A DNA stretch of 60,444 nucleotides from Sagittula marina (GCF_014196795.1 NZ_JACIEJ010000016.1:1-60444); one strand, 5' to 3'. Shown: positions 1-60,444, counted from the first letter of the stretch. Program-made: numbers and translations. The notes: a model not told the origin generated them from the letters alone.

Positions 1-228
1 TGCCAACGTCCAACGCCGGAATTGCCGACAGACGCTGGACCACTTGCCGAACTCTGCCGGCAGGTCTCGCCACGGCGCTCCGGTGCGGGCAATCCGGAAA
101 ATCCCATCTAGAACAAGGCGGTGGTTGGTAGGTTTGCGTCCGTTCGGGGCGCGGACTGCCAGGATGAAACGCTCAAAGAGCGCCCATTCCTCGTCCGACA
201 TCAAGTCTCGTGCCAAGCGGGTCTCCAT
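1..228 (-). pseudogene. IS5-family transposase, N-terminal part (truncated by window)
   Basis: Read on the minus strand from an ATG at 228, this gives the DUF4096-like N-terminal region of an IS5/IS427-group transposase (METRLARDLMSDEEW, then RIARTGAPWRDLPAEFGKWS). The copy at 54270 carries the same N-terminus with a few substitutions. Only about 76 codons are visible. The catalytic DDE part is off-window, so whether the gene is intact cannot be told. Confidence 0.8.
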
Positions 229-289
229 CGCAGATACCAGCTGGAATCACGGTCAGCGCGTCCTGTGAATCCCTTTTGTCAACACAGCC
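1..289 (-). mobile_element. End of an IS5-family element, cut by the window edge
   Basis: This stretch is nearly identical, in reverse complement, to the beginning of the IS at 54209-55100. The outer end reads TGTCAACACAGCC (277-289), matching the left end GGCTGTGTTGACA of that copy. It is followed by TA, the dinucleotide typically targeted by IS5/IS427-group elements. The element is inserted inside another IS5-type transposase gene whose 3' part resumes at 291. The rest of the element lies outside the window. Confidence 0.85.
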
Positions 290-290
290 T

Positions 291-671
291 AAGTTGCACG
301 CCATCTTCGACAGCCAAGGCCAACCGCTGAACCTGTCCGTGACCGAGGGTCAAGTCAGTGATTACATCGGCGCACGGGCATTGCTGAGAGGACTGCCGAA
401 GGTCGACTGCTTAATTGGCGACAGAGGCTATGATGCTGATTGGTTCAGAGAAGCTTTGAAAGACAAAGGGATACGTCCCTGCATCTCGGCTCGGAGGAAA
501 CGTAAAAAGGCAGTGAACTACGATAGGCGCCGCTGCAAACGACGCAATCGCATCGAGATCATGTTCGGCAGCTTGAAGGATTGGCGCCGCGTCGCGACCC
601 GCTATGACAGACGCCCGAAAGTCTTCCTGTCAGCAATCGCCCTGGCAGCGCTCGTCATTTACCGGCTATGA
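291..671 (+). pseudogene. IS5-family transposase, C-terminal fragment
   Basis: The plus frame gives KLHAIFDSQGQPLNLSVTEG, then DRGYDADWFREAL and a basic C-terminus with RRCKRRNRIEIMFGSLKDWR. These are the second half of the DDE domain of an IS5-family transposase: the D of DRGYD and the E of NRIE are two of the catalytic acids. The N-terminal half is missing because another IS5 copy is inserted immediately upstream. The element's right inverted repeat appears to end near 681 (complement of GGGTCAGGACTCAT). It is a dead fragment and forms the left border of the sulfonate locus. Confidence 0.8.
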
Positions 672-860
672 GTCCTGACCCTACGCAGACCAAGGCACGC
701 AAAGAAGCTTCAACAATCGTCGGTCTGTTCAATTTTGATGGAACTATCATGCCGTGTCAAAGGGACACGGGGGCGTTCGCCGTGCAACTTTAACCAGCTT
801 CCCTACCGTTTTCTCGATATCGGTAACCCGTGCGCAGTAGCTGTGCATGTTCGTCTACGG

Positions 861-891
861 TTGACGATCTTTTTTCGTAGCGCTACGAAAA
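861..891 (+). promoter_or_regulatory. Promoter with perfect 20-bp LacI-type operator
   Basis: TTGACG at 861-866 and TACGAA at 884-889 are spaced by 17 bp and fit a sigma-70 promoter. A perfect palindrome, TTTTCGTAGCGCTACGAAAA, spans 872-891 over the spacer and -10 box, the usual place for a LacI-family repressor. Related sequences occur at 16012-16031 and 25478-25493, so one regulator probably controls all three units. It drives the dehydratase operon starting at 954. Confidence 0.7.
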
Positions 892-953
892 TGGGTGTGA
901 ACTCCGCAAAACGCGCTGCGGAGGCAGCGCGACAGGGCAGGAAAGGGTATGGG

Positions 954-2693
954 ATGGCAGACGTGCAGACACGCAGAAAGGTCGAGGACCTGCGTAGCCA
1001 GCGCTGGTTCGCATCGGAAGACATCCGGGGCTTTGCGCATCGGCAGAGGCTTCAGCAGATGGGGATGCGGCGCGAGGAGTTCCTCGGCAAGCCAGTGATC
1101 GCCATTCTGAACACTTGGAGCGACATCAGTCCCTGCCACGCCCACCTGCGCGACCGTGCCGAGGCGGTGAAGCGCGGCGTTTGGCAGGCAGGCGGCTTCC
1201 CAATCGAACTGCCTGCGCTGTCCGTTGGCGAAGTCATGGTGAAGCCCACGACCATGCTGTACCGCAACTTTTTGGCTATGGAGGCCGAGGAGCTGTTGCG
1301 CTCGCACCCCGTCGACGGCTGCGTTTTGCTGGGCGGTTGTGACAAGTCGACGCCGGGCCTGCTGATGGGCGCATTGTCTATGAACCTGCCGACGCTGTTC
1401 TGTCCGGCGGGGCCGATGTCTTCTGGTCGCTGGCGCGGGCACGTTACCGGTGCCGGCACACACACTAAGAAGTATTGGACTCAGTTGCAGACCGGTGAGA
1501 TCGACAAAGACGATTGGATCGACCTCGAAAGTCGCATGACGCGCTCACACGGGACCTGCAATACGATGGGGACGGCATCCACCATGACGTCCATCGTCGA
1601 TGCCATGGGGCTGACAAAGACCGGTGCATCGAGCGTCCCGGCGGCAGATTCGGCTCACCCGCGTCTGGCGGCGTGGTGTGGTGCGCGGATCGTGGAGATG
1701 GTGTTTGAGGATTTGAAACCCTCGGACTTCATGTCGGAGGCGAGCTTGCGCAACGGGCTGGCGGTCTACATGGCGCTCGGCGGATCGACAAACGCGGCTA
1801 TCCACCTCGTCGCCATGGCGCGGCGGGCAGGCCTGGACCTGTCCTTGGCCGACATGAACTCCATGGCCGCGCAGGTGCCAGTGCTGGCGAACCTGTTTCC
1901 CTCGGGCAACTATCTGATGGAGGATTTCTGGTTCGCTGGCGGTCTGCCGGTACTGCTTGACCGATTGGGCGACTTCATTGATCGCGACGCGAAAACGGTC
2001 GAAGGCAGAACGCTGGGAGCCGCAATTGAAGGTGTTGCCTGCTACGACGAAGACGTGATCCGCAGCATGGATAATCCGGTGGTGCCTCTGTCCAAGGGCC
2101 GGACGCTGGTTCTGCTGAAGGGCAACCTCGCGCCGGACGGAGCGGTGATGAAGACGTCGGCTGCGGAACTCCCCAAACATCGCGGCCCGGCGCTGGTCTT
2201 TGACGGGCCTGCCGACATGGCCGCGCGGATCAACGATCCGAACCTGGATGTGAGTGCCGACACCGTGCTGGTCCTGCGCGGGGCAGGGCCGGTTGGCGGA
2301 CCGGGGATGCCGGAATGGGGCAATCTGCCGATCCCGACGAAGCTTCTAAAGCAGGGCGTGACTGACATGGTGCGGATTTGTGACGGACGGATGAGCGGTA
2401 CCCACTACGGCACCTGCATTCTGCATGTTGCGCCCGAAGCGGCGGTCGGCGGACCACTTGCACTTCTGCGCACCGGCGACATGGTCGTGCTAGACGCGGA
2501 GGAGGGGCGGCTGGACATGGAGGTGTCAGAGGACGACCTGGCCACCCGCCGTGCGGCCTGGGTGCCACCGGTATCGCCCTACCGCCGCAGCTTCACCGCG
2601 CTCTACCAAAAGCACGTGAGCCAAGCGCCTGATGGCTGCGATTTCGACTTTTTGGAAGGCACCGATGTGGTGCCGGAACCGCCAATTTATTGA
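954..2693 (+). CDS. IlvD/Edd-family sugar-acid dehydratase (candidate sulfogluconate dehydratase)
   Basis: A 579-residue member of the IlvD/Edd dehydratase family, which removes water from aldonic acids or dihydroxyacids to give 2-keto-3-deoxy acids. The three cluster cysteines are visible: Cys61 in SPCH, Cys129 in GGCDKSTPG and Cys202 in GTCNTMGTA. The full-length C-terminal region with DGRMSGTHYG is present. ATG 954 is preferred over upstream in-frame codons because AGGAAAGGG lies just ahead. It is followed by an HpcH/HpaI aldolase and controlled by the same type of operator as the sulfosugar ABC operon. In sulfo-ED bacteria, dehydratases of this family act on 6-deoxy-6-sulfogluconate. The exact substrate here is inferred from context; xylonate-, arabonate- or fuconate-type substrates remain possible. 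Confidence 0.85.
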   Translation: MADVQTRRKVEDLRSQRWFASEDIRGFAHRQRLQQMGMRREEFLGKPVIAILNTWSDISPCHAHLRDRAEAVKRGVWQAGGFPIELPALSVGEVMVKPTTMLYRNFLAMEAEELLRSHPVDGCVLLGGCDKSTPGLLMGALSMNLPTLFCPAGPMSSGRWRGHVTGAGTHTKKYWTQLQTGEIDKDDWIDLESRMTRSHGTCNTMGTASTMTSIVDAMGLTKTGASSVPAADSAHPRLAAWCGARIVEMVFEDLKPSDFMSEASLRNGLAVYMALGGSTNAAIHLVAMARRAGLDLSLADMNSMAAQVPVLANLFPSGNYLMEDFWFAGGLPVLLDRLGDFIDRDAKTVEGRTLGAAIEGVACYDEDVIRSMDNPVVPLSKGRTLVLLKGNLAPDGAVMKTSAAELPKHRGPALVFDGPADMAARINDPNLDVSADTVLVLRGAGPVGGPGMPEWGNLPIPTKLLKQGVTDMVRICDGRMSGTHYGTCILHVAPEAAVGGPLALLRTGDMVVLDAEEGRLDMEVSEDDLATRRAAWVPPVSPYRRSFTALYQKHVSQAPDGCDFDFLEGTDVVPEPPIY

Positions 2694-2721
2694 TCCACAC
2701 ATCTGACAAGGAACCCGAAAC

Positions 2722-3525
2722 ATGGATATTTCCAATCCGTTCAAGGCACGGCTGAAGGCCGGACAGAACGTGCCGCTGGGCACATGGCTCATGACAGGCG
2801 CACCGTCGACAGCGGAGGCGCTGGGGCGGCTTGGCTTCGACTTTCTGGTGCTCGACATGGAGCACGTGCCGGTGGGAATCACCGAAACGGCCGACCTGCT
2901 GCGCGCCATTGCCGTGACCCCGGCACGGGCGCTGGTGCGTCTGCCGTGGAACGATCCGGTCATGATCAAGCGGGTGCTGGATGCAGGCGCGCAGTCGATC
3001 ATGTTGCCCTTCGTGCAGACGGCGGAAGAGGCGCGAGCGGCCGTCTCGGCGGCGAAATATCCGCCTGTGGGCACACGGGGGGTGGCCGCGGTGCATCGGT
3101 CGTCTGGCTACGGCGCGGCCACGGATTATCTCAAGCGCGCGAATGACGAGACCTGCGTGATCATACAACTCGAAACGCCCGAGGCGCTGGCAGCCTTGCC
3201 GGAAATTGCTAAAGTTGAAGGGCTGGACGGGGTTTTTGTGGGCCCAGGCGACATGGCGGCGGCCATGGGCTATATCGGACAGATCGGCCACCCGGAAGTT
3301 CAGAAGATGCTGGCCGACGCGGCGCGGCAAGCGCGCGAGGTCGGTTTGCCAGTTGGCATCGTCGGCCCGACACCGGAAATGGTGCGTAATTTCATCGACA
3401 TGGGCTATTCATTCGCTGCCATTGGCTCTGACATGGCCTTGATGACGGGGCGTGCGCGGGAGGTGTTGAGCGCTCTGGGGAGTGATGTGGCGAAACCTGC
3501 GCCCGCCGGGCAGTCAGCCTACTGA
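2722..3525 (+). CDS. HpcH/HpaI-family 2-keto-3-deoxy acid aldolase
   Basis: A 267-residue class II pyruvate aldolase of the HpcH/HpaI (PF03328) family. Expected active-site residues are present: His48 in DMEHVP, Arg73 in LVRLPW, Glu151 in QLETPE and Asp177 in GPGDMA, the last two binding the divalent metal. It should cleave a 2-keto-3-deoxy sugar acid to pyruvate plus an aldehyde. It lies 28 bp after the dehydratase and its stop overlaps the next start (TGATG). Members of this family serve as KDSG aldolase in the sulfo-Entner-Doudoroff pathway and as 2-keto-3-deoxy-rhamnonate aldolase elsewhere. If the substrate is a sulfo-acid, the aldehyde product is sulfolactaldehyde, which the aldehyde dehydrogenase at 18058 could take up. 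Confidence 0.85.
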   Translation: MDISNPFKARLKAGQNVPLGTWLMTGAPSTAEALGRLGFDFLVLDMEHVPVGITETADLLRAIAVTPARALVRLPWNDPVMIKRVLDAGAQSIMLPFVQTAEEARAAVSAAKYPPVGTRGVAAVHRSSGYGAATDYLKRANDETCVIIQLETPEALAALPEIAKVEGLDGVFVGPGDMAAAMGYIGQIGHPEVQKMLADAARQAREVGLPVGIVGPTPEMVRNFIDMGYSFAAIGSDMALMTGRAREVLSALGSDVAKPAPAGQSAY

Positions 3526-4655
3526 TGGCCTGCATTGCGCGTATCGAGGCCTGGGCCTGCCGGAGCCCAATCGCCGAGCCGGTTGCCACGTCTTTCGGGA
3601 TCATGCGCAACCGCCCGGCGGTCTTCGTTCGGGTGGAGGACGATGACGGCGCATTTGGCTGGGGCGAGGTCTTTGCCAACTGGCCAGCCGCCGGGGCGGA
3701 GCATCGCGTCAATTTGCTGGCGGATGATGTGGCGCCGCTCGTTCTGGGGCAGGCGGCGGACGACCCCGCCGCCCTGTTCCAGAAGCTCGAAGACCAGCTC
3801 TACATTCGCGCCCTGCAATGCGGTGAGTTCGGCCCCTTCAGGCAAGTTGTGGCCGGTATAGATCAGGCACTGTGGGACATGCGCGCGCGGCGAGAGGCCG
3901 TTGCGGTGCACGTGATGCTGGGAGCCTCTCCAGTGATCCGAGTGCCCGCTTATGCCAGCGGTATCCACATCGACGCGGCAGACCGGGTGATCCCTGAGGC
4001 GCGGGACACAGGTTTCCGTGCGTTCAAGGTCAAGGTCGGTTTCAGCCCGGATGAGGCTGCGCGAGTTCGCGCACTGATGGATGGGCTAAACAGCGGCGAA
4101 CAGCTTGCGCTCGACGCCAATCAGGGGTGGGACACCGAGAAGGCGAAGACCTTTCTTGATGCTGTGGCGGACCTGCCGCTGATGTGGATGGAAGAACCGA
4201 TCCGCGCCGACATGCCCGCTTCCGACTGGCACCGTTTGGCCGGCCGTGTGCCCTTGGCGGGGGGAGAAAATATCGCCGGGTTTGCTGATTTTTCTGCGAG
4301 GCTGGGGGAGGGGGTGCTCTCTTTCGTGCAGCCTGACATTGCGAAATGGGGCGGGTTTAGCGGCTGTCTCGCCGTTGGCCGTGCTGCGCTGTCGGCTGGG
4401 GCGACCTACTGCCCGCATTTCCTTGGGGCCGGGATCGGTCTGCGGGCCTCCGCCGAGTTGCTGGCTACCGTGGGGGGGCCGGGTCTGCTGGAAGTTGACG
4501 TGAACCCGAACCCGCTTCGCGATGCGTTTGGCACGGTCCGCGACAGTATTGAGGACGGCCATTGGCGGCTCGGGCCGGGGCCGGGCCTTGGCGTAAGCCA
4601 GCTGCCCGAAGCGGTGGCAAAGTGCATCACACACCGCCGGGAGGTGCTGGCCTAG
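3525..4655 (+). CDS. Enolase-superfamily mandelate racemase/muconate lactonizing-type enzyme
   Basis: A 376-residue enolase-superfamily protein with an N-terminal capping domain and a barrel. Visible catalytic residues are the Lys pair in FKVK (168, 170), metal ligands Asp198 (LDAN), Glu223 (MEEP) and Glu248 (GGEN), the DIAK motif at 271-274 and His298 (CPHFLG). Such enzymes abstract the proton next to a carboxylate and are often sugar-acid dehydratases or lactone-forming enzymes. Its start overlaps the aldolase stop, so it is translationally coupled as the third gene of this operon. A role as a second sugar-acid dehydratase or a cycloisomerase is possible. The 3' end overlaps the convergent suyZ-like gene by 4 bp. 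Confidence 0.8.
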   Translation: MACIARIEAWACRSPIAEPVATSFGIMRNRPAVFVRVEDDDGAFGWGEVFANWPAAGAEHRVNLLADDVAPLVLGQAADDPAALFQKLEDQLYIRALQCGEFGPFRQVVAGIDQALWDMRARREAVAVHVMLGASPVIRVPAYASGIHIDAADRVIPEARDTGFRAFKVKVGFSPDEAARVRALMDGLNSGEQLALDANQGWDTEKAKTFLDAVADLPLMWMEEPIRADMPASDWHRLAGRVPLAGGENIAGFADFSARLGEGVLSFVQPDIAKWGGFSGCLAVGRAALSAGATYCPHFLGAGIGLRASAELLATVGGPGLLEVDVNPNPLRDAFGTVRDSIEDGHWRLGPGPGLGVSQLPEAVAKCITHRREVLA

Positions 4656-5686
4656 ACCAGCACCATCACTCCTGCGAGCACAAAGCCCGCGATGAACACC
4701 GTTTCCACGAAGATTAGCGCGACCGATTGTGGCGGCACCGCCAGAATGCGCTTGAGGTCCGTCTTCATGCCCACGGCTGCAATGGCAGTCAGCATCGCCC
4801 ATTTCGACAGCGCCCACAGCAAGCCCTGAATTGCGGTTGGGACCGCCCCCAGAGAGTTGACAAGCGCCAAGCCCAGGAAGGCCATCACAAAGCCCGGCAG
4901 GATGGGAGGGCGCTTGCCGTCCACCGGCTCCGCCATGCCAGTGCGGCGCAGGACCAGTGTCAAGATTAGCACGAAGGGGGCCAGCATCGACACGCGGATC
5001 AGCTTGACGGTGGTTGCAGTCTCTCCCACCGGTTCGGATACGGAGAAGCCTGCGCCGACCACCTGCGCCACATCGTGGATCGTTCCCCCGAGAAAGACGC
5101 CGGATTGCAGGTCTGTTAGCCCAAGGACGTTCGACAGGATCGGGTAGACGACCATGGCCACGGTCGACAGCAGCGTCACGCCGAAGACGGTGAACGACAG
5201 ATTGCGCTCCGATAGATCGTTGCGCGGCAGGACGGCGGCAATGGCCATGGCGGCGGAGGCACCGCAGATCGAGACCGATCCGGCGGTGAGGATCGCCAAC
5301 CGCCAGCCACGCCCAAGCGACCGGGCTGCCGCCCATCCGAAAGCCATGGTTGCCAGCAGGCCGCCAACAACCAGCCCCACCACCTGCCAGCCGAGTTGGG
5401 CGAAGACCTCGAACGAGATCCGTGCGCCTAGCAGGGCCACGCCGAGGCGCAGCACGGTCTTGGCCGCAAGACCGATGCCCGGCGCGCAGCGCTCGCCGTC
5501 GTCGACAAGAAAGTGCAGCGACAGGCCGATCAGCAGCGCCATCAACATCGCTGGTGCGCCGTAATGGTCGGAAAGGAACTGTGCCGCCAGCGCGGCAAGC
5601 CCGCAGACAAGCAGACCCGGCCAAACGGTTTCGGCGCGCTGGAAGATGCCCCTTACTCGGGGCATCGTGTTGGTAAGTGTAGTCAT
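4652..5686 (-). CDS. suyZ: YeiH/UPF0324-family exporter, probable sulfite exporter SuyZ
   Basis: A 344-residue multi-spanning inner-membrane protein of the YeiH/UPF0324 (PSE) family. Typical stretches include VLRLGVALLGARIS, GSVSICGASAAMA and GGTIHDVAQVVGAG. Family members called SuyZ or TauZ sit in organosulfonate operons and are thought to export the sulfite or sulfate released. Here it is the last gene of the suyAB operon, 19 bp behind the TTT permease, which fits export of sulfite produced by SuyAB. Transport itself is inferred from family and context. Confidence 0.8.
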   Translation of the reverse strand: MTTLTNTMPRVRGIFQRAETVWPGLLVCGLAALAAQFLSDHYGAPAMLMALLIGLSLHFLVDDGERCAPGIGLAAKTVLRLGVALLGARISFEVFAQLGWQVVGLVVGGLLATMAFGWAAARSLGRGWRLAILTAGSVSICGASAAMAIAAVLPRNDLSERNLSFTVFGVTLLSTVAMVVYPILSNVLGLTDLQSGVFLGGTIHDVAQVVGAGFSVSEPVGETATTVKLIRVSMLAPFVLILTLVLRRTGMAEPVDGKRPPILPGFVMAFLGLALVNSLGAVPTAIQGLLWALSKWAMLTAIAAVGMKTDLKRILAVPPQSVALIFVETVFIAGFVLAGVMVLV

Positions 5687-5705
5687 GTCTTTCTCCGGAC
5701 AGGTC

Positions 5706-7688
5706 TCAGAAGATCATTCCGCGTGGCAGTGGGACGGACAACGCTTCGCGGAAGCCCAGGGTGAAGATCAAAATCACTGCAGCAACGCTGGCGGCAAGTA
5801 TCAGCCAGCCCCGTGCCGTGCGCTTGTCATGCTCAGCAGCCAGAAAAAGGCCTAGCGCCATGACGATACCGGCAAGGGCAAAGCCCAGAACCGGCGCCAG
5901 TGCGACGCCGACCGCCATGGCCACCGGGACCGCGATGCGGCGTGGTGTGGAGCCTGAAGAGCGGTCCTCGACAACGCGCCTTGTCAGCAAGGTTTCCAGC
6001 GCCGCGAAAGCGCAGAGCACGAGCATCCCAATGGCAATTGTCTGCGGGAAGACGGCGGCCTCTGGATTGAGCAGCGTACACTGCCACAGAGCCACCAGCG
6101 CAACAGCAGCCATGACACCGACGGCCGCTAGATCGCGCAGAATCGCGGCGGTGCTTGCGCGGTCTTTGGCATTGGCCTTTTCGGGCATGGCTTCCTCGCC
6201 TCCCCTGCGAAACATGCGCTTGATGTCGGGCAGGAACGGGTAGATGAAACTAAGCGCTGTGAGCGCGATGATCACCATCGACAGTGGCCGCCCGAAGAAC
6301 TGTCCAGGGATAGACCCCATGGCATCGCCAATGGTCCAGCTCTGGACAAAACCCTCTTCGGCGATCCGACCCAGAATCAAACCCAAAACGATGGGTGAGA
6401 CAGAAAAGCCGCGCCGGTTCGCCAACCAGCCGATCACGCCGAGCACCAACATGATGCCTACGTCTGACAGGCTGTTGCGGATGGCAAAGCTGCCAATGAT
6501 CGTCATGAAGGCCACCACGGGCACCAGCCCCGCTTTGGGCGCCTTCACGATGGAGCTGTAGGCAAATCGCCCGATAATGAGGCCTGTGGGCAACATCAGA
6601 ATCGTGGCAAGGAACAGGCCAAAGATGAAGGTATATACGATGCTCGAACCGTCGTTGAAAAGCGTGGGTCCCGTCCTGACCCCTTGCACCATAAGCGCGC
6701 CGAGGATCACCGCATCGGGCGGCGTGCCCGGGATGCCAAGAACCAGTGTCGGGATGAAGCCACCGCCGACGGTAGCGTTGTTGGCGCTCTCGGTGGCGAC
6801 GATGCCGCCAGGATTGCCTGTGCCGTAGGCTGGCTCGCTGCGGTCAGAGCGGCGCGCCTCGGAATAGGCGACCAGCCCGGCGATGGACCCGCCCGCGCCA
6901 GGCAGAGCACCCACAAGTGTGCCGATCAGCGAACTGCGCAGGACGTTGACCTTCTGGCGCATCAAGGTGGCAAACGCTTCGGGCAGACGGAAGCCGCGGG
7001 TCTGCTCTGGCGCGTCGAGGTGCCTTTCGGATCTGGCGGCAAGTTCGATCAGCACAGGCACGCAGTAAAGGCCGATCAGGGCGGAGACCGTCTCGATCCC
7101 GCCGAGCAAAGTGTTCGAGCCGAAGGTGAAGCGCACCTCACCGGATGTTTCGGATATACCGATCATCGCAACGAGGATGCCGAAGCAGGCCCCGATCAGC
7201 CCCTTTAGGAAGTCACGTGTCGAGAGTGCGGCAATCAACGACAAGCCGAATATCGCCATCCAGAAGTATTCGCCCGGACCAAATGCGAGCGCTGCGGTAG
7301 CCAGCGGCGGCGCCAGAAGAAGCAGCGCGAAGGCGCCAATAAGGCCGCCAACCAGCGACGAGAGACAGGCGATGGTGACGGCAAGATCACCATCGCCGCG
7401 TTTCGCCATCGGATAGCCATCAAACGTCGTGCCGATGGCCGAGGGCGTGCCGGGCGTATTGAGCAGAATGGCAGCATAGGCCCCACCATAAATCGCGCCG
7501 GTGTAAATTGCGCCCAGCAGGATCAGCGCGCTTTCCGGCGGCATGCCAAAGGTGATCGGCACCAGAACAGCGACTGCCATGGTTGCGGTCAGACCAGGCA
7601 CAGACCCGATGATGGTCCCGGCCGCAACGCCAGCCAGCGCCAGCAGAAAATTGAGCGGTGTCAGGGCCGCAAGGAAGTAATCGAGCAT
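5706..7688 (-). CDS. tctA: TTT-transporter large permease fused to TctB-like domain
   Basis: A 660-residue membrane protein. Residues 1 to about 490 are TctA, with the characteristic GSVPGLTATMAVAVLVPITF and LLNTPGTPSA motifs near the N-terminus and GALPGAGGSIAG mid-protein. The last ~150 residues, after a charged linker (MPEKANAKDRAS), add about four membrane spans resembling TctB, the small permease that is otherwise a separate gene. The reading frame extends upstream, but ATG 7688 begins the conserved MLDYFLAALTPLNF. With the binding protein 106 bp upstream it forms a periplasmic-binding-protein-dependent secondary importer, placed inside the sulfolactate operon. Roseobacter sulfolactate clusters also carry a TTT system, so uptake of sulfolactate is likely. 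Confidence 0.85.
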   Translation of the reverse strand: MLDYFLAALTPLNFLLALAGVAAGTIIGSVPGLTATMAVAVLVPITFGMPPESALILLGAIYTGAIYGGAYAAILLNTPGTPSAIGTTFDGYPMAKRGDGDLAVTIACLSSLVGGLIGAFALLLLAPPLATAALAFGPGEYFWMAIFGLSLIAALSTRDFLKGLIGACFGILVAMIGISETSGEVRFTFGSNTLLGGIETVSALIGLYCVPVLIELAARSERHLDAPEQTRGFRLPEAFATLMRQKVNVLRSSLIGTLVGALPGAGGSIAGLVAYSEARRSDRSEPAYGTGNPGGIVATESANNATVGGGFIPTLVLGIPGTPPDAVILGALMVQGVRTGPTLFNDGSSIVYTFIFGLFLATILMLPTGLIIGRFAYSSIVKAPKAGLVPVVAFMTIIGSFAIRNSLSDVGIMLVLGVIGWLANRRGFSVSPIVLGLILGRIAEEGFVQSWTIGDAMGSIPGQFFGRPLSMVIIALTALSFIYPFLPDIKRMFRRGGEEAMPEKANAKDRASTAAILRDLAAVGVMAAVALVALWQCTLLNPEAAVFPQTIAIGMLVLCAFAALETLLTRRVVEDRSSGSTPRRIAVPVAMAVGVALAPVLGFALAGIVMALGLFLAAEHDKRTARGWLILAASVAAVILIFTLGFREALSVPLPRGMIF

Positions 7689-7794
7689 TCTCCGGTTCCC
7701 ATCATTCAGAAGCAGAGCAGGCCGCGAAACGGCCCGGTCGGGGTCATGCGAAGGGCGGGGCGGCGGATGCGTCACCCCACGCTGTCCGCGACTT

Positions 7795-8751
7795 TTAGTC
7801 GATGACACCTGCGGCGCGGGCGGCGGGAATGTACTCCTGCGCGCGGGCTGCCATCCAGGCATCCATCTCCTCGCCGTAGGGCACGTCGATCAGAGCAAAG
7901 CCTCCGTCGATCATCTTCTGCTGGAACTCAGGATCGGCGTTTATGGAGGCGATGGCATCGGACACCGCGCGGCGCGTTTGCTCGGAGGCGTCCTTCGGCA
8001 CGGCGATGCCACGATACGCGCCGGATACGATATCATACCCCAGTTCCTTGAATGTCGGCACATCGGGGAAGGTGGGGTGACGCTCTTCCATAGCCACAGC
8101 CAACATACGCACCTGATCTCCCTGTCCCGCGGCCACTGTGGTATAGCCCCACTCCGCTGCGACCTGTCCACCAAGCATGGCGGTGACCGCCGCGCCGGTG
8201 CCCTTGAAGGCCACGTAGGTCGTCGTGGTCTCTGCCAGCGTGTCGAACTTGATCGCGACGAGATGGTTCGCCGTGCCCTTTCCCGAGCCGGAGAAGGTGA
8301 CTTTCTTCGGGTTGGCCTTTGCTTCGGCGATCAGGTCATCGAGTGTCTCGTAAGGACTGTCAGCGCGTACAACGATGGCATCGGGCGTGTAGTGAAACAT
8401 GTAAACGTTGGTGATGTCATCGGTGTCGTAGCCGACATTACCCTGCTTTGGCTGAACGATGATATGGGGCAGGTTTACGCCCATTATTACCGAACCATCG
8501 TCAGCCATTGAATTGAGTTGCGACCAGCCAACGGCTCCGCCGCCTCCGGGTTTGTAGCTGACGACCAGTTGTTCGTCGTAGAGTTTTTCGAAGAAGGGCT
8601 GCTGCAAGCGTGCGGTGATGTCGGATTCGCCGCCCGGCCCGAAAGGGATGATGTACTCGACCTGTCCCGGCGGGAACTCCTGCGCGAAGGCTGAGAAGCC
8701 AGACGTAAGGGCAACAAGGCCCGCAGCTGCGGCAAACATGTATTTCTTCAT
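7795..8751 (-). CDS. tctC: TctC-family periplasmic binding protein (probable sulfolactate receptor)
   Basis: A 318-residue Bug/TctC solute receptor. The first 24 residues form a signal peptide ending at AFA-Q. The mature part starts with the family hallmark VEYIIPFGPGGESDITAR and has the later pattern FSGSGKGTANH. The start is supported by GGGAGGAAC ahead of ATG 8751. It should deliver a small carboxylate, plausibly sulfolactate, to the fused permease encoded just downstream. A GC-rich hairpin lies in the gap after comC and may tune expression of this gene relative to the enzymes. Confidence 0.88.
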   Translation of the reverse strand: MKKYMFAAAAGLVALTSGFSAFAQEFPPGQVEYIIPFGPGGESDITARLQQPFFEKLYDEQLVVSYKPGGGGAVGWSQLNSMADDGSVIMGVNLPHIIVQPKQGNVGYDTDDITNVYMFHYTPDAIVVRADSPYETLDDLIAEAKANPKKVTFSGSGKGTANHLVAIKFDTLAETTTTYVAFKGTGAAVTAMLGGQVAAEWGYTTVAAGQGDQVRMLAVAMEERHPTFPDVPTFKELGYDIVSGAYRGIAVPKDASEQTRRAVSDAIASINADPEFQQKMIDGGFALIDVPYGEEMDAWMAARAQEYIPAARAAGVID

Positions 8752-8849
8752 GGTAGTTCCTCCCTTGAAAATGCCCTTGCCCGGAAATGGGCAGGGGCGG
8801 TCTTTTAGCTGTCCCGGTGTCTGTCCGGACCCGGGCTTCTTGCTTTGAT

Positions 8850-9851
8850 TCAGGCCTCGTTGGGCCCAGTCAGATTGAGGTCCTGTATGAGGTGCCCGGG
8901 AATGGTGACGCGTTCCTCCATACGTCCCATCAACCGTTTCGCACCCGGCAGGCGTGTGCCTGGTTGCTCGAGGATTGCCTCGAGCAACCCGTCCAGTCTC
9001 TCGGCGAATCCGGGCGAGCGGGATACGTCAAAGGCCAGGATCATTTGGCCGACACCGGGCGGCGGGCCATCAGCGTCGAAAAAGGACGACGCCTCGTCCG
9101 AGCGGTTGGCACCCGTCACCAGAGCTGCGAGGATTTCCACCACCAAGGCAAGCGCCGCACCTTTAGCGTCGCCCGCGGGCACCATGGTACCCTTCAACGC
9201 CGCGTCGGCGTCCGTGGTAGGCTGACCGTCGGCATCCAGAGCCCATCCCTCGGGGATCGGTTTGCCCGCCTTCGAGGCCGCCATGACCTTGCCCCGTGCC
9301 ACTTTGGACAATGAGAGGTCGATCACCAGTGGTGGATCATCCCCGCGAGGCGCAGCGAAAGCGATAGGGTTCGTCCCGAAAAGTGCACGCGACCCGCCCC
9401 ATGGCGCCATCGCCTGCGGCGTGTTGGCGACCATGAGCGCGGCAAACCCCTTGTCGGCCAGCCGCTCCACATGCGCGCCGAGCTGTCCGCAATGGTGTGA
9501 GCGGCGGATGGCCGCCATGGCCACGCCATACTCCGGCGTCATATCAACCAGTTCGGAGATCGCCAGATCGATCGCTGGAAAGGCAAAGCCGCTGCGTGTG
9601 TCGATGTCCACACGAGCGCCTTTGCGTGTCGCCACGGGGCAGGCGGCGCCGATGACTTTGCCGCTGGCCACCTGTGCGGCATAGGAGGCAACGCGCGAAA
9701 AGCCGTGGCCTGCCTGCCCGTCGATCTCAGCCGCGACCAGCGCACGCGCCACGCTTGCGGCATTGCGCCTCGAGGTCCCGGCTGCTTCGAGCACGGCGGC
9801 AATCTTTGTCTCGGCCTCGCCGCGTGATAGCGTCATGTCAGACTGCGGCAT
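8850..9851 (-). CDS. comC: Ldh2-family (R)-sulfolactate dehydrogenase, ComC type
   Basis: A 333-residue malate/L-lactate dehydrogenase-2 (Ldh2) family oxidoreductase, with SHHCGQLGAHVERLA and FGTNPIAFAAPRGDDPP typical of this NAD(P)-dependent fold. ComC proteins of this family interconvert sulfopyruvate and (R)-sulfolactate. Immediate coupling to slcC and suyAB makes that role very likely: SlcC oxidises the S-enantiomer to sulfopyruvate and ComC reduces it to the R-form that SuyAB cleaves. ATG 9851 overlaps the slcC end by 14 bp and has an AGAGG-type RBS; an alternative ATG at 9836 lacks one. Confidence 0.85.
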   Translation of the reverse strand: MPQSDMTLSRGEAETKIAAVLEAAGTSRRNAASVARALVAAEIDGQAGHGFSRVASYAAQVASGKVIGAACPVATRKGARVDIDTRSGFAFPAIDLAISELVDMTPEYGVAMAAIRRSHHCGQLGAHVERLADKGFAALMVANTPQAMAPWGGSRALFGTNPIAFAAPRGDDPPLVIDLSLSKVARGKVMAASKAGKPIPEGWALDADGQPTTDADAALKGTMVPAGDAKGAALALVVEILAALVTGANRSDEASSFFDADGPPPGVGQMILAFDVSRSPGFAERLDGLLEAILEQPGTRLPGAKRLMGRMEERVTIPGHLIQDLNLTGPNEA

Positions 9852-10773
9852 GTATCAACGCCTCTTTGACGTTTTTGACCGTTATGCCGCTCACACGCAC
9901 GTTGGCCTCCTGTGTGACGCCAGCAATGTGAGGGGTCAGGATCAGGTTGGGCACGCCGTCAAACACCGCGCCAGCTTCTGCGGTCAGCGGCTCAGTTGCA
10001 AACACGTCGAGCGCAGCGCCACCCAGCTGCCCGGCCTTTAGCGCATTGGCCAGCGCGGCCTCGTCTATCACTCCGCCGCGCGCGGTGTTGATGACGACAG
10101 CTCGCGCTTTCATGCCGCTGAGAGCTTTTTGGTCGATGAGGTTACGTGTTTCGTCCGTCAGCGGTACATGCAGCGAAACGACATCGGCGCGGCCCAGCAA
10201 TTCGTCAAGCGTGCAGCGCTGCGCGTCCTTCCATGCCGGATCTTGGGCAGGCAGGAAAGGGTCGTAGGCGGCGATGGTCATGCCGAGGGCGCGGGCCCGC
10301 TCTGCGACGGCGCGCGCGATGCCGCCGTAGCCAACAAGGCCCATCACGTGCCCAGAGGCCTCACCGCCGATCAATGCGTTGCGGGGCCAGTCGCCAGCGA
10401 TCATCGCGGCATTCGATCCATAGGCGCCGCGCAGCAGCGACAATGCGGTGGTGATGACATATTCCGCGACAGAAAGTGTATTGGCCCCGGTGGCGGGTCG
10501 TACCGCTACGTCGCGTGCAAGACAGGCGGGCATATCGATATTGTCGAGCCCTACGCCAAGGCGGCCCACGACGCGCAGATCAGGCGCGGCGTCAAGCAGG
10601 GCGCGGTCGACCTGAGTGCGGTTGCGGACGATCAGCCCGTGTGTGCCGGGAAGCGCCGCAAAGAGCGCCTCCCGGTTGTCCACCAGCGTCGGATCGTAGA
10701 TCACGTCGACCCCCTCGCCAAATCCGGCGAGGGCATCTTCGTCCATGAACTCCGTTATGACGACCCGCATCAT
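9838..10773 (-). CDS. slcC: (S)-sulfolactate dehydrogenase SlcC (D-2-hydroxyacid dehydrogenase family)
   Basis: A 311-residue NAD-dependent 2-hydroxyacid dehydrogenase of the SerA-like family. The dinucleotide motif is GYGGIA at about 148-153, and the catalytic triad is visible as Arg232 (ARGG), Glu261 (ATEPL) and His282 (TPHIAG). SlcC oxidises (S)-sulfolactate to sulfopyruvate. The assignment rests on the family plus position between suyB and comC, with its ATG overlapping the suyB stop (GCATGATG). Outside this context it would be called phosphoglycerate dehydrogenase-like. Confidence 0.85.
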
Positions 10774-11951
10774 GCGGACCGGTAGAGCTTGGTCAGGGAG
10801 AACTCGCGGTGCCCCAGGGCCTCGGCGGCGGTGTTGCGGCCGTTGGCCGTGCGCATGATCATCTCGATCAGCGAGTCACCTGCCTCTTCGATGGTCTGCT
10901 CACGTGTCAAAACGCCGGTCACGTCCACGTCGATGTGTTCGGACATGGTGCGCAGGGTACGTGGGTTGCCGGAGATCTTGATGACCGGAACGATGGGGTT
11001 GCCGACCACGTTGCCTTGCCCGGTGGGGAACGTGTGGATGACATAGCCCGCCGCCGCCATCAGCGTGACGCATTCCGCCGCAGCCGAAGACGTGTCCATG
11101 AAATACAGGCCCGGCCCCTTTTCAGGTGCAACAGCAGGACCCATCGCGTCGATGTAGGAGGAGGTGCGACCGATCTTTTCGAGGTTGCCGAGTGCCTTCT
11201 CCTCAATCGTGGTCAGTCCGCCGAGGATGTTGCCCTTGGTCGGCTGGCTGTCTGAAAGATCGGAGGTCTTGAAGGCTTCGATCACGTCGTCTTGATAGGC
11301 TTGGAAAATCTTCTTGAAAGCCTCGCCCGCTTCCGGGGTTGCCGCGCGCTTTTCGCAGATGTGCTCTGCGCCTGTGATCTCGGAGGTCTCGCCAAAGCAG
11401 CCGTAGATGCCTTCGGGCAGCAGCTTGTCGTACATGTTGCCGACAGTGGGGCAGGATGAAAGGCCGGTTGTGGTATCGCTTTCGCCGCACTTGGTGGAAA
11501 TCCACAAGTCAGAGACAGGGCATTCTTCCTTCTGTAGCTCCGTCGCCCATTGGACATATTCCTTGGCTTTCCAGCTGGCCTGGCGGATCGTCTCGAAATC
11601 GCCCTTCTGCTCGATGGAGAAACCTGTGACGGGCTTGCCTGTTTTCGCGATGCCGTCGACGATGATTTGCGTCCATTCAGGTTCGATTCCGATGACCACC
11701 ACGGCGGCGACATTCGGGTTCGCGCCGGTGCCGATCATGGTTCGGAAGTGCAGGTCGAGGTCTTCGCCGAACTGGAGACGACCGTAGGCGTGTGGAATTG
11801 CCAGCGAGCCTTTCACGTTGTTGGCCACCGCTTCACAGGCGGCGTTCGAGATGTCGTCGACCGGTAGGATTACCACATGGTTGCGCACGCCCACGCGGCC
11901 GTTCTCGCGGCGCCACGCATTCACGGTCATGTTCTTGAAATCAAATGCCAT
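10770..11951 (-). CDS. suyB: (R)-sulfolactate sulfo-lyase, large subunit SuyB
   Basis: A 393-residue UxaA/altronate-dehydratase-family large subunit. The N-terminus [23 protein letters not shown], the cysteine-containing [22 protein letters not shown] segment and [23 protein letters not shown] are typical of SuyB and its UxaA relatives. With SuyA it splits (R)-sulfolactate into pyruvate and sulfite in the cytoplasm, the desulfonation step of this locus. suyA ends 3 bp upstream and slcC starts within the stop codon, so the genes form one tightly coupled operon. Confidence 0.92.
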
Positions 11952-11954
11952 GGT

Positions 11955-12242
11955 TCACCACCGTTTCGTTTTGCAGTTGTGGACGTGGACATGTTCGCCC
12001 ACCGCAGCGGCGCCGACCATGCGGCCGATGTCTTCGCCATATTTCGTGACGGTATCGCCTTCCTTCATGTCGGTTAGCGCGACCTTGTGACCGATCGGGA
12101 TGTCAGCCTTCGCCGTCACGGTGAAATCGGAATTGTCGGCGGTAACGACGCAGAGCATTTCAGTGCCCGCCGTAAGCCCTTCGACCACCACGACGCCGAC
12201 ATTATCGGCGTGATCGTGTTTCAGCAGATGTGGTTTTCCCAC
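11955..12242 (-). CDS. suyA: (R)-sulfolactate sulfo-lyase, small subunit SuyA
   Basis: A 95-residue SAF-domain protein corresponding to the N-terminal part of UxaA dehydratases (KPHLLKHDHADNVGVVVVEGL, with GEHVHVHNCKT at the end). It is the small subunit of sulfolactate sulfo-lyase. I chose GTG 12242 because CGAGGAGGACC lies seven to eight bases upstream; the upstream in-frame ATG at 12266 would place the ribosome-binding site inside the gene. It is the first gene of the minus-strand suyAB-slcC-comC-TTT-suyZ operon. Confidence 0.9.
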   Translation of the reverse strand: MGKPHLLKHDHADNVGVVVVEGLTAGTEMLCVVTADNSDFTVTAKADIPIGHKVALTDMKEGDTVTKYGEDIGRMVGAAAVGEHVHVHNCKTKRW

Positions 12243-12298
12243 GGTTGGTCCTCCTCGTTGACCCACGTTTCATTAACAAACGCGTAACATGTACATTA

Positions 12299-12314
12299 AG
12301 TCTTATACAAGACA
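12299..12314. promoter_or_regulatory. Candidate GntR/HutC-type operator in suyA-regulator intergenic region
   Basis: The short divergent region contains the inverted repeat GTCTT-ATAC-AAGAC (12300-12313). It resembles the TATAC-centred sites of HutC-type GntR proteins. It lies between suyA (minus) and the GntR gene (plus), where the regulator would be expected to control both. This is an inference from symmetry and position only. Confidence 0.45.
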
Positions 12315-12382
12315 TATTATACAGAACTTGCTTAAGGCGCTCATGCGGTGCTATTTACTGCGTAATCTCAGGAGGATGGTTC

Positions 12383-13084
12383 ATGGGGACACCGCTGTAT
12401 CAGACCGTGATCGATACTATCATTTCCCGAATCGCCTCCGGTGAGCTGCCTTCGGGTGCGCTGCTGCCGAGCGAGACACAGCTTGGGAGCGATCTGGGGG
12501 TGAGCCAGGGAACGGCACGCAAAGCTCTGATCGAGTTAGAGAAACGGGGTCTCGTACAGCGCGCGCAGGGGCGCGGGACTTTTGTTACTTTGCGCACGCC
12601 CGAGACATCGCTTTTCAACTTCTTCCGGCTGCGCAGCCGGGACGGAACGCTGAACGTGCCGCAGCTGGTGTCAGAGACGGTGACGCGCCGGCCCGCCACC
12701 GAAGATGAAACGGCGACATTGTATGGGCGTCCAAAGGAGATCATTCAGATCCATCGTGTGCGCTCCGTTGGCGGACGACGGGCGACACATGAGCTCTCCT
12801 GTCTGCCGCCCGCGCTTTATCCCGGGATCATTGATCGGGTGCCGCTGACAAACGCTCTCTATGTGCTTTACCAGCGCGCCTATTCGATCATTATCGTGCG
12901 CGCGGACGAAAGGCTTCGTGCGGTCGGCGCACCGCCGGATGTGGCCGAGGCGCTGAAAGTTGCGCCTGGAACGCCAATGATGCGGATGCGGCGCGAGGCG
13001 GTGGACGTGCTCGATCGGGTGGTCGAGCTACGCACCTGCCACCTGCTGACTGAAGAGATGGACTACTTCGTTTCGCTGTCCTGA
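12383..13084 (+). CDS. GntR-family (HutC/UTRA) transcriptional regulator of the suy operon
   Basis: A 233-residue regulator. Residues 1-70 form a GntR winged helix (LPSETQLGSDLGVSQGTARKALIELEKRGLVQRAQGRGTFV) and the remainder is a UTRA effector-binding domain. ATG 12383 follows AGGAGG at 12370-12375. It is divergent to suyA, so local control of the sulfolactate operon in response to sulfolactate or a related acid is the simplest reading. Its 3' end overlaps the convergent tctA gene by 22 bp. Confidence 0.85.
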   Translation: MGTPLYQTVIDTIISRIASGELPSGALLPSETQLGSDLGVSQGTARKALIELEKRGLVQRAQGRGTFVTLRTPETSLFNFFRLRSRDGTLNVPQLVSETVTRRPATEDETATLYGRPKEIIQIHRVRSVGGRRATHELSCLPPALYPGIIDRVPLTNALYVLYQRAYSIIIVRADERLRAVGAPPDVAEALKVAPGTPMMRMRREAVDVLDRVVELRTCHLLTEEMDYFVSLS

Positions 13085-14550
13085 AGACGTGGCTTCCGAA
13101 GCGCGCCGATCACTGGTGCAGCCAACGCAAGAGCCGCAACGAGAAACAGGACCGCTGCCAATGGACCATCGGTAAAGAAGGAGAGAAAGTTGCCGTCGTT
13201 CAACAGCAGACCACGCCGGAGCGTCTGTTCGAATTGCGGGCCAAGCACGAGACCGATGACCAGCGGCGCCAGCGGGAAGCCGGTCAGCCGGAAAACCAAT
13301 CCAGCCGCTCCGAAACCGACCGCAACCAGCACGTCCAGAGGGTTGCCGCGCACTGTGGCGGCACCGAGGATGCCAAAGACGACAATACCGGCTGTCACGA
13401 GGTGCTGGGGTATCATCAAGAGCCGCCCGAACAGGCGCACCAGCGGGAAGGCAACGACCATCATCACCAAATTAATGAGAATTAACACGACGAAGATGGC
13501 ATTCACGACGTCGAGATGTTCCGTCATCAGCCGAACCCCAGGCGTGATACCGTGCACCACGAGTGCACTGAGCAGGATCGCAGTCACTACATCTCCGGGA
13601 ATGCCGAGCGCCAGCGTTGGAATCATGGCGCTGCCGGTGACCGCGTTGTTAGACGCTTCCGCGGCAACGATGCCCTCCGGCTCACCCCTGCCGAAGCCGT
13701 CGCCCCGTGGCGAGACTTGCCTGGCCACGGCATAGCTGATGAACGAGGCGGTGGCTGCGCCGGTCCCGGGCAGCGCCCCGACGAGGCAACCGATCCCCGA
13801 ACTGCGGATCAGGGTGCCAATACGCCCCTTCCAAGCCGACAATCTGGGCAAAGTCATGCGCACGCCTGACACCTCTGCCGATTCCGCGTTCCCGGTCGCG
13901 ACCCGCCAAAATGCTTCGGATAGTGCAAAGAGGCCGATTACGACGGCAATCAGATCGAAGCCCGCCGAAAGGAACGGCGTGCCGAACGTGAAGCGCGCTG
14001 CGCCAGTCACTGGGTCAGTCCCAACCAGAGCGAGCATCAGCCCGATGAGTCCCATCAGCAGCCCCTTGGCTGTGTTGCCGTGCGATACGGCAGCAATGCA
14101 GGTCAGCGCCAAAACGATCAGGGCAAAGACCTCCACCGAGCCGAAGCTGGTGGCAAAGCGCGACAGTTGCGGCGCGGCTAGGATCAGCACCCCGCAGGAA
14201 ATCAGGCCGCCCAGCACAGAAGCTACCGTGGCCCATCCCAGCGCCAGCCCGCCTTCGCCGCGCTGTGCCATTGGATACCCATCAAGTGTGGTGGCGGCTG
14301 CCTGAGGCGTGCCGGGAGAATTGACCAGGATGGCAGATATCGAGCCACCGTAGACCGAGCCGCAATACACGCCCAGAAGAAGCGTCAGGCTGGGCACAGT
14401 GTCCATCCCAAAGGTAAAGGGCAGGCAGATCGACAGCCCCACGACAGAGCCGAGGCCCGGCAACGCACCGATTATTATGCCGAGCGTGGTGCCCAGCAGC
14501 AGCGCGCCCAGCGTCCAGACGTTAAAGACATCCAGCAGGATTGTGGACAT
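13063..14550 (-). CDS. tctA: TTT-transporter large permease TctA (second system)
   Basis: A 495-residue TctA protein with about ten to twelve membrane spans. Hallmarks include IIGALPGLGSVVGLSICLPFTFG near the N-terminus, LVNSPGTPQAAATTLDGYPMA and GCLVGALPGTGAATASF. It is the last gene of a tctC-tctB-tctA operon and unlike the 5706 system has no fused TctB. The operon is preceded by the same type of operator as the sulfosugar ABC operon, so it probably imports a substrate or intermediate of that pathway. The substrate is unknown. Confidence 0.88.
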   Translation of the reverse strand: MSTILLDVFNVWTLGALLLGTTLGIIIGALPGLGSVVGLSICLPFTFGMDTVPSLTLLLGVYCGSVYGGSISAILVNSPGTPQAAATTLDGYPMAQRGEGGLALGWATVASVLGGLISCGVLILAAPQLSRFATSFGSVEVFALIVLALTCIAAVSHGNTAKGLLMGLIGLMLALVGTDPVTGAARFTFGTPFLSAGFDLIAVVIGLFALSEAFWRVATGNAESAEVSGVRMTLPRLSAWKGRIGTLIRSSGIGCLVGALPGTGAATASFISYAVARQVSPRGDGFGRGEPEGIVAAEASNNAVTGSAMIPTLALGIPGDVVTAILLSALVVHGITPGVRLMTEHLDVVNAIFVVLILINLVMMVVAFPLVRLFGRLLMIPQHLVTAGIVVFGILGAATVRGNPLDVLVAVGFGAAGLVFRLTGFPLAPLVIGLVLGPQFEQTLRRGLLLNDGNFLSFFTDGPLAAVLFLVAALALAAPVIGALRKPRLQDSETK

Positions 14551-14551
14551 T

Positions 14552-15016
14552 TTAGAAAACTCCTCCAGACATCATAAGGGGCAGGCGCAGGCCCAGTCCG
14601 TGATGGAACAGTGCCCAGAGACCGGGTCCCAGAACAGCCAGCGACACCGCGAAAGGCAGCGGGCGACGTTCCTCCAGCAGCCACAGAAGGACCGCGACAC
14701 CACCCGTCACCGGAACGAGATATCCAAGGGTTGGAAGTGATACGGCGACCAGAAAAAGCATCCCGATCAGCGCGGTTGTCCGACCGAGGTGCTGCGCGCG
14801 CCCGTCGCTCGTGTCATCCGAGCGGGCAGGCCGTAAGGCGCAGCCCACGCCAAGCAGAGCCCAGAGGCCAAGCAAAATGCGCGGTAGACGCATCGGCTGG
14901 TCGGTGGAGGCGGCATTGATGCCGCCTCCACCTATAAAGGACCAACCGAACGCGGCCATGGCCAGCGTTACCAGTCCGAGACAAAGGATCCTGTCCGAAT
15001 TTTGTGCCACTGCCAT
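14552..15016 (-). CDS. tctB: TTT-transporter small permease TctB (second system)
   Basis: A 154-residue membrane protein with four hydrophobic segments (for example CLGLVTLAMAAFGWSFIG and GYLVPVTGGVAVLLWLL), the size and layout of TctB. It is separated by only 1 bp from tctA and by 16 bp from tctC, so the three genes form one transport unit. TctB sequences are poorly conserved, and the call depends on topology and neighbours. Confidence 0.82.
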   Translation of the reverse strand: MAVAQNSDRILCLGLVTLAMAAFGWSFIGGGGINAASTDQPMRLPRILLGLWALLGVGCALRPARSDDTSDGRAQHLGRTTALIGMLFLVAVSLPTLGYLVPVTGGVAVLLWLLEERRPLPFAVSLAVLGPGLWALFHHGLGLRLPLMMSGGVF

Positions 15017-15032
15017 GTCCTCCCGCCCGGGC

Positions 15033-15956
15033 TTACTGGGTCAGTCCAGCATCGCGCAGGATCTGCGCATTCATCTCGGCGTTACGGCTGACGAAAGCTT
15101 CGAAGTCCTCCGCGTTGCGGTACATCAAGCCGGTGTTGGTCTTTTTTGCAAGCTCGACGAAGGCTTCGGCTTCAATCGCCGCCGCGCAAGCGTCAGACAA
15201 AGCGGACCTTTGTTCCTCGTCGAGTCCCTTCGGTGCCACCACACCCTGCCAGACGGAAAAGTCGAGGTCGTAGCCCAGCTCCTGCATGGTCGGGATGTCA
15301 GGGTAGGCCTCGAGCCGCTCGGGAGAGAAGACGGCAAGCGCGGTCACATCGTTGGACTCCATCACCGTCGCGGTATCGACAAACAGATCGATTTCGCCAC
15401 CCGCCATGGCATTCATGGCCATGCCGGTGCCATCAAAGGGCAGGTGAACCGAATTTATCCCGGCCTCCGTCGTAAACGCTGCCATGGCCAGGTGCGGGAT
15501 CGTCCCTGGCCCGGACGAGCCGTAAACCACGCGGTCTTCGGTGCCCTGCGCGACCCAAGCGGCGAGATCTGCATTGGCAGAACCACTTTTGTTCAACAGG
15601 AACACCGGTGTCGAGGTGGTCTGACAGATGTAGTCGAAGCTGTCGAGGCCGTAGGAGGTGTCCCGCAGCGAAGGCTGGATCGCGAGTGGGCCGATGGGCA
15701 GGTAGCCTAGCGTGTTACCGTCCGCAGCCGCTTGGGCCACAGAGGCGGCGCCGATGGTGCCGGAGGCGCCAGCAGTGTTCCGAATAACAACGGTACGGTC
15801 AAGCTTGGCTGCAAAGCCCGGCTCGAAAACACGTGCCACGGTATCGGTTCCGCCGCCCGCACCGAATGGAACCACCAGTTCCAGCGTCTGAGCCTGCGCT
15901 GTTCCTGCCACGCCGAACGCGGCACAGATCACTGCAAATGTAGTTGTCTTCCTCAT
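15033..15956 (-). CDS. tctC: TctC-family periplasmic binding protein (second system)
   Basis: A 307-residue Bug/TctC receptor. MRKTTTFAVICAAFGVAGTA followed by QAQ is a signal peptide, and the mature protein opens with LELVVPFGAGGGTDTVARVF. ATG 15956 is chosen because GGGAGGAGAG sits directly upstream. It is the first gene of its operon, about 60 bp downstream of a promoter that carries a variant of the operator found at 872 and 25478. Confidence 0.88.
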   Translation of the reverse strand: MRKTTTFAVICAAFGVAGTAQAQTLELVVPFGAGGGTDTVARVFEPGFAAKLDRTVVIRNTAGASGTIGAASVAQAAADGNTLGYLPIGPLAIQPSLRDTSYGLDSFDYICQTTSTPVFLLNKSGSANADLAAWVAQGTEDRVVYGSSGPGTIPHLAMAAFTTEAGINSVHLPFDGTGMAMNAMAGGEIDLFVDTATVMESNDVTALAVFSPERLEAYPDIPTMQELGYDLDFSVWQGVVAPKGLDEEQRSALSDACAAAIEAEAFVELAKKTNTGLMYRNAEDFEAFVSRNAEMNAQILRDAGLTQ

Positions 15957-16011
15957 GGTCTCTCCTCCCACTGAAGCATTGGCAACACGCTGTGCTGCCC
16001 TCCCTTAGTCA

Positions 16012-16040
16012 AAATAATAGCGCTACGATTTTTCTGTCAA
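16012..16040 (-). promoter_or_regulatory. Promoter and operator variant for the second TTT operon
   Basis: On the minus strand TTGACA (16040-16035) is followed after 15-17 bp by TATTAT/TTATTT, a plausible sigma-70 promoter. The spacer and -10 region contain TCGTAGCGCTA (16028-16018), which matches one full arm and the centre of the perfect palindrome at 872-891. The second arm is degenerate. The shared sequence suggests regulation by the same LacI-type protein, perhaps more weakly. Confidence 0.6.
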
Positions 16041-16087
16041 ACAGTCTTTACGGTTATCGGCAAATATAGTCTGAGCGTGTGCAAAGG

Positions 16088-16120
16088 GCACGGCGGCGGG
16101 CCGCTCCGCCGCGCCCCGTG
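16088..16120 (-). terminator. GC-rich hairpin after the sulfosugar operon
   Basis: Just beyond the aldolase stop codon an inverted repeat pairs CACGG/CCGTG outside and CGGCGG/CCGCCG inside. It lies at the end of the nine-gene operon and upstream of the next promoter, as expected for a terminator. There is no clear T-run, so termination may be weak or factor-dependent. Confidence 0.45.
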
Positions 16121-16121
16121 A

Positions 16122-17159
16122 TTATGCGTAAGCTGCTGAAAACGCACCTTCACGTGTGATGCCCGACGCGTCAAGCGCAGGCGTCCAAGGCGTTACCTTC
16201 TCGGAGGTCAAAGCCTTCAGCGTTCGCAGGCGTTGCAGGCCGTCGCGTTCCAGATGCGCCAGCACCGCTTCGACGTCCGGAAAACCACAGACAATCGAAT
16301 CAAGCCAGATCGTCCGTCCGGCCAGGAACCCCTTCGCGCCTGCGGCATACGAATACTCAAGCACGCGACCGAAGTGTTCCGGCGCGGACCCGCCCGACAA
16401 CATGACCCAAGGCGCGCCTGCCTCTGCGCAGATGCGGCCGAGTTCGTCGAAAGCCTGCGTGGCCTCGCGGTGCGCGGGGCTGCCGTCAAGCGGGGGCAGG
16501 CTGGCGGCGGGCAGGGGGGTCTCCAATTTAAACAGGTCGACACCGTATTCAGGTTTGGCAAATTCGCGCACGCTTTCGATCACCAATTCCGCCCGCTTGT
16601 CGGGGGATTCGACGTAGTCAGTGGTGTGATTGGCGGAATCCGGGAACGGGTAAACGAGCAACTCCAGCACGTAAGGCAGGTCATGGCGGCGACATTCGGC
16701 GCCGACGGTGCGCACGTAGTCCTGCTGGTGCGCGATGACCTCCGGACTGGCGTCGGGTCGATACCAAGCGAGGACTTTCACCGCGTCGCCGCCAATGCGC
16801 CGTATCTTCTCGACGCTCCAGTTTTCGATCGACCGACTCAGTCGCCCAGTCGATGTGTCAACGAACCGATGCTCTTCGAGCGTTACGATCATACCGGTGC
16901 TCGACGGTAGGATATCCATAGCGGCCGGGATGGCAAAGTTCGGGTCCAGCAGCATGGAAGACGCTTCCTTGCCCAAAGCCTGCACTAGCAGGCGCTTTGC
17001 TGTCTTTACTTCCTCAAAGCTCACCTCCTCCGGCGATACGTTGCGCGCTTCTGCTATGGCCGCGAAAAGCGGTGGGCGCTGGTCGAGAGCCACCATGGTG
17101 AAAAGCCCGTTCTCGTCCGCGAGCCGTGTCAGGCCCCTCTGTTTGCCGTAGGTGGTCAT
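16122..17159 (-). CDS. LacD/YihT-type class I aldolase, probable sulfofructose-1-phosphate aldolase
   Basis: A 345-residue class I aldolase of the LacD (tagatose-1,6-bisphosphate)/YihT family. Asp26 lies in VALDQR, Lys128 in AVKVLAWYR and the probable Schiff-base Lys211 in DLFKLETPL. WVMLSGGSAPEHF and GFLAGRTIW close the active site as in YihT. Coupling to a YihV-like kinase (ATG within the kinase stop codon) and to an aldehyde dehydrogenase supports cleavage of 6-deoxy-6-sulfofructose-1-phosphate into DHAP and sulfolactaldehyde. ATG 17159 is chosen from this overlap. A tagatose-bisphosphate activity cannot be excluded from sequence alone. Confidence 0.82.
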   Translation of the reverse strand: MTTYGKQRGLTRLADENGLFTMVALDQRPPLFAAIAEARNVSPEEVSFEEVKTAKRLLVQALGKEASSMLLDPNFAIPAAMDILPSSTGMIVTLEEHRFVDTSTGRLSRSIENWSVEKIRRIGGDAVKVLAWYRPDASPEVIAHQQDYVRTVGAECRRHDLPYVLELLVYPFPDSANHTTDYVESPDKRAELVIESVREFAKPEYGVDLFKLETPLPAASLPPLDGSPAHREATQAFDELGRICAEAGAPWVMLSGGSAPEHFGRVLEYSYAAGAKGFLAGRTIWLDSIVCGFPDVEAVLAHLERDGLQRLRTLKALTSEKVTPWTPALDASGITREGAFSAAYA

Positions 17160-18061
17160 GCGTTCTGTCTCCATGTCATTAGTGTTTCGTCGCGCGCCGG
17201 TATGCCGCTGCGTCCGCCGGGTTTGGTGCATTTCAGGGCTGCGGCTGCGGCGGCGAAGCCCATCGCGTCGCGGATCTCCAGACCGGCGCCCAAGGCAAGC
17301 GCATAGGCGCCGTGGAACACGTCGCCCGCGCCGTTGGTGTCCACGACTGCGACCTTCATGGCGGAGCGGTGGCACTTTGTACCGGCGGAAATCCAGTCGA
17401 CCCCGTCGGCGCCACGCGTCACGGCGGCCAGCGAGCAAGTTGCCCCGATGCGGTCGAGGTCACCGCCCGCGTAATCGAGCAGCGAGCTTTCGGAAAAGAT
17501 GGCGTGATCGGTCAGAGGCAGAAGCCTGTCAAAGATTTCCGCGTCGGACACCTCGGCGTCCAGTACCGTCGGGACACCTGAAGATCGGGCGATCTCGAAA
17601 GCCTTCGCGGCCCCATCCGGCCAGCGTGGATCGGCCAGCACCACGTCTGCTTCGGCGATCCGCGCTGCTGGCAACCACGACGGATCATCTGGCAGGTTGG
17701 CGCCGCGGAAGTTGACGATCTGCCGCTCGCCCGCTGCATCGACCAGCACGCAGGATACTGACGATTGCGCGCCCGGGACCAGCTTCATGTCGGTGACATC
17801 CACGTCTTCGCTGAACAATTCGCGACGCATGGCATGACCGGCTTCGTCCGCTCCGGCACGACCGAGGAACACAGCCTGTCCGCCAAGGCGCGCCACGGCC
17901 ACGGCCGCGGTGGCCGCCATGCCGCCCCCCCGCGAGGCGAACCCTTCGGCCCGTGTCTTGCCGCGCTCTGGAAGAGACTCCACCTGCCAGATGTGATCCA
18001 GCGCTGTCATGCCGACGCAGACCACGCGTGGGCGCAGTGTTTCTGGGAAGCCCGGGATCAT
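17156..18061 (-). CDS. yihV: PfkB-family kinase, probable 6-deoxy-6-sulfofructose kinase (YihV type)
   Basis: A 301-residue ribokinase/PfkB kinase. GGGMAATAAVAVARLGG (45-61) and the catalytic DTNGAGDVFHG (241-251, base Asp247) are visible. Several stretches parallel E. coli YihV as I remember it: VVLADPRWPDGAAKAF, PTVLDAEVSDAEI and the C-terminal LKCTKPGGRSGIP. Phosphorylation of sulfofructose by ATP gives the substrate for the aldolase whose start lies in its stop codon. It likewise starts inside the stop of the aldehyde dehydrogenase. This is the best single sequence marker of sulfoglycolysis in the window. Confidence 0.82.
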   Translation of the reverse strand: MIPGFPETLRPRVVCVGMTALDHIWQVESLPERGKTRAEGFASRGGGMAATAAVAVARLGGQAVFLGRAGADEAGHAMRRELFSEDVDVTDMKLVPGAQSSVSCVLVDAAGERQIVNFRGANLPDDPSWLPAARIAEADVVLADPRWPDGAAKAFEIARSSGVPTVLDAEVSDAEIFDRLLPLTDHAIFSESSLLDYAGGDLDRIGATCSLAAVTRGADGVDWISAGTKCHRSAMKVAVVDTNGAGDVFHGAYALALGAGLEIRDAMGFAAAAAALKCTKPGGRSGIPARDETLMTWRQNA

Positions 18062-19512
18062 AGACCGGCCACGCAGAGGTACTTGATCTCCAGATATTCC
18101 TCGATCCCGTATTTCGAGCCTTCGCGGCCAAGGCCTGACTGCTTGAACCCACCGAAGGGCGCGGCCTCGTTGGCGATCAGACCCGTGTTCACCCCAACGA
18201 TGCCGCTTTCCAGCGCTTCGCCTACGCGAAACATGCGGCGCAGGTCGTTGGTATAAAAATAGGCGGCCAGTCCAAACTCAGTGTCGTTAGCCATGGAAAT
18301 GGCCTCTTCGTCTGTCCTGAAGGAAACGACAGGGGCTAGCGGGGCAAAGGTCTCCTCATGCGCCAACCGCATCTTCTGCGAGGCACCGAAAAGAACGGTC
18401 GGCTCGAAATATGTGCCCCCCAGAGCATGACGCTTGCCGCCCGACACAAGCCGAGCGCCCTTTTCCAGCGCGTCAGAAATGTGGCTTTCCATCTTCTCCA
18501 CCGCGGCCATGTCAATCAAGGGGCCTTGATCCGTTCCTGTCTCCGTTCCTGGACCAACTTTCAGCGCTGATGCCGCCTCGCCGAGCTTTTCTGCAAAGGT
18601 TTCCGCCAGGCTTTCGTGGACGTAGATGCGGTTGGCACAGACGCAGGTCTGGCCGGAATTGCGGAATTTTGCGATCATCGCGCCCTGCACCGCTTCGTCC
18701 AGATCGGCGTCCTCGAAAACAATAAACGGCGCATTGCCGCCCAGCTCCAGTGAAAGTCGCTTCACATCATTTGCCGCCTCGCGCAGCAGCCAACGTCCCA
18801 CTTCGGTCGAGCCTGTGAAGCTGATCTTGGCCACGTCAGGGTTCGTGCAGAATTCCGTGCCGATCATTGCTGCCTTGCCGGTGACCACCTGGAAGATGCC
18901 CTCCGGTACCCCGGCGCGTTCCGCCAGCACCGCAAGGGAGAGCGCAGAAAGTGGTGTTTGCGAAGCGGGTTTGACAATGATCGGGCAGCCCGCAGCAAGT
19001 GCCGGGCCAGCCTTTCGGGTGATCATGCCATTGGGGAAATTCCACGGCGTGATCGCCACACAGACCCCGATTGGCTGCTTCAGCACTAGCACACGGCGGT
19101 CTTGCGACGGTGCGGGTATCACGTCGCCATAGACGCGCTTGGCCTCCTCCGCGAACCATTCGAGGTAGGCGGCGTTGGCAACGATCTCACCCTTCGACTC
19201 GGCCAGCGGCTTGCCCTGTTCGGCAGTCAGGATCTGCGCGAGGTCATCGGCATTTTCCACGATCAGCTCGTACCAGCGACGCAGGATGGCTGCGCGTTCC
19301 TTTGCGGGGCGTGCGGCCCATGCGGGCATGGCGGCCTTCGCGGCATCCACGGCGTCGCGGATGGTTTCCACCGGCAGCGACGGCACGATGGCCACGGTCT
19401 CATCAGTGGCTGGGTTGGTCACGGCGATGCCGTCCGTTTCCGAAATCCAACGATCCGCCACGCGGCAGGCATCGGTGAAAAGCGTCGGGTCTTTGAGGGA
19501 AAGCGCGGTCAT
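18058..19512 (-). CDS. NAD(P)-dependent aldehyde dehydrogenase, probable sulfolactaldehyde dehydrogenase
   Basis: A 484-residue GabD-like aldehyde dehydrogenase with Asn158 (PWNFP), Lys181 (VKPAS), general base Glu256 (LELGGN) and nucleophile Cys290 (NSGQTCVC). By family it would be called succinate-semialdehyde dehydrogenase. SLA dehydrogenases of known sulfoglycolytic pathways belong to the same group. Located between the importer ATPase and the kinase with ATGA-type overlaps on both sides, it most likely oxidises sulfolactaldehyde to sulfolactate, feeding the suy operon. Confidence 0.82.
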
Positions 19513-20579
19513 ACGGCCTCCAGTGTTTTTTGGCGCAGGCTGGCGCCGGTTTCAGGATCGAAGAGATGCGCCTTGTTCATGGCAACACGAAGCGATAGCC
19601 TTCCATGGGCGCGGGCGGGTGTGTCGGGCGGCACAGATGCGATCGCCTCCGTCCCTGCGAGGTCGAAGTGTACCAATGTTTCGGACCCCAGCGGCTCCGT
19701 CAGTTTGACCGGCACGCTTACTCCCGATAGATCCGGTACGAAGTGTTCTGGCCGGATGCCAAGACGGACGGATTGGCCTTCGCGCAGACTTTTCGGTGCG
19801 TCCAATATTGTGCCGTCAGTCAGTAGCAGCTTCCCTCCCTCCACCCTCGCGTCGAAGATGTTCATCGCGGGCGAGCCTATGAAGCCGCCGACAAACTCGT
19901 TAACGGGCTGGTTGTAGACTTCCTCCGGCGTGCCGACCTGCTGGATCACGCCATCCTTCAGCACCACGATACGGTCGGCCATTGTCATGGCCTCCACCTG
20001 GTCGTGTGTCACAAAGACCATAGTTGTCTTCAGCTGATCCGAAAGCGCCTTTATCTCGGCCCTGACCTGCGCGCGCAGCTTTGCATCAAGGTTTGACAGC
20101 GGCTCGTCGAAGAGAAAGACGCGTGGGTTGCGCACGATGGCCCGCCCCATGGCGACGCGTTGGCGCTGGCCGCCGGACAGCGCTTTGGGCCGCCGTTCGA
20201 GAAACTTGGTAATGTCGAGCAGCGCCGCTGCGCGGTCCACCTGCTCCGTGATTTCTGCCTTCGGCACGTTGCGCATTTCCAGCGCGAAGGACATGTTCTG
20301 CCGCACCGTCATGTGCGGGTAGAGTGCATAGTCCTGAAAGACCATGGCGATATCGCGTTTCGACGGCTGCACGTCATTTACCAGGTCATTGCCGATATAT
20401 AGCTCTCCGCCGGAAATCGGTTCTAGTCCGGCCAGAACGCGAAGAAGCGTGGACTTCCCGCAGCCAGAGGGCCCCACCAGCACGACGAACTCGGTGTCGC
20501 GAATTTCCAGTGACAAGTCCGGGATAACGGTCAGTGCGCCGTAGGCTTTTGACAGTTTTTTCAGGGTGATGGATGCCAT
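19509..20579 (-). CDS. Carbohydrate ABC importer ATPase (MalK/UgpC type)
   Basis: A 356-residue ATPase with Walker A GPSGCGKS (36-43), signature LSGGQRQR (134-141), Walker B FLFDEP (155-160) and the C-terminal OB-fold regulatory region of MalK/UgpC proteins. It energises the two permeases at 21602 and 22443. The start overlaps the zinc dehydrogenase stop (TAATG), and its stop overlaps the aldehyde dehydrogenase start. In agrobacterial sulfoquinovose operons a related ATPase (SmoE) serves SQ-glycoside import; the same job is proposed here. Confidence 0.88.
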
Positions 20580-21598
20580 TAGCGGTCCTCCTCGTCGAGC
20601 ACAAGCACCGGCTTGATCAGACCACCGCGTGCGAATTGGGCGAATTTCTCTGGCAGGGCATCGAGACCGAAACGGTCGTCCACGAGTCGTGCGTAGGCAT
20701 CGAGATTGGCGCGCAGGAGCGCGACATTGGGTTCGAAATCGCCTTTTGGAAAATAGAAGGTGCGCAAAAGAATGAAGTCCTTGCGGCGGAATACCGGACC
20801 TTCGTGGATCGTCCAGGGCGCGGCATTTTCGCCGACGAGTACTATCACGCCCTTGGGCAAGATAAGATCTATGGCGATGTCGCGCGCCGGGTGCGCCCCG
20901 GAGCATTCGACGATCAGGTCGAAACGCTTTTCTCGGCTGCCGACGAAATGTGGCGTGGCGCCGAACTCTTGCGCCAGGTCCAAGCGCGCGGCATTCGGGT
21001 CAGAAACATGTACGCCCGAAAACCCCATCGCCTTTAACGCTAGCAGCACGCCGAGCCCCACAGGGCCAGCCCCGGTGATGAGGATCTTCGGCGTGTCGGT
21101 GGCGAGGTGACGCTTCGCCTCGCGCACCGCGTGCGCAGAGGTTCCGATCGTGTCCAGCAGCAGCGGCGCAAGGTCCACAGGGATGTCGTCGGGCACCGGC
21201 AACAGGCAGTTTTCGGGCACGCGCACCCATTCGGCATAGCCGCCATCGCGATTCCATCCGACCAGCGAGGACACTTCCGTACACATCTGGGTGTTGCCCG
21301 CCGCGCAGGTTTCGCAGGTGCCGCAATGCTCGGGGATGTAGACGGCGCAGTGCTGGCCTTCGAGGGGGTGCCCGGGTTGGCGTACCACTCCACAGATCTC
21401 GTGGCCTGCCACATGCTGTGCACCTTTGTGCCATAGCTTGAGATCCGACCCACACAGCGCTGTGCGAGTGACGCGCAGAATTACCTCGCCGGAGGCTTTG
21501 GTCGGCCGCTCTCTGGTGCCGATTTCAATCACGTTATCGCCCTTGAATTCGGCGAAGCGCATTGTTGATGGGAGGTCGTTGATCATAATTGTGTTCAT
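20579..21598 (-). CDS. Zinc-dependent medium-chain dehydrogenase of the sulfosugar operon
   Basis: A 339-residue MDR-family alcohol/polyol dehydrogenase. Catalytic zinc ligands Cys49 (LCGSD) and His66-Glu67 (AGHEICG), four structural-zinc cysteines at 92, 95, 98 and 106, and the NAD motif GAGPVGLG are visible. It lies inside the ABC operon between a permease and the ATPase. Known sulfo-EMP operons do not need such an enzyme. It may oxidise a sulfonated polyol or sugar on the way to sulfofructose, standing in for the missing isomerase. That role is an inference. Confidence 0.78.
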
Positions 21599-21601
21599 GG
21601 T

Positions 21602-22432
21602 TCAGCCTTTCACTGCGCCCAGCGTCAGGCCGGAGATCAGCCAGCGCTGCACGATGGTTGCCAGCACGAGAGGAGGCAGGGCGATCATGGTGGCTGCGGC
21701 CATCAGCCCGCCCCAGTTGGTCGACCCTTCGCCGATGAAGTTGAAAGAGGCCGCGATCAAGGTTTTGGTATCCGAGTTCGACAGCACGAGGCTGAACAGG
21801 AAGTAATTCCAAGAGAACACGAACGCGAGGATGGTGGAGACAACAAGGCCGGAGGACACCAAAGGTAGAGCTATCTTCCAGAAGACCCGCGCTGGAGCAC
21901 AGCCGTCGACCTGAGCCGCCTCGTAGATCGAGCGCGGAATGTTGTCGAAGAAGGGCAGGAGCACCCAGATCACAATCGGCATGGTAATGACCCCGTGGGT
22001 CAATATCAGCGCGCCGTAAGTGCCGATCATGTCTACCTGACGGAACATCAGGTACCACGGCAGCAGGAAAAGCGTGCCCGGCGCCATGCGTGCTACCAAT
22101 GTGACGATGGCGGGCCAGGTGATGCGCGTCCAGGACGCCACAAAGGCGGCAGGGGTTCCGAGGATCAGGCCCAGCAAAGTCGAGCCAACGGTGACCACCA
22201 TGCTATTGAAGGCATAGTGCAGGAACGGCGTGCGTTCCGAGAGCGTGACGTAGTTCTCAAGCGTTGGTGTGAAGAACAGCTTCGGCGGATAAGCGGTCAC
22301 TTCGAAGGACTGCTTGAATGATGACAGCACCATCCAAAACGTCGGCGTAATCACCAGCATCCCGGCAATGAACAGCATCACCGAATTGGCGATACGGGCA
22401 GAGCGGTCTGACATCGGGTCGGACATTGACAT
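21602..22432 (-). CDS. Carbohydrate ABC importer permease (MalG type)
   Basis: A 276-residue inner-membrane protein with six predicted spans and the cytoplasmic coupling motif EAAQVDGCAPARVFWKIALP near residue 190, typical of MalG-like permeases that contact the ATPase. It ends 3 bp before the dehydrogenase start and follows its partner permease by 10 bp, so it belongs to the same transcript. Confidence 0.88.
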   Translation of the reverse strand: MSMSDPMSDRSARIANSVMLFIAGMLVITPTFWMVLSSFKQSFEVTAYPPKLFFTPTLENYVTLSERTPFLHYAFNSMVVTVGSTLLGLILGTPAAFVASWTRITWPAIVTLVARMAPGTLFLLPWYLMFRQVDMIGTYGALILTHGVITMPIVIWVLLPFFDNIPRSIYEAAQVDGCAPARVFWKIALPLVSSGLVVSTILAFVFSWNYFLFSLVLSNSDTKTLIAASFNFIGEGSTNWGGLMAAATMIALPPLVLATIVQRWLISGLTLGAVKG

Positions 22433-22442
22433 GAAGGGCTCC

Positions 22443-23309
22443 TTACCAAGCCACGGCGGCGCGCAGCCGGTTCAGCGCAATCACCGCGCCGAGGACAATT
22501 GCCGAGAGGGTGATCATCAGCGCGCCTGCATAGCCAAGCTGGAAAAACTCGAAGCCGGTGCGAATGCCGTAAATGTTGAGCGTTAGAGAAGCATCAGCAG
22601 GGCCGCCCTGCGTTGTGATGTAAATGAGGTCGAAGAACCGCAGCAGGTCCACGGACCGCAACACCATCGCGGTGACCAGCGTCGGAAGCAGCAATGGCAG
22701 GGTGATACGCGTGAGTTTCTTCCAGCGCGGCGCGCCGTCGATCTCGGCGGCCTCGTAGACACCGGGCGGCAGCGACTGCAACCCGCCCAGCACGATCAGC
22801 GCGACGTAAGGGGTCCATTGCCAAGTGTCGATCAGCGCCAGTGTGGGCACAACCCATCGTGGCGAAGCGAGCCAGGTGGACGGCGGAAGGCCGACCGAGG
22901 TTAGCAGGTAATTCGCCACGCCGAGAGACGGATCGAGGATCACGATCCACATCATCCCCGCGACCACCGGCGGCATCATGAAGGGCGATATGAAGAGTGA
23001 GCGCACTACCCCTGGCAAACGTTTTGCGTTGAACAGCAGGAGCGCAAGCCACGTGCCGAAGAACAGCTGTAGCGAAAGAGACAGGAAGTACAGGTAGAAG
23101 GTGACCCATATTCCTGCCCAGAAACGGTCATCCCCGATCATCCGGGCATAGCTGCCCAAACCGTTGAAACGGAGCTGGCCGGTCGCGGAAGACGCGTGGA
23201 AACTGACCCAAATGGTGTAGAGGATCGGAAAGGCGATCATCCCGACAGTGAATATAAGCGAAGGCGCGGCCAGTGCGCCGAGCTGTCGTCTGGAAGTGGC
23301 GTTCTGCAT
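22443..23309 (-). CDS. Carbohydrate ABC importer permease (MalF type)
   Basis: A 288-residue permease with six membrane spans and the coupling motif EAAEIDGAPRWKKLTRITLP. ATG 23309 was chosen, since the conserved LGAALAAPSLIF-like first span begins soon after it and the SDR gene ends 8 bp upstream. It pairs with the MalG-type permease at 21602 to form the membrane channel of the sulfosugar importer. Confidence 0.87.
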   Translation of the reverse strand: MQNATSRRQLGALAAPSLIFTVGMIAFPILYTIWVSFHASSATGQLRFNGLGSYARMIGDDRFWAGIWVTFYLYFLSLSLQLFFGTWLALLLFNAKRLPGVVRSLFISPFMMPPVVAGMMWIVILDPSLGVANYLLTSVGLPPSTWLASPRWVVPTLALIDTWQWTPYVALIVLGGLQSLPPGVYEAAEIDGAPRWKKLTRITLPLLLPTLVTAMVLRSVDLLRFFDLIYITTQGGPADASLTLNIYGIRTGFEFFQLGYAGALMITLSAIVLGAVIALNRLRAAVAW

Positions 23310-23317
23310 GGGTTTTC

Positions 23318-24034
23318 TCAGCTTGCTAGGAAGCCGCCGTCGACGGCGTAGACCGACCCGGTGACATAGGCAGCAGCGGGCGAGCACAGGAAGGCAACCG
23401 TGCCTGCCACGTCTTCGGGCTGTCCCCAGCGTTTCAGGGCAGTCCGGTCGGCGATCCGGCTATAATGCGCGCGATCGGCGCGGCCTTCGGCGTTGATGTC
23501 GGTTTCGATGAAGCCGGGCGACACCGCGTTTACGCGGATACCATCCGGAGCCCAGGCATGGGCGAGCGCCCGCGTCAGCATGACCACTCCAGCCTTCGAG
23601 GCACAATAGGCCGGCAGGCGGGGCAGGGCGCGCTCGGCATTCATCGAGGCGACGTTGACGACGCAGCCCCGGGCGGCCTCCAGCGCACCGTGAAAGGCAT
23701 GGCAGCAGGAGTAGGTGCCCGTTAGGTTCACGTCGATCACATGGCGGAAGGTGGCGCGTTCAAACTCTGCATCGCGTCGCAGAATACCGGCGCAATTCAC
23801 CAGCACATCGAGACGCTCGAACCGGCTGGCAAAGGCGTCAACCGCTGTATCATCCGTCACGTCGAGCGCCACGCCAACCAAACCCGACGCGGTGACCTCG
23901 GCCTCTGTCGCACCGGTCACGGTGGTCTCGATGCCCCGGTCGCGAAGACATCGCGCGACGGCGGCGCCAATCCCGCCAGTTCCACCGATCACGACAGCGC
24001 AGCGCCCTGCGGGCATGGCAAGGGGGTCAGTCAT
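23318..24034 (-). CDS. Short-chain dehydrogenase/reductase of the sulfosugar operon
   Basis: A 238-residue classical SDR with GGTGGIG (17-23), NCAG (80-83), catalytic Ser130, Tyr143 and Lys147 (YCASK). ATG 24034 follows AAAGGGA. In sulfo-ED organisms an SDR oxidises sulfoquinovose to its lactone. Position between the sugar-binding protein and the permeases fits an enzyme acting on the imported sugar. With the zinc dehydrogenase it could also carry out a two-step redox isomerisation. The substrate is unproven. Confidence 0.78.
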   Translation of the reverse strand: MTDPLAMPAGRCAVVIGGTGGIGAAVARCLRDRGIETTVTGATEAEVTASGLVGVALDVTDDTAVDAFASRFERLDVLVNCAGILRRDAEFERATFRHVIDVNLTGTYSCCHAFHGALEAARGCVVNVASMNAERALPRLPAYCASKAGVVMLTRALAHAWAPDGIRVNAVSPGFIETDINAEGRADRAHYSRIADRTALKRWGQPEDVAGTVAFLCSPAAAYVTGSVYAVDGGFLAS

Positions 24035-24064
24035 TGCTTGTCCCTTTCGTTCCCAAACCTGGTG

Positions 24065-24106
24065 AAAAAAAACCGCGGGGGCATGGCTGTGCCGGGCACC
24101 CCGCGG
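24065..24106 (-). terminator. Intercistronic hairpin with T-tract after the binding-protein gene
   Basis: On the minus strand CCGCGGGG pairs with CCCCGCGG (24106-24099 with 24080-24073) and is followed by eight T residues (24072-24065). It lies 11 bp after the stop of the binding-protein gene and before the SDR. This is a rho-independent terminator or attenuator, which probably lets the periplasmic protein be made in excess over the rest of the operon. Confidence 0.8.
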
Positions 24107-24116
24107 GAAGTGAGGA

Positions 24117-25415
24117 TCACTGGCGCGCAATCAGTGCATCAAGCTGCTCGTTCGCGGCGGCGCAGGCTTCCGCGACATCGGAATCGCCGAGCAGCACGGC
24201 ATTCACCGCTTGCCCGATGTATTCCCGCGATTCCGGATTCTGGACGATGGGATACCCCACCTCCGACGTGCCCGTCGCCGCCAAGTCGGCCAGCGCCGCG
24301 TTCCATTCGCCGCGAACCGTCTGTTCCGCCAGCCAAGCCTGATAGTCCGGATCATCGGCAGCGCCCGCACGCGGAGGTGCAATACCGTCCAGTGCCAGCT
24401 TCGCCTGCATCTCGGGCGAGGTCGCCCACTGCACGAAGTACCACGCGGCATCCGCATTGTCGGAGAAGGCCGAGACAGACAGTGCCCAACCGATCGTCGT
24501 TGGGACAGAGCCGCCATCGCCAGCGGGCAGCGGCACGATCCCGGTGTCCTCTAGGCGCTCACCGCCTTCCATAACCGCCGAAAGCTCGTTCGATGACTGG
24601 AAGGACATTGCCGCCTGACCCGCACGATATAGCGAGGTCAACTGGTAGAAACTGTAGTTCACCACGCCCGGAGGGCCGTAGTCGCGCAGCAGCGTTGCAT
24701 AGGTGTCGATGGCCGACTGGGCCGCGTCTGAACACAGCGCAGACCTGCCGTCCGCCATGTAGCTGCCGCCCATGTTGTGCAGAAAGTTGGAGAACGTGTA
24801 AGGCAGCGCCGGTTTCAGGCCGCGCGACGCAAAGGCCGTCATGTCGGGCTTGCAGGACTTGATGGTTTCGGCTGCAGCCTGAAGGTCTGCGAGCGTGTCG
24901 GGCACCTCTACGCCGCACTCAGCGAACACGTCCTTACGGTAGTAAAGCAGCGGTCCCTCGATGTTCAGCGGAATACCGGTCAAAACGTTGTCGAAGGTAG
25001 CAGCCTCGACAAGCGCGTCGCCAAGGCCATCGAAATCATACTCGGGCGAAACATCGTCCTTGGCGTGCTCTGCCAGGTCATTATACCAGCCAGCGGCGGC
25101 GAACTGCATCCCCTCGCGCGAAGGCAGCGTCATGAAGATGTCGATCTCGTCGCTGCGCGCGTTCATCACCGTCATCAGGCGCTGGCGCATTTGCTGTTCT
25201 TGGTAGCTGTCGACCGCCAGCGTAATGCCGGTCTTTGCCTCGAAGTCGTCTTTGTACTTCAGCACAGAGGTTGCCCATGGGTTATTGTTGGCGAGAAACG
25301 TGATCGTTTCGCCATCATGGGCTTTCCAATCGAAATCTTGTGCCAATGCCTGAGTGCCAAGCGCCGCGCTCAGTGCGACTCCGGCAACCCCTGTAACAAG
25401 CTGTCTTTTTGTCAT
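24117..25415 (-). CDS. Extracellular carbohydrate-binding protein, candidate sulfoquinovose/SQ-glycoside receptor
   Basis: A 432-residue type 1 solute-binding protein (MalE/UgpB-like) with a signal peptide ending near ALA-Q at residue 25. The mature part has ITFLANNNPWATSVLKYKDDFEAKTGI and NIEGPLLYYRKDVFAECGVEVPDT, typical for oligosaccharide receptors. ATG 25415 follows AAGGGAGGAAATTCA. It heads the nine-gene sulfosugar operon. The agrobacterial SmoF receptor binds sulfoquinovosyl glycerol; a similar ligand is proposed from the downstream enzymes, not from the binding-site sequence. Confidence 0.85.
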   Translation of the reverse strand: MTKRQLVTGVAGVALSAALGTQALAQDFDWKAHDGETITFLANNNPWATSVLKYKDDFEAKTGITLAVDSYQEQQMRQRLMTVMNARSDEIDIFMTLPSREGMQFAAAGWYNDLAEHAKDDVSPEYDFDGLGDALVEAATFDNVLTGIPLNIEGPLLYYRKDVFAECGVEVPDTLADLQAAAETIKSCKPDMTAFASRGLKPALPYTFSNFLHNMGGSYMADGRSALCSDAAQSAIDTYATLLRDYGPPGVVNYSFYQLTSLYRAGQAAMSFQSSNELSAVMEGGERLEDTGIVPLPAGDGGSVPTTIGWALSVSAFSDNADAAWYFVQWATSPEMQAKLALDGIAPPRAGAADDPDYQAWLAEQTVRGEWNAALADLAATGTSEVGYPIVQNPESREYIGQAVNAVLLGDSDVAEACAAANEQLDALIARQ

Positions 25416-25462
25416 TGAATTTCCTCCCTTTTCAAGGCGGCGCCTCCCCTCTGCTCCACACT

Positions 25463-25501
25463 TGTAACCGGTTACATATCGTAGCGCTGCGATTCGGTCA
25501 A
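25463..25501 (-). promoter_or_regulatory. Promoter with two different LacI-type operators for the sulfosugar operon
   Basis: On the minus strand TTGACC (25501-25496) and TATGTA (25478-25473) are spaced by 17 bp. The spacer holds ATCGCAGCGCTACGAT (25493-25478), a one-mismatch version of the palindrome at 872-891. Directly next to it, overlapping the -10 box, is a different perfect palindrome, TGTAACCGGTTACA (25463-25476). Two tandem operators of different sequence suggest control by two LacI-family proteins, and two are encoded just to the right. Confidence 0.75.
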
Positions 25502-25549
25502 GTGAGTAGAATTTGACCAATATTGCGGCGATAATTCACTATGCTATGG

Positions 25550-25563
25550 TGTAACCGGATACA
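25550..25563 (+). promoter_or_regulatory. Probable autoregulatory operator of the first lacI-type gene
   Basis: TGTAACCGGATACA lies 12 bp before the ATG of the regulator at 25576 and differs at one position from the TGTAACCGGTTACA palindrome in the divergent sulfosugar promoter. The repressor encoded at 25576 therefore probably binds both sites. AAGGAG between operator and ATG is its ribosome-binding site. Confidence 0.7.
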
Positions 25564-25575
25564 CTAAGGAGCATT

Positions 25576-26598
25576 ATGTCAGAGCAGACACGACAGGTTG
25601 GCATACGAGACGTTGCGCGCGCGGCCCAAGTGTCGACGGCGACGGTCAGTCGTGCGCTCAACAGCCCCTCAAGCGTAAGCGCGCGGCTGCGCGACCGCAT
25701 CGACGCAGCGATCCGCGACCTGGGCTACATCCCCGACGCCTCGGCCCGGGCGCTGTCGTCCAGGCGCACCCGAACGGTGGGCGCCATCGTACCGACTGTC
25801 GACAACGCGATGTTCGCGCGGGGCTTGCAAGCCTTGCAAAGCTACCTTTCAGGGCAGGGTTATCTGCTATTGCTGGCGACCAACGAATACGACCTCGACG
25901 TGGAGCTGGAGCAGGCGCGGAACCTCGTGTCGCGCGGCATCGACGGACTGATCCTACGCGGCGACGCCCGCCATCCGGATCTGCGCCGGATGCTGAAAAC
26001 GCAGTCCATCCCCTTCGTCAACGTTGGCGTCTATGATCCGACAAAACCGTATCCGAGCGTCGGAGTGGACAACTTTGCAGCCGGACAGCGCATCACCCGG
26101 CACCTCACCGATCTCGGTCACCGCCACGTTGCGATTGTCTCGGCGATTCAACGCAATAATGACCGCGCGCAGGCTCGGACGCAGGGTGTTCTCTCCGTAT
26201 TGCAAGAGGTTGGAGCCGAACCGCCGGAGGCTTGGCGCCTTCAGGTCAACTACAACCTCGACGAGGCGAAGCAGGCCGCGCGCGTTCTGTTTGCATCCGA
26301 CGACAGGCCGACAGCGGTGATCTGCGGCAACGACGTCATCGCATACGGCGTGATGATGGAGGCGATCCGAATGGGCCTTGACGTGCCCACCGAGGTCTCC
26401 TTTGCCGGGTTTGACGATCTTGACTGGTCGCACCACCTTAGCCCGAGCCTGACGACGATCCATATGCCAACAGACGAAATCTGGGCGCAGGCCGGGCAGT
26501 GGCTGGTTTCCTCGCTCGACCGTAAGCCCGCTATTTTGCACCGCGAACTGGACTTCTCGCTTGTGGTGCGCGACTCTACCGCGCCGGCGCGCCGTTGA
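25576..26598 (+). CDS. LacI-family regulator, likely repressor of the sulfosugar ABC operon
   Basis: A 340-residue LacI/GalR protein: helix-turn-helix with hinge helix at about residues 8-60 (IRDVARAAQVSTATVSRALN, then GYIPDASARALSS) and a periplasmic-binding-protein-like sensor domain. It is divergent to the sulfosugar operon, with matching operators before both units. A sulfosugar or its phosphate is a reasonable inducer, but no ligand can be read from sequence. Confidence 0.87.
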   Translation: MSEQTRQVGIRDVARAAQVSTATVSRALNSPSSVSARLRDRIDAAIRDLGYIPDASARALSSRRTRTVGAIVPTVDNAMFARGLQALQSYLSGQGYLLLLATNEYDLDVELEQARNLVSRGIDGLILRGDARHPDLRRMLKTQSIPFVNVGVYDPTKPYPSVGVDNFAAGQRITRHLTDLGHRHVAIVSAIQRNNDRAQARTQGVLSVLQEVGAEPPEAWRLQVNYNLDEAKQAARVLFASDDRPTAVICGNDVIAYGVMMEAIRMGLDVPTEVSFAGFDDLDWSHHLSPSLTTIHMPTDEIWAQAGQWLVSSLDRKPAILHRELDFSLVVRDSTAPARR

Positions 26599-26660
26599 GC
26601 GACTCTTGTTTCGCCCCATTCTGAAGGGATAGGTTGCCCGGAATACGGCGGGACGGATAG

Positions 26661-27677
26661 ATGCAAGACAATAGCAAGACACAGCGCAACAGGCGTGGCA
26701 TGGAGCGCGTGACAATGGCGGATGTGGCCCGACACGCAGGGGTCTCGGCCTCTTCTGTGTCGCTTTTCCTGCGAAAACCCGACGCCGTCTCAGTGCGTAT
26801 CGCGCCCCGTATCGCCGCCGCCATTGAGGAAATGGGCTACGTCCCCAACTTGGTGGCGGGCGGTTTGGCTGCCGCGGGCTCGCGGGTCGTCAGCGTCATC
26901 GTGCCCTCCCTGCGCAATGCTTTCTTCTCAGAAACCGTTACCGCTCTTGAAAGGCATCTCGCGCGCAAAGGCCTGCAGACTCTTGTCGGGCACACCGAGT
27001 ATTCTCTGGATCAAGAAGAAGCTTTGGTCCGCGCCGCGCTGTCATGGGCGCCGGCCGCCATCGTTCTGACTGGCGGTCAACATACGCAACGGACCCGAGA
27101 CCTGCTCCGCAAGACCGCAACGCCGGTGGTCGAAATGTGGGAGCTGCCCGCCGAACCCATCGACCGCGCCGTTGGTTTCAGTCACGAGCAGGTCGGGGGC
27201 GAGATGGCTCGGCATTTCATCGCCTGCGGGTACCGCAGGGCCGCTTTTCTTGGTGCGCGCCTGCACGAAGACACACGCGCCGACAGCCGCGCGCGCGGGT
27301 TCGTCTCGGCTATGGAGGCAGCAGGATGCGAGGCTTTTGTAACCACCGAGAAGGCGCCAGCCAGCGCCGCCACAGGGGCGCATCTGCTCGACGCAGTGGT
27401 GGCGGGGCGAGCCCGCGCGGTGGCCTGTTCGAACGACACGGTGGCCCTCGGCCTGTTGTTTGAGGCGCAAAGACGAGGCATCGCCGTCCCTGACACGCTG
27501 GCAGTCGCCGGATTCGGGGACCTTGATTTCGCCGCGCATTGCGTGCCGACACTCACAACCATTCGCCCGCAAGCTGATCGGATCGCCGCCACCGTGTCAC
27601 GCTGCATCCTTGATCAAGATCATACGGAGAGACTTTACTCGATTCAGTTCAACCTGATCGTCCGCGGCAGCACATAA
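26661..27677 (+). CDS. Second LacI-family regulator
   Basis: A 338-residue LacI/GalR protein with MADVARHAGVSASSVSLFLR as its DNA-binding helix region and a full sensor domain. An ATG at 26700 is an alternative start. It follows the first regulator in the same direction by 62 bp. Since the first regulator fits the TGTAACCGG-type operators, this one is the best candidate for the TCGTAGCGCTACGA-type operators at 872, 16012 and 25478. That assignment is by elimination. Confidence 0.85.
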   Translation: MQDNSKTQRNRRGMERVTMADVARHAGVSASSVSLFLRKPDAVSVRIAPRIAAAIEEMGYVPNLVAGGLAAAGSRVVSVIVPSLRNAFFSETVTALERHLARKGLQTLVGHTEYSLDQEEALVRAALSWAPAAIVLTGGQHTQRTRDLLRKTATPVVEMWELPAEPIDRAVGFSHEQVGGEMARHFIACGYRRAAFLGARLHEDTRADSRARGFVSAMEAAGCEAFVTTEKAPASAATGAHLLDAVVAGRARAVACSNDTVALGLLFEAQRRGIAVPDTLAVAGFGDLDFAAHCVPTLTTIRPQADRIAATVSRCILDQDHTERLYSIQFNLIVRGST

Positions 27678-27989
27678 ATGTTACATAATCCACATTATTG
27701 GACTTTCTGGGGTAGCCGGGTGGATTCACGTCCGAAGTGCAAAATCTTTATTCAAACCTAATGTTTGACGGAGGATCACCAATGGGCCGCTAGTCCCCTC
27801 ACCGAAGTTTCCGTGAATGAATATTGCCGAGTGACGTCAACCCAAGGTGCCAGTCTCTTGGATTGCGGATTGGTGGAGGCATGTATGAGAAGCGCCATCC
27901 ACCGCAAACCGTCGCAACGACCCTTGAGCCATCAGGTAGCAGCCCGGACGCCAAACGTGGTTTTGCGCCGCCTCCTCGCCCTGGCAGAG

Positions 27990-28110
27990 CGACGTGGCCT
28001 GCATGCCCGAATTCGAGTTGCGGCAGCTGTGCGACCAGCTCAGCAACGCACCCCGCCAAATGCCTGCGCTGGAAGACCCCGGCACAGGTCTTTCACGAAA
28101 AGAGGATAGA
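27990..28110 (+). pseudogene. Possible IS30-family transposase C-terminal remnant
   Basis: Joining two frames gives ELRQLCDQLSNAPR, then KCLRWKTPAQVFHEK, resembling the LNxxPRKxLGWKTPAEVF end of IS30-family transposases. One extra C near 28056 separates the frames. The surrounding 27678-28157 interval holds no other recognisable gene. It marks the boundary between the sulfonate locus and the next sugar module. Confidence 0.4.
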
Positions 28111-28157
28111 CGAGCTCGGCCGCCGCTCCCACCCTCGCAGGTAATGGGCGCAGCGCT

Positions 28158-28721
28158 TCAGGTCGCGCGCGCAGTCGATGATCGTAGTTCTGCGAAAATG
28201 CGTTCGACGATATTGTCGTCGGGCGGCGCTTCCGCATCGACTTTAATGACGGGACCGAAATCGCCGAACGCCTCGGCCTTGGAGGCCAATTCCTTGAGTT
28301 CGTCAGCATAACTGGCGGGCGGATGTCCGGGGTGCCGGTCGCGCTGAAGATATCTTCGTCTCGCCACTTCAGGCGAGACCGAGCACCAGACCTCAATCAC
28401 TTTTGAAACTCTTGCAGCTGTGAGGTGCGCCTCGAGTACGGAGCGAGGTTGGAACCCATGCCAGGCATCGACGACCGGAACAAGCTCATCTGGAAACTCG
28501 GCAATGGTGTTGAAGATCGCGGCATAGCTTGCGCGCCCGAGCATGCGATTGTGCTCCCGATCTCCTATGCCCAACTCGGGATAGAGAGCCTCCTTGATTG
28601 TATCGAGGCCGAGCGGCACCGCGCCTAGATCACGCGCAAGAAGACCGGAGACGATGTACCGACTGATGGTTGATTTTCCGCTGGCCGGGACGCCGTTCAC
28701 AATAACCACCGAACGTGTCAA
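28158..28721 (-). CDS. Small P-loop kinase of unknown substrate
   Basis: A 187-residue protein with Walker A GVPASGKST at residues 9-17, a DAWHG motif near 87 and a C-terminal lid region with ARRRYLQRDRHPGHPP, the architecture of gluconokinase-, Zeta- or chloramphenicol phosphotransferase-like kinases. Translation starts at TTG 28721 inside the stop of the ROK gene, after GGAGGAG. It is the last gene of the aldolase-ROK kinase operon, so it may phosphorylate a sugar acid or an aldehyde cleavage product. The substrate is not recognisable. Confidence 0.7.
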   Translation of the reverse strand: MTRSVVIVNGVPASGKSTISRYIVSGLLARDLGAVPLGLDTIKEALYPELGIGDREHNRMLGRASYAAIFNTIAEFPDELVPVVDAWHGFQPRSVLEAHLTAARVSKVIEVWCSVSPEVARRRYLQRDRHPGHPPASYADELKELASKAEAFGDFGPVIKVDAEAPPDDNIVERIFAELRSSTARAT

Positions 28722-29608
28722 ACATTCTCCTCCTGCAATGCGTGCAATCCTGCGCCGATCACGCCGGCATCATCGCCAAGTTTGGCGGGTCTTATAGGTG
28801 TGCTGAACCATGATCCGTTTTCCGGCAACACGTGCAAAGCGCGGCACATCTCAGCGCCGAGTCCTCCCCCGATCACGATACGGTCAGGATCGACCACGGC
28901 AACAAGCGTCTGCAAGGCGCGCTGCATCGGTCCCGCCCATGTCTGCAAAACCGCGCGCGCTGTGCTATCTTCCTGTTCCGCCATACAAAAGAGCGTTTCG
29001 GCTCGTGTGTCTTCTGGAAACCCGGCTTCTTTAATCAACCGCGCGAGCGCTGTGCCAGAACTGAAGGTCTCTACGCAGCCTGTACGACCGCAATTGCAAA
29101 TCGGCCCGGTTTCCGAGACGACGATATGGCCGAACTGACCTGCGAAATCACCGCCGTGCCAAGGCTTGCCGGCGAGAGCTATCGCGCCGCCAATGCCTGT
29201 GCCCACCGTGACCATCAGGGCGAGATCGCCGTCATCTGCATCTGCGACATGCACTTCGGCAAGCAATGCCATCATCGCATCATTGTCGAGGCGTGCCGAG
29301 AGTCCTGTCTGCCGCTCAATCCCGGTGGCGAGATCTATACCGGCAATATCAAGGTATCCTGCAGAGATAATCTCGTTGCTACGTGCTCTTACGCGTCCGG
29401 GCAGACCGACGCCAACGCGCCGGTCCCCGGGTCTCTGGACAGTCGAGATCATCCGCAGAATCTGTGAGACGAAGCCTTCCTGGTTTGAGACCACTGGCTC
29501 GATGATGCGGTCAAGAATGCGTCCCGACGCGTCTATGCGGCCCGCGCGAATGCGCGTGCCGCCGACATCTACTCCGATGGCCGCTTCAGTTTGCTGTCGC
29601 GCTGGCAT
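28718..29608 (-). CDS. ROK-family sugar kinase
   Basis: A 296-residue ROK protein with phosphate-1 motif GVDVGGTRIRAG, GTGIGGAI near residue 140 and the zinc motif CNCGRTGCVE. It lacks the DNA-binding domain of ROK regulators, so it is a kinase. ATG 29608 overlaps the end of the aldolase gene by 23 bp. In this module it should phosphorylate the imported sugar, or its ketose form, before cleavage by the neighbouring aldolase. Glucose, fructose or an amino sugar are possible substrates. Confidence 0.82.
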   Translation of the reverse strand: MPARQQTEAAIGVDVGGTRIRAGRIDASGRILDRIIEPVVSNQEGFVSQILRMISTVQRPGDRRVGVGLPGRVRARSNEIISAGYLDIAGIDLATGIERQTGLSARLDNDAMMALLAEVHVADADDGDLALMVTVGTGIGGAIALAGKPWHGGDFAGQFGHIVVSETGPICNCGRTGCVETFSSGTALARLIKEAGFPEDTRAETLFCMAEQEDSTARAVLQTWAGPMQRALQTLVAVVDPDRIVIGGGLGAEMCRALHVLPENGSWFSTPIRPAKLGDDAGVIGAGLHALQEENV

Positions 29609-30491
29609 CGAGCACTTCCTGAATCTCGCGCAAGCGGGAGCTGGCGATTTCCTCGAGCTTTGTGCGCCGTTCGTCGGCATCAAGAGAGATGCAGTCTTTC
29701 CAGAGAGCCCGCCCTGCAATCACGCCGGATGCACCACACTCCATGGCGGTCCGCACTTGTCCAATGAATGTCTCATGATCGACGCCAGCAGACAGCACTG
29801 CCCAAGGTACACCTGCGCAAAGCTGTGTAATCTTGCGGCAAGCATCGGCGTTGCCGGGATATGGCAGCTTCAGCACCTTTGCCCCAAGCTCAAGCGAGAT
29901 TCTGGCACTTTCTACGATGAGGTCGGGAAAGGCCTTTGCGTAGGCTTCGTCGCTTTCACCGTCCAACTGATAGGTCAGGATCTCCACGACCAGCAAAAGA
30001 TCCTCGCTGGCGAAATCAGCAATGCACTGCTTGATGATCTCGATGTTGGCTCCGTTCGCTTCCACGGTATCCGGGCGCAGGTAGACCATCAGCTTGGCAC
30101 CGGTGCCCCCCAGCTCACGCGTGCGCCGAGCGTCGATCCCTGGAACGAGCTTTGACAAGCGATAGCCCTTGTCATCCAGATCCCAGCCGGAATCGTCCAG
30201 ACCGATCAAAAGCCCGGTGTCGCGCGCAAGAACACCGTCGTCGACGACCGCCGGGACCGCACAGGTCGCGTCAAGAAGAATGCAGGACGCCTTGTTGGCA
30301 AGGTGCGTGACGATACCCGCCTTTACGACGCCCAAAGTCTTAGTATCGATGGCTTTCTGCTCCGCCTCGGTTGCAGCGAGAACCTTGCGCATGCCGCCGC
30401 GCTGATCTGCGGCAACCACCATCATTAACCCGTTCTCCCCGCAAATCTGCTGGTATCCTCGCCGCTCTGCGGTCGTCATCTGCGCATTCAT
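29586..30491 (-). CDS. Second LacD/YihT-like class I aldolase
   Basis: A 301-residue class I aldolase with MVVAADQRGGM (Asp29), Lys133 (GAKLMVYLR) and the probable Schiff-base Lys208 (AKVLKLPYPG). PWAVLSAGVDHETF and GASGVIAGRALWKD resemble the corresponding stretches of E. coli YihT (PWVILSSGVD and GASGFLAGRAVW, from memory) more closely than the aldolase at 16122 does. It opens an operon with a ROK kinase and a P-loop kinase. It may cleave a ketose-1-phosphate or a sulfonated analogue. A LacD-type activity is equally possible. Confidence 0.78.
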   Translation of the reverse strand: MNAQMTTAERRGYQQICGENGLMMVVAADQRGGMRKVLAATEAEQKAIDTKTLGVVKAGIVTHLANKASCILLDATCAVPAVVDDGVLARDTGLLIGLDDSGWDLDDKGYRLSKLVPGIDARRTRELGGTGAKLMVYLRPDTVEANGANIEIIKQCIADFASEDLLLVVEILTYQLDGESDEAYAKAFPDLIVESARISLELGAKVLKLPYPGNADACRKITQLCAGVPWAVLSAGVDHETFIGQVRTAMECGASGVIAGRALWKDCISLDADERRTKLEEIASSRLREIQEVLDASATAN

Positions 30492-30624
30492 CTTGAAATC
30501 CCTGATCTTGTGCCGTCACGGGCAGTCCCCCGCCGGTCTTTCGATCCCGCGCCCATTCGGTATGGGCGTTCAACCATAGGCCGGACGGTATGAGGACCGC
30601 ATCCGCGATTCAACAATTAAATTC

Positions 30625-30638
30625 AGAAATTACTTTCA
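30625..30638 (-). promoter_or_regulatory. Operator for the SorC-type regulator upstream of the aldolase operon
   Basis: AGAAATTACTTTCA matches 12 of 14 positions of the perfect palindrome TGAAATTAATTTCA at 31592-31605. It lies directly after the regulator's stop codon and about 130 bp upstream of the aldolase start, with TTGAAT available as a -35 box just downstream. It is probably bound by the regulator encoded at 30639-31571. Confidence 0.55.
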
Positions 30639-31571
30639 CTAATGCCCGTCTGGAGAGACGTTGAGGCTCGCGAGCAGGTCGGACGCGGTTGCACTGTCAG
30701 TCACCAGAGCGTTCACCATGCCGCTTCGAACTGCGCCGAGAATGGCATCCGCTTTGTCGTGTCCAGCCGCCACGCCAATGCTGAGCGGGATCCGCCTCAT
30801 GTCGAGACGCGGGATCGCCATGAGGTCTTCCTCACCGTCCCAAAGCACTTCGATGCCGTCGATATCGTAATATCGACGCGCCACGTCACCTACGACCCGA
30901 GCCCGGTTCGTCTCACCGAAGTGGAGTGTTTCGATGTAGGCGGCCTGCGCGATGGAGCCTATGCCGAAGATCGCCGCATCCACTTTGCTCCAGGATTCAA
31001 ACACCCGACGGCTCTTTGGGTCGCGCTCCAGAACGCCGCGGAGCTCCTTGGACGCGAGGTAAGGCGCATGGAGGAACATCGCCTGCCCGCCGGTCGATTC
31101 GGCCGCCAATCGCACCAATTCGTTGATCTGGAAATGCGGCTCGGTCTCTTCCATGCCACCAATGCAGGGCACGATGGAGCTGCCCGGCAGCTTCGGAAGC
31201 CCTTCCATCAGCACGGATTTGATGGTGCGCCCCCATCCGATCGCGATGACCGGACTGCCCGGCAAGTCTCCCTCCCGCAGAAGTTCGGAGACACGATAGG
31301 CCATGTCGTGGGGCCGGGTCGATTCGCAGACGCTTGCTGCCCGCAATCCGAGCGCGGTGGCCAATTTGGCTCCGAGTGCATCGGTTTCGAAGATGTCAGC
31401 AACTTTGATCTGCACCACGCCCTCTTCGCGGGCGCGGGCCAAAACGCGGGATGCGCTTGCCGTCGAGATATCCAGCTTTTTCGCGACGTCCCTCTGCGAT
31501 AGGCCGTCCACGTAATGCAACCGAGCAGCCATATGCATCAGGCTTCGGTCCAGAATACGTCTCTTGCTCAT
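30639..31571 (-). CDS. SorC/DeoR-type sugar-binding transcriptional regulator
   Basis: A 310-residue protein with an N-terminal helix-turn-helix (LHYVDGLSQRDVAKKLDISTASASRVLARAREEGVV) and a SorC-type sugar-phosphate-binding domain (AIGWGRTIKSVL, GSSIVPCIGGMEE). ATG 31571 follows GGAAGGAGGG. It lies between the importer operon (plus) and the aldolase-kinase operon (minus), with matching operators on both sides. A phosphorylated sugar of this pathway is the likely effector. Confidence 0.85.
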   Translation of the reverse strand: MSKRRILDRSLMHMAARLHYVDGLSQRDVAKKLDISTASASRVLARAREEGVVQIKVADIFETDALGAKLATALGLRAASVCESTRPHDMAYRVSELLREGDLPGSPVIAIGWGRTIKSVLMEGLPKLPGSSIVPCIGGMEETEPHFQINELVRLAAESTGGQAMFLHAPYLASKELRGVLERDPKSRRVFESWSKVDAAIFGIGSIAQAAYIETLHFGETNRARVVGDVARRYYDIDGIEVLWDGEEDLMAIPRLDMRRIPLSIGVAAGHDKADAILGAVRSGMVNALVTDSATASDLLASLNVSPDGH

Positions 31572-31591
31572 CTTACCCTCCTTCCGTGCTG

Positions 31592-31605
31592 TGAAATTAA
31601 TTTCA
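31592..31605. promoter_or_regulatory. Perfect 14-bp palindromic operator TGAAATTAATTTCA
   Basis: This perfect inverted repeat lies 20 bp upstream of the SorC-type regulator start and about 115 bp upstream of the divergent binding-protein gene. A close copy at 30625-30638 precedes the aldolase operon. It is the best candidate operator for the regulator, allowing autoregulation and control of import. Confidence 0.65.
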
Positions 31606-31720
31606 TATATTTTCTTCTTGAATTGAGCCGACAGGAAATGCAACCGTTGTGTGACACCTGACTGAACTGACTTGTCAACGTGTCAGAACGGCAAAAGCCG
31701 TAAAATGGGAGGAAATTATT

Positions 31721-32692
31721 ATGAAACGCTTTTTCGCGGCCACCGCCGTTGCTGCCACGCTTGGTTTTTCCGGCGCTGCCAATGCACAGGAAGATCTGTC
31801 GATCACGCTGCTGCCGGGGCTGACCACCGATGCCTTCTACATCACGATGAATGTAGGCGCACAGGCCGCTGCCGAAGATCTGGGAATCGAAGTAAACTTC
31901 CAGGGCCCCGAGGAATGGGACCCGGTTCTGCAGACCCCTGTTCTTGACGCAGTCATCGGCCGCGCGCCAGATGCGTTGCTGATCGCTCCGACGGATGCGG
32001 TGCAGATGATCGAACCACTTCGCCGCGCGCATGAGGCCGGCATTCCGGTCATCACGGTGGACACATTCATCGATGACGGCCTCTACCAGACAGGTTCGGG
32101 AGATGGCGATTTCCCGATTTCGTATATCGCGTCGGACAACCTTCTTGGTGGTCGAATGGCCGCACGGGCTATGGCGGACAAGATCGGTGGTAGCGGAAAA
32201 GTCTACATCGCGAGCAACCGCCCCGGTATTTCCACAACGGACCAACGTGAAGAAGGCTTCAAGGCGGAGATGGCCGAGAACTTTCCCGACGTAGAAGTCC
32301 TTGAAACCCAATTCAACGAGAACGATGCTTCTTTGGCGGCGTCCCAGTTTCAAGCCGTCTTTGCACGGAATTCGGACGTGGCCGGCGTATTCGGTGCCAA
32401 CCTGTTCTCTGCGCTTGGAGCAGCAAACGGTGTGGCTGGCGCAGGCGCTCAGGACGACATCGTCGTGGTGGCCTTCGATGCTCCCCCGAGCATCACCGAG
32501 AACATTTCGGATGGCGCCATCGATGTCGCGATTGCTCAGCACCCCGCGGAAATCGGCTACTACGGCGTCATGACAGCCTATGCCCACCTGACCGGTCAGT
32601 CCGTACCGACCAAGATCGGCACCGGTTTCACGACAATCACGGCCGACAATGTCTCTGACGAAGACATCGCGAAATTCATCTACTCTGAGTGA
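31721..32692 (+). CDS. Ribose-type (RbsB-like) periplasmic sugar-binding protein
   Basis: A 323-residue Peripla_BP_4-type receptor. MKRFFAATAVAATLGFSGAA then NAQ is the signal peptide, and the mature protein shows ITLLPGLTTDAFYITMNVGAQAAAEDLGIE and RAPDALLIAPTDAVQMIEPL. GGGAGGAAATTATT precedes the ATG. It is first in the three-gene importer operon. The ligand should be the sugar metabolised by the divergent aldolase/kinase operon; its identity is unknown. Confidence 0.88.
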   Translation: MKRFFAATAVAATLGFSGAANAQEDLSITLLPGLTTDAFYITMNVGAQAAAEDLGIEVNFQGPEEWDPVLQTPVLDAVIGRAPDALLIAPTDAVQMIEPLRRAHEAGIPVITVDTFIDDGLYQTGSGDGDFPISYIASDNLLGGRMAARAMADKIGGSGKVYIASNRPGISTTDQREEGFKAEMAENFPDVEVLETQFNENDASLAASQFQAVFARNSDVAGVFGANLFSALGAANGVAGAGAQDDIVVVAFDAPPSITENISDGAIDVAIAQHPAEIGYYGVMTAYAHLTGQSVPTKIGTGFTTITADNVSDEDIAKFIYSE

Positions 32693-33702
32693 ACCGGATG
32701 TCTGATATAAACAACAACGGGTTTTCATTCGTGAAAACCCTACTCAACGCCTGGTCATGGCTGTTTCTCGCCCTGATCCTGGCATTCTTCGAAATTTACG
32801 CTCAGGTCGAAACGGGATCGACCTTCATCTTCCGGGCTTACAATATCCAGTCCGTGGCCGTCGCGGCCTCGCAGATCCTGCTGCTTTCTCTCGGCCTGAC
32901 ATTGGTGGTGGTTGCAGGACACATCGATCTTTCAATCGCGTTCACCACCGGGCTCGCTGCCGTTGCAATGGCGTTGACGGTCCGCTTGCTCGGGGACGCA
33001 AATGGCTGGGTCGTCTTCGCGGTGGCGATTAGCGTCGGCATGCTGGCAGCCGTGGTCGTTGGCTTGGTCAACGGGTGGTTGGTCGCCTATCTCGATGTTC
33101 CGAGTTTCATCGGTACGCTGGGGACCTACGGCATCGCACGGGGTGTCGCGCTGATCGTTGCAGGCGGGGCAACCGTTTCGATCCGCTCCGAAGAGGTCCG
33201 CGCCTTCGGCAACGGAGACATCCTTGGGATTCCCGTGCCAGTTGTCATGGCCCTGGTTCTGGCGGGCGCCTGCCACTACCTGCTGACCTATACGAAATTC
33301 GGCATCTATACATACGCGCTTGGCGCCAACCGCGCATCCGTTGAACGCGCCGGGGTCGATGTGAAGCGTCACCTGATCAAGCTGTTCGTGCTGTCCGCGC
33401 TGACAGCCGGGATCGGGGGGCTGGTGTATACTGGTCGCTTCTCCGCTGGTGCGGCGAATGCTGGTGAGCCTATCCTGCTCTACGCGGTTGCTGCTGTCTT
33501 TATCGGCGGGGCCTCTCTGACCGGCGGTCAGGGAACCATTATCGGCACCGTCATAGGCGCGATCATTATTGCGGTCATCCAGTTCGGCTTGGTCTTCTCT
33601 GGGCTGCCCCCCTACTGGCAGTTCGTGGCAGTTGGTCTCGTCATCGTCGTCGCCGTGTTGGTTGACCAATCACGCGACAAGTTTCTCGGAGGGGCAAAAT
33701 GA
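32689..33702 (+). CDS. Ribose-type (RbsC-like) ABC permease
   Basis: A 337-residue BPD_transp_2-family permease with eight to ten spans, including QILLLSLGLTLVVVAGHIDLS, FIGTLGTYGIARGVALIVAGG and GGASLTGGQGTIIGTVIGA, typical of RbsC/XylH/FrcC permeases. It overlaps the binding-protein stop (TGAACCGGATG context, 4-bp overlap) and its own stop overlaps the ATPase start, so translation is coupled. Confidence 0.88.
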   Translation: MNRMSDINNNGFSFVKTLLNAWSWLFLALILAFFEIYAQVETGSTFIFRAYNIQSVAVAASQILLLSLGLTLVVVAGHIDLSIAFTTGLAAVAMALTVRLLGDANGWVVFAVAISVGMLAAVVVGLVNGWLVAYLDVPSFIGTLGTYGIARGVALIVAGGATVSIRSEEVRAFGNGDILGIPVPVVMALVLAGACHYLLTYTKFGIYTYALGANRASVERAGVDVKRHLIKLFVLSALTAGIGGLVYTGRFSAGAANAGEPILLYAVAAVFIGGASLTGGQGTIIGTVIGAIIIAVIQFGLVFSGLPPYWQFVAVGLVIVVAVLVDQSRDKFLGGAK

Positions 33703-34445
33703 AACCCATTCTGCAGGTGCAGGGGCTGGCGAAACGCTTTGGCGCGATCACGGCTGTGAAAGATGTGAACTTCGACGTTTATCCAGGTGAATGCGTCGTG
33801 CTCGCCGGGGACAACGGCGCCGGAAAGTCCACGGTGATCAAGATGATTTCGGGGGTTCATCTGCCGAGCGAAGGCAAGATCATCTTCGACGGCCAGGATA
33901 TCACGAACAGCCCGCCGGAAACCGTGCGAAATGTCGGCATAGAAACAATCTATCAAGACCTGTCCCTTGCGGACAATCTTGACCCCGGCCTGAACCTCTA
34001 CCTCGGGCGAGAGAAGATGAAGCGTGTGTTCGGCCTGCCGGTGCTGGACCGCAAGGCCATGCAGGCGGATGCGGTCGAGGTCCTGAAGGGGCTTGGCATC
34101 AAGGTGCCTGATCCGGGCGCGAGGGTGCGTGAGATGTCAGGTGGCCAACGCCAGTCGATCGCGATTGCCCGCGCGATCCACTGGGAGGCCAAGCTGGTCA
34201 TCATGGACGAGCCGACAGCTGCTCTGGGCGTTCCTGAGCAGCGGGAAGTCATGGCGCTCATCGACCGCCTCAAGCAGCGCGGCGTCGGCATCATTCTTAT
34301 CTCTCACAACCTTCCCGACATTTTCGCGGCGGCTGACAGGATCTTTGTGCTCGCGCGCGGGGTCATTGGCGGTGAGCGTCGCCCGAGTGAGACAACGGAC
34401 GAGGAAATCGTGCGGCTGATGATGGGCGCGACGATTGACACCTGA
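33699..34445 (+). CDS. Single-domain ribose-type ABC importer ATPase
   Basis: A 248-residue ATPase with Walker A GDNGAGKST (about 38-46), signature MSGGQRQS and Walker B LVIMDEPTAAL. Classical RbsA/XylG ATPases are about 500 residues with two domains. This one has a single domain, like FrcA-type proteins, and must act as a homodimer. It is the third gene of the importer operon; nothing in the downstream 700 bp looks like a missing second domain. Confidence 0.87.
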   Translation: MKPILQVQGLAKRFGAITAVKDVNFDVYPGECVVLAGDNGAGKSTVIKMISGVHLPSEGKIIFDGQDITNSPPETVRNVGIETIYQDLSLADNLDPGLNLYLGREKMKRVFGLPVLDRKAMQADAVEVLKGLGIKVPDPGARVREMSGGQRQSIAIARAIHWEAKLVIMDEPTAALGVPEQREVMALIDRLKQRGVGIILISHNLPDIFAAADRIFVLARGVIGGERRPSETTDEEIVRLMMGATIDT

Positions 34446-34507
34446 GCCGAGCAGGACGCCTCGCCCTGTGGCGCGGCGCAGCTCACGGCCCAACATAGGG
34501 TATAGAC

Positions 34508-34720
34508 ATGAACTGTCTCGGTAAAAGTTGAGCTTGTAGCGGTTTGATGCCGCTCCTTCGATGGCTATTACTGCTCCGAGGGAGACCGGATATGGGGCTG
34601 AAACGAAAGGAAAAGCTCCGCCAAGATGCGGTGCATACAGTGCTGTCCAACGGGCTAACGCGCACTGTTTGCTGATGATCCGGGCGTGGACGTGGCTCAC
34701 GGCACACAGCAAGGGCCCGT
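34508..34720 (+). mobile_element. Remnant of an IS3-family element (left end and start of orfA)
   Basis: Beginning at TGAACTGTCTCGG, this segment contains GCGGTTTGATGCCGCTCC and a decayed orfA start (ATGGGGCTGAAACG...) similar to the element at 60176-60444. Frame decay sets in after GGGCTAACGCG, where both copies would continue REQVADDLGV. It is a vestigial fragment with no functional transposase. Confidence 0.6.
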
Positions 34721-34915
34721 GGGGGGGGCGAGTTCCGGCTCGATGGTCGTCTTTCTGTCGACCAACCTGTGCAGGATATTCTGCACATTGGCTTTTGTGG
34801 CGATCCCCTCGGCCCGCGCCATTTCCACGAGGACCAGCAAGGCCTTTTCGTCGTGATGCAGGACCAGAGCGAAGATATCGACCATTTCCGGATCACTGTC
34901 GGAACGGCGCAGCAT
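34697..34915 (-). pseudogene. IS21-family IstA C-terminal fragment
   Basis: The minus frame reads MLRRSDSDPEMVDIFALVLH followed by KANVQNILHRLVDRKTT, resembling the C-terminal region of IS21-family IstA transposases. Only about 70 residues remain, and no istB or catalytic domain is present. It abuts the IS3 remnant, showing repeated IS activity between the sugar module and hipBA. Confidence 0.6.
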
Positions 34916-35147
34916 GAGGTCTTGCAGCTACAGAGGCAGTCAGGTTGACGGCTTAACCTGACCGACTTCAAATGGATCACTACAGCGCATCGCTTTATGA
35001 TGCGGGTTCACCAAGGCAGAAGTGTAGGCGCTTACACAGATTCAGCCCGCAAGTCAGGGCCTATTTCTATACGCCCCAAGAGATAAACGCGCTTTATGCG
35101 TCAAGGCGTATAAGGTGAAAATATGCGCTGCACCGATTATTGAACTT

Positions 35148-35165
35148 TATACCTTTTGGTGTATA
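35148..35165 (+). promoter_or_regulatory. Candidate HipB operator
   Basis: TATACC and GGTGTATA form an imperfect inverted repeat around a TTTT spacer, 8 bp before the hipB ATG. The arrangement recalls the TATCC-N8-GGATA operators of E. coli HipB. It is the expected place for autorepression of the hipBA operon. Confidence 0.5.
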
Positions 35166-35173
35166 TTGACGCC

Positions 35174-35425
35174 ATGAATCATTTGGCGCGCACACCACGA
35201 CAGATCGGCACCATCATCCAGCGCACGCGTAAGAAGCGCGACTGGACACAGATGAAGCTCGCTGAACAGGCGGGGCTGCGTCAGGCGACGATCTCGATGA
35301 TCGAGAGTGGAGAAAGGCCCGCAAAACTTGAATCCATCCTCGCTGTACTCGCGGCTCTTGATCTGGAATTCAGGATTGGAGAGCGCTCCAAGGGCCATGA
35401 AAGTGACATTGAGGATCTTTTCTGA
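35174..35425 (+). CDS. hipB: HipB-like antitoxin (HTH_XRE)
   Basis: An 83-residue DNA-binding protein with an XRE helix-turn-helix (KLAEQAGLRQATISMIESGE) and a C-terminal tail with EFRIGER. ATG 35174 is preferred over the in-frame ATG at 35156, which overlaps the presumed operator. Its TGA overlaps the hipA start (TGATG). HipB-type proteins neutralise HipA and repress the operon. Confidence 0.85.
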   Translation: MNHLARTPRQIGTIIQRTRKKRDWTQMKLAEQAGLRQATISMIESGERPAKLESILAVLAALDLEFRIGERSKGHESDIEDLF

Positions 35426-36744
35426 TGGGACGGCGTCCGGCCTATGCGCCGTTGCGCGTCTATCTGAACAACCGCCGCGTCGGCACGTTACGCCGCGAGG
35501 CCAGCGGTGCCATCGGCTTTTCATACGAAGCGGACTGGCTGGACTGGGAACATGCCCTGCCGGTTTCTTTGTCACTTCCGCTCAGAGAGACCCCCTATCG
35601 CGGAGAACCTGTCTCTGCCGTCTTCGAGAACCTGCTACCTGACTCTGACAAGCTGCGGCGCCTGGTGGCCGAAAAAGTCGGCGCACGCGGGACCGACGCC
35701 TTTAGCATGCTGTCCAAGATCGGCCACGACTGTGTGGGGGCGCTGCAATTTATCGCAGGAGATAACGAAGCCCCTGACACGATCGGCAAGATCGAAGGTG
35801 AAACGGTAAATGACGCTGCCATCGAAAAGATCCTGAACGGATTGAGCCAGGCGCCGCTTGGCCTGGCCAGCGATGATGCCTTTCGAATTTCAGTCTCGGG
35901 CGCGCAGGAGAAGACCGCGCTACTTTGGCATGAGGGCCAGTGGGTCAAGCCCCACGGAGCGACGCCGACGACGCACCTGATAAAGACACAGATCGGCAAG
36001 CTGCCCGGTGGCATCGATCTCTCTGACAGCGTCGAGAACGAATATTATTGCCTCAAACTCACCGAAGCATTCGGCTTGCCGGTGAACACCGCCAGCATCG
36101 AAACCTTCGGTGAGACCTCGGCCCTGGTCATCGAGCGCTTTGATCGACGCTGGACCAAGGACGGGCGATTGCTGCGTCTGCCGCAGGAAGATTGCTGTCA
36201 GGCACTCTCAATGCCGCCCTCATTGAAATACCAAAACGAGGGCGGCCCCGGCATGATCAACGTTCTCGGCTTGCTTGAGGGCAGCGACACCCCGATCAAG
36301 GATCAGAACATCTTTCTCAAAGCCCAGCTCGTCTTCTGGCTGATGGGCGCGACAGATGCCCATGCCAAGAACTTCAGCGTGTTCCTTGGCCCAGGCGGTG
36401 GTTATCGCATGACCCCGCTCTATGACATCCTGACAGCACAAGGGGCACTGGATGCCGGCCAGATTGAACGCAAAGAGATGAAAATGGCCATGTCGGTCGG
36501 CAACAGCCGCCACTACCGCTTCGACCAGATCCACGGACGGCATTTTGTGCAAACGGCAATGCGCGCCGGACTTTCAAAAAAGCGTGCAACAGACATCATT
36601 GAGGAGACTGCGGCCAGAGTGCCCGAAGCCCTCGAAGCTGCCGCCGCCGCTGTTCCGAAGTCCTTTCCGTCGGCCATTGTCGATACCGTTAACAACTCGA
36701 TTATGGATCGCCTTGGGGGCCTGAAGCTGGCGAGCACCGTTTAG
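35425..36744 (+). CDS. hipA: HipA-family serine/threonine kinase toxin
   Basis: A 439-residue HipA protein. The N-terminal Couple_hipA region (LRVYLNNRRVGTL ... PYRGEPVSAVFENLLPD) is followed by the kinase core: glycine-rich loop RISVSGAQEKTALL, LVIERFDRRW, catalytic GATDAHAKNFSVF and metal-binding PLYDIL. All main kinase motifs are intact, so it may be active. HipA kinases inactivate targets such as glutamyl-tRNA synthetase and cause growth arrest or persistence. The pair lies between IS remnants and a transport operon, consistent with an acquired stabilisation module. Confidence 0.9.
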   Translation: MGRRPAYAPLRVYLNNRRVGTLRREASGAIGFSYEADWLDWEHALPVSLSLPLRETPYRGEPVSAVFENLLPDSDKLRRLVAEKVGARGTDAFSMLSKIGHDCVGALQFIAGDNEAPDTIGKIEGETVNDAAIEKILNGLSQAPLGLASDDAFRISVSGAQEKTALLWHEGQWVKPHGATPTTHLIKTQIGKLPGGIDLSDSVENEYYCLKLTEAFGLPVNTASIETFGETSALVIERFDRRWTKDGRLLRLPQEDCCQALSMPPSLKYQNEGGPGMINVLGLLEGSDTPIKDQNIFLKAQLVFWLMGATDAHAKNFSVFLGPGGGYRMTPLYDILTAQGALDAGQIERKEMKMAMSVGNSRHYRFDQIHGRHFVQTAMRAGLSKKRATDIIEETAARVPEALEAAAAAVPKSFPSAIVDTVNNSIMDRLGGLKLASTV

Positions 36745-37258
36745 CGCCAAGTACCTCGCACCCTCAGCCCCAAGAAGGCGCGGCGCGTACACCTCCCCTG
36801 ATATATTCGCCCTGACAGCCAGGCATGTTTTGCTGAATTCTGAAACAACCCCAAAATGCACAACTAGCGTGAACAGTGGTGCCCGCGGAAACCCCGACTC
36901 ATCCCCGGAATTTGGGTCGAGGTAACCTTGCAAAACCAATTTACTGCAAGGTTATCTCGGAACCGGAGCGCCCGGCGGACTTTTCAAGCCATGATCACCT
37001 CAGACAACCTGAACCGACGTCCCTCTCCGTTCCGGCCGCGCCTGTTGGACGTAGCCTTGCTTCTGGACGGGTGAGGACTGGCCTTGGCGAAACTTCTTTG
37101 GATTTTCGCCACGCCAGACCGGTCGTCCTCAGCCTTGATCTGTTATCCGCTGCACCCTTGCGTCGTACACAAGGCGACGGGTCACGGGCTGAGCGCGCTT
37201 GACCCGTGCCCGCGTCGATTGCCATACACCTGTCCATCGGGCGGGGCTCTTCACCTTT
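36745..37258. other. Intergenic region without recognisable gene
   Basis: About 510 bp between hipA and the convergent CocE-type hydrolase. Short open frames exist on both strands, but none has a ribosome-binding site together with a recognisable family. I see no clear inverted repeat or transposase remnant. Confidence 0.5.
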
Positions 37259-39253
37259 TCAGATCAGGTTGCGGGGCACAGACTCCTCCCACTCGCGGGT
37301 CTTCACCGGCGCGCCGTTGTGGCTCACGGCCATGCGTCCCTTCAGGTAAAAGCTGTCACGATCCGAGGTCATCTCGGTTTCGAGGCGAATGACCGTCTGC
37401 CAGCCATCACGGCCTATCTCGTAAACCTGGTCCAGCCGATAGGCCGCCGAGGTGGGATCATCGGGCTGGATTTTCAACTCGCGTCTCAGGCTGTGCGACA
37501 GCACCGTACCCACTTCGTCAAAGCGCAGCACGCCCTCGCCGAACAGGCCACCCTGACCATCGGTGACGTAGGTCACCTCGCCTGTGAGAAAGTCGGTGGT
37601 CACCGTGCGTTCCAGCTGTGCGGGCCGGATCATGGTGACTGGCACATCGATGCCATGCGCCGGAGGTTCGAATCCGGGATGCGTGTCGCCGCCCTTGCGC
37701 ACAGGCAGGTGCAGGCACGAGCCCGCGGTGTCGATCGTGAGGGTTGCGGCTTCGGGCGATGGCCAGATGATCGGCCAGTAGGCCGTGCCCACCGACACCC
37801 GCATCCTGTGACCGGCCGCAAAGCGATGACCGCAGGCCGAAAGCTTCACCTTCACAGTCTCGAACCGGCCCGGCTCGAGCGGCTTCGGATCGGCATGGCC
37901 GTCGCGATGGGTCAGGTTCAGCACCTGGTAAGTGACGCGGGTGATCTGACCGTCCGGTGCCACGTCGCCGATGCGCACAACGACCTGCGCCACGGGCTTG
38001 TCCGATGCGAGGTGCAGGTCCAGCTCCGGCACGCCGAGAATCTCCAGATCCTCTTTCAGGACCGGCGTGTCAAAGGTCAGCGCGCCACCGTCGTCGATCC
38101 GCTGATCGGCGGGCATCTCGCCCGGACAGCCGACGGCCATCCATTCGCCCGCGGCGATGCCATGGCTTTGCGGCGAGCAGATCGGCAACAGAGCGGGCGT
38201 TTGCGCTGCATCCCCCAGCGTGCCGTCACCGCCGAGATGCATCTGCCGCATCGGCTCGTCCAGCGGCCATGCGCTTCCGACCCAGCGACCGGGCTGGTGC
38301 GGGCGCGTGGGATTTGGCGCAATGGGATCGTTGATGTAGGCGCGCAGCTTCGGCTCGTCCATCACGCCGGTCTCGCGGCCCTTGAGCCACTGGTCCCACC
38401 AGCGCGTCGCCTCCTGCAGAAAGCCGATGGCGGGGCCCGGTGCGCCGTCATGGGGATAGACATGCCCCCAGGGCCCGATGATGCCGCGCGTGGGTACCTG
38501 CAAGTTCTCGAGCAGGCGCGGGACCGAGTTGGTGTAGCTGTCCGCCCAGGCCCCGACCACCAGCACCGGGCATTCGATGGCCGCGTAATCCTCCTGCACC
38601 GAGCCATGCTTCCAGTAGTCGTCATACGTCTGATGTCTGGCCCAGAGTGCGGGAAAGAACGGCAGGTCGTCGAGCCGCTTTTCCCAGGCGCCGCGCCAGT
38701 CCTCGCCGGTGATCTCCGGGTCCTGAGGGCGGGCCTGGTAGGCCATCATGATCGACCCCCACCAGAGGTTGTCGTTCAGCAGGCAGCCATTCATGAAGTG
38801 AATGTCGTCCTTGAACCGGTCGTCGGTGGAGTAGCAGGTGATGATCGCCTTCAGCGCCGGAGGACGTCGCGCGGCCACCTGCAGGGAATTGAAGCCCGAC
38901 CAGCTTTTGCCCATCATGCCGACATTGCCGTCGCACCAGTCCTGCGCGGCGATCCAGGCGATGACTTCGACCGCGTCGTCCTGTTCCAGCTCCAGGTATT
39001 CGTCGGCCATGTGGCCTTCGCTGTCGCCGGAGCCGCGAATGTCGACGCGCACGGCGGCATAGCCGTTTTGCACGAAATAGCCGTGCATCGGGGCATCGCG
39101 ACCGCGCGTGCCGTCGCGCTTGCGGTAGGGAATGTATTCCAGGATCGCAGGCACGGGCGCGCCGGTCAGCCCATCGGGCAGGAAGATGCGGGCGCTCAGC
39201 CGGGTGCCGTCGGACATGGGAATCCAGACGTGTTCGATGATTTCGGTGGCCAT
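37259..39253 (-). CDS. CocE/NonD-family (X-Pro dipeptidyl-peptidase-like) hydrolase
   Basis: A 664-residue alpha/beta hydrolase of the S15/CocE family with an added C-terminal jelly-roll domain. Nucleophile Ser117 lies in GKSWSG, Asp238 in GAWADSYTN and the His in GPWGHVYPH (264 or 268). It has no signal peptide, so it acts in the cytoplasm. It is the last gene of a dipeptide-type ABC operon (43 bp gap), suggesting it hydrolyses an imported ester, amide or proline-containing peptide. Confidence 0.87.
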   Translation of the reverse strand: MATEIIEHVWIPMSDGTRLSARIFLPDGLTGAPVPAILEYIPYRKRDGTRGRDAPMHGYFVQNGYAAVRVDIRGSGDSEGHMADEYLELEQDDAVEVIAWIAAQDWCDGNVGMMGKSWSGFNSLQVAARRPPALKAIITCYSTDDRFKDDIHFMNGCLLNDNLWWGSIMMAYQARPQDPEITGEDWRGAWEKRLDDLPFFPALWARHQTYDDYWKHGSVQEDYAAIECPVLVVGAWADSYTNSVPRLLENLQVPTRGIIGPWGHVYPHDGAPGPAIGFLQEATRWWDQWLKGRETGVMDEPKLRAYINDPIAPNPTRPHQPGRWVGSAWPLDEPMRQMHLGGDGTLGDAAQTPALLPICSPQSHGIAAGEWMAVGCPGEMPADQRIDDGGALTFDTPVLKEDLEILGVPELDLHLASDKPVAQVVVRIGDVAPDGQITRVTYQVLNLTHRDGHADPKPLEPGRFETVKVKLSACGHRFAAGHRMRVSVGTAYWPIIWPSPEAATLTIDTAGSCLHLPVRKGGDTHPGFEPPAHGIDVPVTMIRPAQLERTVTTDFLTGEVTYVTDGQGGLFGEGVLRFDEVGTVLSHSLRRELKIQPDDPTSAAYRLDQVYEIGRDGWQTVIRLETEMTSDRDSFYLKGRMAVSHNGAPVKTREWEESVPRNLI

Positions 39254-39296
39254 GTCGGGCTCCGTTTCTTGGTAGGTATTGATTGTGTCGGAAGGC

Positions 39297-40895
39297 TCAG
39301 GGCGCGGTCAGCACCTGGTCCAGCCAGCCGGGATCGAGCTGCGGCACAGAGGCCAGCAGCTTGCGGGTGTAGATCTGCCCCGGTGCCTCGAAGAGCCTGT
39401 CCGTCTCGGCTTCTTCGACGATGCGGCCCTTCTGCATGACCACCGTTCGGTCGGCGAGGCGCTTTACCACCGACAAATCGTGGGTGATGAAAAGATAGGT
39501 GATCCCCAACTCGTCCTGCAGGCGGCGTAGAAGGCGGAGAATGTCCTCGGCCACCAGCGGGTCAAGCGCCGATGTCACCTCGTCGCAGATGATGAGGTCC
39601 GGCTTGGCCGCCAGAGCCCGCGCAATGCAGACCCGCTGCTTCTGTCCGCCCGAAAGAGCGTCTGGCAAGCGGTCGGCCATCTCGGCAGGCAGGCCGATCT
39701 GCTCCAGCAGGCGCAGCACCTCGGCGCGGTTGGCACGTCCCGTCAGCCCCTGGAAGCGGGTCAGAGGGCGGCCGATGGTCTCGCCGACGGTCTGTCGAGG
39801 GTTCAGCGCCACGTCGGGCAACTGGTAGATCAGCTGGATCCGGCGCAGCAGGTCCTTGCCCCGCTTGCGGTAGCTCGGCGGCAGGGCAGCACCGTCGAAC
39901 ATCACCGCGCCTTGTGACGGCGGCAACAGCCCCGCCACGACCCGTGCCAGCGTCGATTTGCCCGAGCCGCTTTCACCGACGATTGCAACGGTCTCGCCCT
40001 GTTTCACCGACAGCTCGATCTCGGAGATGACCGGTACCTTGCCATAGGTGGCGTCCACCCGGTTCAGGCGCAGCAGCTCCCGCCCGGTCTTGTGCGCCGC
40101 GCCCGCCGGCGCCGACAGGCTGGCCTGCCGTTCCGAGACAAGGCGTCGGGTGTATTCCTCGCGCGGGGCGGTGAGGATCTGCTGCGTCGGGCCGGTTTCG
40201 ATCTCCTGACCGTGGCGCAGCACCACGAGGCGGTCGGCGACCTGGGCGATCACGGCCAGATCATGCGTGATGTACAACGCCGATCTGCCGTATTTGCGGA
40301 TCGTGTCCCGCAAGAGGCGCAGCACCTCGATCTGTGTCGTCACATCCAGCGCCGTGGTCGGCTCGTCCAGCACGAGGATGTCCGGCTTGCAGGCCATGGC
40401 CATGGCCACCATCGCCCGTTGCAGCTGGCCGCCCGAGACCTGGTGCGGGAAGCGCCGTCCGAAGCTCTCCGGTTCGGGCAGGCCGAGCGCGGTGAACAGC
40501 TCGACCATCCAAGCGCGGGCCTCCGTCTCGGTCATCAGGCCATGGTAGAGCGGCGCCTCGATGATCTGTTTTTCCAGCCGGTGCGCCGGGTTGAAGGCGG
40601 CGGCGGCACTTTGCGCCACGTAGGCGATGCGCGCGCCCCGCACTGCTTCGCGGTCCTGTCGGCTGCAGTCGGCCAGGTCCCTGCCCGCAAGCAAAACCTC
40701 GCCCCCAGTGATCCGGCAGCCGCCACGACCATAGCCCATGGCCGCGAGGCCAATCGTGGATTTGCCCGCCCCGCTTTCCCCGATCAGGCCGAGGATCTCG
40801 CCTTGTTCGAGGTCGAGGGACACGCCGTGCAGCAGCTCCGTGCCGCTGTCGGTGGATACCCGCAGGTTACGGATGCGAAGGATCTTGTCGCTCAT
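39297..40895 (-). CDS. Dipeptide-type ABC importer, fused double ATPase (DppD-DppF)
   Basis: A 532-residue protein with two complete ABC domains: Walker A GESGAGKST at about 39-47 and GESGSGKSTL in the second half, each with SGGQ signatures and Walker B ILVLDEPT / LIICDEVT. The second Walker B has Val instead of Pro (DEVTSALDP), common in DppF-type domains. ATG 40895 overlaps the permease stop. A fusion is a frequent variant of the separate dppD and dppF genes. Confidence 0.88.
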   Translation of the reverse strand: MSDKILRIRNLRVSTDSGTELLHGVSLDLEQGEILGLIGESGAGKSTIGLAAMGYGRGGCRITGGEVLLAGRDLADCSRQDREAVRGARIAYVAQSAAAAFNPAHRLEKQIIEAPLYHGLMTETEARAWMVELFTALGLPEPESFGRRFPHQVSGGQLQRAMVAMAMACKPDILVLDEPTTALDVTTQIEVLRLLRDTIRKYGRSALYITHDLAVIAQVADRLVVLRHGQEIETGPTQQILTAPREEYTRRLVSERQASLSAPAGAAHKTGRELLRLNRVDATYGKVPVISEIELSVKQGETVAIVGESGSGKSTLARVVAGLLPPSQGAVMFDGAALPPSYRKRGKDLLRRIQLIYQLPDVALNPRQTVGETIGRPLTRFQGLTGRANRAEVLRLLEQIGLPAEMADRLPDALSGGQKQRVCIARALAAKPDLIICDEVTSALDPLVAEDILRLLRRLQDELGITYLFITHDLSVVKRLADRTVVMQKGRIVEEAETDRLFEAPGQIYTRKLLASVPQLDPGWLDQVLTAP

Positions 40896-41728
40896 CTGTT
40901 GTCTCCCTGCACGGTGGTGCGGCCGGACAGCATCCAGTCCACGGTGAGGTTTACGCCGATGGTCACCAGCGCGATTGCTGCGGCGGGGAACAGCGGGGCG
41001 TAGAGCCCGTAGAGGATGCCCTGCTGATTGTCGCGCACCATGCCGCCCCAGTCGGCAAAGGGCGGTTGCACCCCGAGCCCGAGAAAGGACAGACCCGCCA
41101 CGAAGAGGAAGGTGAAGCAGAAACGCATGCCGAACTCGGCCACCAGCGGCGGCAGGACGTTGGGCAGGATCTCTCGGCGGATCATCCAGGCCAGTCCTTC
41201 GCCGCGCAGTCGGGCGACCTCGGCGTAGTCCATCACGTTGATCCCCTGCGCCACCAGGCGCGCCAGGCGAAAGACACGGGTGCTGTCGAGGCAAGCGATG
41301 GTGACGATCAGCACCGGTAGCGACGAGCCAAGCGCTTGCAATACCACCAGCGCCGAGATGAGCACGGGGATCGACATCACCGTGTCCACCAGCCGCGACA
41401 GGACGAGATCCAGCCAGCCGCCGCGGAGCGCGGCCAGGATGCCCAGCGGCACGCCGATGGCGAAGGACAGGCAGACAGCGGCCAGCGATATGCCGATGGA
41501 CGTCTGGGCGCCGTAGAGCACGCGCGACAGCATGTCCCGTCCGTTCTGGTCGAATCCAAGCGGGTGGCCGGGCTGCGGCGCATCGAAGGGCACGCCGACA
41601 ATCTCCTCCTGCCCGTAGGGTGCCAGCATCGGCCCGAACGCAAAGAGGAACAGGTTGATGGCGATCAGCGCCATGCCGATCCAGCCGGTCAGCGGAACGG
41701 CGGACAGACGAGAGGTCACAGCCGTCAT
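40892..41728 (-). CDS. Dipeptide-type ABC permease (DppC type)
   Basis: A 278-residue permease with an N-terminal span, the DppC-type segment GHPLGFDQNGRDMLSRVLYGAQTS and the coupling motif region EVARLRGEGLAWMIRREILP. It follows the DppB-type gene by 1 bp and overlaps the ATPase start by 4 bp. Confidence 0.88.
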   Translation of the reverse strand: MTAVTSRLSAVPLTGWIGMALIAINLFLFAFGPMLAPYGQEEIVGVPFDAPQPGHPLGFDQNGRDMLSRVLYGAQTSIGISLAAVCLSFAIGVPLGILAALRGGWLDLVLSRLVDTVMSIPVLISALVVLQALGSSLPVLIVTIACLDSTRVFRLARLVAQGINVMDYAEVARLRGEGLAWMIRREILPNVLPPLVAEFGMRFCFTFLFVAGLSFLGLGVQPPFADWGGMVRDNQQGILYGLYAPLFPAAAIALVTIGVNLTVDWMLSGRTTVQGDNR

Positions 41729-41729
41729 C

Positions 41730-42689
41730 TCAGGCCTCCTTTCCGCGCGGATGGCGCAGGCGCGGGTTCAGGGCGATGGCGGCGATGTCGGCAACCATGT
41801 TGAGAAACACGTAGACCGCGCCGAAAATCATCGCAGCCGCCTGCACCAGCGGCAGGTCACGACGCGACACGGCGTCGACCATGAACCGGCCCAGCCCGTT
41901 GTAGTTGAACACCGCCTCGACCAGCACCACGCCGGTGATGAGATAGGCAATGTTGAAAGACACCACGTTGACGATGGGCGCCGCCGCATTCGGCGTGGCG
42001 TGGCGCAGCACCACGCGACCATTGCGCAGCCCTTTAAGGTAGGCGGTTTCCACGTAAGGCTGGTCCATCACGCCCAGAACGGTGGTCCGGGTCATGCGCA
42101 GGATCTGCGCAGTGGTCACCATGACCAGCACCAGCATCGGCAGCGTTGTGGCACGGAACCAGGCGGCCATCCCCATGCCCTCGTAGGTGTCGGCAAGGCT
42201 CGGCAGCCAGCCGGTCTTGACCGACAGCCACAACACCAGCAGCAGGCCGAGGAAATATTCCGGCAGCGACACGAAGGCCAGCGCGGCCACGTTGCTCACC
42301 CGGTCGAAGATGCCGCCGCGCAGCGCCGCCGCCATGATGCCAAGGCCGACGGCCAGCGGCACGGCGATCACACCGGCATAGGCGGCCAGCGACATGGTGT
42401 TCCAGAACCTCGGCCACAGCAGACCGGCAACCGGCTGGCCACTGGCCATCGACCGGCCCATGTCCCCTTGCAGGAACCCGGTCAGCCACTCGACGTAGCG
42501 TTGCAGCGCCGGCACATCGAGGCCAAGCTCTGCGCGCAGGCGGGCAAGGCTCTCGGGGGTGGCGCTCTGGCCAAGGATGGCACCGGCCACGTCCCCCGGC
42601 AGGATCTCGGTGCCGGCAAAAACCAGCACCGACACCAGCCAGAGCGTGAACACGCCCAGCACCGCTCGTTTCGCGATAAGGGTCAGCAT
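41730..42689 (-). CDS. Dipeptide-type ABC permease (DppB type)
   Basis: A 319-residue permease starting with the DppB-typical RAVLGVFTLWLVSVLVFAG and the periplasmic loop with ILPGDVAGAILGQSATPE; the coupling motif lies near YVETAYLKGLRNGRVVLRHATPN. ATG 42689 overlaps the binding-protein stop (TGATG), which fixes the start. Confidence 0.88.
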   Translation of the reverse strand: MLTLIAKRAVLGVFTLWLVSVLVFAGTEILPGDVAGAILGQSATPESLARLRAELGLDVPALQRYVEWLTGFLQGDMGRSMASGQPVAGLLWPRFWNTMSLAAYAGVIAVPLAVGLGIMAAALRGGIFDRVSNVAALAFVSLPEYFLGLLLVLWLSVKTGWLPSLADTYEGMGMAAWFRATTLPMLVLVMVTTAQILRMTRTTVLGVMDQPYVETAYLKGLRNGRVVLRHATPNAAAPIVNVVSFNIAYLITGVVLVEAVFNYNGLGRFMVDAVSRRDLPLVQAAAMIFGAVYVFLNMVADIAAIALNPRLRHPRGKEA

Positions 42690-44242
42690 CAGGCGTCGAA
42701 CCACACTTTCTCTGCCATGCGCGCGCCCATGAGGTTGAACATGGCATGGGGCTTTACGCCACGCAGCTCGGTCGAGACCGCGTCAAGGTAGTCGCCGAAC
42801 ATCGGGATCATCGCGCCGCCGTCCTCGTTGATCAGCGCCTGACATTCCCAGTAGATTTCGCGCCGCTTTTCTTCGTCCAGAAGCGCACGGGCCTCTTTCA
42901 GCAGGCTGTCGAAGCGGTCGTTCTTCCAGCGGGTGTCGTTGTAGGACGAGGTGGATTCATAGGCGATGGACAGCATCTGGTCCGCCGTTGGACGTCCGCC
43001 CCAGTAGGACATGCAAAAGGGCACCTGCATCCAGACATCGGACCAGTAACCATCCGCTGGCTGCCGGTCGATGGTCACGTCGATGCCCGCGCCGGTTGCC
43101 GCGGTGCGGAAGACCGCGGCCGCATCCACCGCCCCCGAGAAAGCCGCATCGGAGGCCGACAGAGTCACCGCCAGCGGGTCCATCCCGGCCTTCTTAGCGT
43201 AAAACTGGGCCTGTTCGGGGTCATAGGCGCGCTGCGGCAGTTCGGAATTGTAGAACCGGTCGGTCTGCGGGATCGGGTGGTCGTTGCCCAGCTGGCCGTA
43301 GCCTGCCAGCGCGGTATCGAGCAATTGCTGCCGGTCGACGCTGTGCTTGACCGCAAGACGTGTATTCACGTCGGTGAAAGGCGCCTTGGTGCAGTCCATC
43401 AGGAAGGTGAAGTGCTGACCTCCGGCCGAGCGCACGATCTCAACCCGGGGGGCGCGGGCAAGCAGGTTCACGGTCTTGAAGTCGACGGCGTTGATCGCCT
43501 GTACCTGGCCGGACATCAGCGCGTTGGTCCGCGCTGTCACGTCGTTGATGACCAGAACCTCTACAGCGTCCACGTTGGCGCAGCCGGGCTTCCAATAGTC
43601 TTCGTTGCGGACGAAACGGCCTCGCACGCCCGGCTCGATACGCTCGGGAACAAAGGGGCCGGTGCCCACCGGGTTGGACCAGTCGTCGAAGCCTTCGGGC
43701 ACCACCAGCAGGTGATAATCGGACAGCACGTAGGGCAGGTCCGCGTTGCCGCTTTCCAACGTGATGCGGATCTGGTGCTCGCCCAGTTTCTCGATCTCGG
43801 TGATCGGCTCCACGATGGATCGCGCCGCCGAGGAGCTGTCGCCGCGGTGCAGGTTGAGCGAGTAGATCACATCATCCGCCGTCAGCGACTTGCCGTTGTG
43901 AAAGGTGACGCCCTTCCGCACATCGAACGTCCAGACAACTGCGCCGGGTTCGGCCTCCCAGTTTTCCAGCAGCTCGGGCTGGGCGATATTGTCGCTGTCG
44001 ATCTCGATCAGACCATTCATGACCATGTAGGCCTGGTTCACCGGCACCCAGTCGGCCAGTTTGCGCACATCGAAATCATCGGTGGTCGAACCGCCGCTGA
44101 TACCAAGCTTCAGCACCCCGCCCCGGCGCGGTGTTTCCTGAGCGCGCAGCGGCAGTCCGGACAGCCCCAGAAGACCCGCGCCTGCCATTCCGGCCAGCAG
44201 GCCACGGCGGTTGATCCCAAATTGGTCATGCGGCTTTGTCAT
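42689..44242 (-). CDS. Dipeptide/oligopeptide-type periplasmic binding protein, Tat signal
   Basis: A 517-residue SBP_bac_5 receptor. NRRGLLAGMAGAGLLGLSGL is a twin-arginine signal, so the protein is probably exported folded. GGVLKLGISGGSTTDDFDVRK and TFHNGKSLTADDVIYSLNLH are family hallmarks. It is the first gene of the operon leading to the CocE hydrolase. A LysR regulator on the same strand lies 228 bp upstream. Confidence 0.87.
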   Translation of the reverse strand: MTKPHDQFGINRRGLLAGMAGAGLLGLSGLPLRAQETPRRGGVLKLGISGGSTTDDFDVRKLADWVPVNQAYMVMNGLIEIDSDNIAQPELLENWEAEPGAVVWTFDVRKGVTFHNGKSLTADDVIYSLNLHRGDSSSAARSIVEPITEIEKLGEHQIRITLESGNADLPYVLSDYHLLVVPEGFDDWSNPVGTGPFVPERIEPGVRGRFVRNEDYWKPGCANVDAVEVLVINDVTARTNALMSGQVQAINAVDFKTVNLLARAPRVEIVRSAGGQHFTFLMDCTKAPFTDVNTRLAVKHSVDRQQLLDTALAGYGQLGNDHPIPQTDRFYNSELPQRAYDPEQAQFYAKKAGMDPLAVTLSASDAAFSGAVDAAAVFRTAATGAGIDVTIDRQPADGYWSDVWMQVPFCMSYWGGRPTADQMLSIAYESTSSYNDTRWKNDRFDSLLKEARALLDEEKRREIYWECQALINEDGGAMIPMFGDYLDAVSTELRGVKPHAMFNLMGARMAEKVWFDA

Positions 44243-44470
44243 GTCGTCTCCACTCTCTGTCTTGTCTTGCTTTCGGGTCCCTAAATAAATGGCCCGCAGT
44301 TTCGCCCGGAACCTCACGAGATTACTTCAAATTTACAAATGAATTTTTGTCATGCCCCTAGGAGGAGCGCGCAACACGCCAGCTTTTCATAGGTTTCATT
44401 CGAGGTGTGATGGTCGTCCAATGGGACCGGGGCCGTGCTTTGCACATGAAACAGGCAGACACCGGCCAGC

Positions 44471-45361
44471 TCAGCCAGCGGGCCATCGCGGGTTGCTGGC
44501 CTCCAGCCAGTCGGCCACCTGACGGGCCATGCGGCGTTGATGACGCGTGGTGGGTCGCATCAGGTAGTACTGGCCGTGGCCGTGAAAGCTGCGGGAGTCG
44601 GCGGGCACGAGGGTGCCATTTTCAAGGTCGTCGGCGATGAACAGGCTCCAGCCCATGGCGACGCCGATCCCCTGCCGAGCCGAGGCGATAGACAGGTGGT
44701 AATCGCCCAGTTTCCAGCGCATCGCGCCCTCGGGCAGGCGCAGCCCGGCGGAGGCCAGCCAGTTGCCCCAGTCGGTCCATTCCTTGTGGGTTTCTTCCAC
44801 CGTCAGAAGCAGCGGCGCCGATTGCTCGGCCAGCGGCACGCCTCCCGGGGCCATGACGGGAAACATCTCTTCCGGAGCGAGCGAAATCGCCTGGTGATCG
44901 GTCGGCCTCACGAAGCGATAGTAGATGGCCAGGTCGTATTCATCGTGGCGCAGCTGCTCGAAGAAGTCGTTGACCACCAGCTTGAGCTCAAGATCGGGAA
45001 AGGCCGCGCGCAGGGCGTGGAAGCGCGGCATCATCCACAGGTCGGCCACTGCGCGGGAACAGGCGATGGTCACCCGGTCCATTCCCTGGCGGGTGAACTG
45101 GTCGACCTCCAGCGATTGCAGGGCGTCAAGGGCACGTCCAACCTCCTTGGCGTATTCCTCCCCGATCGGGGTCAGGATCACGCCGGAGGGCTGCCGTTCG
45201 AAAAGCGCTGCGCCGACGTAATCTTCGAGCTGGCCAATCTGACGGCTGACCCCGCTCTGGGTCAGAGCCAGCAGCTGCGCGGCGCGGGTGAAGCTGCCGC
45301 AGCGGGCTACCGTCTGAAAGGCAACGAGGCTGCGCAGCGGGGGGAGGCGTCCGGTATCCAT
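44471..45361 (-). CDS. LysR-family transcriptional regulator (GcvA-like)
   Basis: A 296-residue LysR protein with N-terminal helix-turn-helix SFTRAAQLLALTQSGVSRQIGQLEDYVGAALF and a substrate-binding domain. ATG 45361 begins PPLRSLVAFQTVARCGS, typical of GcvA-like members. It lies upstream of, and codirectional with, the dipeptide-type ABC operon, which it probably controls. Confidence 0.85.
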   Translation of the reverse strand: MDTGRLPPLRSLVAFQTVARCGSFTRAAQLLALTQSGVSRQIGQLEDYVGAALFERQPSGVILTPIGEEYAKEVGRALDALQSLEVDQFTRQGMDRVTIACSRAVADLWMMPRFHALRAAFPDLELKLVVNDFFEQLRHDEYDLAIYYRFVRPTDHQAISLAPEEMFPVMAPGGVPLAEQSAPLLLTVEETHKEWTDWGNWLASAGLRLPEGAMRWKLGDYHLSIASARQGIGVAMGWSLFIADDLENGTLVPADSRSFHGHGQYYLMRPTTRHQRRMARQVADWLEASNPRWPAG

Positions 45362-45754
45362 GTCGCGCTTATACAGCCGGCGGCGCAACGGTCTAACCGT
45401 TGTTTGTCCATAGTCTCCCGTTTCGGCCCTGCTCGCCGACATTCCCGCAAGACCATGCTGTGCAGATATGCCAGATGGCTCTTCAATTCATTAGGTCAGC
45501 GTGTCGCGCAGTTGCGGAGGATGTCGCCATGATCACGTTCTTGAGCCTCGGCCCAAGCGGACGCGACCTCAGCGAACACCCAATCGAGGGAGCCCGTACA
45601 GATGGGCGGAAACCGGACCTTCGTTGCGCCTCAACAAAAGGTCCGCATCGTGGAAACTTACCGCCGCGTGCGTGATCACAGTTATTGACCGCATCCTGCC
45701 TGTAGTTATCGCTCGATCAAGCCAGTTGGTATAGCCGACGTGCCCATCAGGGCG
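45362..45754. other. Intergenic region without recognisable gene
   Basis: A 393-bp gap between the LysR start and the end of the WYL regulator gene. A plus frame at 45501-45734 has no recognisable motifs. I see no RNA gene or repeat in it; the LysR promoter should be in the first 100 bp. Confidence 0.4.
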
Positions 45755-46462
45755 CTACACGTTGCGGTTCCCGGCCTCCATTTCGCTTTCACGTTGCTCA
45801 TGCCAGTGGCGCATCATATCCGCCCGCCGTTTGGCCGGCCTTCGTTCGAGTACCTCGATGTGGGACATGCGCTCCAAGCGGAAATGGCGGAGGGCGCTCC
45901 TTTTCTCGCACCAGGCAATCAACAGGCAACGGGTATCTTCGTAGCCGAGCAGGATCGGCCAGACTTGGCGCTGGCTGATTGACCCGTCGAGCGCCCGATA
46001 GCTGAATGTCACCACGCGCCAACGACGTATGGCCTCCCTCAGGGAAGAGGTATCGAGCATCGCGCCCGGGGCGGTTGCAATCGACTTCACGCCCAAAGCG
46101 GGCTGCTCCAACACGGTGCGGCTGGGCTCGGGCAGTGACAGCCGGATCTTCGACAAGGCGTCCAGGGCAAGACGGGCCAGCGCCTGATCGGGGTGACGGC
46201 TCACCCATTGTGCGCCCAAGGCAAGGGCTTCGGTCTCGTCGGGTGACAAGGCCAGCGGGCGCATCTCGTAATCATCGTCGAGCGTGTAGCCGAATCCCGC
46301 CGTTCCATGGATCGGGACCCGGCGACCGATGAGGTCGGCAATATCGCGGTAGACTGTCCTGCGCGACACTTCGAGTTCCTCCGCGATGGCGGCGGCGGTT
46401 ACGGCGCGTGGCGTGCGTCGCAGGATCTGGATGATCTGGAAAAGACGGTCTGTGCTGCGCAT
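45755..46462 (-). CDS. YafY-type HTH/WYL-domain transcriptional regulator
   Basis: A 235-residue regulator with an HTH_11 domain (TAAAIAEELEVSRRTVYRDIADLIGRRVPI, then GYTLDDDYEMRPL) and a WYL ligand-binding domain in the C-terminal half (VTFSYRALDGSISQRQVWPI, LIAWCEKRSALRHFRLERM). It is divergent to a VOC/glyoxalase-like gene, its likely target. An upstream GTG could extend it by six codons. Confidence 0.83.
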   Translation of the reverse strand: MRSTDRLFQIIQILRRTPRAVTAAAIAEELEVSRRTVYRDIADLIGRRVPIHGTAGFGYTLDDDYEMRPLALSPDETEALALGAQWVSRHPDQALARLALDALSKIRLSLPEPSRTVLEQPALGVKSIATAPGAMLDTSSLREAIRRWRVVTFSYRALDGSISQRQVWPILLGYEDTRCLLIAWCEKRSALRHFRLERMSHIEVLERRPAKRRADMMRHWHEQRESEMEAGNRNV

Positions 46463-46549
46463 CCTGTTTCCTGTTGCCACAATGCTGTCAGCAGTAGCCT
46501 TCTACAAGCGCTCGTGGCCGGTCAAGCGCCGGCGAAAAAGGAATATAAA

Positions 46550-46948
46550 ATGAAACTTGCTTCTGTCCGCCTCATTGCGCGGGATGTCCGGGCTCTTGTG
46601 GCCTTCTATGAAACCGTCACCGGCACGCAGGCCGAATGGCTGGCACCCGTTTTCGCGGAGATCGTGACGACGGGCGCATCGCTGGCCATCGGGTCGGAAG
46701 AGACCGTGGCGCTCTTTCAGGAAGGCAGTGCCGAAGCCGGGGCAAACCGGACGTCGATCATCGAACTTCAGGTGGAGGATATTGACGCTGAATTCGCGCG
46801 CCTGAAGACGCTGGATCTGGTCCATGCCCCAAAACGACTGCCCTGGGGAAATCGGACGTTCCAACTGCGTGATCCGGAGGGGAACCTCGTCAGCCTTTAC
46901 ATGCCGGAGACCGATGCCGCGAAGGCGCGATTTGGCTCAAGGTTCTAG
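46550..46948 (+). CDS. VOC/glyoxalase-superfamily protein
   Basis: A 132-residue vicinal-oxygen-chelate protein: LASVRLIARDVRALVAFYET opens the first beta-alpha-beta-beta-beta unit, and TFQLRDPEGNLVSLYMPE carries the C-terminal metal-ligand Glu. AAGGA precedes ATG 46550. It is divergent to a WYL regulator. Possible roles are glyoxalase, dioxygenase or a resistance-type binding protein; the sequence does not decide between them. Confidence 0.8.
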   Translation: MKLASVRLIARDVRALVAFYETVTGTQAEWLAPVFAEIVTTGASLAIGSEETVALFQEGSAEAGANRTSIIELQVEDIDAEFARLKTLDLVHAPKRLPWGNRTFQLRDPEGNLVSLYMPETDAAKARFGSRF

Positions 46949-47032
46949 GGTCATGGCGACCACCTAGAGCGACGGGGCCACTTGAGATACAAGGTCTGCT
47001 TTTGCCTTGGCTGAAGGTTTCGACAGCCTTGG

Positions 47033-48022
47033 CTAGACACCAAACTGGTGCCGATACTCTGAGGCTGAAATTCCAGAGATACGCTGGAAGATCTTACTAA
47101 AGGCAGAGGGGTCCTTGTATCCGACCTCCCACGCCACCTGATCCACGGGACGGTTGGTCAGCTCCAGAATACCTCGGGCTTTGGCAACTCGGGCCTGTTG
47201 GATGTACTCGGTGGGGGTGAGCGAGGTCGCTTTGGCAAAACGGCGCATGAAGGTCCGTTTCCCGAGATGTGCAAGATCAGAGAGATCGTCGAGGTTCAGT
47301 GATGCCGTCAGATCGGCATGGATATGGTGCTGAACCCGCAAAATTGCCTGGTCCCCATGATCGAAATTCGGAATAAATTCAGTAAAGGGAAGCTGCGTGG
47401 CCCGCGGCGGCTGGATGACCAGAAATCGGGCCGTCGACAGCATTGTACTGCGTCCAAAGAGACGTTCTACAAGGGTCAGGCCGAGATCGGTCCAGGCAAG
47501 GATGCCGCCCGCTGATATGACGTCACCATCGTCCAGCACCAGATTACGGTCGGCAACCTCGATCTCCTGGTAGCTTTCGGCAAGGTGTTTGGCGAACGCC
47601 CAATGCGTTGTGACACGCCTGCCTTTGAGCAATCCGCTTTCAGCCAGAACGAAGGCACCAGCACAGATCGAACATACGCGACTGCCATCTTTGTGTTGCG
47701 CGCGAAGCCACGCGGCCTCTTTTGGCATGGACTGCATCTTTTCGGGCATGACGACGCTGGGCGGTGTGATCACGTACCCCAAGCGATGGAGCTTGTTTGG
47801 ATGGCTGTCCCAGACGCAGATGAGCTCGCCGTCTTCCTCGGCTCGCCAATGCGAAACCCGGACCTGTCGCGCGTTGTCACCGTCTGCCCATTCACCCGCA
47901 ATCCGGAACAGATCGGTCAGCCCGTAGATCGCGGACATTTGGCAGTCGGGGTAAATCAGCAAACCGATCTCGCAGACCCAATCTTTCTTTGCGCTTGTCA
48001 CTTTCGAACCCTTCTTTGTCAT
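47033..48022 (-). CDS. GlxA-type AraC regulator with DJ-1/PfpI-like sensor domain
   Basis: A 329-residue protein: residues up to about 190 form a DJ-1/PfpI-like domain (IGLLIYPDCQMSAIYGLTDLF, with CSICAGAFVLAESGLL at the nucleophile-elbow position). The C-terminus carries two AraC helix-turn-helix motifs (LAHLGKRTFMRRFAKATSLTP, VDQVAWEVGYKDPSAFSKIF). It is divergent to the hydrolase at 48090, with 67 bp between the starts. Confidence 0.87.
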   Translation of the reverse strand: MTKKGSKVTSAKKDWVCEIGLLIYPDCQMSAIYGLTDLFRIAGEWADGDNARQVRVSHWRAEEDGELICVWDSHPNKLHRLGYVITPPSVVMPEKMQSMPKEAAWLRAQHKDGSRVCSICAGAFVLAESGLLKGRRVTTHWAFAKHLAESYQEIEVADRNLVLDDGDVISAGGILAWTDLGLTLVERLFGRSTMLSTARFLVIQPPRATQLPFTEFIPNFDHGDQAILRVQHHIHADLTASLNLDDLSDLAHLGKRTFMRRFAKATSLTPTEYIQQARVAKARGILELTNRPVDQVAWEVGYKDPSAFSKIFQRISGISASEYRHQFGV

Positions 48023-48089
48023 TTGTGACAATCGTGGAAAGCTCTCCGAATTGCAACATTGGCCTCGTCGAACAAGCAGTGCGGAGCCA

Positions 48090-49049
48090 ATGACCATGAC
48101 CCAATACGACCCCACCAGACGCGCCGTTTTGCAGATGGGTGCAGCCACTGCGCTGCTCTCGACGATGCCCGCCGCGCTTGCGGCACAGACCCTTACTCAG
48201 CAAGAAGGAGACATCATCATGTCGACCATCGAAACACGCGACGGCACCAGGATCTTCTACAAGGACTGGGGACCGCGCGATGCGCAGCCTATCGTCTTTC
48301 ACCACGGCTGGCCGCTCAGCGGCGATGACTGGGACAACCAGATGTTGTTCTTCCTCGCCCACGGCTACCGGGTGATCGCCCATGACCGGCGCGGGCATGG
48401 ACGGTCGGACCAGACCGACCTTGGCCATGACATGGCGACCTATTCAAACGACGTTGTCGATCTTGCTGCGGCGCTTGATCTGCAAAACGCGATCCATATC
48501 GGTCATTCGACAGGCGGCGGTGAAGTCGCGGCCTACGTGGCCAAGGCCGAGCCCGGCCGTGTCGCCAAGGCCGCGCTGCTGGGGGCCATCCCGCCCCTGA
48601 TGCTGCAGACCGACGCCAACCCGGACGGTGTGCCGCTTGAGGTGTTCGACGGGTTCCGGGCCGCACTGGCCGCAAACCGCGCGCAGTTTTACCTCGATGT
48701 TCCGTCAGGTCCGTTCTACGGCTTCAATCGTGACGGTGCCGACGTTAGCCAGGGGTTGATCAACAACTGGTGGCGTCAGGGCATGATGGGCAGCGCGTCT
48801 GCCCACTACCAGTGTATCGCGGTGTTCTCCGAAACCGACCAGACCGAGGACCTCAGGGCGATGAACGTGCCGACCCTGGTGATGCATGGCGATGACGATC
48901 AGGTCGTCCCGATCGCAAACTCGGCCGAGAAAGCGGTCGAACTTCTGCCGAACGGGACGCTGAAGGTTTACAAGGGGCTGTCGCATGGCTTCTTTGCCAC
49001 GCACCCTGAACTGGTGAACCCGGACCTGCTCAGCTTCGTGCAGAGCTGA
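48090..49049 (+). CDS. Secreted alpha/beta hydrolase (non-heme chloroperoxidase/esterase-like), Tat signal
   Basis: A 319-residue alpha/beta hydrolase. The N-terminus TRRAVLQMGAATALLSTMPA followed by ALAAQ is a twin-arginine signal. The enzyme part has IVFHHGWPLSG (oxyanion loop), nucleophile in GHSTGGGE, acid in HGDDDQVVP and His in LSHGFF, like non-heme chloroperoxidases/arylesterases. A second ATG at 48228 (MSTIETRDGTRIFY) would give the cytoplasmic form common in this family; both may be used. Confidence 0.85.
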   Translation: MTMTQYDPTRRAVLQMGAATALLSTMPAALAAQTLTQQEGDIIMSTIETRDGTRIFYKDWGPRDAQPIVFHHGWPLSGDDWDNQMLFFLAHGYRVIAHDRRGHGRSDQTDLGHDMATYSNDVVDLAAALDLQNAIHIGHSTGGGEVAAYVAKAEPGRVAKAALLGAIPPLMLQTDANPDGVPLEVFDGFRAALAANRAQFYLDVPSGPFYGFNRDGADVSQGLINNWWRQGMMGSASAHYQCIAVFSETDQTEDLRAMNVPTLVMHGDDDQVVPIANSAEKAVELLPNGTLKVYKGLSHGFFATHPELVNPDLLSFVQS

Positions 49050-49584
49050 CGCCAGAGCTGCCGGGACCCGTTACAGGGCCCCGGCCACCACGCCGCCGTT
49101 GACCCAGACCGCAGCACGAGAAGAGCGGATATCTACCGTCTTGGCGGTGTCGGTCGTTTTGGGCTTGGAGCAGCCGTTCGCTTCGATTTGAATGAATGTC
49201 CGATCTGGGGCGGGAGCGACGGCCGCCGCTGCCTGCCAGGCGCACGACCCACTGCGTCGCTGCATGTCCGCTTCGAGGCCAACTAACCGCGCTGGTCGTA
49301 GGAAGTTTCGCAGTCGCTGCACGCGCGCGCCTGTCGCGGGCGGCCCAGATGTATGTACCGGACGCTGTTCGCAAATGATTTCTTGCACGATTTCGGAAGT
49401 CGCTCATACGTATCCGGCCTGTTGATCGACACGCGGGTCGTGGCCTTCTTGGGGTTCCGCACGCGCCGTGATCTAATTGGCGGAAAGGTCCACAAGGACC
49501 GAATGGGCCGTCAGATTCTGGGGGCGTAATTGTTCCGTTCCATGCTTTCGATCTGTCGCGAACTCCTTTGGGCGCGCCGCCTCA
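49050..49584. other. Gap without recognisable gene, next to a broken IS110 element
   Basis: About 535 bp of low coding evidence between the hydrolase and the IS110 transposase remnant. Overlapping short frames on both strands show no known domains. It may contain flanking debris of the IS110 element. Confidence 0.4.
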
Positions 49585-50484
49585 GATGCCAGCGGCGACC
49601 TCGTCTCGTGGTGCGTCAAACGCGGGTCTGTGTCTCAGAATGCTCCAGGCCATGCGTGCCATCCACTGCCCGGCAGGGCATGCCGCAGGCATGTCCCGAT
49701 AGGGTTGTTGGCCAGTGCGACGGCCAGTTTGTTCCTGTTCATTCTTTCCAATTCCCGGATCAGCCAATCACCAAAGCTGAAATCCGGCCATCGATTGGCC
49801 CGCATCAGGATGACCTTTGCGGCCTGGACGAAGAGCATCCTCAGGTATCGGCTGCCGCTTTTAGAAATGCGGCCGAGCACCGTTTGTCCGCCGGTGCTGT
49901 ATGGCCTGGGAACCAGGCCGACCCATGCGTCGAAATCCCGCCCACGCCTGAATGCCTCCCCTGTGCCGATTGCTGCAACCATGGCCGTCGAGATCATCGG
50001 TCCGATGCCGGGGATGGTCATGACGTTGACGCAGTTCTCCTCGGTGCGACTGATCTGTTCGATCTCTCCCGAGACCGCATCAATCCGGCCATCCAGCCAG
50101 AGCCAGTCCCCATAGAGGCCGATCAGGATCGCCCGCATGCAGGTCGAGCTGGTCCTGGCTCTTCGCAGGCACGATCGGCAGGTTCGGACGGACCGCCGCC
50201 ACTGCGATGGCTTCGGCGTCATTGCAATCGTTCTTTTGCCCCTTGATGAACGGTTTCACGTAGATCGCAGGGATGATGCGCGGTTCAAAGCCCATCTTGC
50301 GAAGCGTCCAACTGACAAAATGGGCGCTCAGGCAGGCTTCCATCCCGACGATGCATCGCGGCAACTTCTCGAATGTCGCGACGAGGGCCAACCGCTTGAT
50401 CTGTTTGCGCAACACAAGCTGGCCATACCGGTCAAACCCGACGAGATGGAACGTATCGATGCCGATGTCGATCCCGATGGACAA
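49585..50484 (-). pseudogene. IS110-family transposase, broken by an internal deletion and a hairpin insertion
   Basis: On the minus strand MSIGIDIGIDTFHLVGFDRYG, YVKPFIKGQKNDCNDAEAIA and VPAKSQDQLDLHA form the RuvC-like DEDD N-terminal half. After about residue 118 the frame shifts and a middle section usual for the family is missing (junction near 50137). The C-terminal half resumes with MTIPGIGPMISTAMVAAIGTG and GRDFDAWVGLVPR. Near the end a 42-bp hairpin element (49663-49704) shifts the frame; the original tail MARMAWSILRHRPAF continues in another frame to 49585. It cannot be active. Confidence 0.85.
49663..49704. repeat. 42-bp palindromic mini-element, copy B (in IS110 transposase)
   Basis: The unit begins CCACTGCCCGGCAGGG and ends CCCGATAGGG around a stem-loop GGGCATGCC-GCA-GGCATGTCCC. 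The flanks match the unit at 54594-54636 almost perfectly, whereas the stem arms differ in a compensatory way (CATGCC/GGCATG here, CATTGC/GCAATG there). It interrupts the IS110 coding frame between ALAN and MARMAWS. Pairing-preserving differences point to an element defined by its structure. Confidence 0.75.
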
Positions 50485-50820
50485 TCAGCTGATCGAGGGT
50501 CTTCTTCTCCATGCTACTTCTCCAACTTGCAGACATAGGCACAGCCTAACCTGCTGGGGGAAGCAGCCGGCACATCCCATTAGCCGACCTTGGCTGGGTT
50601 CGGCTACGCCGCGACGCAGCTTCACGAGACCGGCCATTCGTCCATCGTGCGGCAGTTTCGTAAGGAGACGGGCGACAGAGCGGGAATAACCATCACTCCT
50701 TTCTTGCCACGCCGTGGGATCAGACATCAATTTTTTTGTCTGCAACGAAGATTATCTTCCAGTGTCGACTAAAGTCTTTCCAGACGTCACGAGAACAATG
50801 AAATCATGGCTTTCCGAGCT
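50485..50820. other. Gap upstream of the IS110 remnant, no gene recognised
   Basis: A 336-bp stretch with only short frames. Part of it is probably the non-coding end of the IS110 element, which in this family carries the guide-RNA region, but I cannot define boundaries. The last 100 bp may include the end of the gene at 50821. Confidence 0.35.
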
Positions 50821-51258
50821 TCAACCGAACCGGCTCTTCAGGGTCGCGCTTACGGGATCTCCTTCAGAGACCAGCAGCTGGATACCGCTGAAACGCCAGC
50901 CATCAATTCGCTTTTTCAAGATAATAAAGGACGTGTAGGTGTCCTCTGCCAATTCGACGCCGTTTCGGAGAAAGCGAGTTTCATATGTGGCCCAGATGGT
51001 ATCGTCATCTTTGAATTCCGCTTCAAAACAGCGGCGGACCATGTGGCTAAGCTTCTTGGCATTGATGGAACAAACCAAGGCTTCGCATATCGCTCTCATT
51101 TCGGACGTGTTCGCGGCAATCACTCTGCCCGACAGAGTCTCGATGGCGCACGGGATGTCACTGTATGCCATCATGGTATCGATGTCGCCGGACATTGTTG
51201 CGCCGGCGTGGTGATCCAGCCCGTCCTGCACAATCTCCAGAGCCTTGTAAGAAGCCAT
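50821..51258 (-). CDS. Conserved hypothetical protein, possibly NTF2-like (SnoaL) fold
   Basis: A 145-residue acidic protein (MASYKALEIVQDGLDHHAGA, later WATYETRFLRNGVELAEDTYTSFIILKK, then GWRFSGIQLLV). Alternating strands near the C-terminus and an N-terminal helix suit an NTF2/SnoaL-like alpha+beta cone, but no catalytic residue can be named. It stands alone between IS110 debris and the AEC permease. Confidence 0.6.
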   Translation of the reverse strand: MASYKALEIVQDGLDHHAGATMSGDIDTMMAYSDIPCAIETLSGRVIAANTSEMRAICEALVCSINAKKLSHMVRRCFEAEFKDDDTIWATYETRFLRNGVELAEDTYTSFIILKKRIDGWRFSGIQLLVSEGDPVSATLKSRFG

Positions 51259-51589
51259 TTTCAATCCCCGCCGCATCGGTGTGCAACAAAAGCAAAAGTC
51301 CCTACTTTGGCAAGAGGAATATCTCTATGCGACGAGAGATTGGAAAGCCAAGGTGAAGCTTGGACCCGGTGCGGTCGTGCGGCGGCGCAACGGGGACCTT
51401 CCGGTTCGGGTTCGCCTGCCGTCAGCGGTATGAAGCAGACAAATCGAAAATGATGCGAAACCTCATTTCCGTCCGCGACGCTGGGGTGCTTCAATCCCCC
51501 GGAACGCCGACCTGCCTGCTGGACAGCAACGGTAGAGTAGATGAAAAGCAGACAGCCAACAGGCTATTCAGAATACGGACGACGCGGAG
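51259..51589. other. Intergenic region without recognisable gene
   Basis: A 331-bp region between two divergent genes (50821 minus, 51590 plus), expected to hold their promoters. No operator symmetry or RNA gene is evident to me. Confidence 0.35.
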
Positions 51590-52492
51590 ATGCTGACATC
51601 AATCTGGCCAATATTCGCCTTGATCTGGCTTGGCTTCGGCCTCGCGCACTGTCGCTTTCCATCTATCGAGTTCTGGCCCGCGGCAGAGCGGCTGAACTAC
51701 TTCGTCCTGTTCCCCGCATTGCTTATCTCCAGCCTCGCAGACGCGCCTTTGCGTGACCCGGAGGTACTTCGGTTGGGGGGAGCGGCAGTGTCTACGATCG
51801 TGATCGCAGCGACCGCGCTCGCTCTGTTCCGGCGGATCCGGCCAATGCCGTCGCAACGCTATGGGCCGGTTGTCCAAGGGGTGATCCGTTTCAACACCTA
51901 CCTCGCATTGTCACTCATCGCGACGCTTTCAGGGCCAGACGGCTTGGAAACGGCAGCGTTCTACCTCGCCCTCGCTGTGCCACTTGTGAACCTGCTCTCC
52001 ATTCTCGCTCTCAGCGACGCAGGCGCCGCGAAAGCGCCTCGAGCCCTGATGCGTGTGGTCCTGACAAACCCATTAATACTCGCCTGCCTCGCAGGTTTGG
52101 CGCTCGCGATCACGGGCGTCGGCCTCCCCTTCGGTCTGGACCGATTGGTGACGCTGCTGGGCCAAGGTAGCCTTCCACTCGGTCTGCTCTGCATTGGAGC
52201 AGCGCTTCGGCCCGCGTCGCTTCGTATCAATGCCCTACCTCTGATTACCACAAGCGTTGCCCGTCTGGTGCTGATGCCCCTACTCGGCCTTGCCGTAGGG
52301 CATCTGTTCGACCTGGAAGGAACCGAAGCCATCATTATGGCCGTCTTCTGCGCCGTTCCAACTGCCCCGACTGCCTACGTGCTGACTCAGCAGATGAGGG
52401 GAGACGGGCAATTTATGGCTGGCATCGTCACTTTTCAGACCATGGCCGCAGTCCTGTCGATCCCGATTATGTTGACGTTTCTCGTGCTTTGA
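51590..52492 (+). CDS. AEC-family (auxin efflux carrier-like) permease
   Basis: A 300-residue membrane protein with about ten spans in two repeats (SIWPIFALIWLGFGLAHCRFP and, later, NPLILACLAGLALAITGVGLP) and the C-terminal FCAVPTAPTAYVLTQQMRGD typical of AEC permeases such as MdcF. Bacterial members transport malonate or other carboxylates. No catabolic gene adjoins it, so the substrate is open. Confidence 0.83.
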   Translation: MLTSIWPIFALIWLGFGLAHCRFPSIEFWPAAERLNYFVLFPALLISSLADAPLRDPEVLRLGGAAVSTIVIAATALALFRRIRPMPSQRYGPVVQGVIRFNTYLALSLIATLSGPDGLETAAFYLALAVPLVNLLSILALSDAGAAKAPRALMRVVLTNPLILACLAGLALAITGVGLPFGLDRLVTLLGQGSLPLGLLCIGAALRPASLRINALPLITTSVARLVLMPLLGLAVGHLFDLEGTEAIIMAVFCAVPTAPTAYVLTQQMRGDGQFMAGIVTFQTMAAVLSIPIMLTFLVL

Positions 52493-52877
52493 CCTGTGTC
52501 GAGACGGTTGCGGCAAGCTGCGTTTCCGCAGCAACGTGCGGGGTGCCCATCTCGACCAGAGCGGGAGAGCACAGACACGACTGTTGCGTGGGCATCTGTG
52601 CAATAAGGCTCTCTTGCACTACCAATGCAGGTTGGCCAGCTTCCGCCCCTAACCCGACATTCGCTATTCAAGCGACCGCTGCGGCGCAGCTCCGCGAACC
52701 AGTCATTTAAGGCGTCGTGCAGCGTGATCCGGCAGCGCAATGGCAGACTTCGACTGAGTTTTCTCTCTTTGTCGCGCCACAGCGGAACCCGCAAGCGCCT
52801 CATCTGTTTGAATTTGGCATCCAAATTCCAGCAGAGGGCCTTTAGACGATGAGCACCCCTTACAGTAATGCCCCGAA
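52493..52877. other. Intergenic region without recognisable gene
   Basis: A 385-bp region between two codirectional transporter genes. Frames on the minus strand overlap both neighbours and look like shadows. I see no repeat, tRNA or transposase remnant. Confidence 0.35.
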
Positions 52878-54164
52878 GTGGCGATCCTGAGCGTGATGAT
52901 TTTCGACGAACTGTCAGCGTTTTTCGCAATCGAGACCTACCACCTGCAGCTCGCCTTCGTGGGCATGGTCATCATCCTGTCCTACTGGCTGCCTCGGCTG
53001 GTGTCCCGTAAGGAGCCTGTCGCTGCGCCTCTGATACTCGTCTTCAGTGGCGGCACCGCTTTTCTGCTTCCCGAGGTGTCACCACTGCCCGATCCTGTCA
53101 GTTCGCCAAAGATATGGGAGCATCTCAGCGAGATGGCGGTGATCGTCGCGCTTTTCGGTGCAGGGATGCGCATAGACGAAATCGGCTCGTGGCGGCGCTG
53201 GCAGCCTGCCACGAGACTGCTGATCATCGCGATGCCCCTTACGATCATCGCGGTTGCGATCCTCGGGGCAGGTCTTGTGGGCCTTTCTCTTGCAAGTTCG
53301 GTCCTGCTCGGCGCGATTCTGGCCCCCACCGACCCGGTGCTGGCATCGGACGTTCAGGTTGGCCCACCGCATAAGGGAGGCGAGCGTCCGGTACGCTTCG
53401 CCCTGACGACAGAAGCGGGCCTGAACGATGGGCTTGCCTTCCCCTTTGTCTACCTCGCTTTGTTCGTGGCTGCCGAAGGGATGACACCGACCTCCTGGGC
53501 GCTTGAGTGGGTCGGCATAGATGTCTTCTACAAGATCTTGGTCGGTGGCGTGGTCGGCTGGGCTGGTGGGCGAATGTTGGGCCTCGTCTTGTTCAAGATT
53601 CCCCGCAATGCCACTCTCGCTGAAACGGGCTCCGGCGTGATTGCCTTAGCGGGAGTCTTCCTGTGCTACGGTTCGAGCGAGCTTGTCGAAGGATACGGTT
53701 TCATCGCTGTCGCCGTCATGGGCTTCAACCTGCGGCGGATCGAGAAGGAACACGACTTTCATCGCCGGCTTCACGATTTCTCCGAGGCAATCGAGCATGG
53801 GCTGACGGCGCTTCTCCTGGTTGCTTTCGGAAGCGTCCTGCCCGTGCTTTTGACCAACCTGAACTGGACTCATCTCGCCATCGCTTTGGGGTTGATTATG
53901 GTGATCCGACCGCTCGCAGGCTGGATCAGCTTGTCGGGAACCGGCTTGAGGAGAGGTGAGAGGATGATCGTCGCAGTCTACGGCATTCGTGGCATCGGAT
54001 CCATATACTACCTCGCCTACGCCGCCTCTCAGGGAGAGATCGAGCAGCAGGCCGAGCTGTGGTCTATCGTTGCGATCGTCGTGCTGTTGTCGACTATGCT
54101 CCACGGCTTTACCGTGGGGTTCGCGATGGATCGTTTACGTTCGGCCGGGTCACAGAGCGGGTAG
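52878..54164 (+). CDS. Sodium/proton antiporter of the CPA1 (NhaP) family
   Basis: A 428-residue membrane protein with about twelve spans. The transport core shows LFGAGMRIDEIGSW and LLGAILAPTDPVLASDVQVG, the TDP and SD residues of CPA1 antiporters, plus LTTEAGLNDGLAFPFVYLAL. The reading begins with GTG 52878; ATG 52896 (MIFDELSAFFAIE) is an alternative. It should exchange Na+ or K+ for protons. The gene stops 45 bp before an IS5 insertion and looks complete. Confidence 0.85.
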   Translation: MAILSVMIFDELSAFFAIETYHLQLAFVGMVIILSYWLPRLVSRKEPVAAPLILVFSGGTAFLLPEVSPLPDPVSSPKIWEHLSEMAVIVALFGAGMRIDEIGSWRRWQPATRLLIIAMPLTIIAVAILGAGLVGLSLASSVLLGAILAPTDPVLASDVQVGPPHKGGERPVRFALTTEAGLNDGLAFPFVYLALFVAAEGMTPTSWALEWVGIDVFYKILVGGVVGWAGGRMLGLVLFKIPRNATLAETGSGVIALAGVFLCYGSSELVEGYGFIAVAVMGFNLRRIEKEHDFHRRLHDFSEAIEHGLTALLLVAFGSVLPVLLTNLNWTHLAIALGLIMVIRPLAGWISLSGTGLRRGERMIVAVYGIRGIGSIYYLAYAASQGEIEQQAELWSIVAIVVLLSTMLHGFTVGFAMDRLRSAGSQSG

Positions 54165-54269
54165 GCAGCCGGCGCGGCGGGAACGCAGAAAAAGCGTTTC
54201 GCAACTTGGGCTGTGTTGACAAAAGGGATTCACAGGACGCGCTGATCGTGATGCAAGCTGGTATCTGCG

Positions 54270-55098
54270 ATGGAGACCCGCTTGGCACGAGACTTGATGT
54301 CGGACGAGGAATGGGCGTTCTTTGAGCATTTCATCCTGGCAGTCCGCGCCCCGAACGGACGCAAACCTACCAACCACCGCCTTGTTCTAGATGGGATTTT
54401 CTGGATTGCCCGCACCGGAGCGCCGTGGCGAGACCTGCCGGCAGAGTTCGGCAAGTGGTCCAGCGTCTGTCGGCAATTCCGGCGTTGGACGTTGGCAGGC
54501 CTGTGGGAGCAGATCATGGACGCCCTGAACGAAAGCGGGGCGGTGCCGCACGCCCTGCAAATGATCGACAGCACCGTGGTTCGCGCCCATCATCCACTGC
54601 CCGGCAGGGCATTGCGCGAGCAATGTCCCGAGAGGGAGGCAGCGGGCGCAAAAGGGGACTCCGCGACAGGGTCTTGGCCGCTCACGCGGTGGCTTCACGA
54701 CCAGGATCCACCTCCTCGTCAATGCAGCCGGGCTGCCCATGAGGACGGAGATCACCGCGGGACAGACCTCAGACTATCTCGGTTTTGATATGGTCATGGC
54801 CGATAACCTGCCCACGCCAAGCGTCCTGCTGGCCGACCGAGGCTATGACGCTGACAGCATTCGCAAATCCATGGACAGGCGTGACGTTCTGCCGGTCATC
54901 CCGATGCGGAAATCACGCAAGATGCGCGTCGGCGTCAACCGCTCCCTCTACCGGCTACGCAACCTGGTTGAACGGTGCTTGAACAAGCTGAAGAACGCCC
55001 GCCGAGTTGTCCCTCGTTACGATAAGACCGCAGAGAGCTTCCTCGGCTTCGTCGATATCACCTCGATCAGGCTTTGGATCCGCCATCTGTCAACATGA
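54270..55098 (+). pseudogene. IS5-family transposase with slippery site, 1-nt lesion and hairpin insertion
   Basis: Three frames must be joined. METRLARDLMSDEEW to VVRAHH, then a 15-codon hairpin element, then AAGAKG at a run of four A and four G (54649-54656), the usual place for programmed -1 frameshifting in this IS group. After GLRDR a second frame change, best explained by one lost base in CAGGG context near 54665-54672, is needed to reach GRSRGGFTTRIHLLVNAAGL, then ADRGYDAD and RNLVERCLNKLKNARR. The programmed shift is normal; the second shift probably inactivates the gene. Confidence 0.8.
54594..54636. repeat. 43-bp palindromic mini-element, copy A (in IS5 transposase)
   Basis: Starts CCACTGCCCGGCAGGG and ends CCCGAGAGGG around the stem-loop GGGCATTGC-GCGA-GCAATGTCCC. 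In the transposase it replaces the Gln codon expected in VVRAHHQAAGAKG and keeps the frame, adding PLPGRALREQCPERE. The second copy lies at 49663-49704 in an unrelated transposase. Confidence 0.75.
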
Positions 55099-55100
55099 AC

Positions 55101-56156
55101 TAGAATATTCTAGAATTTCGGGGGGCAGGCGACCTCGACACCGTTGGCCCCCGAACCCGAGCCTGGTCCGAGAGCCTCTGGTGGAGGATGCACCTGGCCG
55201 GGTGCGGGTTAGCCGGCTGCGCAGAGCTGCAGCGCGAGGGCGTGGAAAATAGCCGGGTTCTGGTCCGACTGAATGTTCGGCAACAGGATCGCCGCGTTGA
55301 TGATCGCGATGATCGAACCAATCGCAGGCGCGGGATCGTCTTGTTCTTGGGTTCCGCCAAGGGCCTGAGAACAAGAATTGAGGTACTGTTCAGCAAGGCC
55401 GCGCGCAATTTTGGCTAGCATGAAGGTGCGGTTGAGCGTGGCCGACGAGGATGGTTTGAAAGCCAGCTGCGGTGTTCAAAATTTGCGGATCACGCGGCCT
55501 TAACCCCCGGTGCACGAATAAATTCGTGATGAGGGTCCGAGGTGAAGGACTCCTCGATTTATCAACAGGGTAAAAATTTGAGAATTCAGAAGAATAATTC
55601 CAAATCCGTTGTTTTTGGCGTTGTGCCTGCCGGCGAGGCGAGCGCCCTGATACCACTCAGGTCACTGACACAGTCAGGAGGCAGCGGGCTAGACGTTTCT
55701 CCAGAATGCCAATGATCGGCTGTGCCGCAAGATCTGTTCTTTCGGGCGGCGGACCCACGCCTTGCCTGACGGCCTTTGTAACCGGGCTCATCGTCGGATT
55801 CTCGACGATCGCCGTAGGCAGGCCGTCAGTGTTCTCTGCACGCACGACACACTCTGCCCAGGCTGTATGAGAACTCGAACGGATACGGCCTGCCTCGGAA
55901 TAATGTTCGCCAGAAGGCGGACTTGAGAGGTTATGTTCCGATCTGGTCGGCCGCGAGCGTTCTTGTGGGGAAAACGTCCTTCGCGATTTCACGAGATCTG
56001 TGTTTCTACACAGCCTCGACCCTTCCCGGACATCTGCCGGGTCAGGTATCGCCAAGGTGCAGCTTTCTCGACAAGGTCATTCGCGACATTGTGCAGCATG
56101 GCCAGCGATGCCTAGGTCTGCTCAGCAGACTTGGGCAGACGTTCTCCGCGAGGGCG
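55101..56156. other. Degenerate region without recognisable intact gene
   Basis: About 1.05 kb between the IS5 element and the MarR gene. Frames on both strands are short, lack ribosome-binding sites and carry no family motifs that I recognise. A minus frame at 55209-55421 (MLAKIARGLAEQYLNSCSQA) looks more protein-like than the rest and could be the end of a decayed gene. The first bases after the IS include the AT-rich TAGAATATTCTAGAATTTC. Confidence 0.45.
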
Positions 56157-56654
56157 TCAAAGTCCGCCATCCTGCTCTGCCGCCGCCATCAGCTTTCGCA
56201 AACCCTTGTCCAGCCCGGCGATCTCCGGATCGGACAGCGCGGCCAGCAGGGTGTTCTGTGTCTCCACATGCGCGGCGACAGCCTGGTCGATGAGATCGAA
56301 CCCCGTCTTGGTCAGCTTCACCACCGCGCGGCGGGCATCCCCCGGATCCTTTGCCCGTGTGACCATGCCCTGTTTGATCAGTTGGTCGATGCGGTTGGTC
56401 ATCGTGCCGGAGGTGATCATCATCGAGGCCATCAACTCCCCCGGTGACAAAGCATAGGGGGGGCCGGCACGACGCAGCGTCGCCAGCACATCGAACCCGG
56501 CGGCGTTCAGGCCATGCCGGGCGAAGGTCTCGTTCATCTGGCGGGCATGGTGATGAAACACGCGTGAGAGCCGTCCGATCGGGCCCATGGCGCTGACATC
56601 CAGGTCCGGCCGCGTCTGCCGCCATTGTTCAAGTATCTGGTCCACTGCATCCAT
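56157..56654 (-). CDS. MarR-family transcriptional regulator
   Basis: A 165-residue MarR protein with the winged helix LSPGELMASMMITSGTMTNRIDQLIKQGMV, followed by the wing DPGDARRAVVKLT. It is divergent to a DMT-family exporter, with two near-identical palindromes in the 83-bp gap. It most likely represses both genes and is released by a compound that the exporter removes. Confidence 0.88.
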   Translation of the reverse strand: MDAVDQILEQWRQTRPDLDVSAMGPIGRLSRVFHHHARQMNETFARHGLNAAGFDVLATLRRAGPPYALSPGELMASMMITSGTMTNRIDQLIKQGMVTRAKDPGDARRAVVKLTKTGFDLIDQAVAAHVETQNTLLAALSDPEIAGLDKGLRKLMAAAEQDGGL

Positions 56655-56675
56655 GTCGGCCTTCTACCGAGAGAG

Positions 56676-56720
56676 TATCTTGACGTCAAGATTTAATGAA
56701 ATTATCTCGACGTCAAGATA
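56676..56720. promoter_or_regulatory. Twin MarR operators between regulator and exporter
   Basis: ATCTTGACGTCAAGAT (56677-56692) is a perfect palindrome, and TATCTCGACGTCAAGATA (56703-56720) repeats it with one mismatch. Their centres are about 27 bp apart. Both contain TTGAC-like sequence and probably overlap the divergent promoters. This layout is typical of MarR dimers binding two sites. Confidence 0.8.
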
Positions 56721-56737
56721 CTGAAAAGGAACATCTC

Positions 56738-57616
56738 ATGTCCCGCTCTCTCGACCTGTTTCTGGCTGCGCTTGCGCCGATGATCTGGGGCAGCACCTAC
56801 ATCATCACGACCCAGTTGCTGCCGGACGGGTACCCGATGACAGTTGCAGTGCTGCGCGCCTTGCCCGCAGGCCTGCTCCTGCTGCTCCTGACCCGCCAAC
56901 TTCCGCACGGCGTGTGGCTGGTTCGGTCCATCGTACTTGGCGCGCTCAACTTCTCGATCTTCTGGTGGCTGTTGTTTGTCGCCGCCTATCAGCTGCCTGG
57001 CGGCGTCGCCGCGACGGTTGGCGCCATTCAGCCGCTGATCGTGCTGTACCTGTCGAAATGGCTGCTGGGGCAGAGCACCCCGCAGGCCGCGGTGATCGCC
57101 GGGATCGCGGGCCTTCTGGGCGTGGCACTCCTGGTCCTGTCACCTGGCGCCGCGCTGGATGGCATGGGGGTTCTCGCGGCCCTTGGCGGCGCGATCTCCA
57201 TGGCCTTCGGCACCGTGTTGACCCGGAAATGGCAGCCGCCGGTCCCTGCGCTCGCCTTCACCTCTTGGCAGCTGACCGCCGGTGGTATGCTACTGCTGCC
57301 CGTGGCGCTTTTTGCGGAACCTGCGTTGCCGCCGCTCGATTTGAATGCGGTGCTTGGCGTCCTCTACCTGAGCCTGATTGGCGGGGCGGTCACCTACTTT
57401 TTCTGGTTCCGCGGCATTGCCCGGCTTGGCCCTGCGGCCTTGGCTCCGCTGGGGTTTCTCAGCCCCATCGCCGCGACATTGCTCGGGCTGATCCTTCTTG
57501 GCGAAACGCTGAGCTTCTTGCAAGGCAGCGGCATGGTTCTGGTTCTGGCGAGCGTCTGGCTTGGCCAACACGCGCTCCGCAATGGTGCCCTGGTGGCACC
57601 CAGAGGCCCGAGGTAA
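56738..57616 (+). CDS. EamA/DMT-family exporter
   Basis: A 292-residue transporter with ten spans in two EamA repeats (LAPMIWGSTYIITTQLLPDG at the start; FTSWQLTAGGMLLLPVALF and GFLSPIAATLLGLILLGE in the second). ATG 56738 follows AAAAGGA; the longer frame from 56696 would cross the operator. YedA/RhaT-type members export amino acids, metabolites or drugs. It is controlled by the divergent MarR gene. Confidence 0.87.
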   Translation: MSRSLDLFLAALAPMIWGSTYIITTQLLPDGYPMTVAVLRALPAGLLLLLLTRQLPHGVWLVRSIVLGALNFSIFWWLLFVAAYQLPGGVAATVGAIQPLIVLYLSKWLLGQSTPQAAVIAGIAGLLGVALLVLSPGAALDGMGVLAALGGAISMAFGTVLTRKWQPPVPALAFTSWQLTAGGMLLLPVALFAEPALPPLDLNAVLGVLYLSLIGGAVTYFFWFRGIARLGPAALAPLGFLSPIAATLLGLILLGETLSFLQGSGMVLVLASVWLGQHALRNGALVAPRGPR

Positions 57617-57627
57617 AGCCTCGGGCC
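57605..57627 (+). terminator. Hairpin at the end of the EamA gene
   Basis: GGCCCGAGG and CCTCGGGCC form a 9-bp perfect stem whose loop contains the TAA stop codon. No T-run follows, so it is either a weak terminator or an mRNA-protecting 3' structure. Confidence 0.5.
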
Positions 57628-57837
57628 GTCTCGCTGACTGGGGCATTGCCGGACTTTGCCGCACCGATCAAAGTGGGCCCAAATCGGTCATGCGGCAGCT
57701 CGGCGTGCCGCTTGGGTGAAGGTCGCACTGCGGACTTTGCTGCCGTTCGTACACGTGCCTGCCCCGCTTAGTGAGCCTTCGCCCCGGGTATCCGCGTCGA
57801 TCTATTTGGAAGGGGGAGTACCGAGCAGCGCCGAAGA

Positions 57838-58728
57838 TCACGGCGCTTCGCCAAGGTGCTCCGTCATCCAGCGGGCCTCCTCCATCGCGCTCCGCCCGAA
57901 GTGTCTTCGGAAGTCACGACTGAACTGGGAGGCACTCTGGTAGCCGACCTTCGCCGCGACACTGGCAACGGAGCCGTGGTTGCGCGCAATCATCAGTCTT
58001 GCCTCGTGCAGGCGCATTGCCTTGATATACCGGACCGGCGAGGTGCCCGTCAGCTGCTTGAAGTGGGCATGATAGGACGGAACGCTCATCCCGGCCGCGG
58101 TGGCCAGATCGGGCACCGAGAGTCTCGTGGTGAAGCTCTGCCGAATCCGCCCCAAGCTTTCGAGAATTCGTCCCGCGGGGCCCCGTTGCCGCAGGGCGGC
58201 GCGAAGGGCACCGCCCTGCGGCCCGACGAGCACGCGGTAATGCAACTCCCGAAGCAGCCCATGGCCCAGGATCGCCGCTTCCTGAGGATCCGCGAGCGCG
58301 GCAAGTGTCCGGCCCAGAAGCGCGTGTATCCGCGGGTCCATCGGGCTGGAGACGAGGCTCCGGGCCTGCGCTGACGCCGTCCCTCCCACGGCGTCCAGAG
58401 CAACGGCGATCTCGGCGGCCAGCTGCAGGTCGAACTCGAGGTAGAGCGCCAGCAGCGGCCGTTCGGGATCGGCCTGCGAGGCCATACGGAACGGCACGGG
58501 AACCGAGACGGCGAGATAGTGATCCGCATCGTAGAGATAGACCGTCCCGCCCAGAAAGCCCTGCTTGGCACCCTGCAGCACGAAGACCGCGCCGGGCCGG
58601 TAGAGGACCGGCACATCCTCGAGCACGGCTTCCGAGCGCAGGATGCGAAGGCCGGTCAATGTTGTGCGGGTATACCCCGCGCGGGGCGCGAGGGCTGCCG
58701 CTTGGGAGACGAGATCGTTGCAGTTCAT
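57838..58728 (-). CDS. AraC-family regulator (AraC_N type)
   Basis: A 296-residue protein with an N-terminal AraC_N domain (VLYRPGAVFVLQGAKQGFLGG) and two C-terminal helix-turn-helix motifs (VPDLATAAGMSVPSYHAHFKQLTGTSP, VASVAAKVGYQSASQFSRDFRRHFG). ATG 58728 is chosen at the domain start. It is divergent to the SDR at 58825; this AraC/SDR pairing is common in proteobacteria and implies local control. Confidence 0.87.
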   Translation of the reverse strand: MNCNDLVSQAAALAPRAGYTRTTLTGLRILRSEAVLEDVPVLYRPGAVFVLQGAKQGFLGGTVYLYDADHYLAVSVPVPFRMASQADPERPLLALYLEFDLQLAAEIAVALDAVGGTASAQARSLVSSPMDPRIHALLGRTLAALADPQEAAILGHGLLRELHYRVLVGPQGGALRAALRQRGPAGRILESLGRIRQSFTTRLSVPDLATAAGMSVPSYHAHFKQLTGTSPVRYIKAMRLHEARLMIARNHGSVASVAAKVGYQSASQFSRDFRRHFGRSAMEEARWMTEHLGEAP

Positions 58729-58824
58729 AGGATCGGACAAAGATGAGAGAGGATCAGCCGTGTACGGCGGGTTCGATCGAGACAATCTGTCAATGCATCG
58801 AAACACGCAAGCGAGGACCTCCTC

Positions 58825-59652
58825 ATGTCAGGCAAGACTTTCTTCATTACCGGCGCCAATTCGGGGTTCGGATATGCAATCGCCAGCGCGGCTTTGAAAG
58901 CTGGCCACAAAGTGATCGGCACGGTCCGCTCCGATGCAGCGCGGGCCTCGCTCCTCGAACGCCTTCCCGACGTTCATCCGGTTCTTTGCGACGTCACCGA
59001 TTTTGATCGCATCGACGCGGTGGTCAGCCGGACGGAGGCAGACTTCGGCCCGGTCGATGTCCTCGTGAACAATGCCGGTTATGGGCACGAGGGCGTGCTG
59101 GAGGAATCCCCCCTGTCCGAGTTGCAGCGCCAGTTCGACGTCAACGTCTTCGGAGCGGTTGCGGTGGCCAAGGCCTTTCTACCCCGGTTTCGCCAGCGCC
59201 GAGCCGGTTTCATCCTTAACGTCACTTCGATGGGCGGTCTGATTACAATGCCCGGGATTGCCTATTACTGTGGTAGCAAGTTCGCGTTGCAGGGCATCTC
59301 CGAGGTCATGCGCAGCGAGATGGCGCCATTCGGGGTGCATGTAACGGCACTCTGCCCCGGCTCCTTCCGCACCGACTGGGCAGGTCGATCCATGGTTCGG
59401 AGCGAACGCTCCATCAGCGATTACGACAGCCTCTTCGACCCGATCCGCCAAGCGCGGCAGGAAAAGCACGGCGCTCAGCTCGGCGACCCCGATAAGCTGG
59501 CCGAAGCTGTTCTCGGCCTCGTGATGTCGGACACTCCCCCGCCGCAGCTCCTGCTCGGTAGCGACGCACTCGGCCTGGTGCGCAAGCGGCTTCATGCGAT
59601 GCTCCAGGAAATCGATGACTGGGAAGCCGTCACCTGCTCCACCGACGGCTGA
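58825..59652 (+). CDS. Short-chain dehydrogenase/reductase
   Basis: A 275-residue classical SDR with GANSGFG (10-16), NNAG near 87, Ser in VTSMGG and Tyr-Lys in YYCGSKFALQG. The extended C-terminus with a substrate-lid region resembles the oxidoreductases annotated as retinol- or steroid-dehydrogenase-like in bacteria. The substrate cannot be predicted. The gene is complete and ends before IS debris. Confidence 0.85.
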   Translation: MSGKTFFITGANSGFGYAIASAALKAGHKVIGTVRSDAARASLLERLPDVHPVLCDVTDFDRIDAVVSRTEADFGPVDVLVNNAGYGHEGVLEESPLSELQRQFDVNVFGAVAVAKAFLPRFRQRRAGFILNVTSMGGLITMPGIAYYCGSKFALQGISEVMRSEMAPFGVHVTALCPGSFRTDWAGRSMVRSERSISDYDSLFDPIRQARQEKHGAQLGDPDKLAEAVLGLVMSDTPPPQLLLGSDALGLVRKRLHAMLQEIDDWEAVTCSTDG

Positions 59653-59879
59653 CGGCACGCGACGGACGACACACTACGGGCCCGGAGCCGCTCGGTCACC
59701 AGGCCCGACTTCGCCTTTCGAAGTACAAGGCAAGATCGACTGGTGTGGGCTCGAAGCAGACATGCGGCGGCGCGGCGTGGACAAGCCCTTCGTCGACCCT
59801 GGCCTTACATCGCTTCGGGCCGGGGCTGTGTGAAAACTCGAGGTTCAGCTATAGTGCCTTCACCAAGTGGAGGCTGGTG

Positions 59880-60170
59880 ATGTCGGGCTATATCGAGGGA
59901 GTGGACCGGGAGCAGACGACCCTGTTCCCGGATCGTTTGCAGGACTGGATCTGCGACGACCATCCAGTTCGGGTGATCGATGCTTTCGTCGACGCGCTCG
60001 ACGTCGCCGCTGCTGATTTCAACCGTTTTGCGCCCGCACAGACAGGGCGACCCGGCTATCATCCGGCCGTGCTCCTGAAGCTCTTCATCTATGGTTAAAC
60101 GAACCGGGTCGCGTCCAGCAGACGTCTCGAGAAAGACGCCGGGCGCAATGTCGAGGTCATGTGGCTGGAC
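59880..60170 (+). pseudogene. IS1182-family transposase, N-terminal fragment
   Basis: MSGYIEGVDREQTTLFPDRL, then DDHPVRVIDAFVDALD and GRPGYHPAVLLKLFIYG match the start of IS1182-family transposases. A TAA follows GYG-position 60096; reading through it gives TNRVASSRRLEKDAGRNVEVMWLD, so the gene has a nonsense mutation. It is then cut off by the IS3 sequence at about 60176. Confidence 0.75.
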
Positions 60171-60175
60171 ATGTC

Positions 60176-60444
60176 ACGGTTTGATGCCGCTCCTTTGTTA
60201 GCATTTACTGCAACAAATGAGATGAACTATGGGACTGAAACGGACGGACGAGTTTCGCAAGGATGCGGTGCGGATAGCACTGACCAGCGGGCTAACGCGT
60301 GAGCAGGGTGGCTGATGATCTGGGTGTCGGCATGTCGACGCTGAACAAGTGGATCACGGCGCACCGAGACACGGATGTGGTGTCAAAAGAGGATTTTGGC
60401 CTCGCTCAAGAGAATGATCGGCTTCGGCGCGAGAACCGCATTCT
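60176..60444 (+). pseudogene. IS3-family element, start of orfA, frameshifted and cut by the window
   Basis: CGGTTTGATGCCGCTCC precedes ATG 60229, which opens MGLKRTDEFRKDAVRIALTS, an IS3-family OrfA. After LTREQ an extra G (near 60306) breaks the frame; the next frame continues VADDLGVGMSTLNKWITAHR, then ENDRLRREN, the helix-turn-helix and leucine-zipper region. A more decayed copy of the same element lies at 34508-34720. Confidence 0.75.

Follow-up and report, generated by a model that had tools for sequence, protein, structure and literature searches.

Sulfonated sugars constitute a large reservoir of organic sulfur, and their degradation has long been regarded as a relay between species. 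For Paracoccus wurundjeri strain Merri (mBio 2025), complete breakdown of a C6 sulfonate to sulfite in one cell is described (PMC12421959). As far as that account lists its tandem locus, Merri shares with the locus analysed here suyA, suyB, slcC and comC, a Tdh-like zinc alcohol dehydrogenase (Zn-ADH), a PF00294 kinase and a PF01791 aldolase. The extended sulfoglycolysis of Thermotogae and Chloroflexi, sulfo-TAL with SuyAB, also combines sulfosugar cleavage and SuyAB in one cluster as described in a 2022 review, but by a transaldolase route, unlike ours (PMC9594981). In the light of these two sources, the statement of the initial annotation of our locus that the two halves of such a pathway usually occur in separate bacteria is outdated. 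In our locus the joining is probably genuine but not new in kind, since in Merri a group of genes like our module B (see below) adjoins suyAB and since the sulfo-TAL combination has been reviewed. There is one close published precedent for the joined pathway, and the predicted entry steps of our locus differ from it.

The locus lies in a window of 60,444 nt, by which we mean the whole stretch of DNA analysed, from Sagittula marina (GCF_014196795.1, NZ_JACIEJ010000016.1:1-60444). It spans approximately positions 735-27677 with about 25 adjoining genes and is wider than the 4652-25415 first delimited. All genes named at that time (the importer operon, kinase, aldolase, aldehyde dehydrogenase, suyAB-slcC-comC, a TTT importer and a YeiH-family protein) are present in their places with intact frames, and the overlaps of 4 bases between UgpC and GabD, GabD and PfkB, PfkB and LacD, and SuyB and SlcC are confirmed. 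The gene list was incomplete, lacking IlvD, HpcH, an enzyme of the mandelate racemase (MR) family, a second TTT importer, a short-chain dehydrogenase (SDR), the Zn-ADH and two LacI regulators. We distinguish three modules: A, a TTT importer with a sulfo-ED-type dehydratase and aldolase; B, an ABC importer with SDR, Zn-ADH, YihV-like kinase, GabD-like dehydrogenase and class I aldolase; and C, SuyAB, SlcC, ComC, a TTT importer and YeiH. The whole block, including the plus-strand operon at 735-4655 and the two LacI genes at 25576-27677, is syntenic with a genome of another genus (G531).

Module B is encoded on the minus strand. Its PfkB-family kinase (17156-18061) had been called YihV-like, which is borne out: the best solved match is YihV with 242 bits and 46% identity, the next reaches 173 bits, and YihV stands well ahead of the ribokinases. 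The YihV residues K27, N109 and R138, which we take to be the sulfonate pocket, are kept in all kinases of the 18 module-B loci of our comparison set, RbsK having T-I-E and Pfk2 K-V-S. The LacD-type class I aldolase (16122-17159) is 68-70% identical to its closest solved protein, 8tnf, deposited under the title sulfohexulose-1-phosphate aldolase from Paracoccus onubensis strain Merri. Its structure model has a mean pLDDT of 87, and sequence and modelled fold both point to a class I sulfohexulose-1-phosphate aldolase, which supports the earlier placing of this LacD/YihT-like enzyme on a sulfosugar route. Similar support exists for the proposed action of the SSADH/GabD-type dehydrogenase (18058-19512) on sulfolactaldehyde (SLA). 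Its closest match, at 728 bits, is 8c54, presumably the SLA dehydrogenase (SLADH) of R. leguminosarum, versus 664 to the E. coli SSADH 3jz4; it is 67% identical to GabD of a rhizobial sulfo-ED-type cluster, and is probably an SLADH. The proposed sulfonate-binding Arg171 and Arg289 and the catalytic Cys are present but also occur in E. coli SSADH, so that the Arg pair cannot separate SLADH from SSADH.

The module continues with a UgpC/MalK-type ABC ATPase (19509-20579; profile matches), the Zn-ADH (20579-21598; PF08240/PF00107, metal-ligand motifs intact), two sugar ABC permeases (21602-22432 and 22443-23309; profile matches), the SDR (23318-24034; PF13561) and the solute-binding protein (SBP; 24117-25415; PF01547). 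The best solved match of the SBP is 5iai (99 bits); the sorbitol-binding 4rya scores 66.5 and the sulfoquinovose (SQ)-glycerol-binding SmoF 65.8. The interior of the ABC operon holds two dehydrogenases at the place where an isomerase would be expected. Judged by sequence, the module shares with sulfo-EMP, as in the yih pathway of E. coli, a YihV-type kinase and a broadly related class I aldolase, and with the Arthrobacter variant, which has an SLADH (PMC8873060), a probable enzyme of that kind. It differs in that YihS is absent from the locus, SDR and Zn-ADH are found instead, and identity between the aldolase and YihT is as low as 28%.

Module A begins on the plus strand with an IlvD/EDD dehydratase like sulfogluconate dehydratases (735-2693; PF00920, 340 bits). 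Position 735 is the frame limit, and the true start probably lies just 3' of a predicted operator at 874. Next come an HpcH/HpaI aldolase like KDSG aldolases (2722-3525; PF03328) and the enzyme of the mandelate-racemase/enolase superfamily (3525-4655; PF13378/PF02746), which has all of the KxK, D, E, E and H motifs and is a probable sugar-acid dehydratase. The second TTT importer, TctC-TctB-TctA, lies at 13063-15971 on the minus strand (profile matches). The sulfo-ED pair of PF00920 and PF03328 proteins is recognisable by its 72% and 63% identity to the rhizobial sulfo-ED-type cluster, a canonical-looking reference known from genes alone, in which SMP-30 lactonase, SDR, alpha-glucosidase, TauE and SSADH-type genes stand beside IlvD and HpcH. 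Identities to Salipiger are higher (83% and 81%), where a TTT system adjoins the IlvD, HpcH and MR-family genes and matches our second importer at 84% (TctA) and 74% (TctC). In the 30 kb examined in Salipiger, module A and its TTT are accompanied by a Gfo/Idh/MocA oxidoreductase and by further sugar ABC operons, and we found no SDR or SMP-30-type lactonase there. TTT substrates named in PMC5812351 include sulfolactate and galactarate/glucarate.

The sulfo-ED pathways of P. putida SQ1 and R. leguminosarum SRDI565, in the outline given by PMC12890257 and PMC9594981, resemble our locus in the IlvD-type dehydratase, HpcH-type aldolase and GabD; its LacI and operator also resemble those of the rhizobial cluster. 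Relative to that outline (PMC12890257, PMC9594981), no lactonase adjoins (no PF08450 in the annotated block), the genome has no GH31, and the SDR is not close, being only 29% identical to that of the sulfo-ED-type cluster and hence not a match for its SQ dehydrogenase; a TTT importer is added, and sulfolactate would be cleaved rather than exported. Where Merri uses sfcH, sfcD, sfcF and sfcE for sulfofucose, our locus has IlvD-HpcH and the second TTT, and it carries the GabD reported missing in Merri (PMC12421959, as described there). GabD is thus a candidate for that missing SLADH. The sulfofucolytic ED set (SfcF/SfcH/SfcE/SfcD) was not matched: the MR-family enzyme is 26% identical to the gene at the sfcF position in Paracoccus G834 and G835, and 59-60% to their module-B copy.

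Module C, also on the minus strand, appears complete by homology and synteny, with SuyA, SuyB, SlcC, ComC, an importer and an exporter. SuyB, the large sulfolactate sulfolyase subunit (10770-11951; PF20629/PF04295), is followed by an SlcC-like member of the D-2-hydroxyacid dehydrogenase family (9838-10773; PF02826) and a ComC-like sulfolactate dehydrogenase (8850-9851), assigned by synteny and its best NCBIfam match, NF040650 (L-sulfolactate dehydrogenase; 151 bits, under the cut-off of 500). The small subunit SuyA (11955-12266; GTG frame, start uncertain) gave no match in the Pfam profile search and is assigned by synteny, as a homologue of 66-92% identity adjoins SuyB in the loci that have both. 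The first TTT importer consists of TctC (7795-8751; PF03401) and a TctA-TctB fusion in a single frame (5706-7862; PF01970 and PF07331; start overlong). The YeiH-family membrane protein (4652-5686; PF03601, 214 bits; TIGR00698, 124.6 bits, under the cut-off of 232.6) is a SuyZ-like putative sulfite exporter. A GntR-UTRA regulator (12377-13084, plus strand, start uncertain; PF00392, PF07702) is divergent from suyAB.

The two halves are joined in one locus, as had been claimed, and this holds for the window, for G531 and for three Paracoccus genomes (G788, G834 and G835), with an SlcC homologue near SuyB in each of the latter four. In the DNA examined around the 18 module-B loci, SuyA and SuyB occur together at 5 and a TSUP/TauE-type transporter at 7, never both, and neither at the remaining 6; this mutual exclusion is what a choice between cleavage and export of sulfolactate would predict. 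SuyB homologues of 89-92% identity are found in 20 of 125 Paracoccus genomes, that is 5 of the 7 with module B and 15 of the 118 others (Fisher p=0.0011, which ignores kinship). The G775 and G777 genomes have no suyB, and none was returned for G875. GabD is absent from the module in G777 and six other loci (7/18), and an MR-family homologue of at least 48% identity occurs at 14.

Two LacI genes follow on the plus strand, LacI1 of module B (25576-26598) and LacI2 (26661-27677), both assigned by profile matches. A LacI1 homologue of at least 50% identity is found at 17 of the 18 loci, the contig of the 18th ending before that place. LacI2 is 54% identical to the LacI of the sulfo-ED-type cluster and 64% to the one adjoining the Salipiger TTT. 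Ahead of the SBP gene, at 25463-25493, predicted operators stand in tandem, LacI1-type TGTAACCGGTTACA (25463-25476) and LacI2-type ATCGTAGCGCTGCGAT (25478-25493), with a further LacI1-type site at 25550-25563. Predicted LacI2-type operators also lie 5' of IlvD (TTCGTAGCGCTACGAA, 874-889) and 5' of the second TTT importer (ATAATAGCGCTACGAT, 16014-16029). These are the only three places in the 5.04-Mb genome that match the LacI2 pattern with at most one mismatch; with at most two, the window has 3 sites versus 0.26 expected, and none of 100 shuffles reached 3. Because the patterns were composed after the sites had been seen, and because at up to two mismatches the reversed control outnumbers the operator pattern across the genome (16 vs 6 and 17 vs 3), only near-exact sites and their conservation count. 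G531 has LacI2-type sites at the three corresponding places (2, 0 and 1 mismatches), and the rhizobial sulfo-ED cluster has the operator twice. The common LacI2-type operator indicates co-expression of modules A and B. It does not extend to suyAB, before which the pattern search found neither a LacI1- nor a LacI2-type operator and which has its own GntR gene, so one common switch for all operons is not established.

Families, homology, synteny and operators are what the sequence establishes; from them we infer the substrates, above all the SDR/Zn-ADH step, and the direction of flux. The likely function of the locus, in our view, is the catabolism of six-carbon sulfonates from three inputs, all of them ending in sulfolactate. 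The ABC importer of module B would take up a 6-sulfo-hexose or 6-sulfo-hexitol, which SDR and Zn-ADH may convert by oxidation and reduction to a 6-sulfo-hexulose, replacing the missing isomerase; this oxidoreductive isomerisation is a tentative proposal. The YihV-like kinase would form the 1-phosphate and the class I aldolase cleave it to DHAP and SLA, and that their substrate is a sulfonated hexulose is the part we hold with most confidence. In module A, a sulfo-aldonic acid would be made in the cell or enter through the TTT importer, an import to which we give slightly less than an even chance, and IlvD and/or the MR-family dehydratase, then HpcH, would yield pyruvate and SLA. GabD would oxidise SLA to sulfolactate, which the first TTT could also import. 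SlcC and ComC would racemise it, SuyAB would release sulfite and pyruvate, and export of the sulfite would fall to the YeiH protein. Convergence on SLA, sulfolactate, and pyruvate plus sulfite seems quite likely. Several findings weigh against this reading: the 6 loci with neither SuyAB nor TSUP in the DNA examined, the genomes that yielded no suyB, the modules lacking GabD, the Arg pair shared with E. coli SSADH, the absence of LacI operators before suyAB, the sub-cut-off scores of ComC and YeiH, the low identity of the aldolase to YihT, and the Merri results on sulfofucose given below. With three inputs feeding one desulfonating output, a locus of this kind, present in two genera, suggests how a single bacterium could close the relay. 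A further generalisation is somewhat unlikely as a whole: that redox interconversion of sulfohexose or sulfohexitol and sulfohexulose by SDR and Zn-ADH is an isomerase-free entry to sulfoglycolysis, in a module common to Alpha- and Betaproteobacteria with its own LacI operator, which in this lineage a sulfo-ED-type regulator links to a second, TTT-fed branch scavenging sulfo-aldonic acids. A single cell would then convert sulfosugars, sulfosugar acids and sulfolactate into pyruvate, DHAP and sulfite, and in this version the MR-family enzyme could even act as a sulfolactate racemase working in one step.

The sulfosugar-degrading interpretation made at the outset is supported for the kinase, aldolase, aldehyde dehydrogenase and joined SuyAB; it left out two dehydrogenases and the entire sulfo-ED-like operon, and for sulfoquinovose we see no indication. 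Sulfoquinovose is doubtful because the locus has no isomerase (no YihS-type PF07221 or SqvD-type SQ-sulfofructose isomerase in the annotated block) and the genome no GH31 (PF01055), although GH31 sulfoquinovosidases are not universal among sulfosugar pathways. Sulfo-EMP for sulfoquinovose with an isomerase encoded elsewhere, then SuyAB, would suit the YihV-like kinase, the SLADH-like dehydrogenase and the single PF07221 protein that the genome encodes, on another contig. This reading is improbable, as the genome lacks a PF02952 match, G531 has the complete block yet no PF07221 or GH31 match (its one PF02952 match lies about 0.53 Mb away), and SDR and Zn-ADH are left without a role; Merri, with its module-B-like group, is reported not to grow on SQ (PMC12421959). 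Merri also bears on the possibility that module B is an EMP route for sulfofucose or sulfotagatose, the epimeric partner of its sulfofucose ED route. The aldolase is a member of the LacD/tagatose family, and module B of Paracoccus G834 and G835 adjoins sfc-type genes and suyAB in the order that the MDP numbers of PMC12421959 imply. Yet in sulfofucose-grown Merri, according to the results given in PMC12421959, the kinase and aldolase of this group did not rise significantly, and neither sulfotagatose nor isomerase activity was found, which makes this route quite unlikely. In the same source the Zn-ADH MDP0926266, by gene place the presumed orthologue of ours, was up on sulfofucose and had no SLADH activity (PMC12421959).

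That modules A and B form one pathway is also unlikely, if less so. The SDR would produce a sulfo-aldonolactone from the ABC-imported sugar, followed by IlvD or MR-family dehydration and HpcH cleavage, with kinase and aldolase serving the ketose form as a side branch. The common LacI2 operator favours it, as do Variovorax, where TSUP, IlvD and HpcH come after module B on the opposite strand, and Paracoccus, where the MR-family gene adjoins LacD. However, the annotated block shows no lactonase, the SDR is distant from the sulfo-ED-type SDR, Salipiger has module A and its TTT with neither SDR nor SMP-30-type lactonase in the 30 kb examined, and no HpcH of at least 38% identity was found in the DNA examined at the six rhizobial module-B loci. 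Least probable is a module B for an ordinary, non-sulfonated ketose or polyol that adjoins sulfonate genes by chance. LacD, Zn-ADH, SDR and SSADH families are frequent in polyol catabolism, and SuyAB is absent at 13 of the 18 loci in the DNA examined; against this stand the sulfohexulose title of the closest solved aldolase, the conservation of the YihV residues in all 18 kinases, SuyAB or a TSUP-type transporter at 12 of 18 loci in the same DNA, and the operator shared with sulfo-ED-type genes. The locus turns into a testable question which sulfosugar enters a kinase-aldolase module that has dehydrogenases and no isomerase.

Three related loci from within the same bacterial family (L056, L057 and L062) all have a LacD aldolase of about 50% identity, a YihV-like kinase and SlcC; GabD (53%) is found in L057, and SuyA, SuyB and ComC in L056 and L062. 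All three also encode a fucose-isomerase-like protein, the L057 match (29.1 bits) being just under the cut-off of 29.3. L057 and L062 have a GFO/IDH/MocA oxidoreductase and a TRAP binding protein, and L057 an aldose epimerase. Where these loci carry isomerase-like, oxidoreductase, TRAP and epimerase genes, module B has the SDR, the Zn-ADH and the ABC importer.

The putative sulfosugar genes of Sagittula marina are a unit: a genome of the same family but another genus (G531) carries all of them with gene order unchanged and 56-92% identity. Synteny with G531 stops past the second LacI gene, and 11 window genes compared from outside the block (10 to the right and one transposase fragment to the left) have at most distant family matches in 40 kb of G531. 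The left end cannot be judged, since the contig starts at window base 1, 0.7 kb before the IlvD gene. The initial annotation placed a route from a C6 sulfosugar to pyruvate, DHAP and exported sulfite at 4652-25415. It had read this interval accurately, including the 4-base overlaps at four junctions, and its genes were right, but three genes are missing at the start of the interval and two at its end. The block also takes in an IlvD/EDD dehydratase (PF00920), an HpcH/HpaI aldolase (PF03328) and a mandelate racemase (MR) family enzyme (PF13378/PF02746) at 735-4655 on the + strand, and two LacI regulators at 25576-27677. A single frame at 5706-7862 holds both TctA and TctB and has an 80% homologue at the same place in G531. 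Close to the start of the contig, a transposase DDE-domain frame (210-671) lies just beyond the conserved block. Also outside the block is a second sugar locus (28158-34445) with a ROK kinase, a DeoC/LacD-family aldolase, a SorC-type regulator and a Peripla_BP_4 ABC importer, and a HipA-family gene is found at 35425-36744.

Our best reading is that sulfolactaldehyde would be supplied both by the IlvD/HpcH genes with their TTT importer (module A) and by the ABC importer operon with the YihV-like kinase and LacD-type aldolase (module B). It would then pass through GabD, SlcC/ComC and SuyAB. Modules A and B appear, from their predicted operators, to share a switch, because a TTCGTAGCGCTACGAA operator precedes genes of both. 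Palindromes of this type precede IlvD (874), the second TTT importer (16014) and the solute-binding protein (SBP) gene of module B (25478; one change), and these three are the only sites at <= 1 mismatch in the 5.04-Mb genome. At 2 mismatches three more places are found, and the reversed control gave 16 against 6. In G531 the sites occur at the three corresponding places with 2, 0 and 1 mismatches. They also precede IlvD and TTT genes in Salipiger and Paracoccus seriniphilus, two are found in a Rhizobium cluster, and there are none in the DNA compared of the other 16 module-B loci. The second LacI protein is 54-67% identical to the LacI of the loci with such sites (G531, Salipiger, P. seriniphilus and Rhizobium). 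The TGTAACCGGTTACA operator precedes the SBP gene, adjoining the first LacI gene, in each of the 17 module-B loci whose DNA extends to the promoter (<= 2 mismatches). The Sagittula genome has two such sites at <= 1 mismatch, both in the SBP promoter, and one elsewhere at 2, and its reversed control gave 17 sites (<= 2 mismatches). In both the window and G531 a single base separates the two kinds of operator, and suyAB has neither. Both patterns were drawn up after the sites had been seen, and their weight comes from conservation and position, not from shuffles alone.

Among the module B enzymes, the aldolase model has a mean pLDDT of 87, and the best solved match is 8tnf (68-70% identical), titled by its depositors as the sulfohexulose-1-phosphate aldolase of Paracoccus onubensis strain Merri. 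The YihT sequence is too distant from our aldolase for an active-site comparison. The kinase scores 242 bits against YihV and 173 against the next solved protein. YihV residues K27, N109 and R138, which we take to be the sulfonate pocket, are kept in all 18 module-B kinases, with T-I-E in RbsK and K-V-S in Pfk2. N109 is replaced by T, A or S in some kinases of sister loci, and one is gapped there. The aldehyde dehydrogenase is closest to 8c54, presumably the R. leguminosarum sulfolactaldehyde dehydrogenase (728 bits; E. coli SSADH scores 664), and is 67% identical to GabD of a rhizobial sulfo-ED-type cluster. A residue test for sulfolactaldehyde dehydrogenases does not discriminate, as the proposed residues are also found in E. 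coli SSADH.

The ABC operon also holds two oxidoreductases, an SDR at 23318-24034 and, at 20579-21598, a Zn-alcohol dehydrogenase. As a sulfoquinovose dehydrogenase the SDR was rejected, being just 29% identical to the sulfo-ED-type SDR. The pair was likewise rejected as HpsO/HpsP at 36% and 26% identity to the hps-like genes of P. seriniphilus. Among solved relatives they reach 119 bits with HpsO and 97 bits with 8wwd, which we assume to be HpsP as its entry number adjoins that of HpsO. Other family members match no worse, so the likeness to HpsO/HpsP is only an analogy.

For module A the nearest relatives are in Rhizobium sp. WSM4643 (IlvD 72%, HpcH 63% identical), in a cluster annotated with an ABC importer, SMP-30 lactonase, SDR, alpha-glucosidase, TauE and SSADH-type genes. 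This agrees with the gene set given for sulfo-ED in the accessible parts of reviews. A similar set (IlvD, HpcH, SDR, alpha-glucosidase, TSUP, SSADH-type and glycerol kinase genes) is found on a conjugative Burkholderia multivorans plasmid. In Salipiger profundus, IlvD, HpcH and an MR-family enzyme adjoin a TTT importer (TctA 84%, TctC 74%) and a LacI (64%). The 30 kb examined there contain neither an SDR nor an SMP-30-type gene; a Gfo/Idh/MocA oxidoreductase and two further sugar ABC operons are present. This compact plasmid locus (L106, 13995-22335), with two operators of the second LacI's type, is a candidate sulfo-aldonate utilisation locus. In P. seriniphilus, about 8 kb separates the SuyA/SuyB-type genes from IlvD, an MR-family gene and the same TTT and LacI. 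On its plasmid (L110, 1-17329) the SuyA/SuyB-type genes are followed by hps-like Zn-ADH, SDR and HisD-type genes, and then by IlvD, the MR-family enzyme and TTT with operators of the same LacI type. TTT systems import carboxylates, including sulfolactate and galactarate/glucarate, according to the accessible text of PMC5812351. We therefore infer that the second TTT importer (13063-15971) would import a sulfo-aldonic acid. The MR-family enzyme was considered as SfcF, from sulfofucose degradation, and rejected: it is 26% identical to the gene in the sfcF position, while the other copy matches it at 59-60%.

GH31 and isomerase-family searches of the Sagittula genome and G531 weaken the case for sulfoquinovose as the obvious substrate. 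The Sagittula genome has no GH31 and no fucose-isomerase-type match, and one PF07221 protein on another contig. In G531, which carries the whole block, neither PF07221 nor GH31 gave a match, and the one PF02952 match (38 bits) lies about 0.53 Mb from the block. An isomerase-type set of this family can be seen in three sister loci (L056, L057 and L062), where a fucose-isomerase-like gene stands beside the kinase and aldolase. Two of these, L056 (3829-10480) and L062 (2648-10443), are sulfo-EMP-like, with YihV-like kinase, LacD and fucose-isomerase-like genes together with SuyA, SuyB, SlcC and ComC. By gene content they are candidates for further complete degraders.

The closest published system is that of Merri, a sulfofucose degrader. 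The accessible text of PMC12421959 gives MDP0926257-260 as suyA, suyB, slcC and comC, and MDP0926266, 268 and 269 as a Tdh-like Zn-ADH, kinase and aldolase. The order of these MDP numbers, as far as given there, recurs in Paracoccus G834 and G835, where sfc-type genes follow. From this gene order, module B would be the kinase-aldolase group noted in Merri, the strain named in the title of 8tnf. In that text the group shows no significant rise on sulfofucose, its authors gave no substrate, and no GabD/SlaB homologue is reported; the window and 10 others of the 18 module-B loci carry GabD. Clusters that combine SuyAB with sulfo-TAL were covered by a 2022 review (PMC9594981). With these and Merri in print, the joining of a sulfosugar half to a SuyAB half is of a known kind. 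The initial observation of both halves in one locus is confirmed, and its interpretation was right in part only. Among the papers listed by searches of an open-licence library, no entry describes module B's substrate or mentions sulfohexulose, sulfosorbitol or sulfomannose, and this combination of entry routes was found in none of them.

Of 385 genomes of the class, 10 have LacD homologues (E <= 1e-60, own genome counted), as do 27 of 394 in the family, 8 of 125 in Paracoccus and one of four in the genus, the Sagittula genome itself. We defined module B by LacD identity of >= 58%; the remainder are sister loci (~47-53%) and G525, an intermediate genome (55-56%) with a YihV-like kinase, SlcC and an ABC importer, and both were left out of the 18-locus comparison. 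Six of 13 plasmid matches were also left out, four with identity the same or nearly the same as compared relatives of the same organism (H4, H5, H9, H11), and H12 (48%) and H13 (40%). These 18 loci cannot be treated as independent, since three are Shinella and G834 closely resembles G835; 6-60 kb of DNA was compared for each, and presence was called by identity thresholds per gene. LacD, the kinase and the Zn-ADH are present in all 18, and the SDR, SBP and first LacI in 17, the eighteenth contig beginning within the Zn-ADH gene. The MR-family gene is found in 14, GabD in 11 and IlvD in 3. In the DNA compared, SuyA and SuyB occur together in five loci and a TSUP/TauE-type transporter in seven, none having both and six having neither. 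For three of these six (G774, G776, G850) suyB lies at another place in the genome; it was found in neither the G775 nor the G777 genome, and G875 gave no match. The plasmid records of rhizobia and Variovorax, considered on their own, hold suyB in 0 of 7. Within Paracoccus, 5 of the 7 genomes that carry module B also have suyB, against 15 of the 118 that lack the module (p=0.0011, kinship ignored). In Neorhizobium (L017, 16001-28452) and Rhizobium (L018, 20001-32430), module B lies beside sulfatase genes, a formylglycine-generating-type enzyme and a sulfonate ABC importer.
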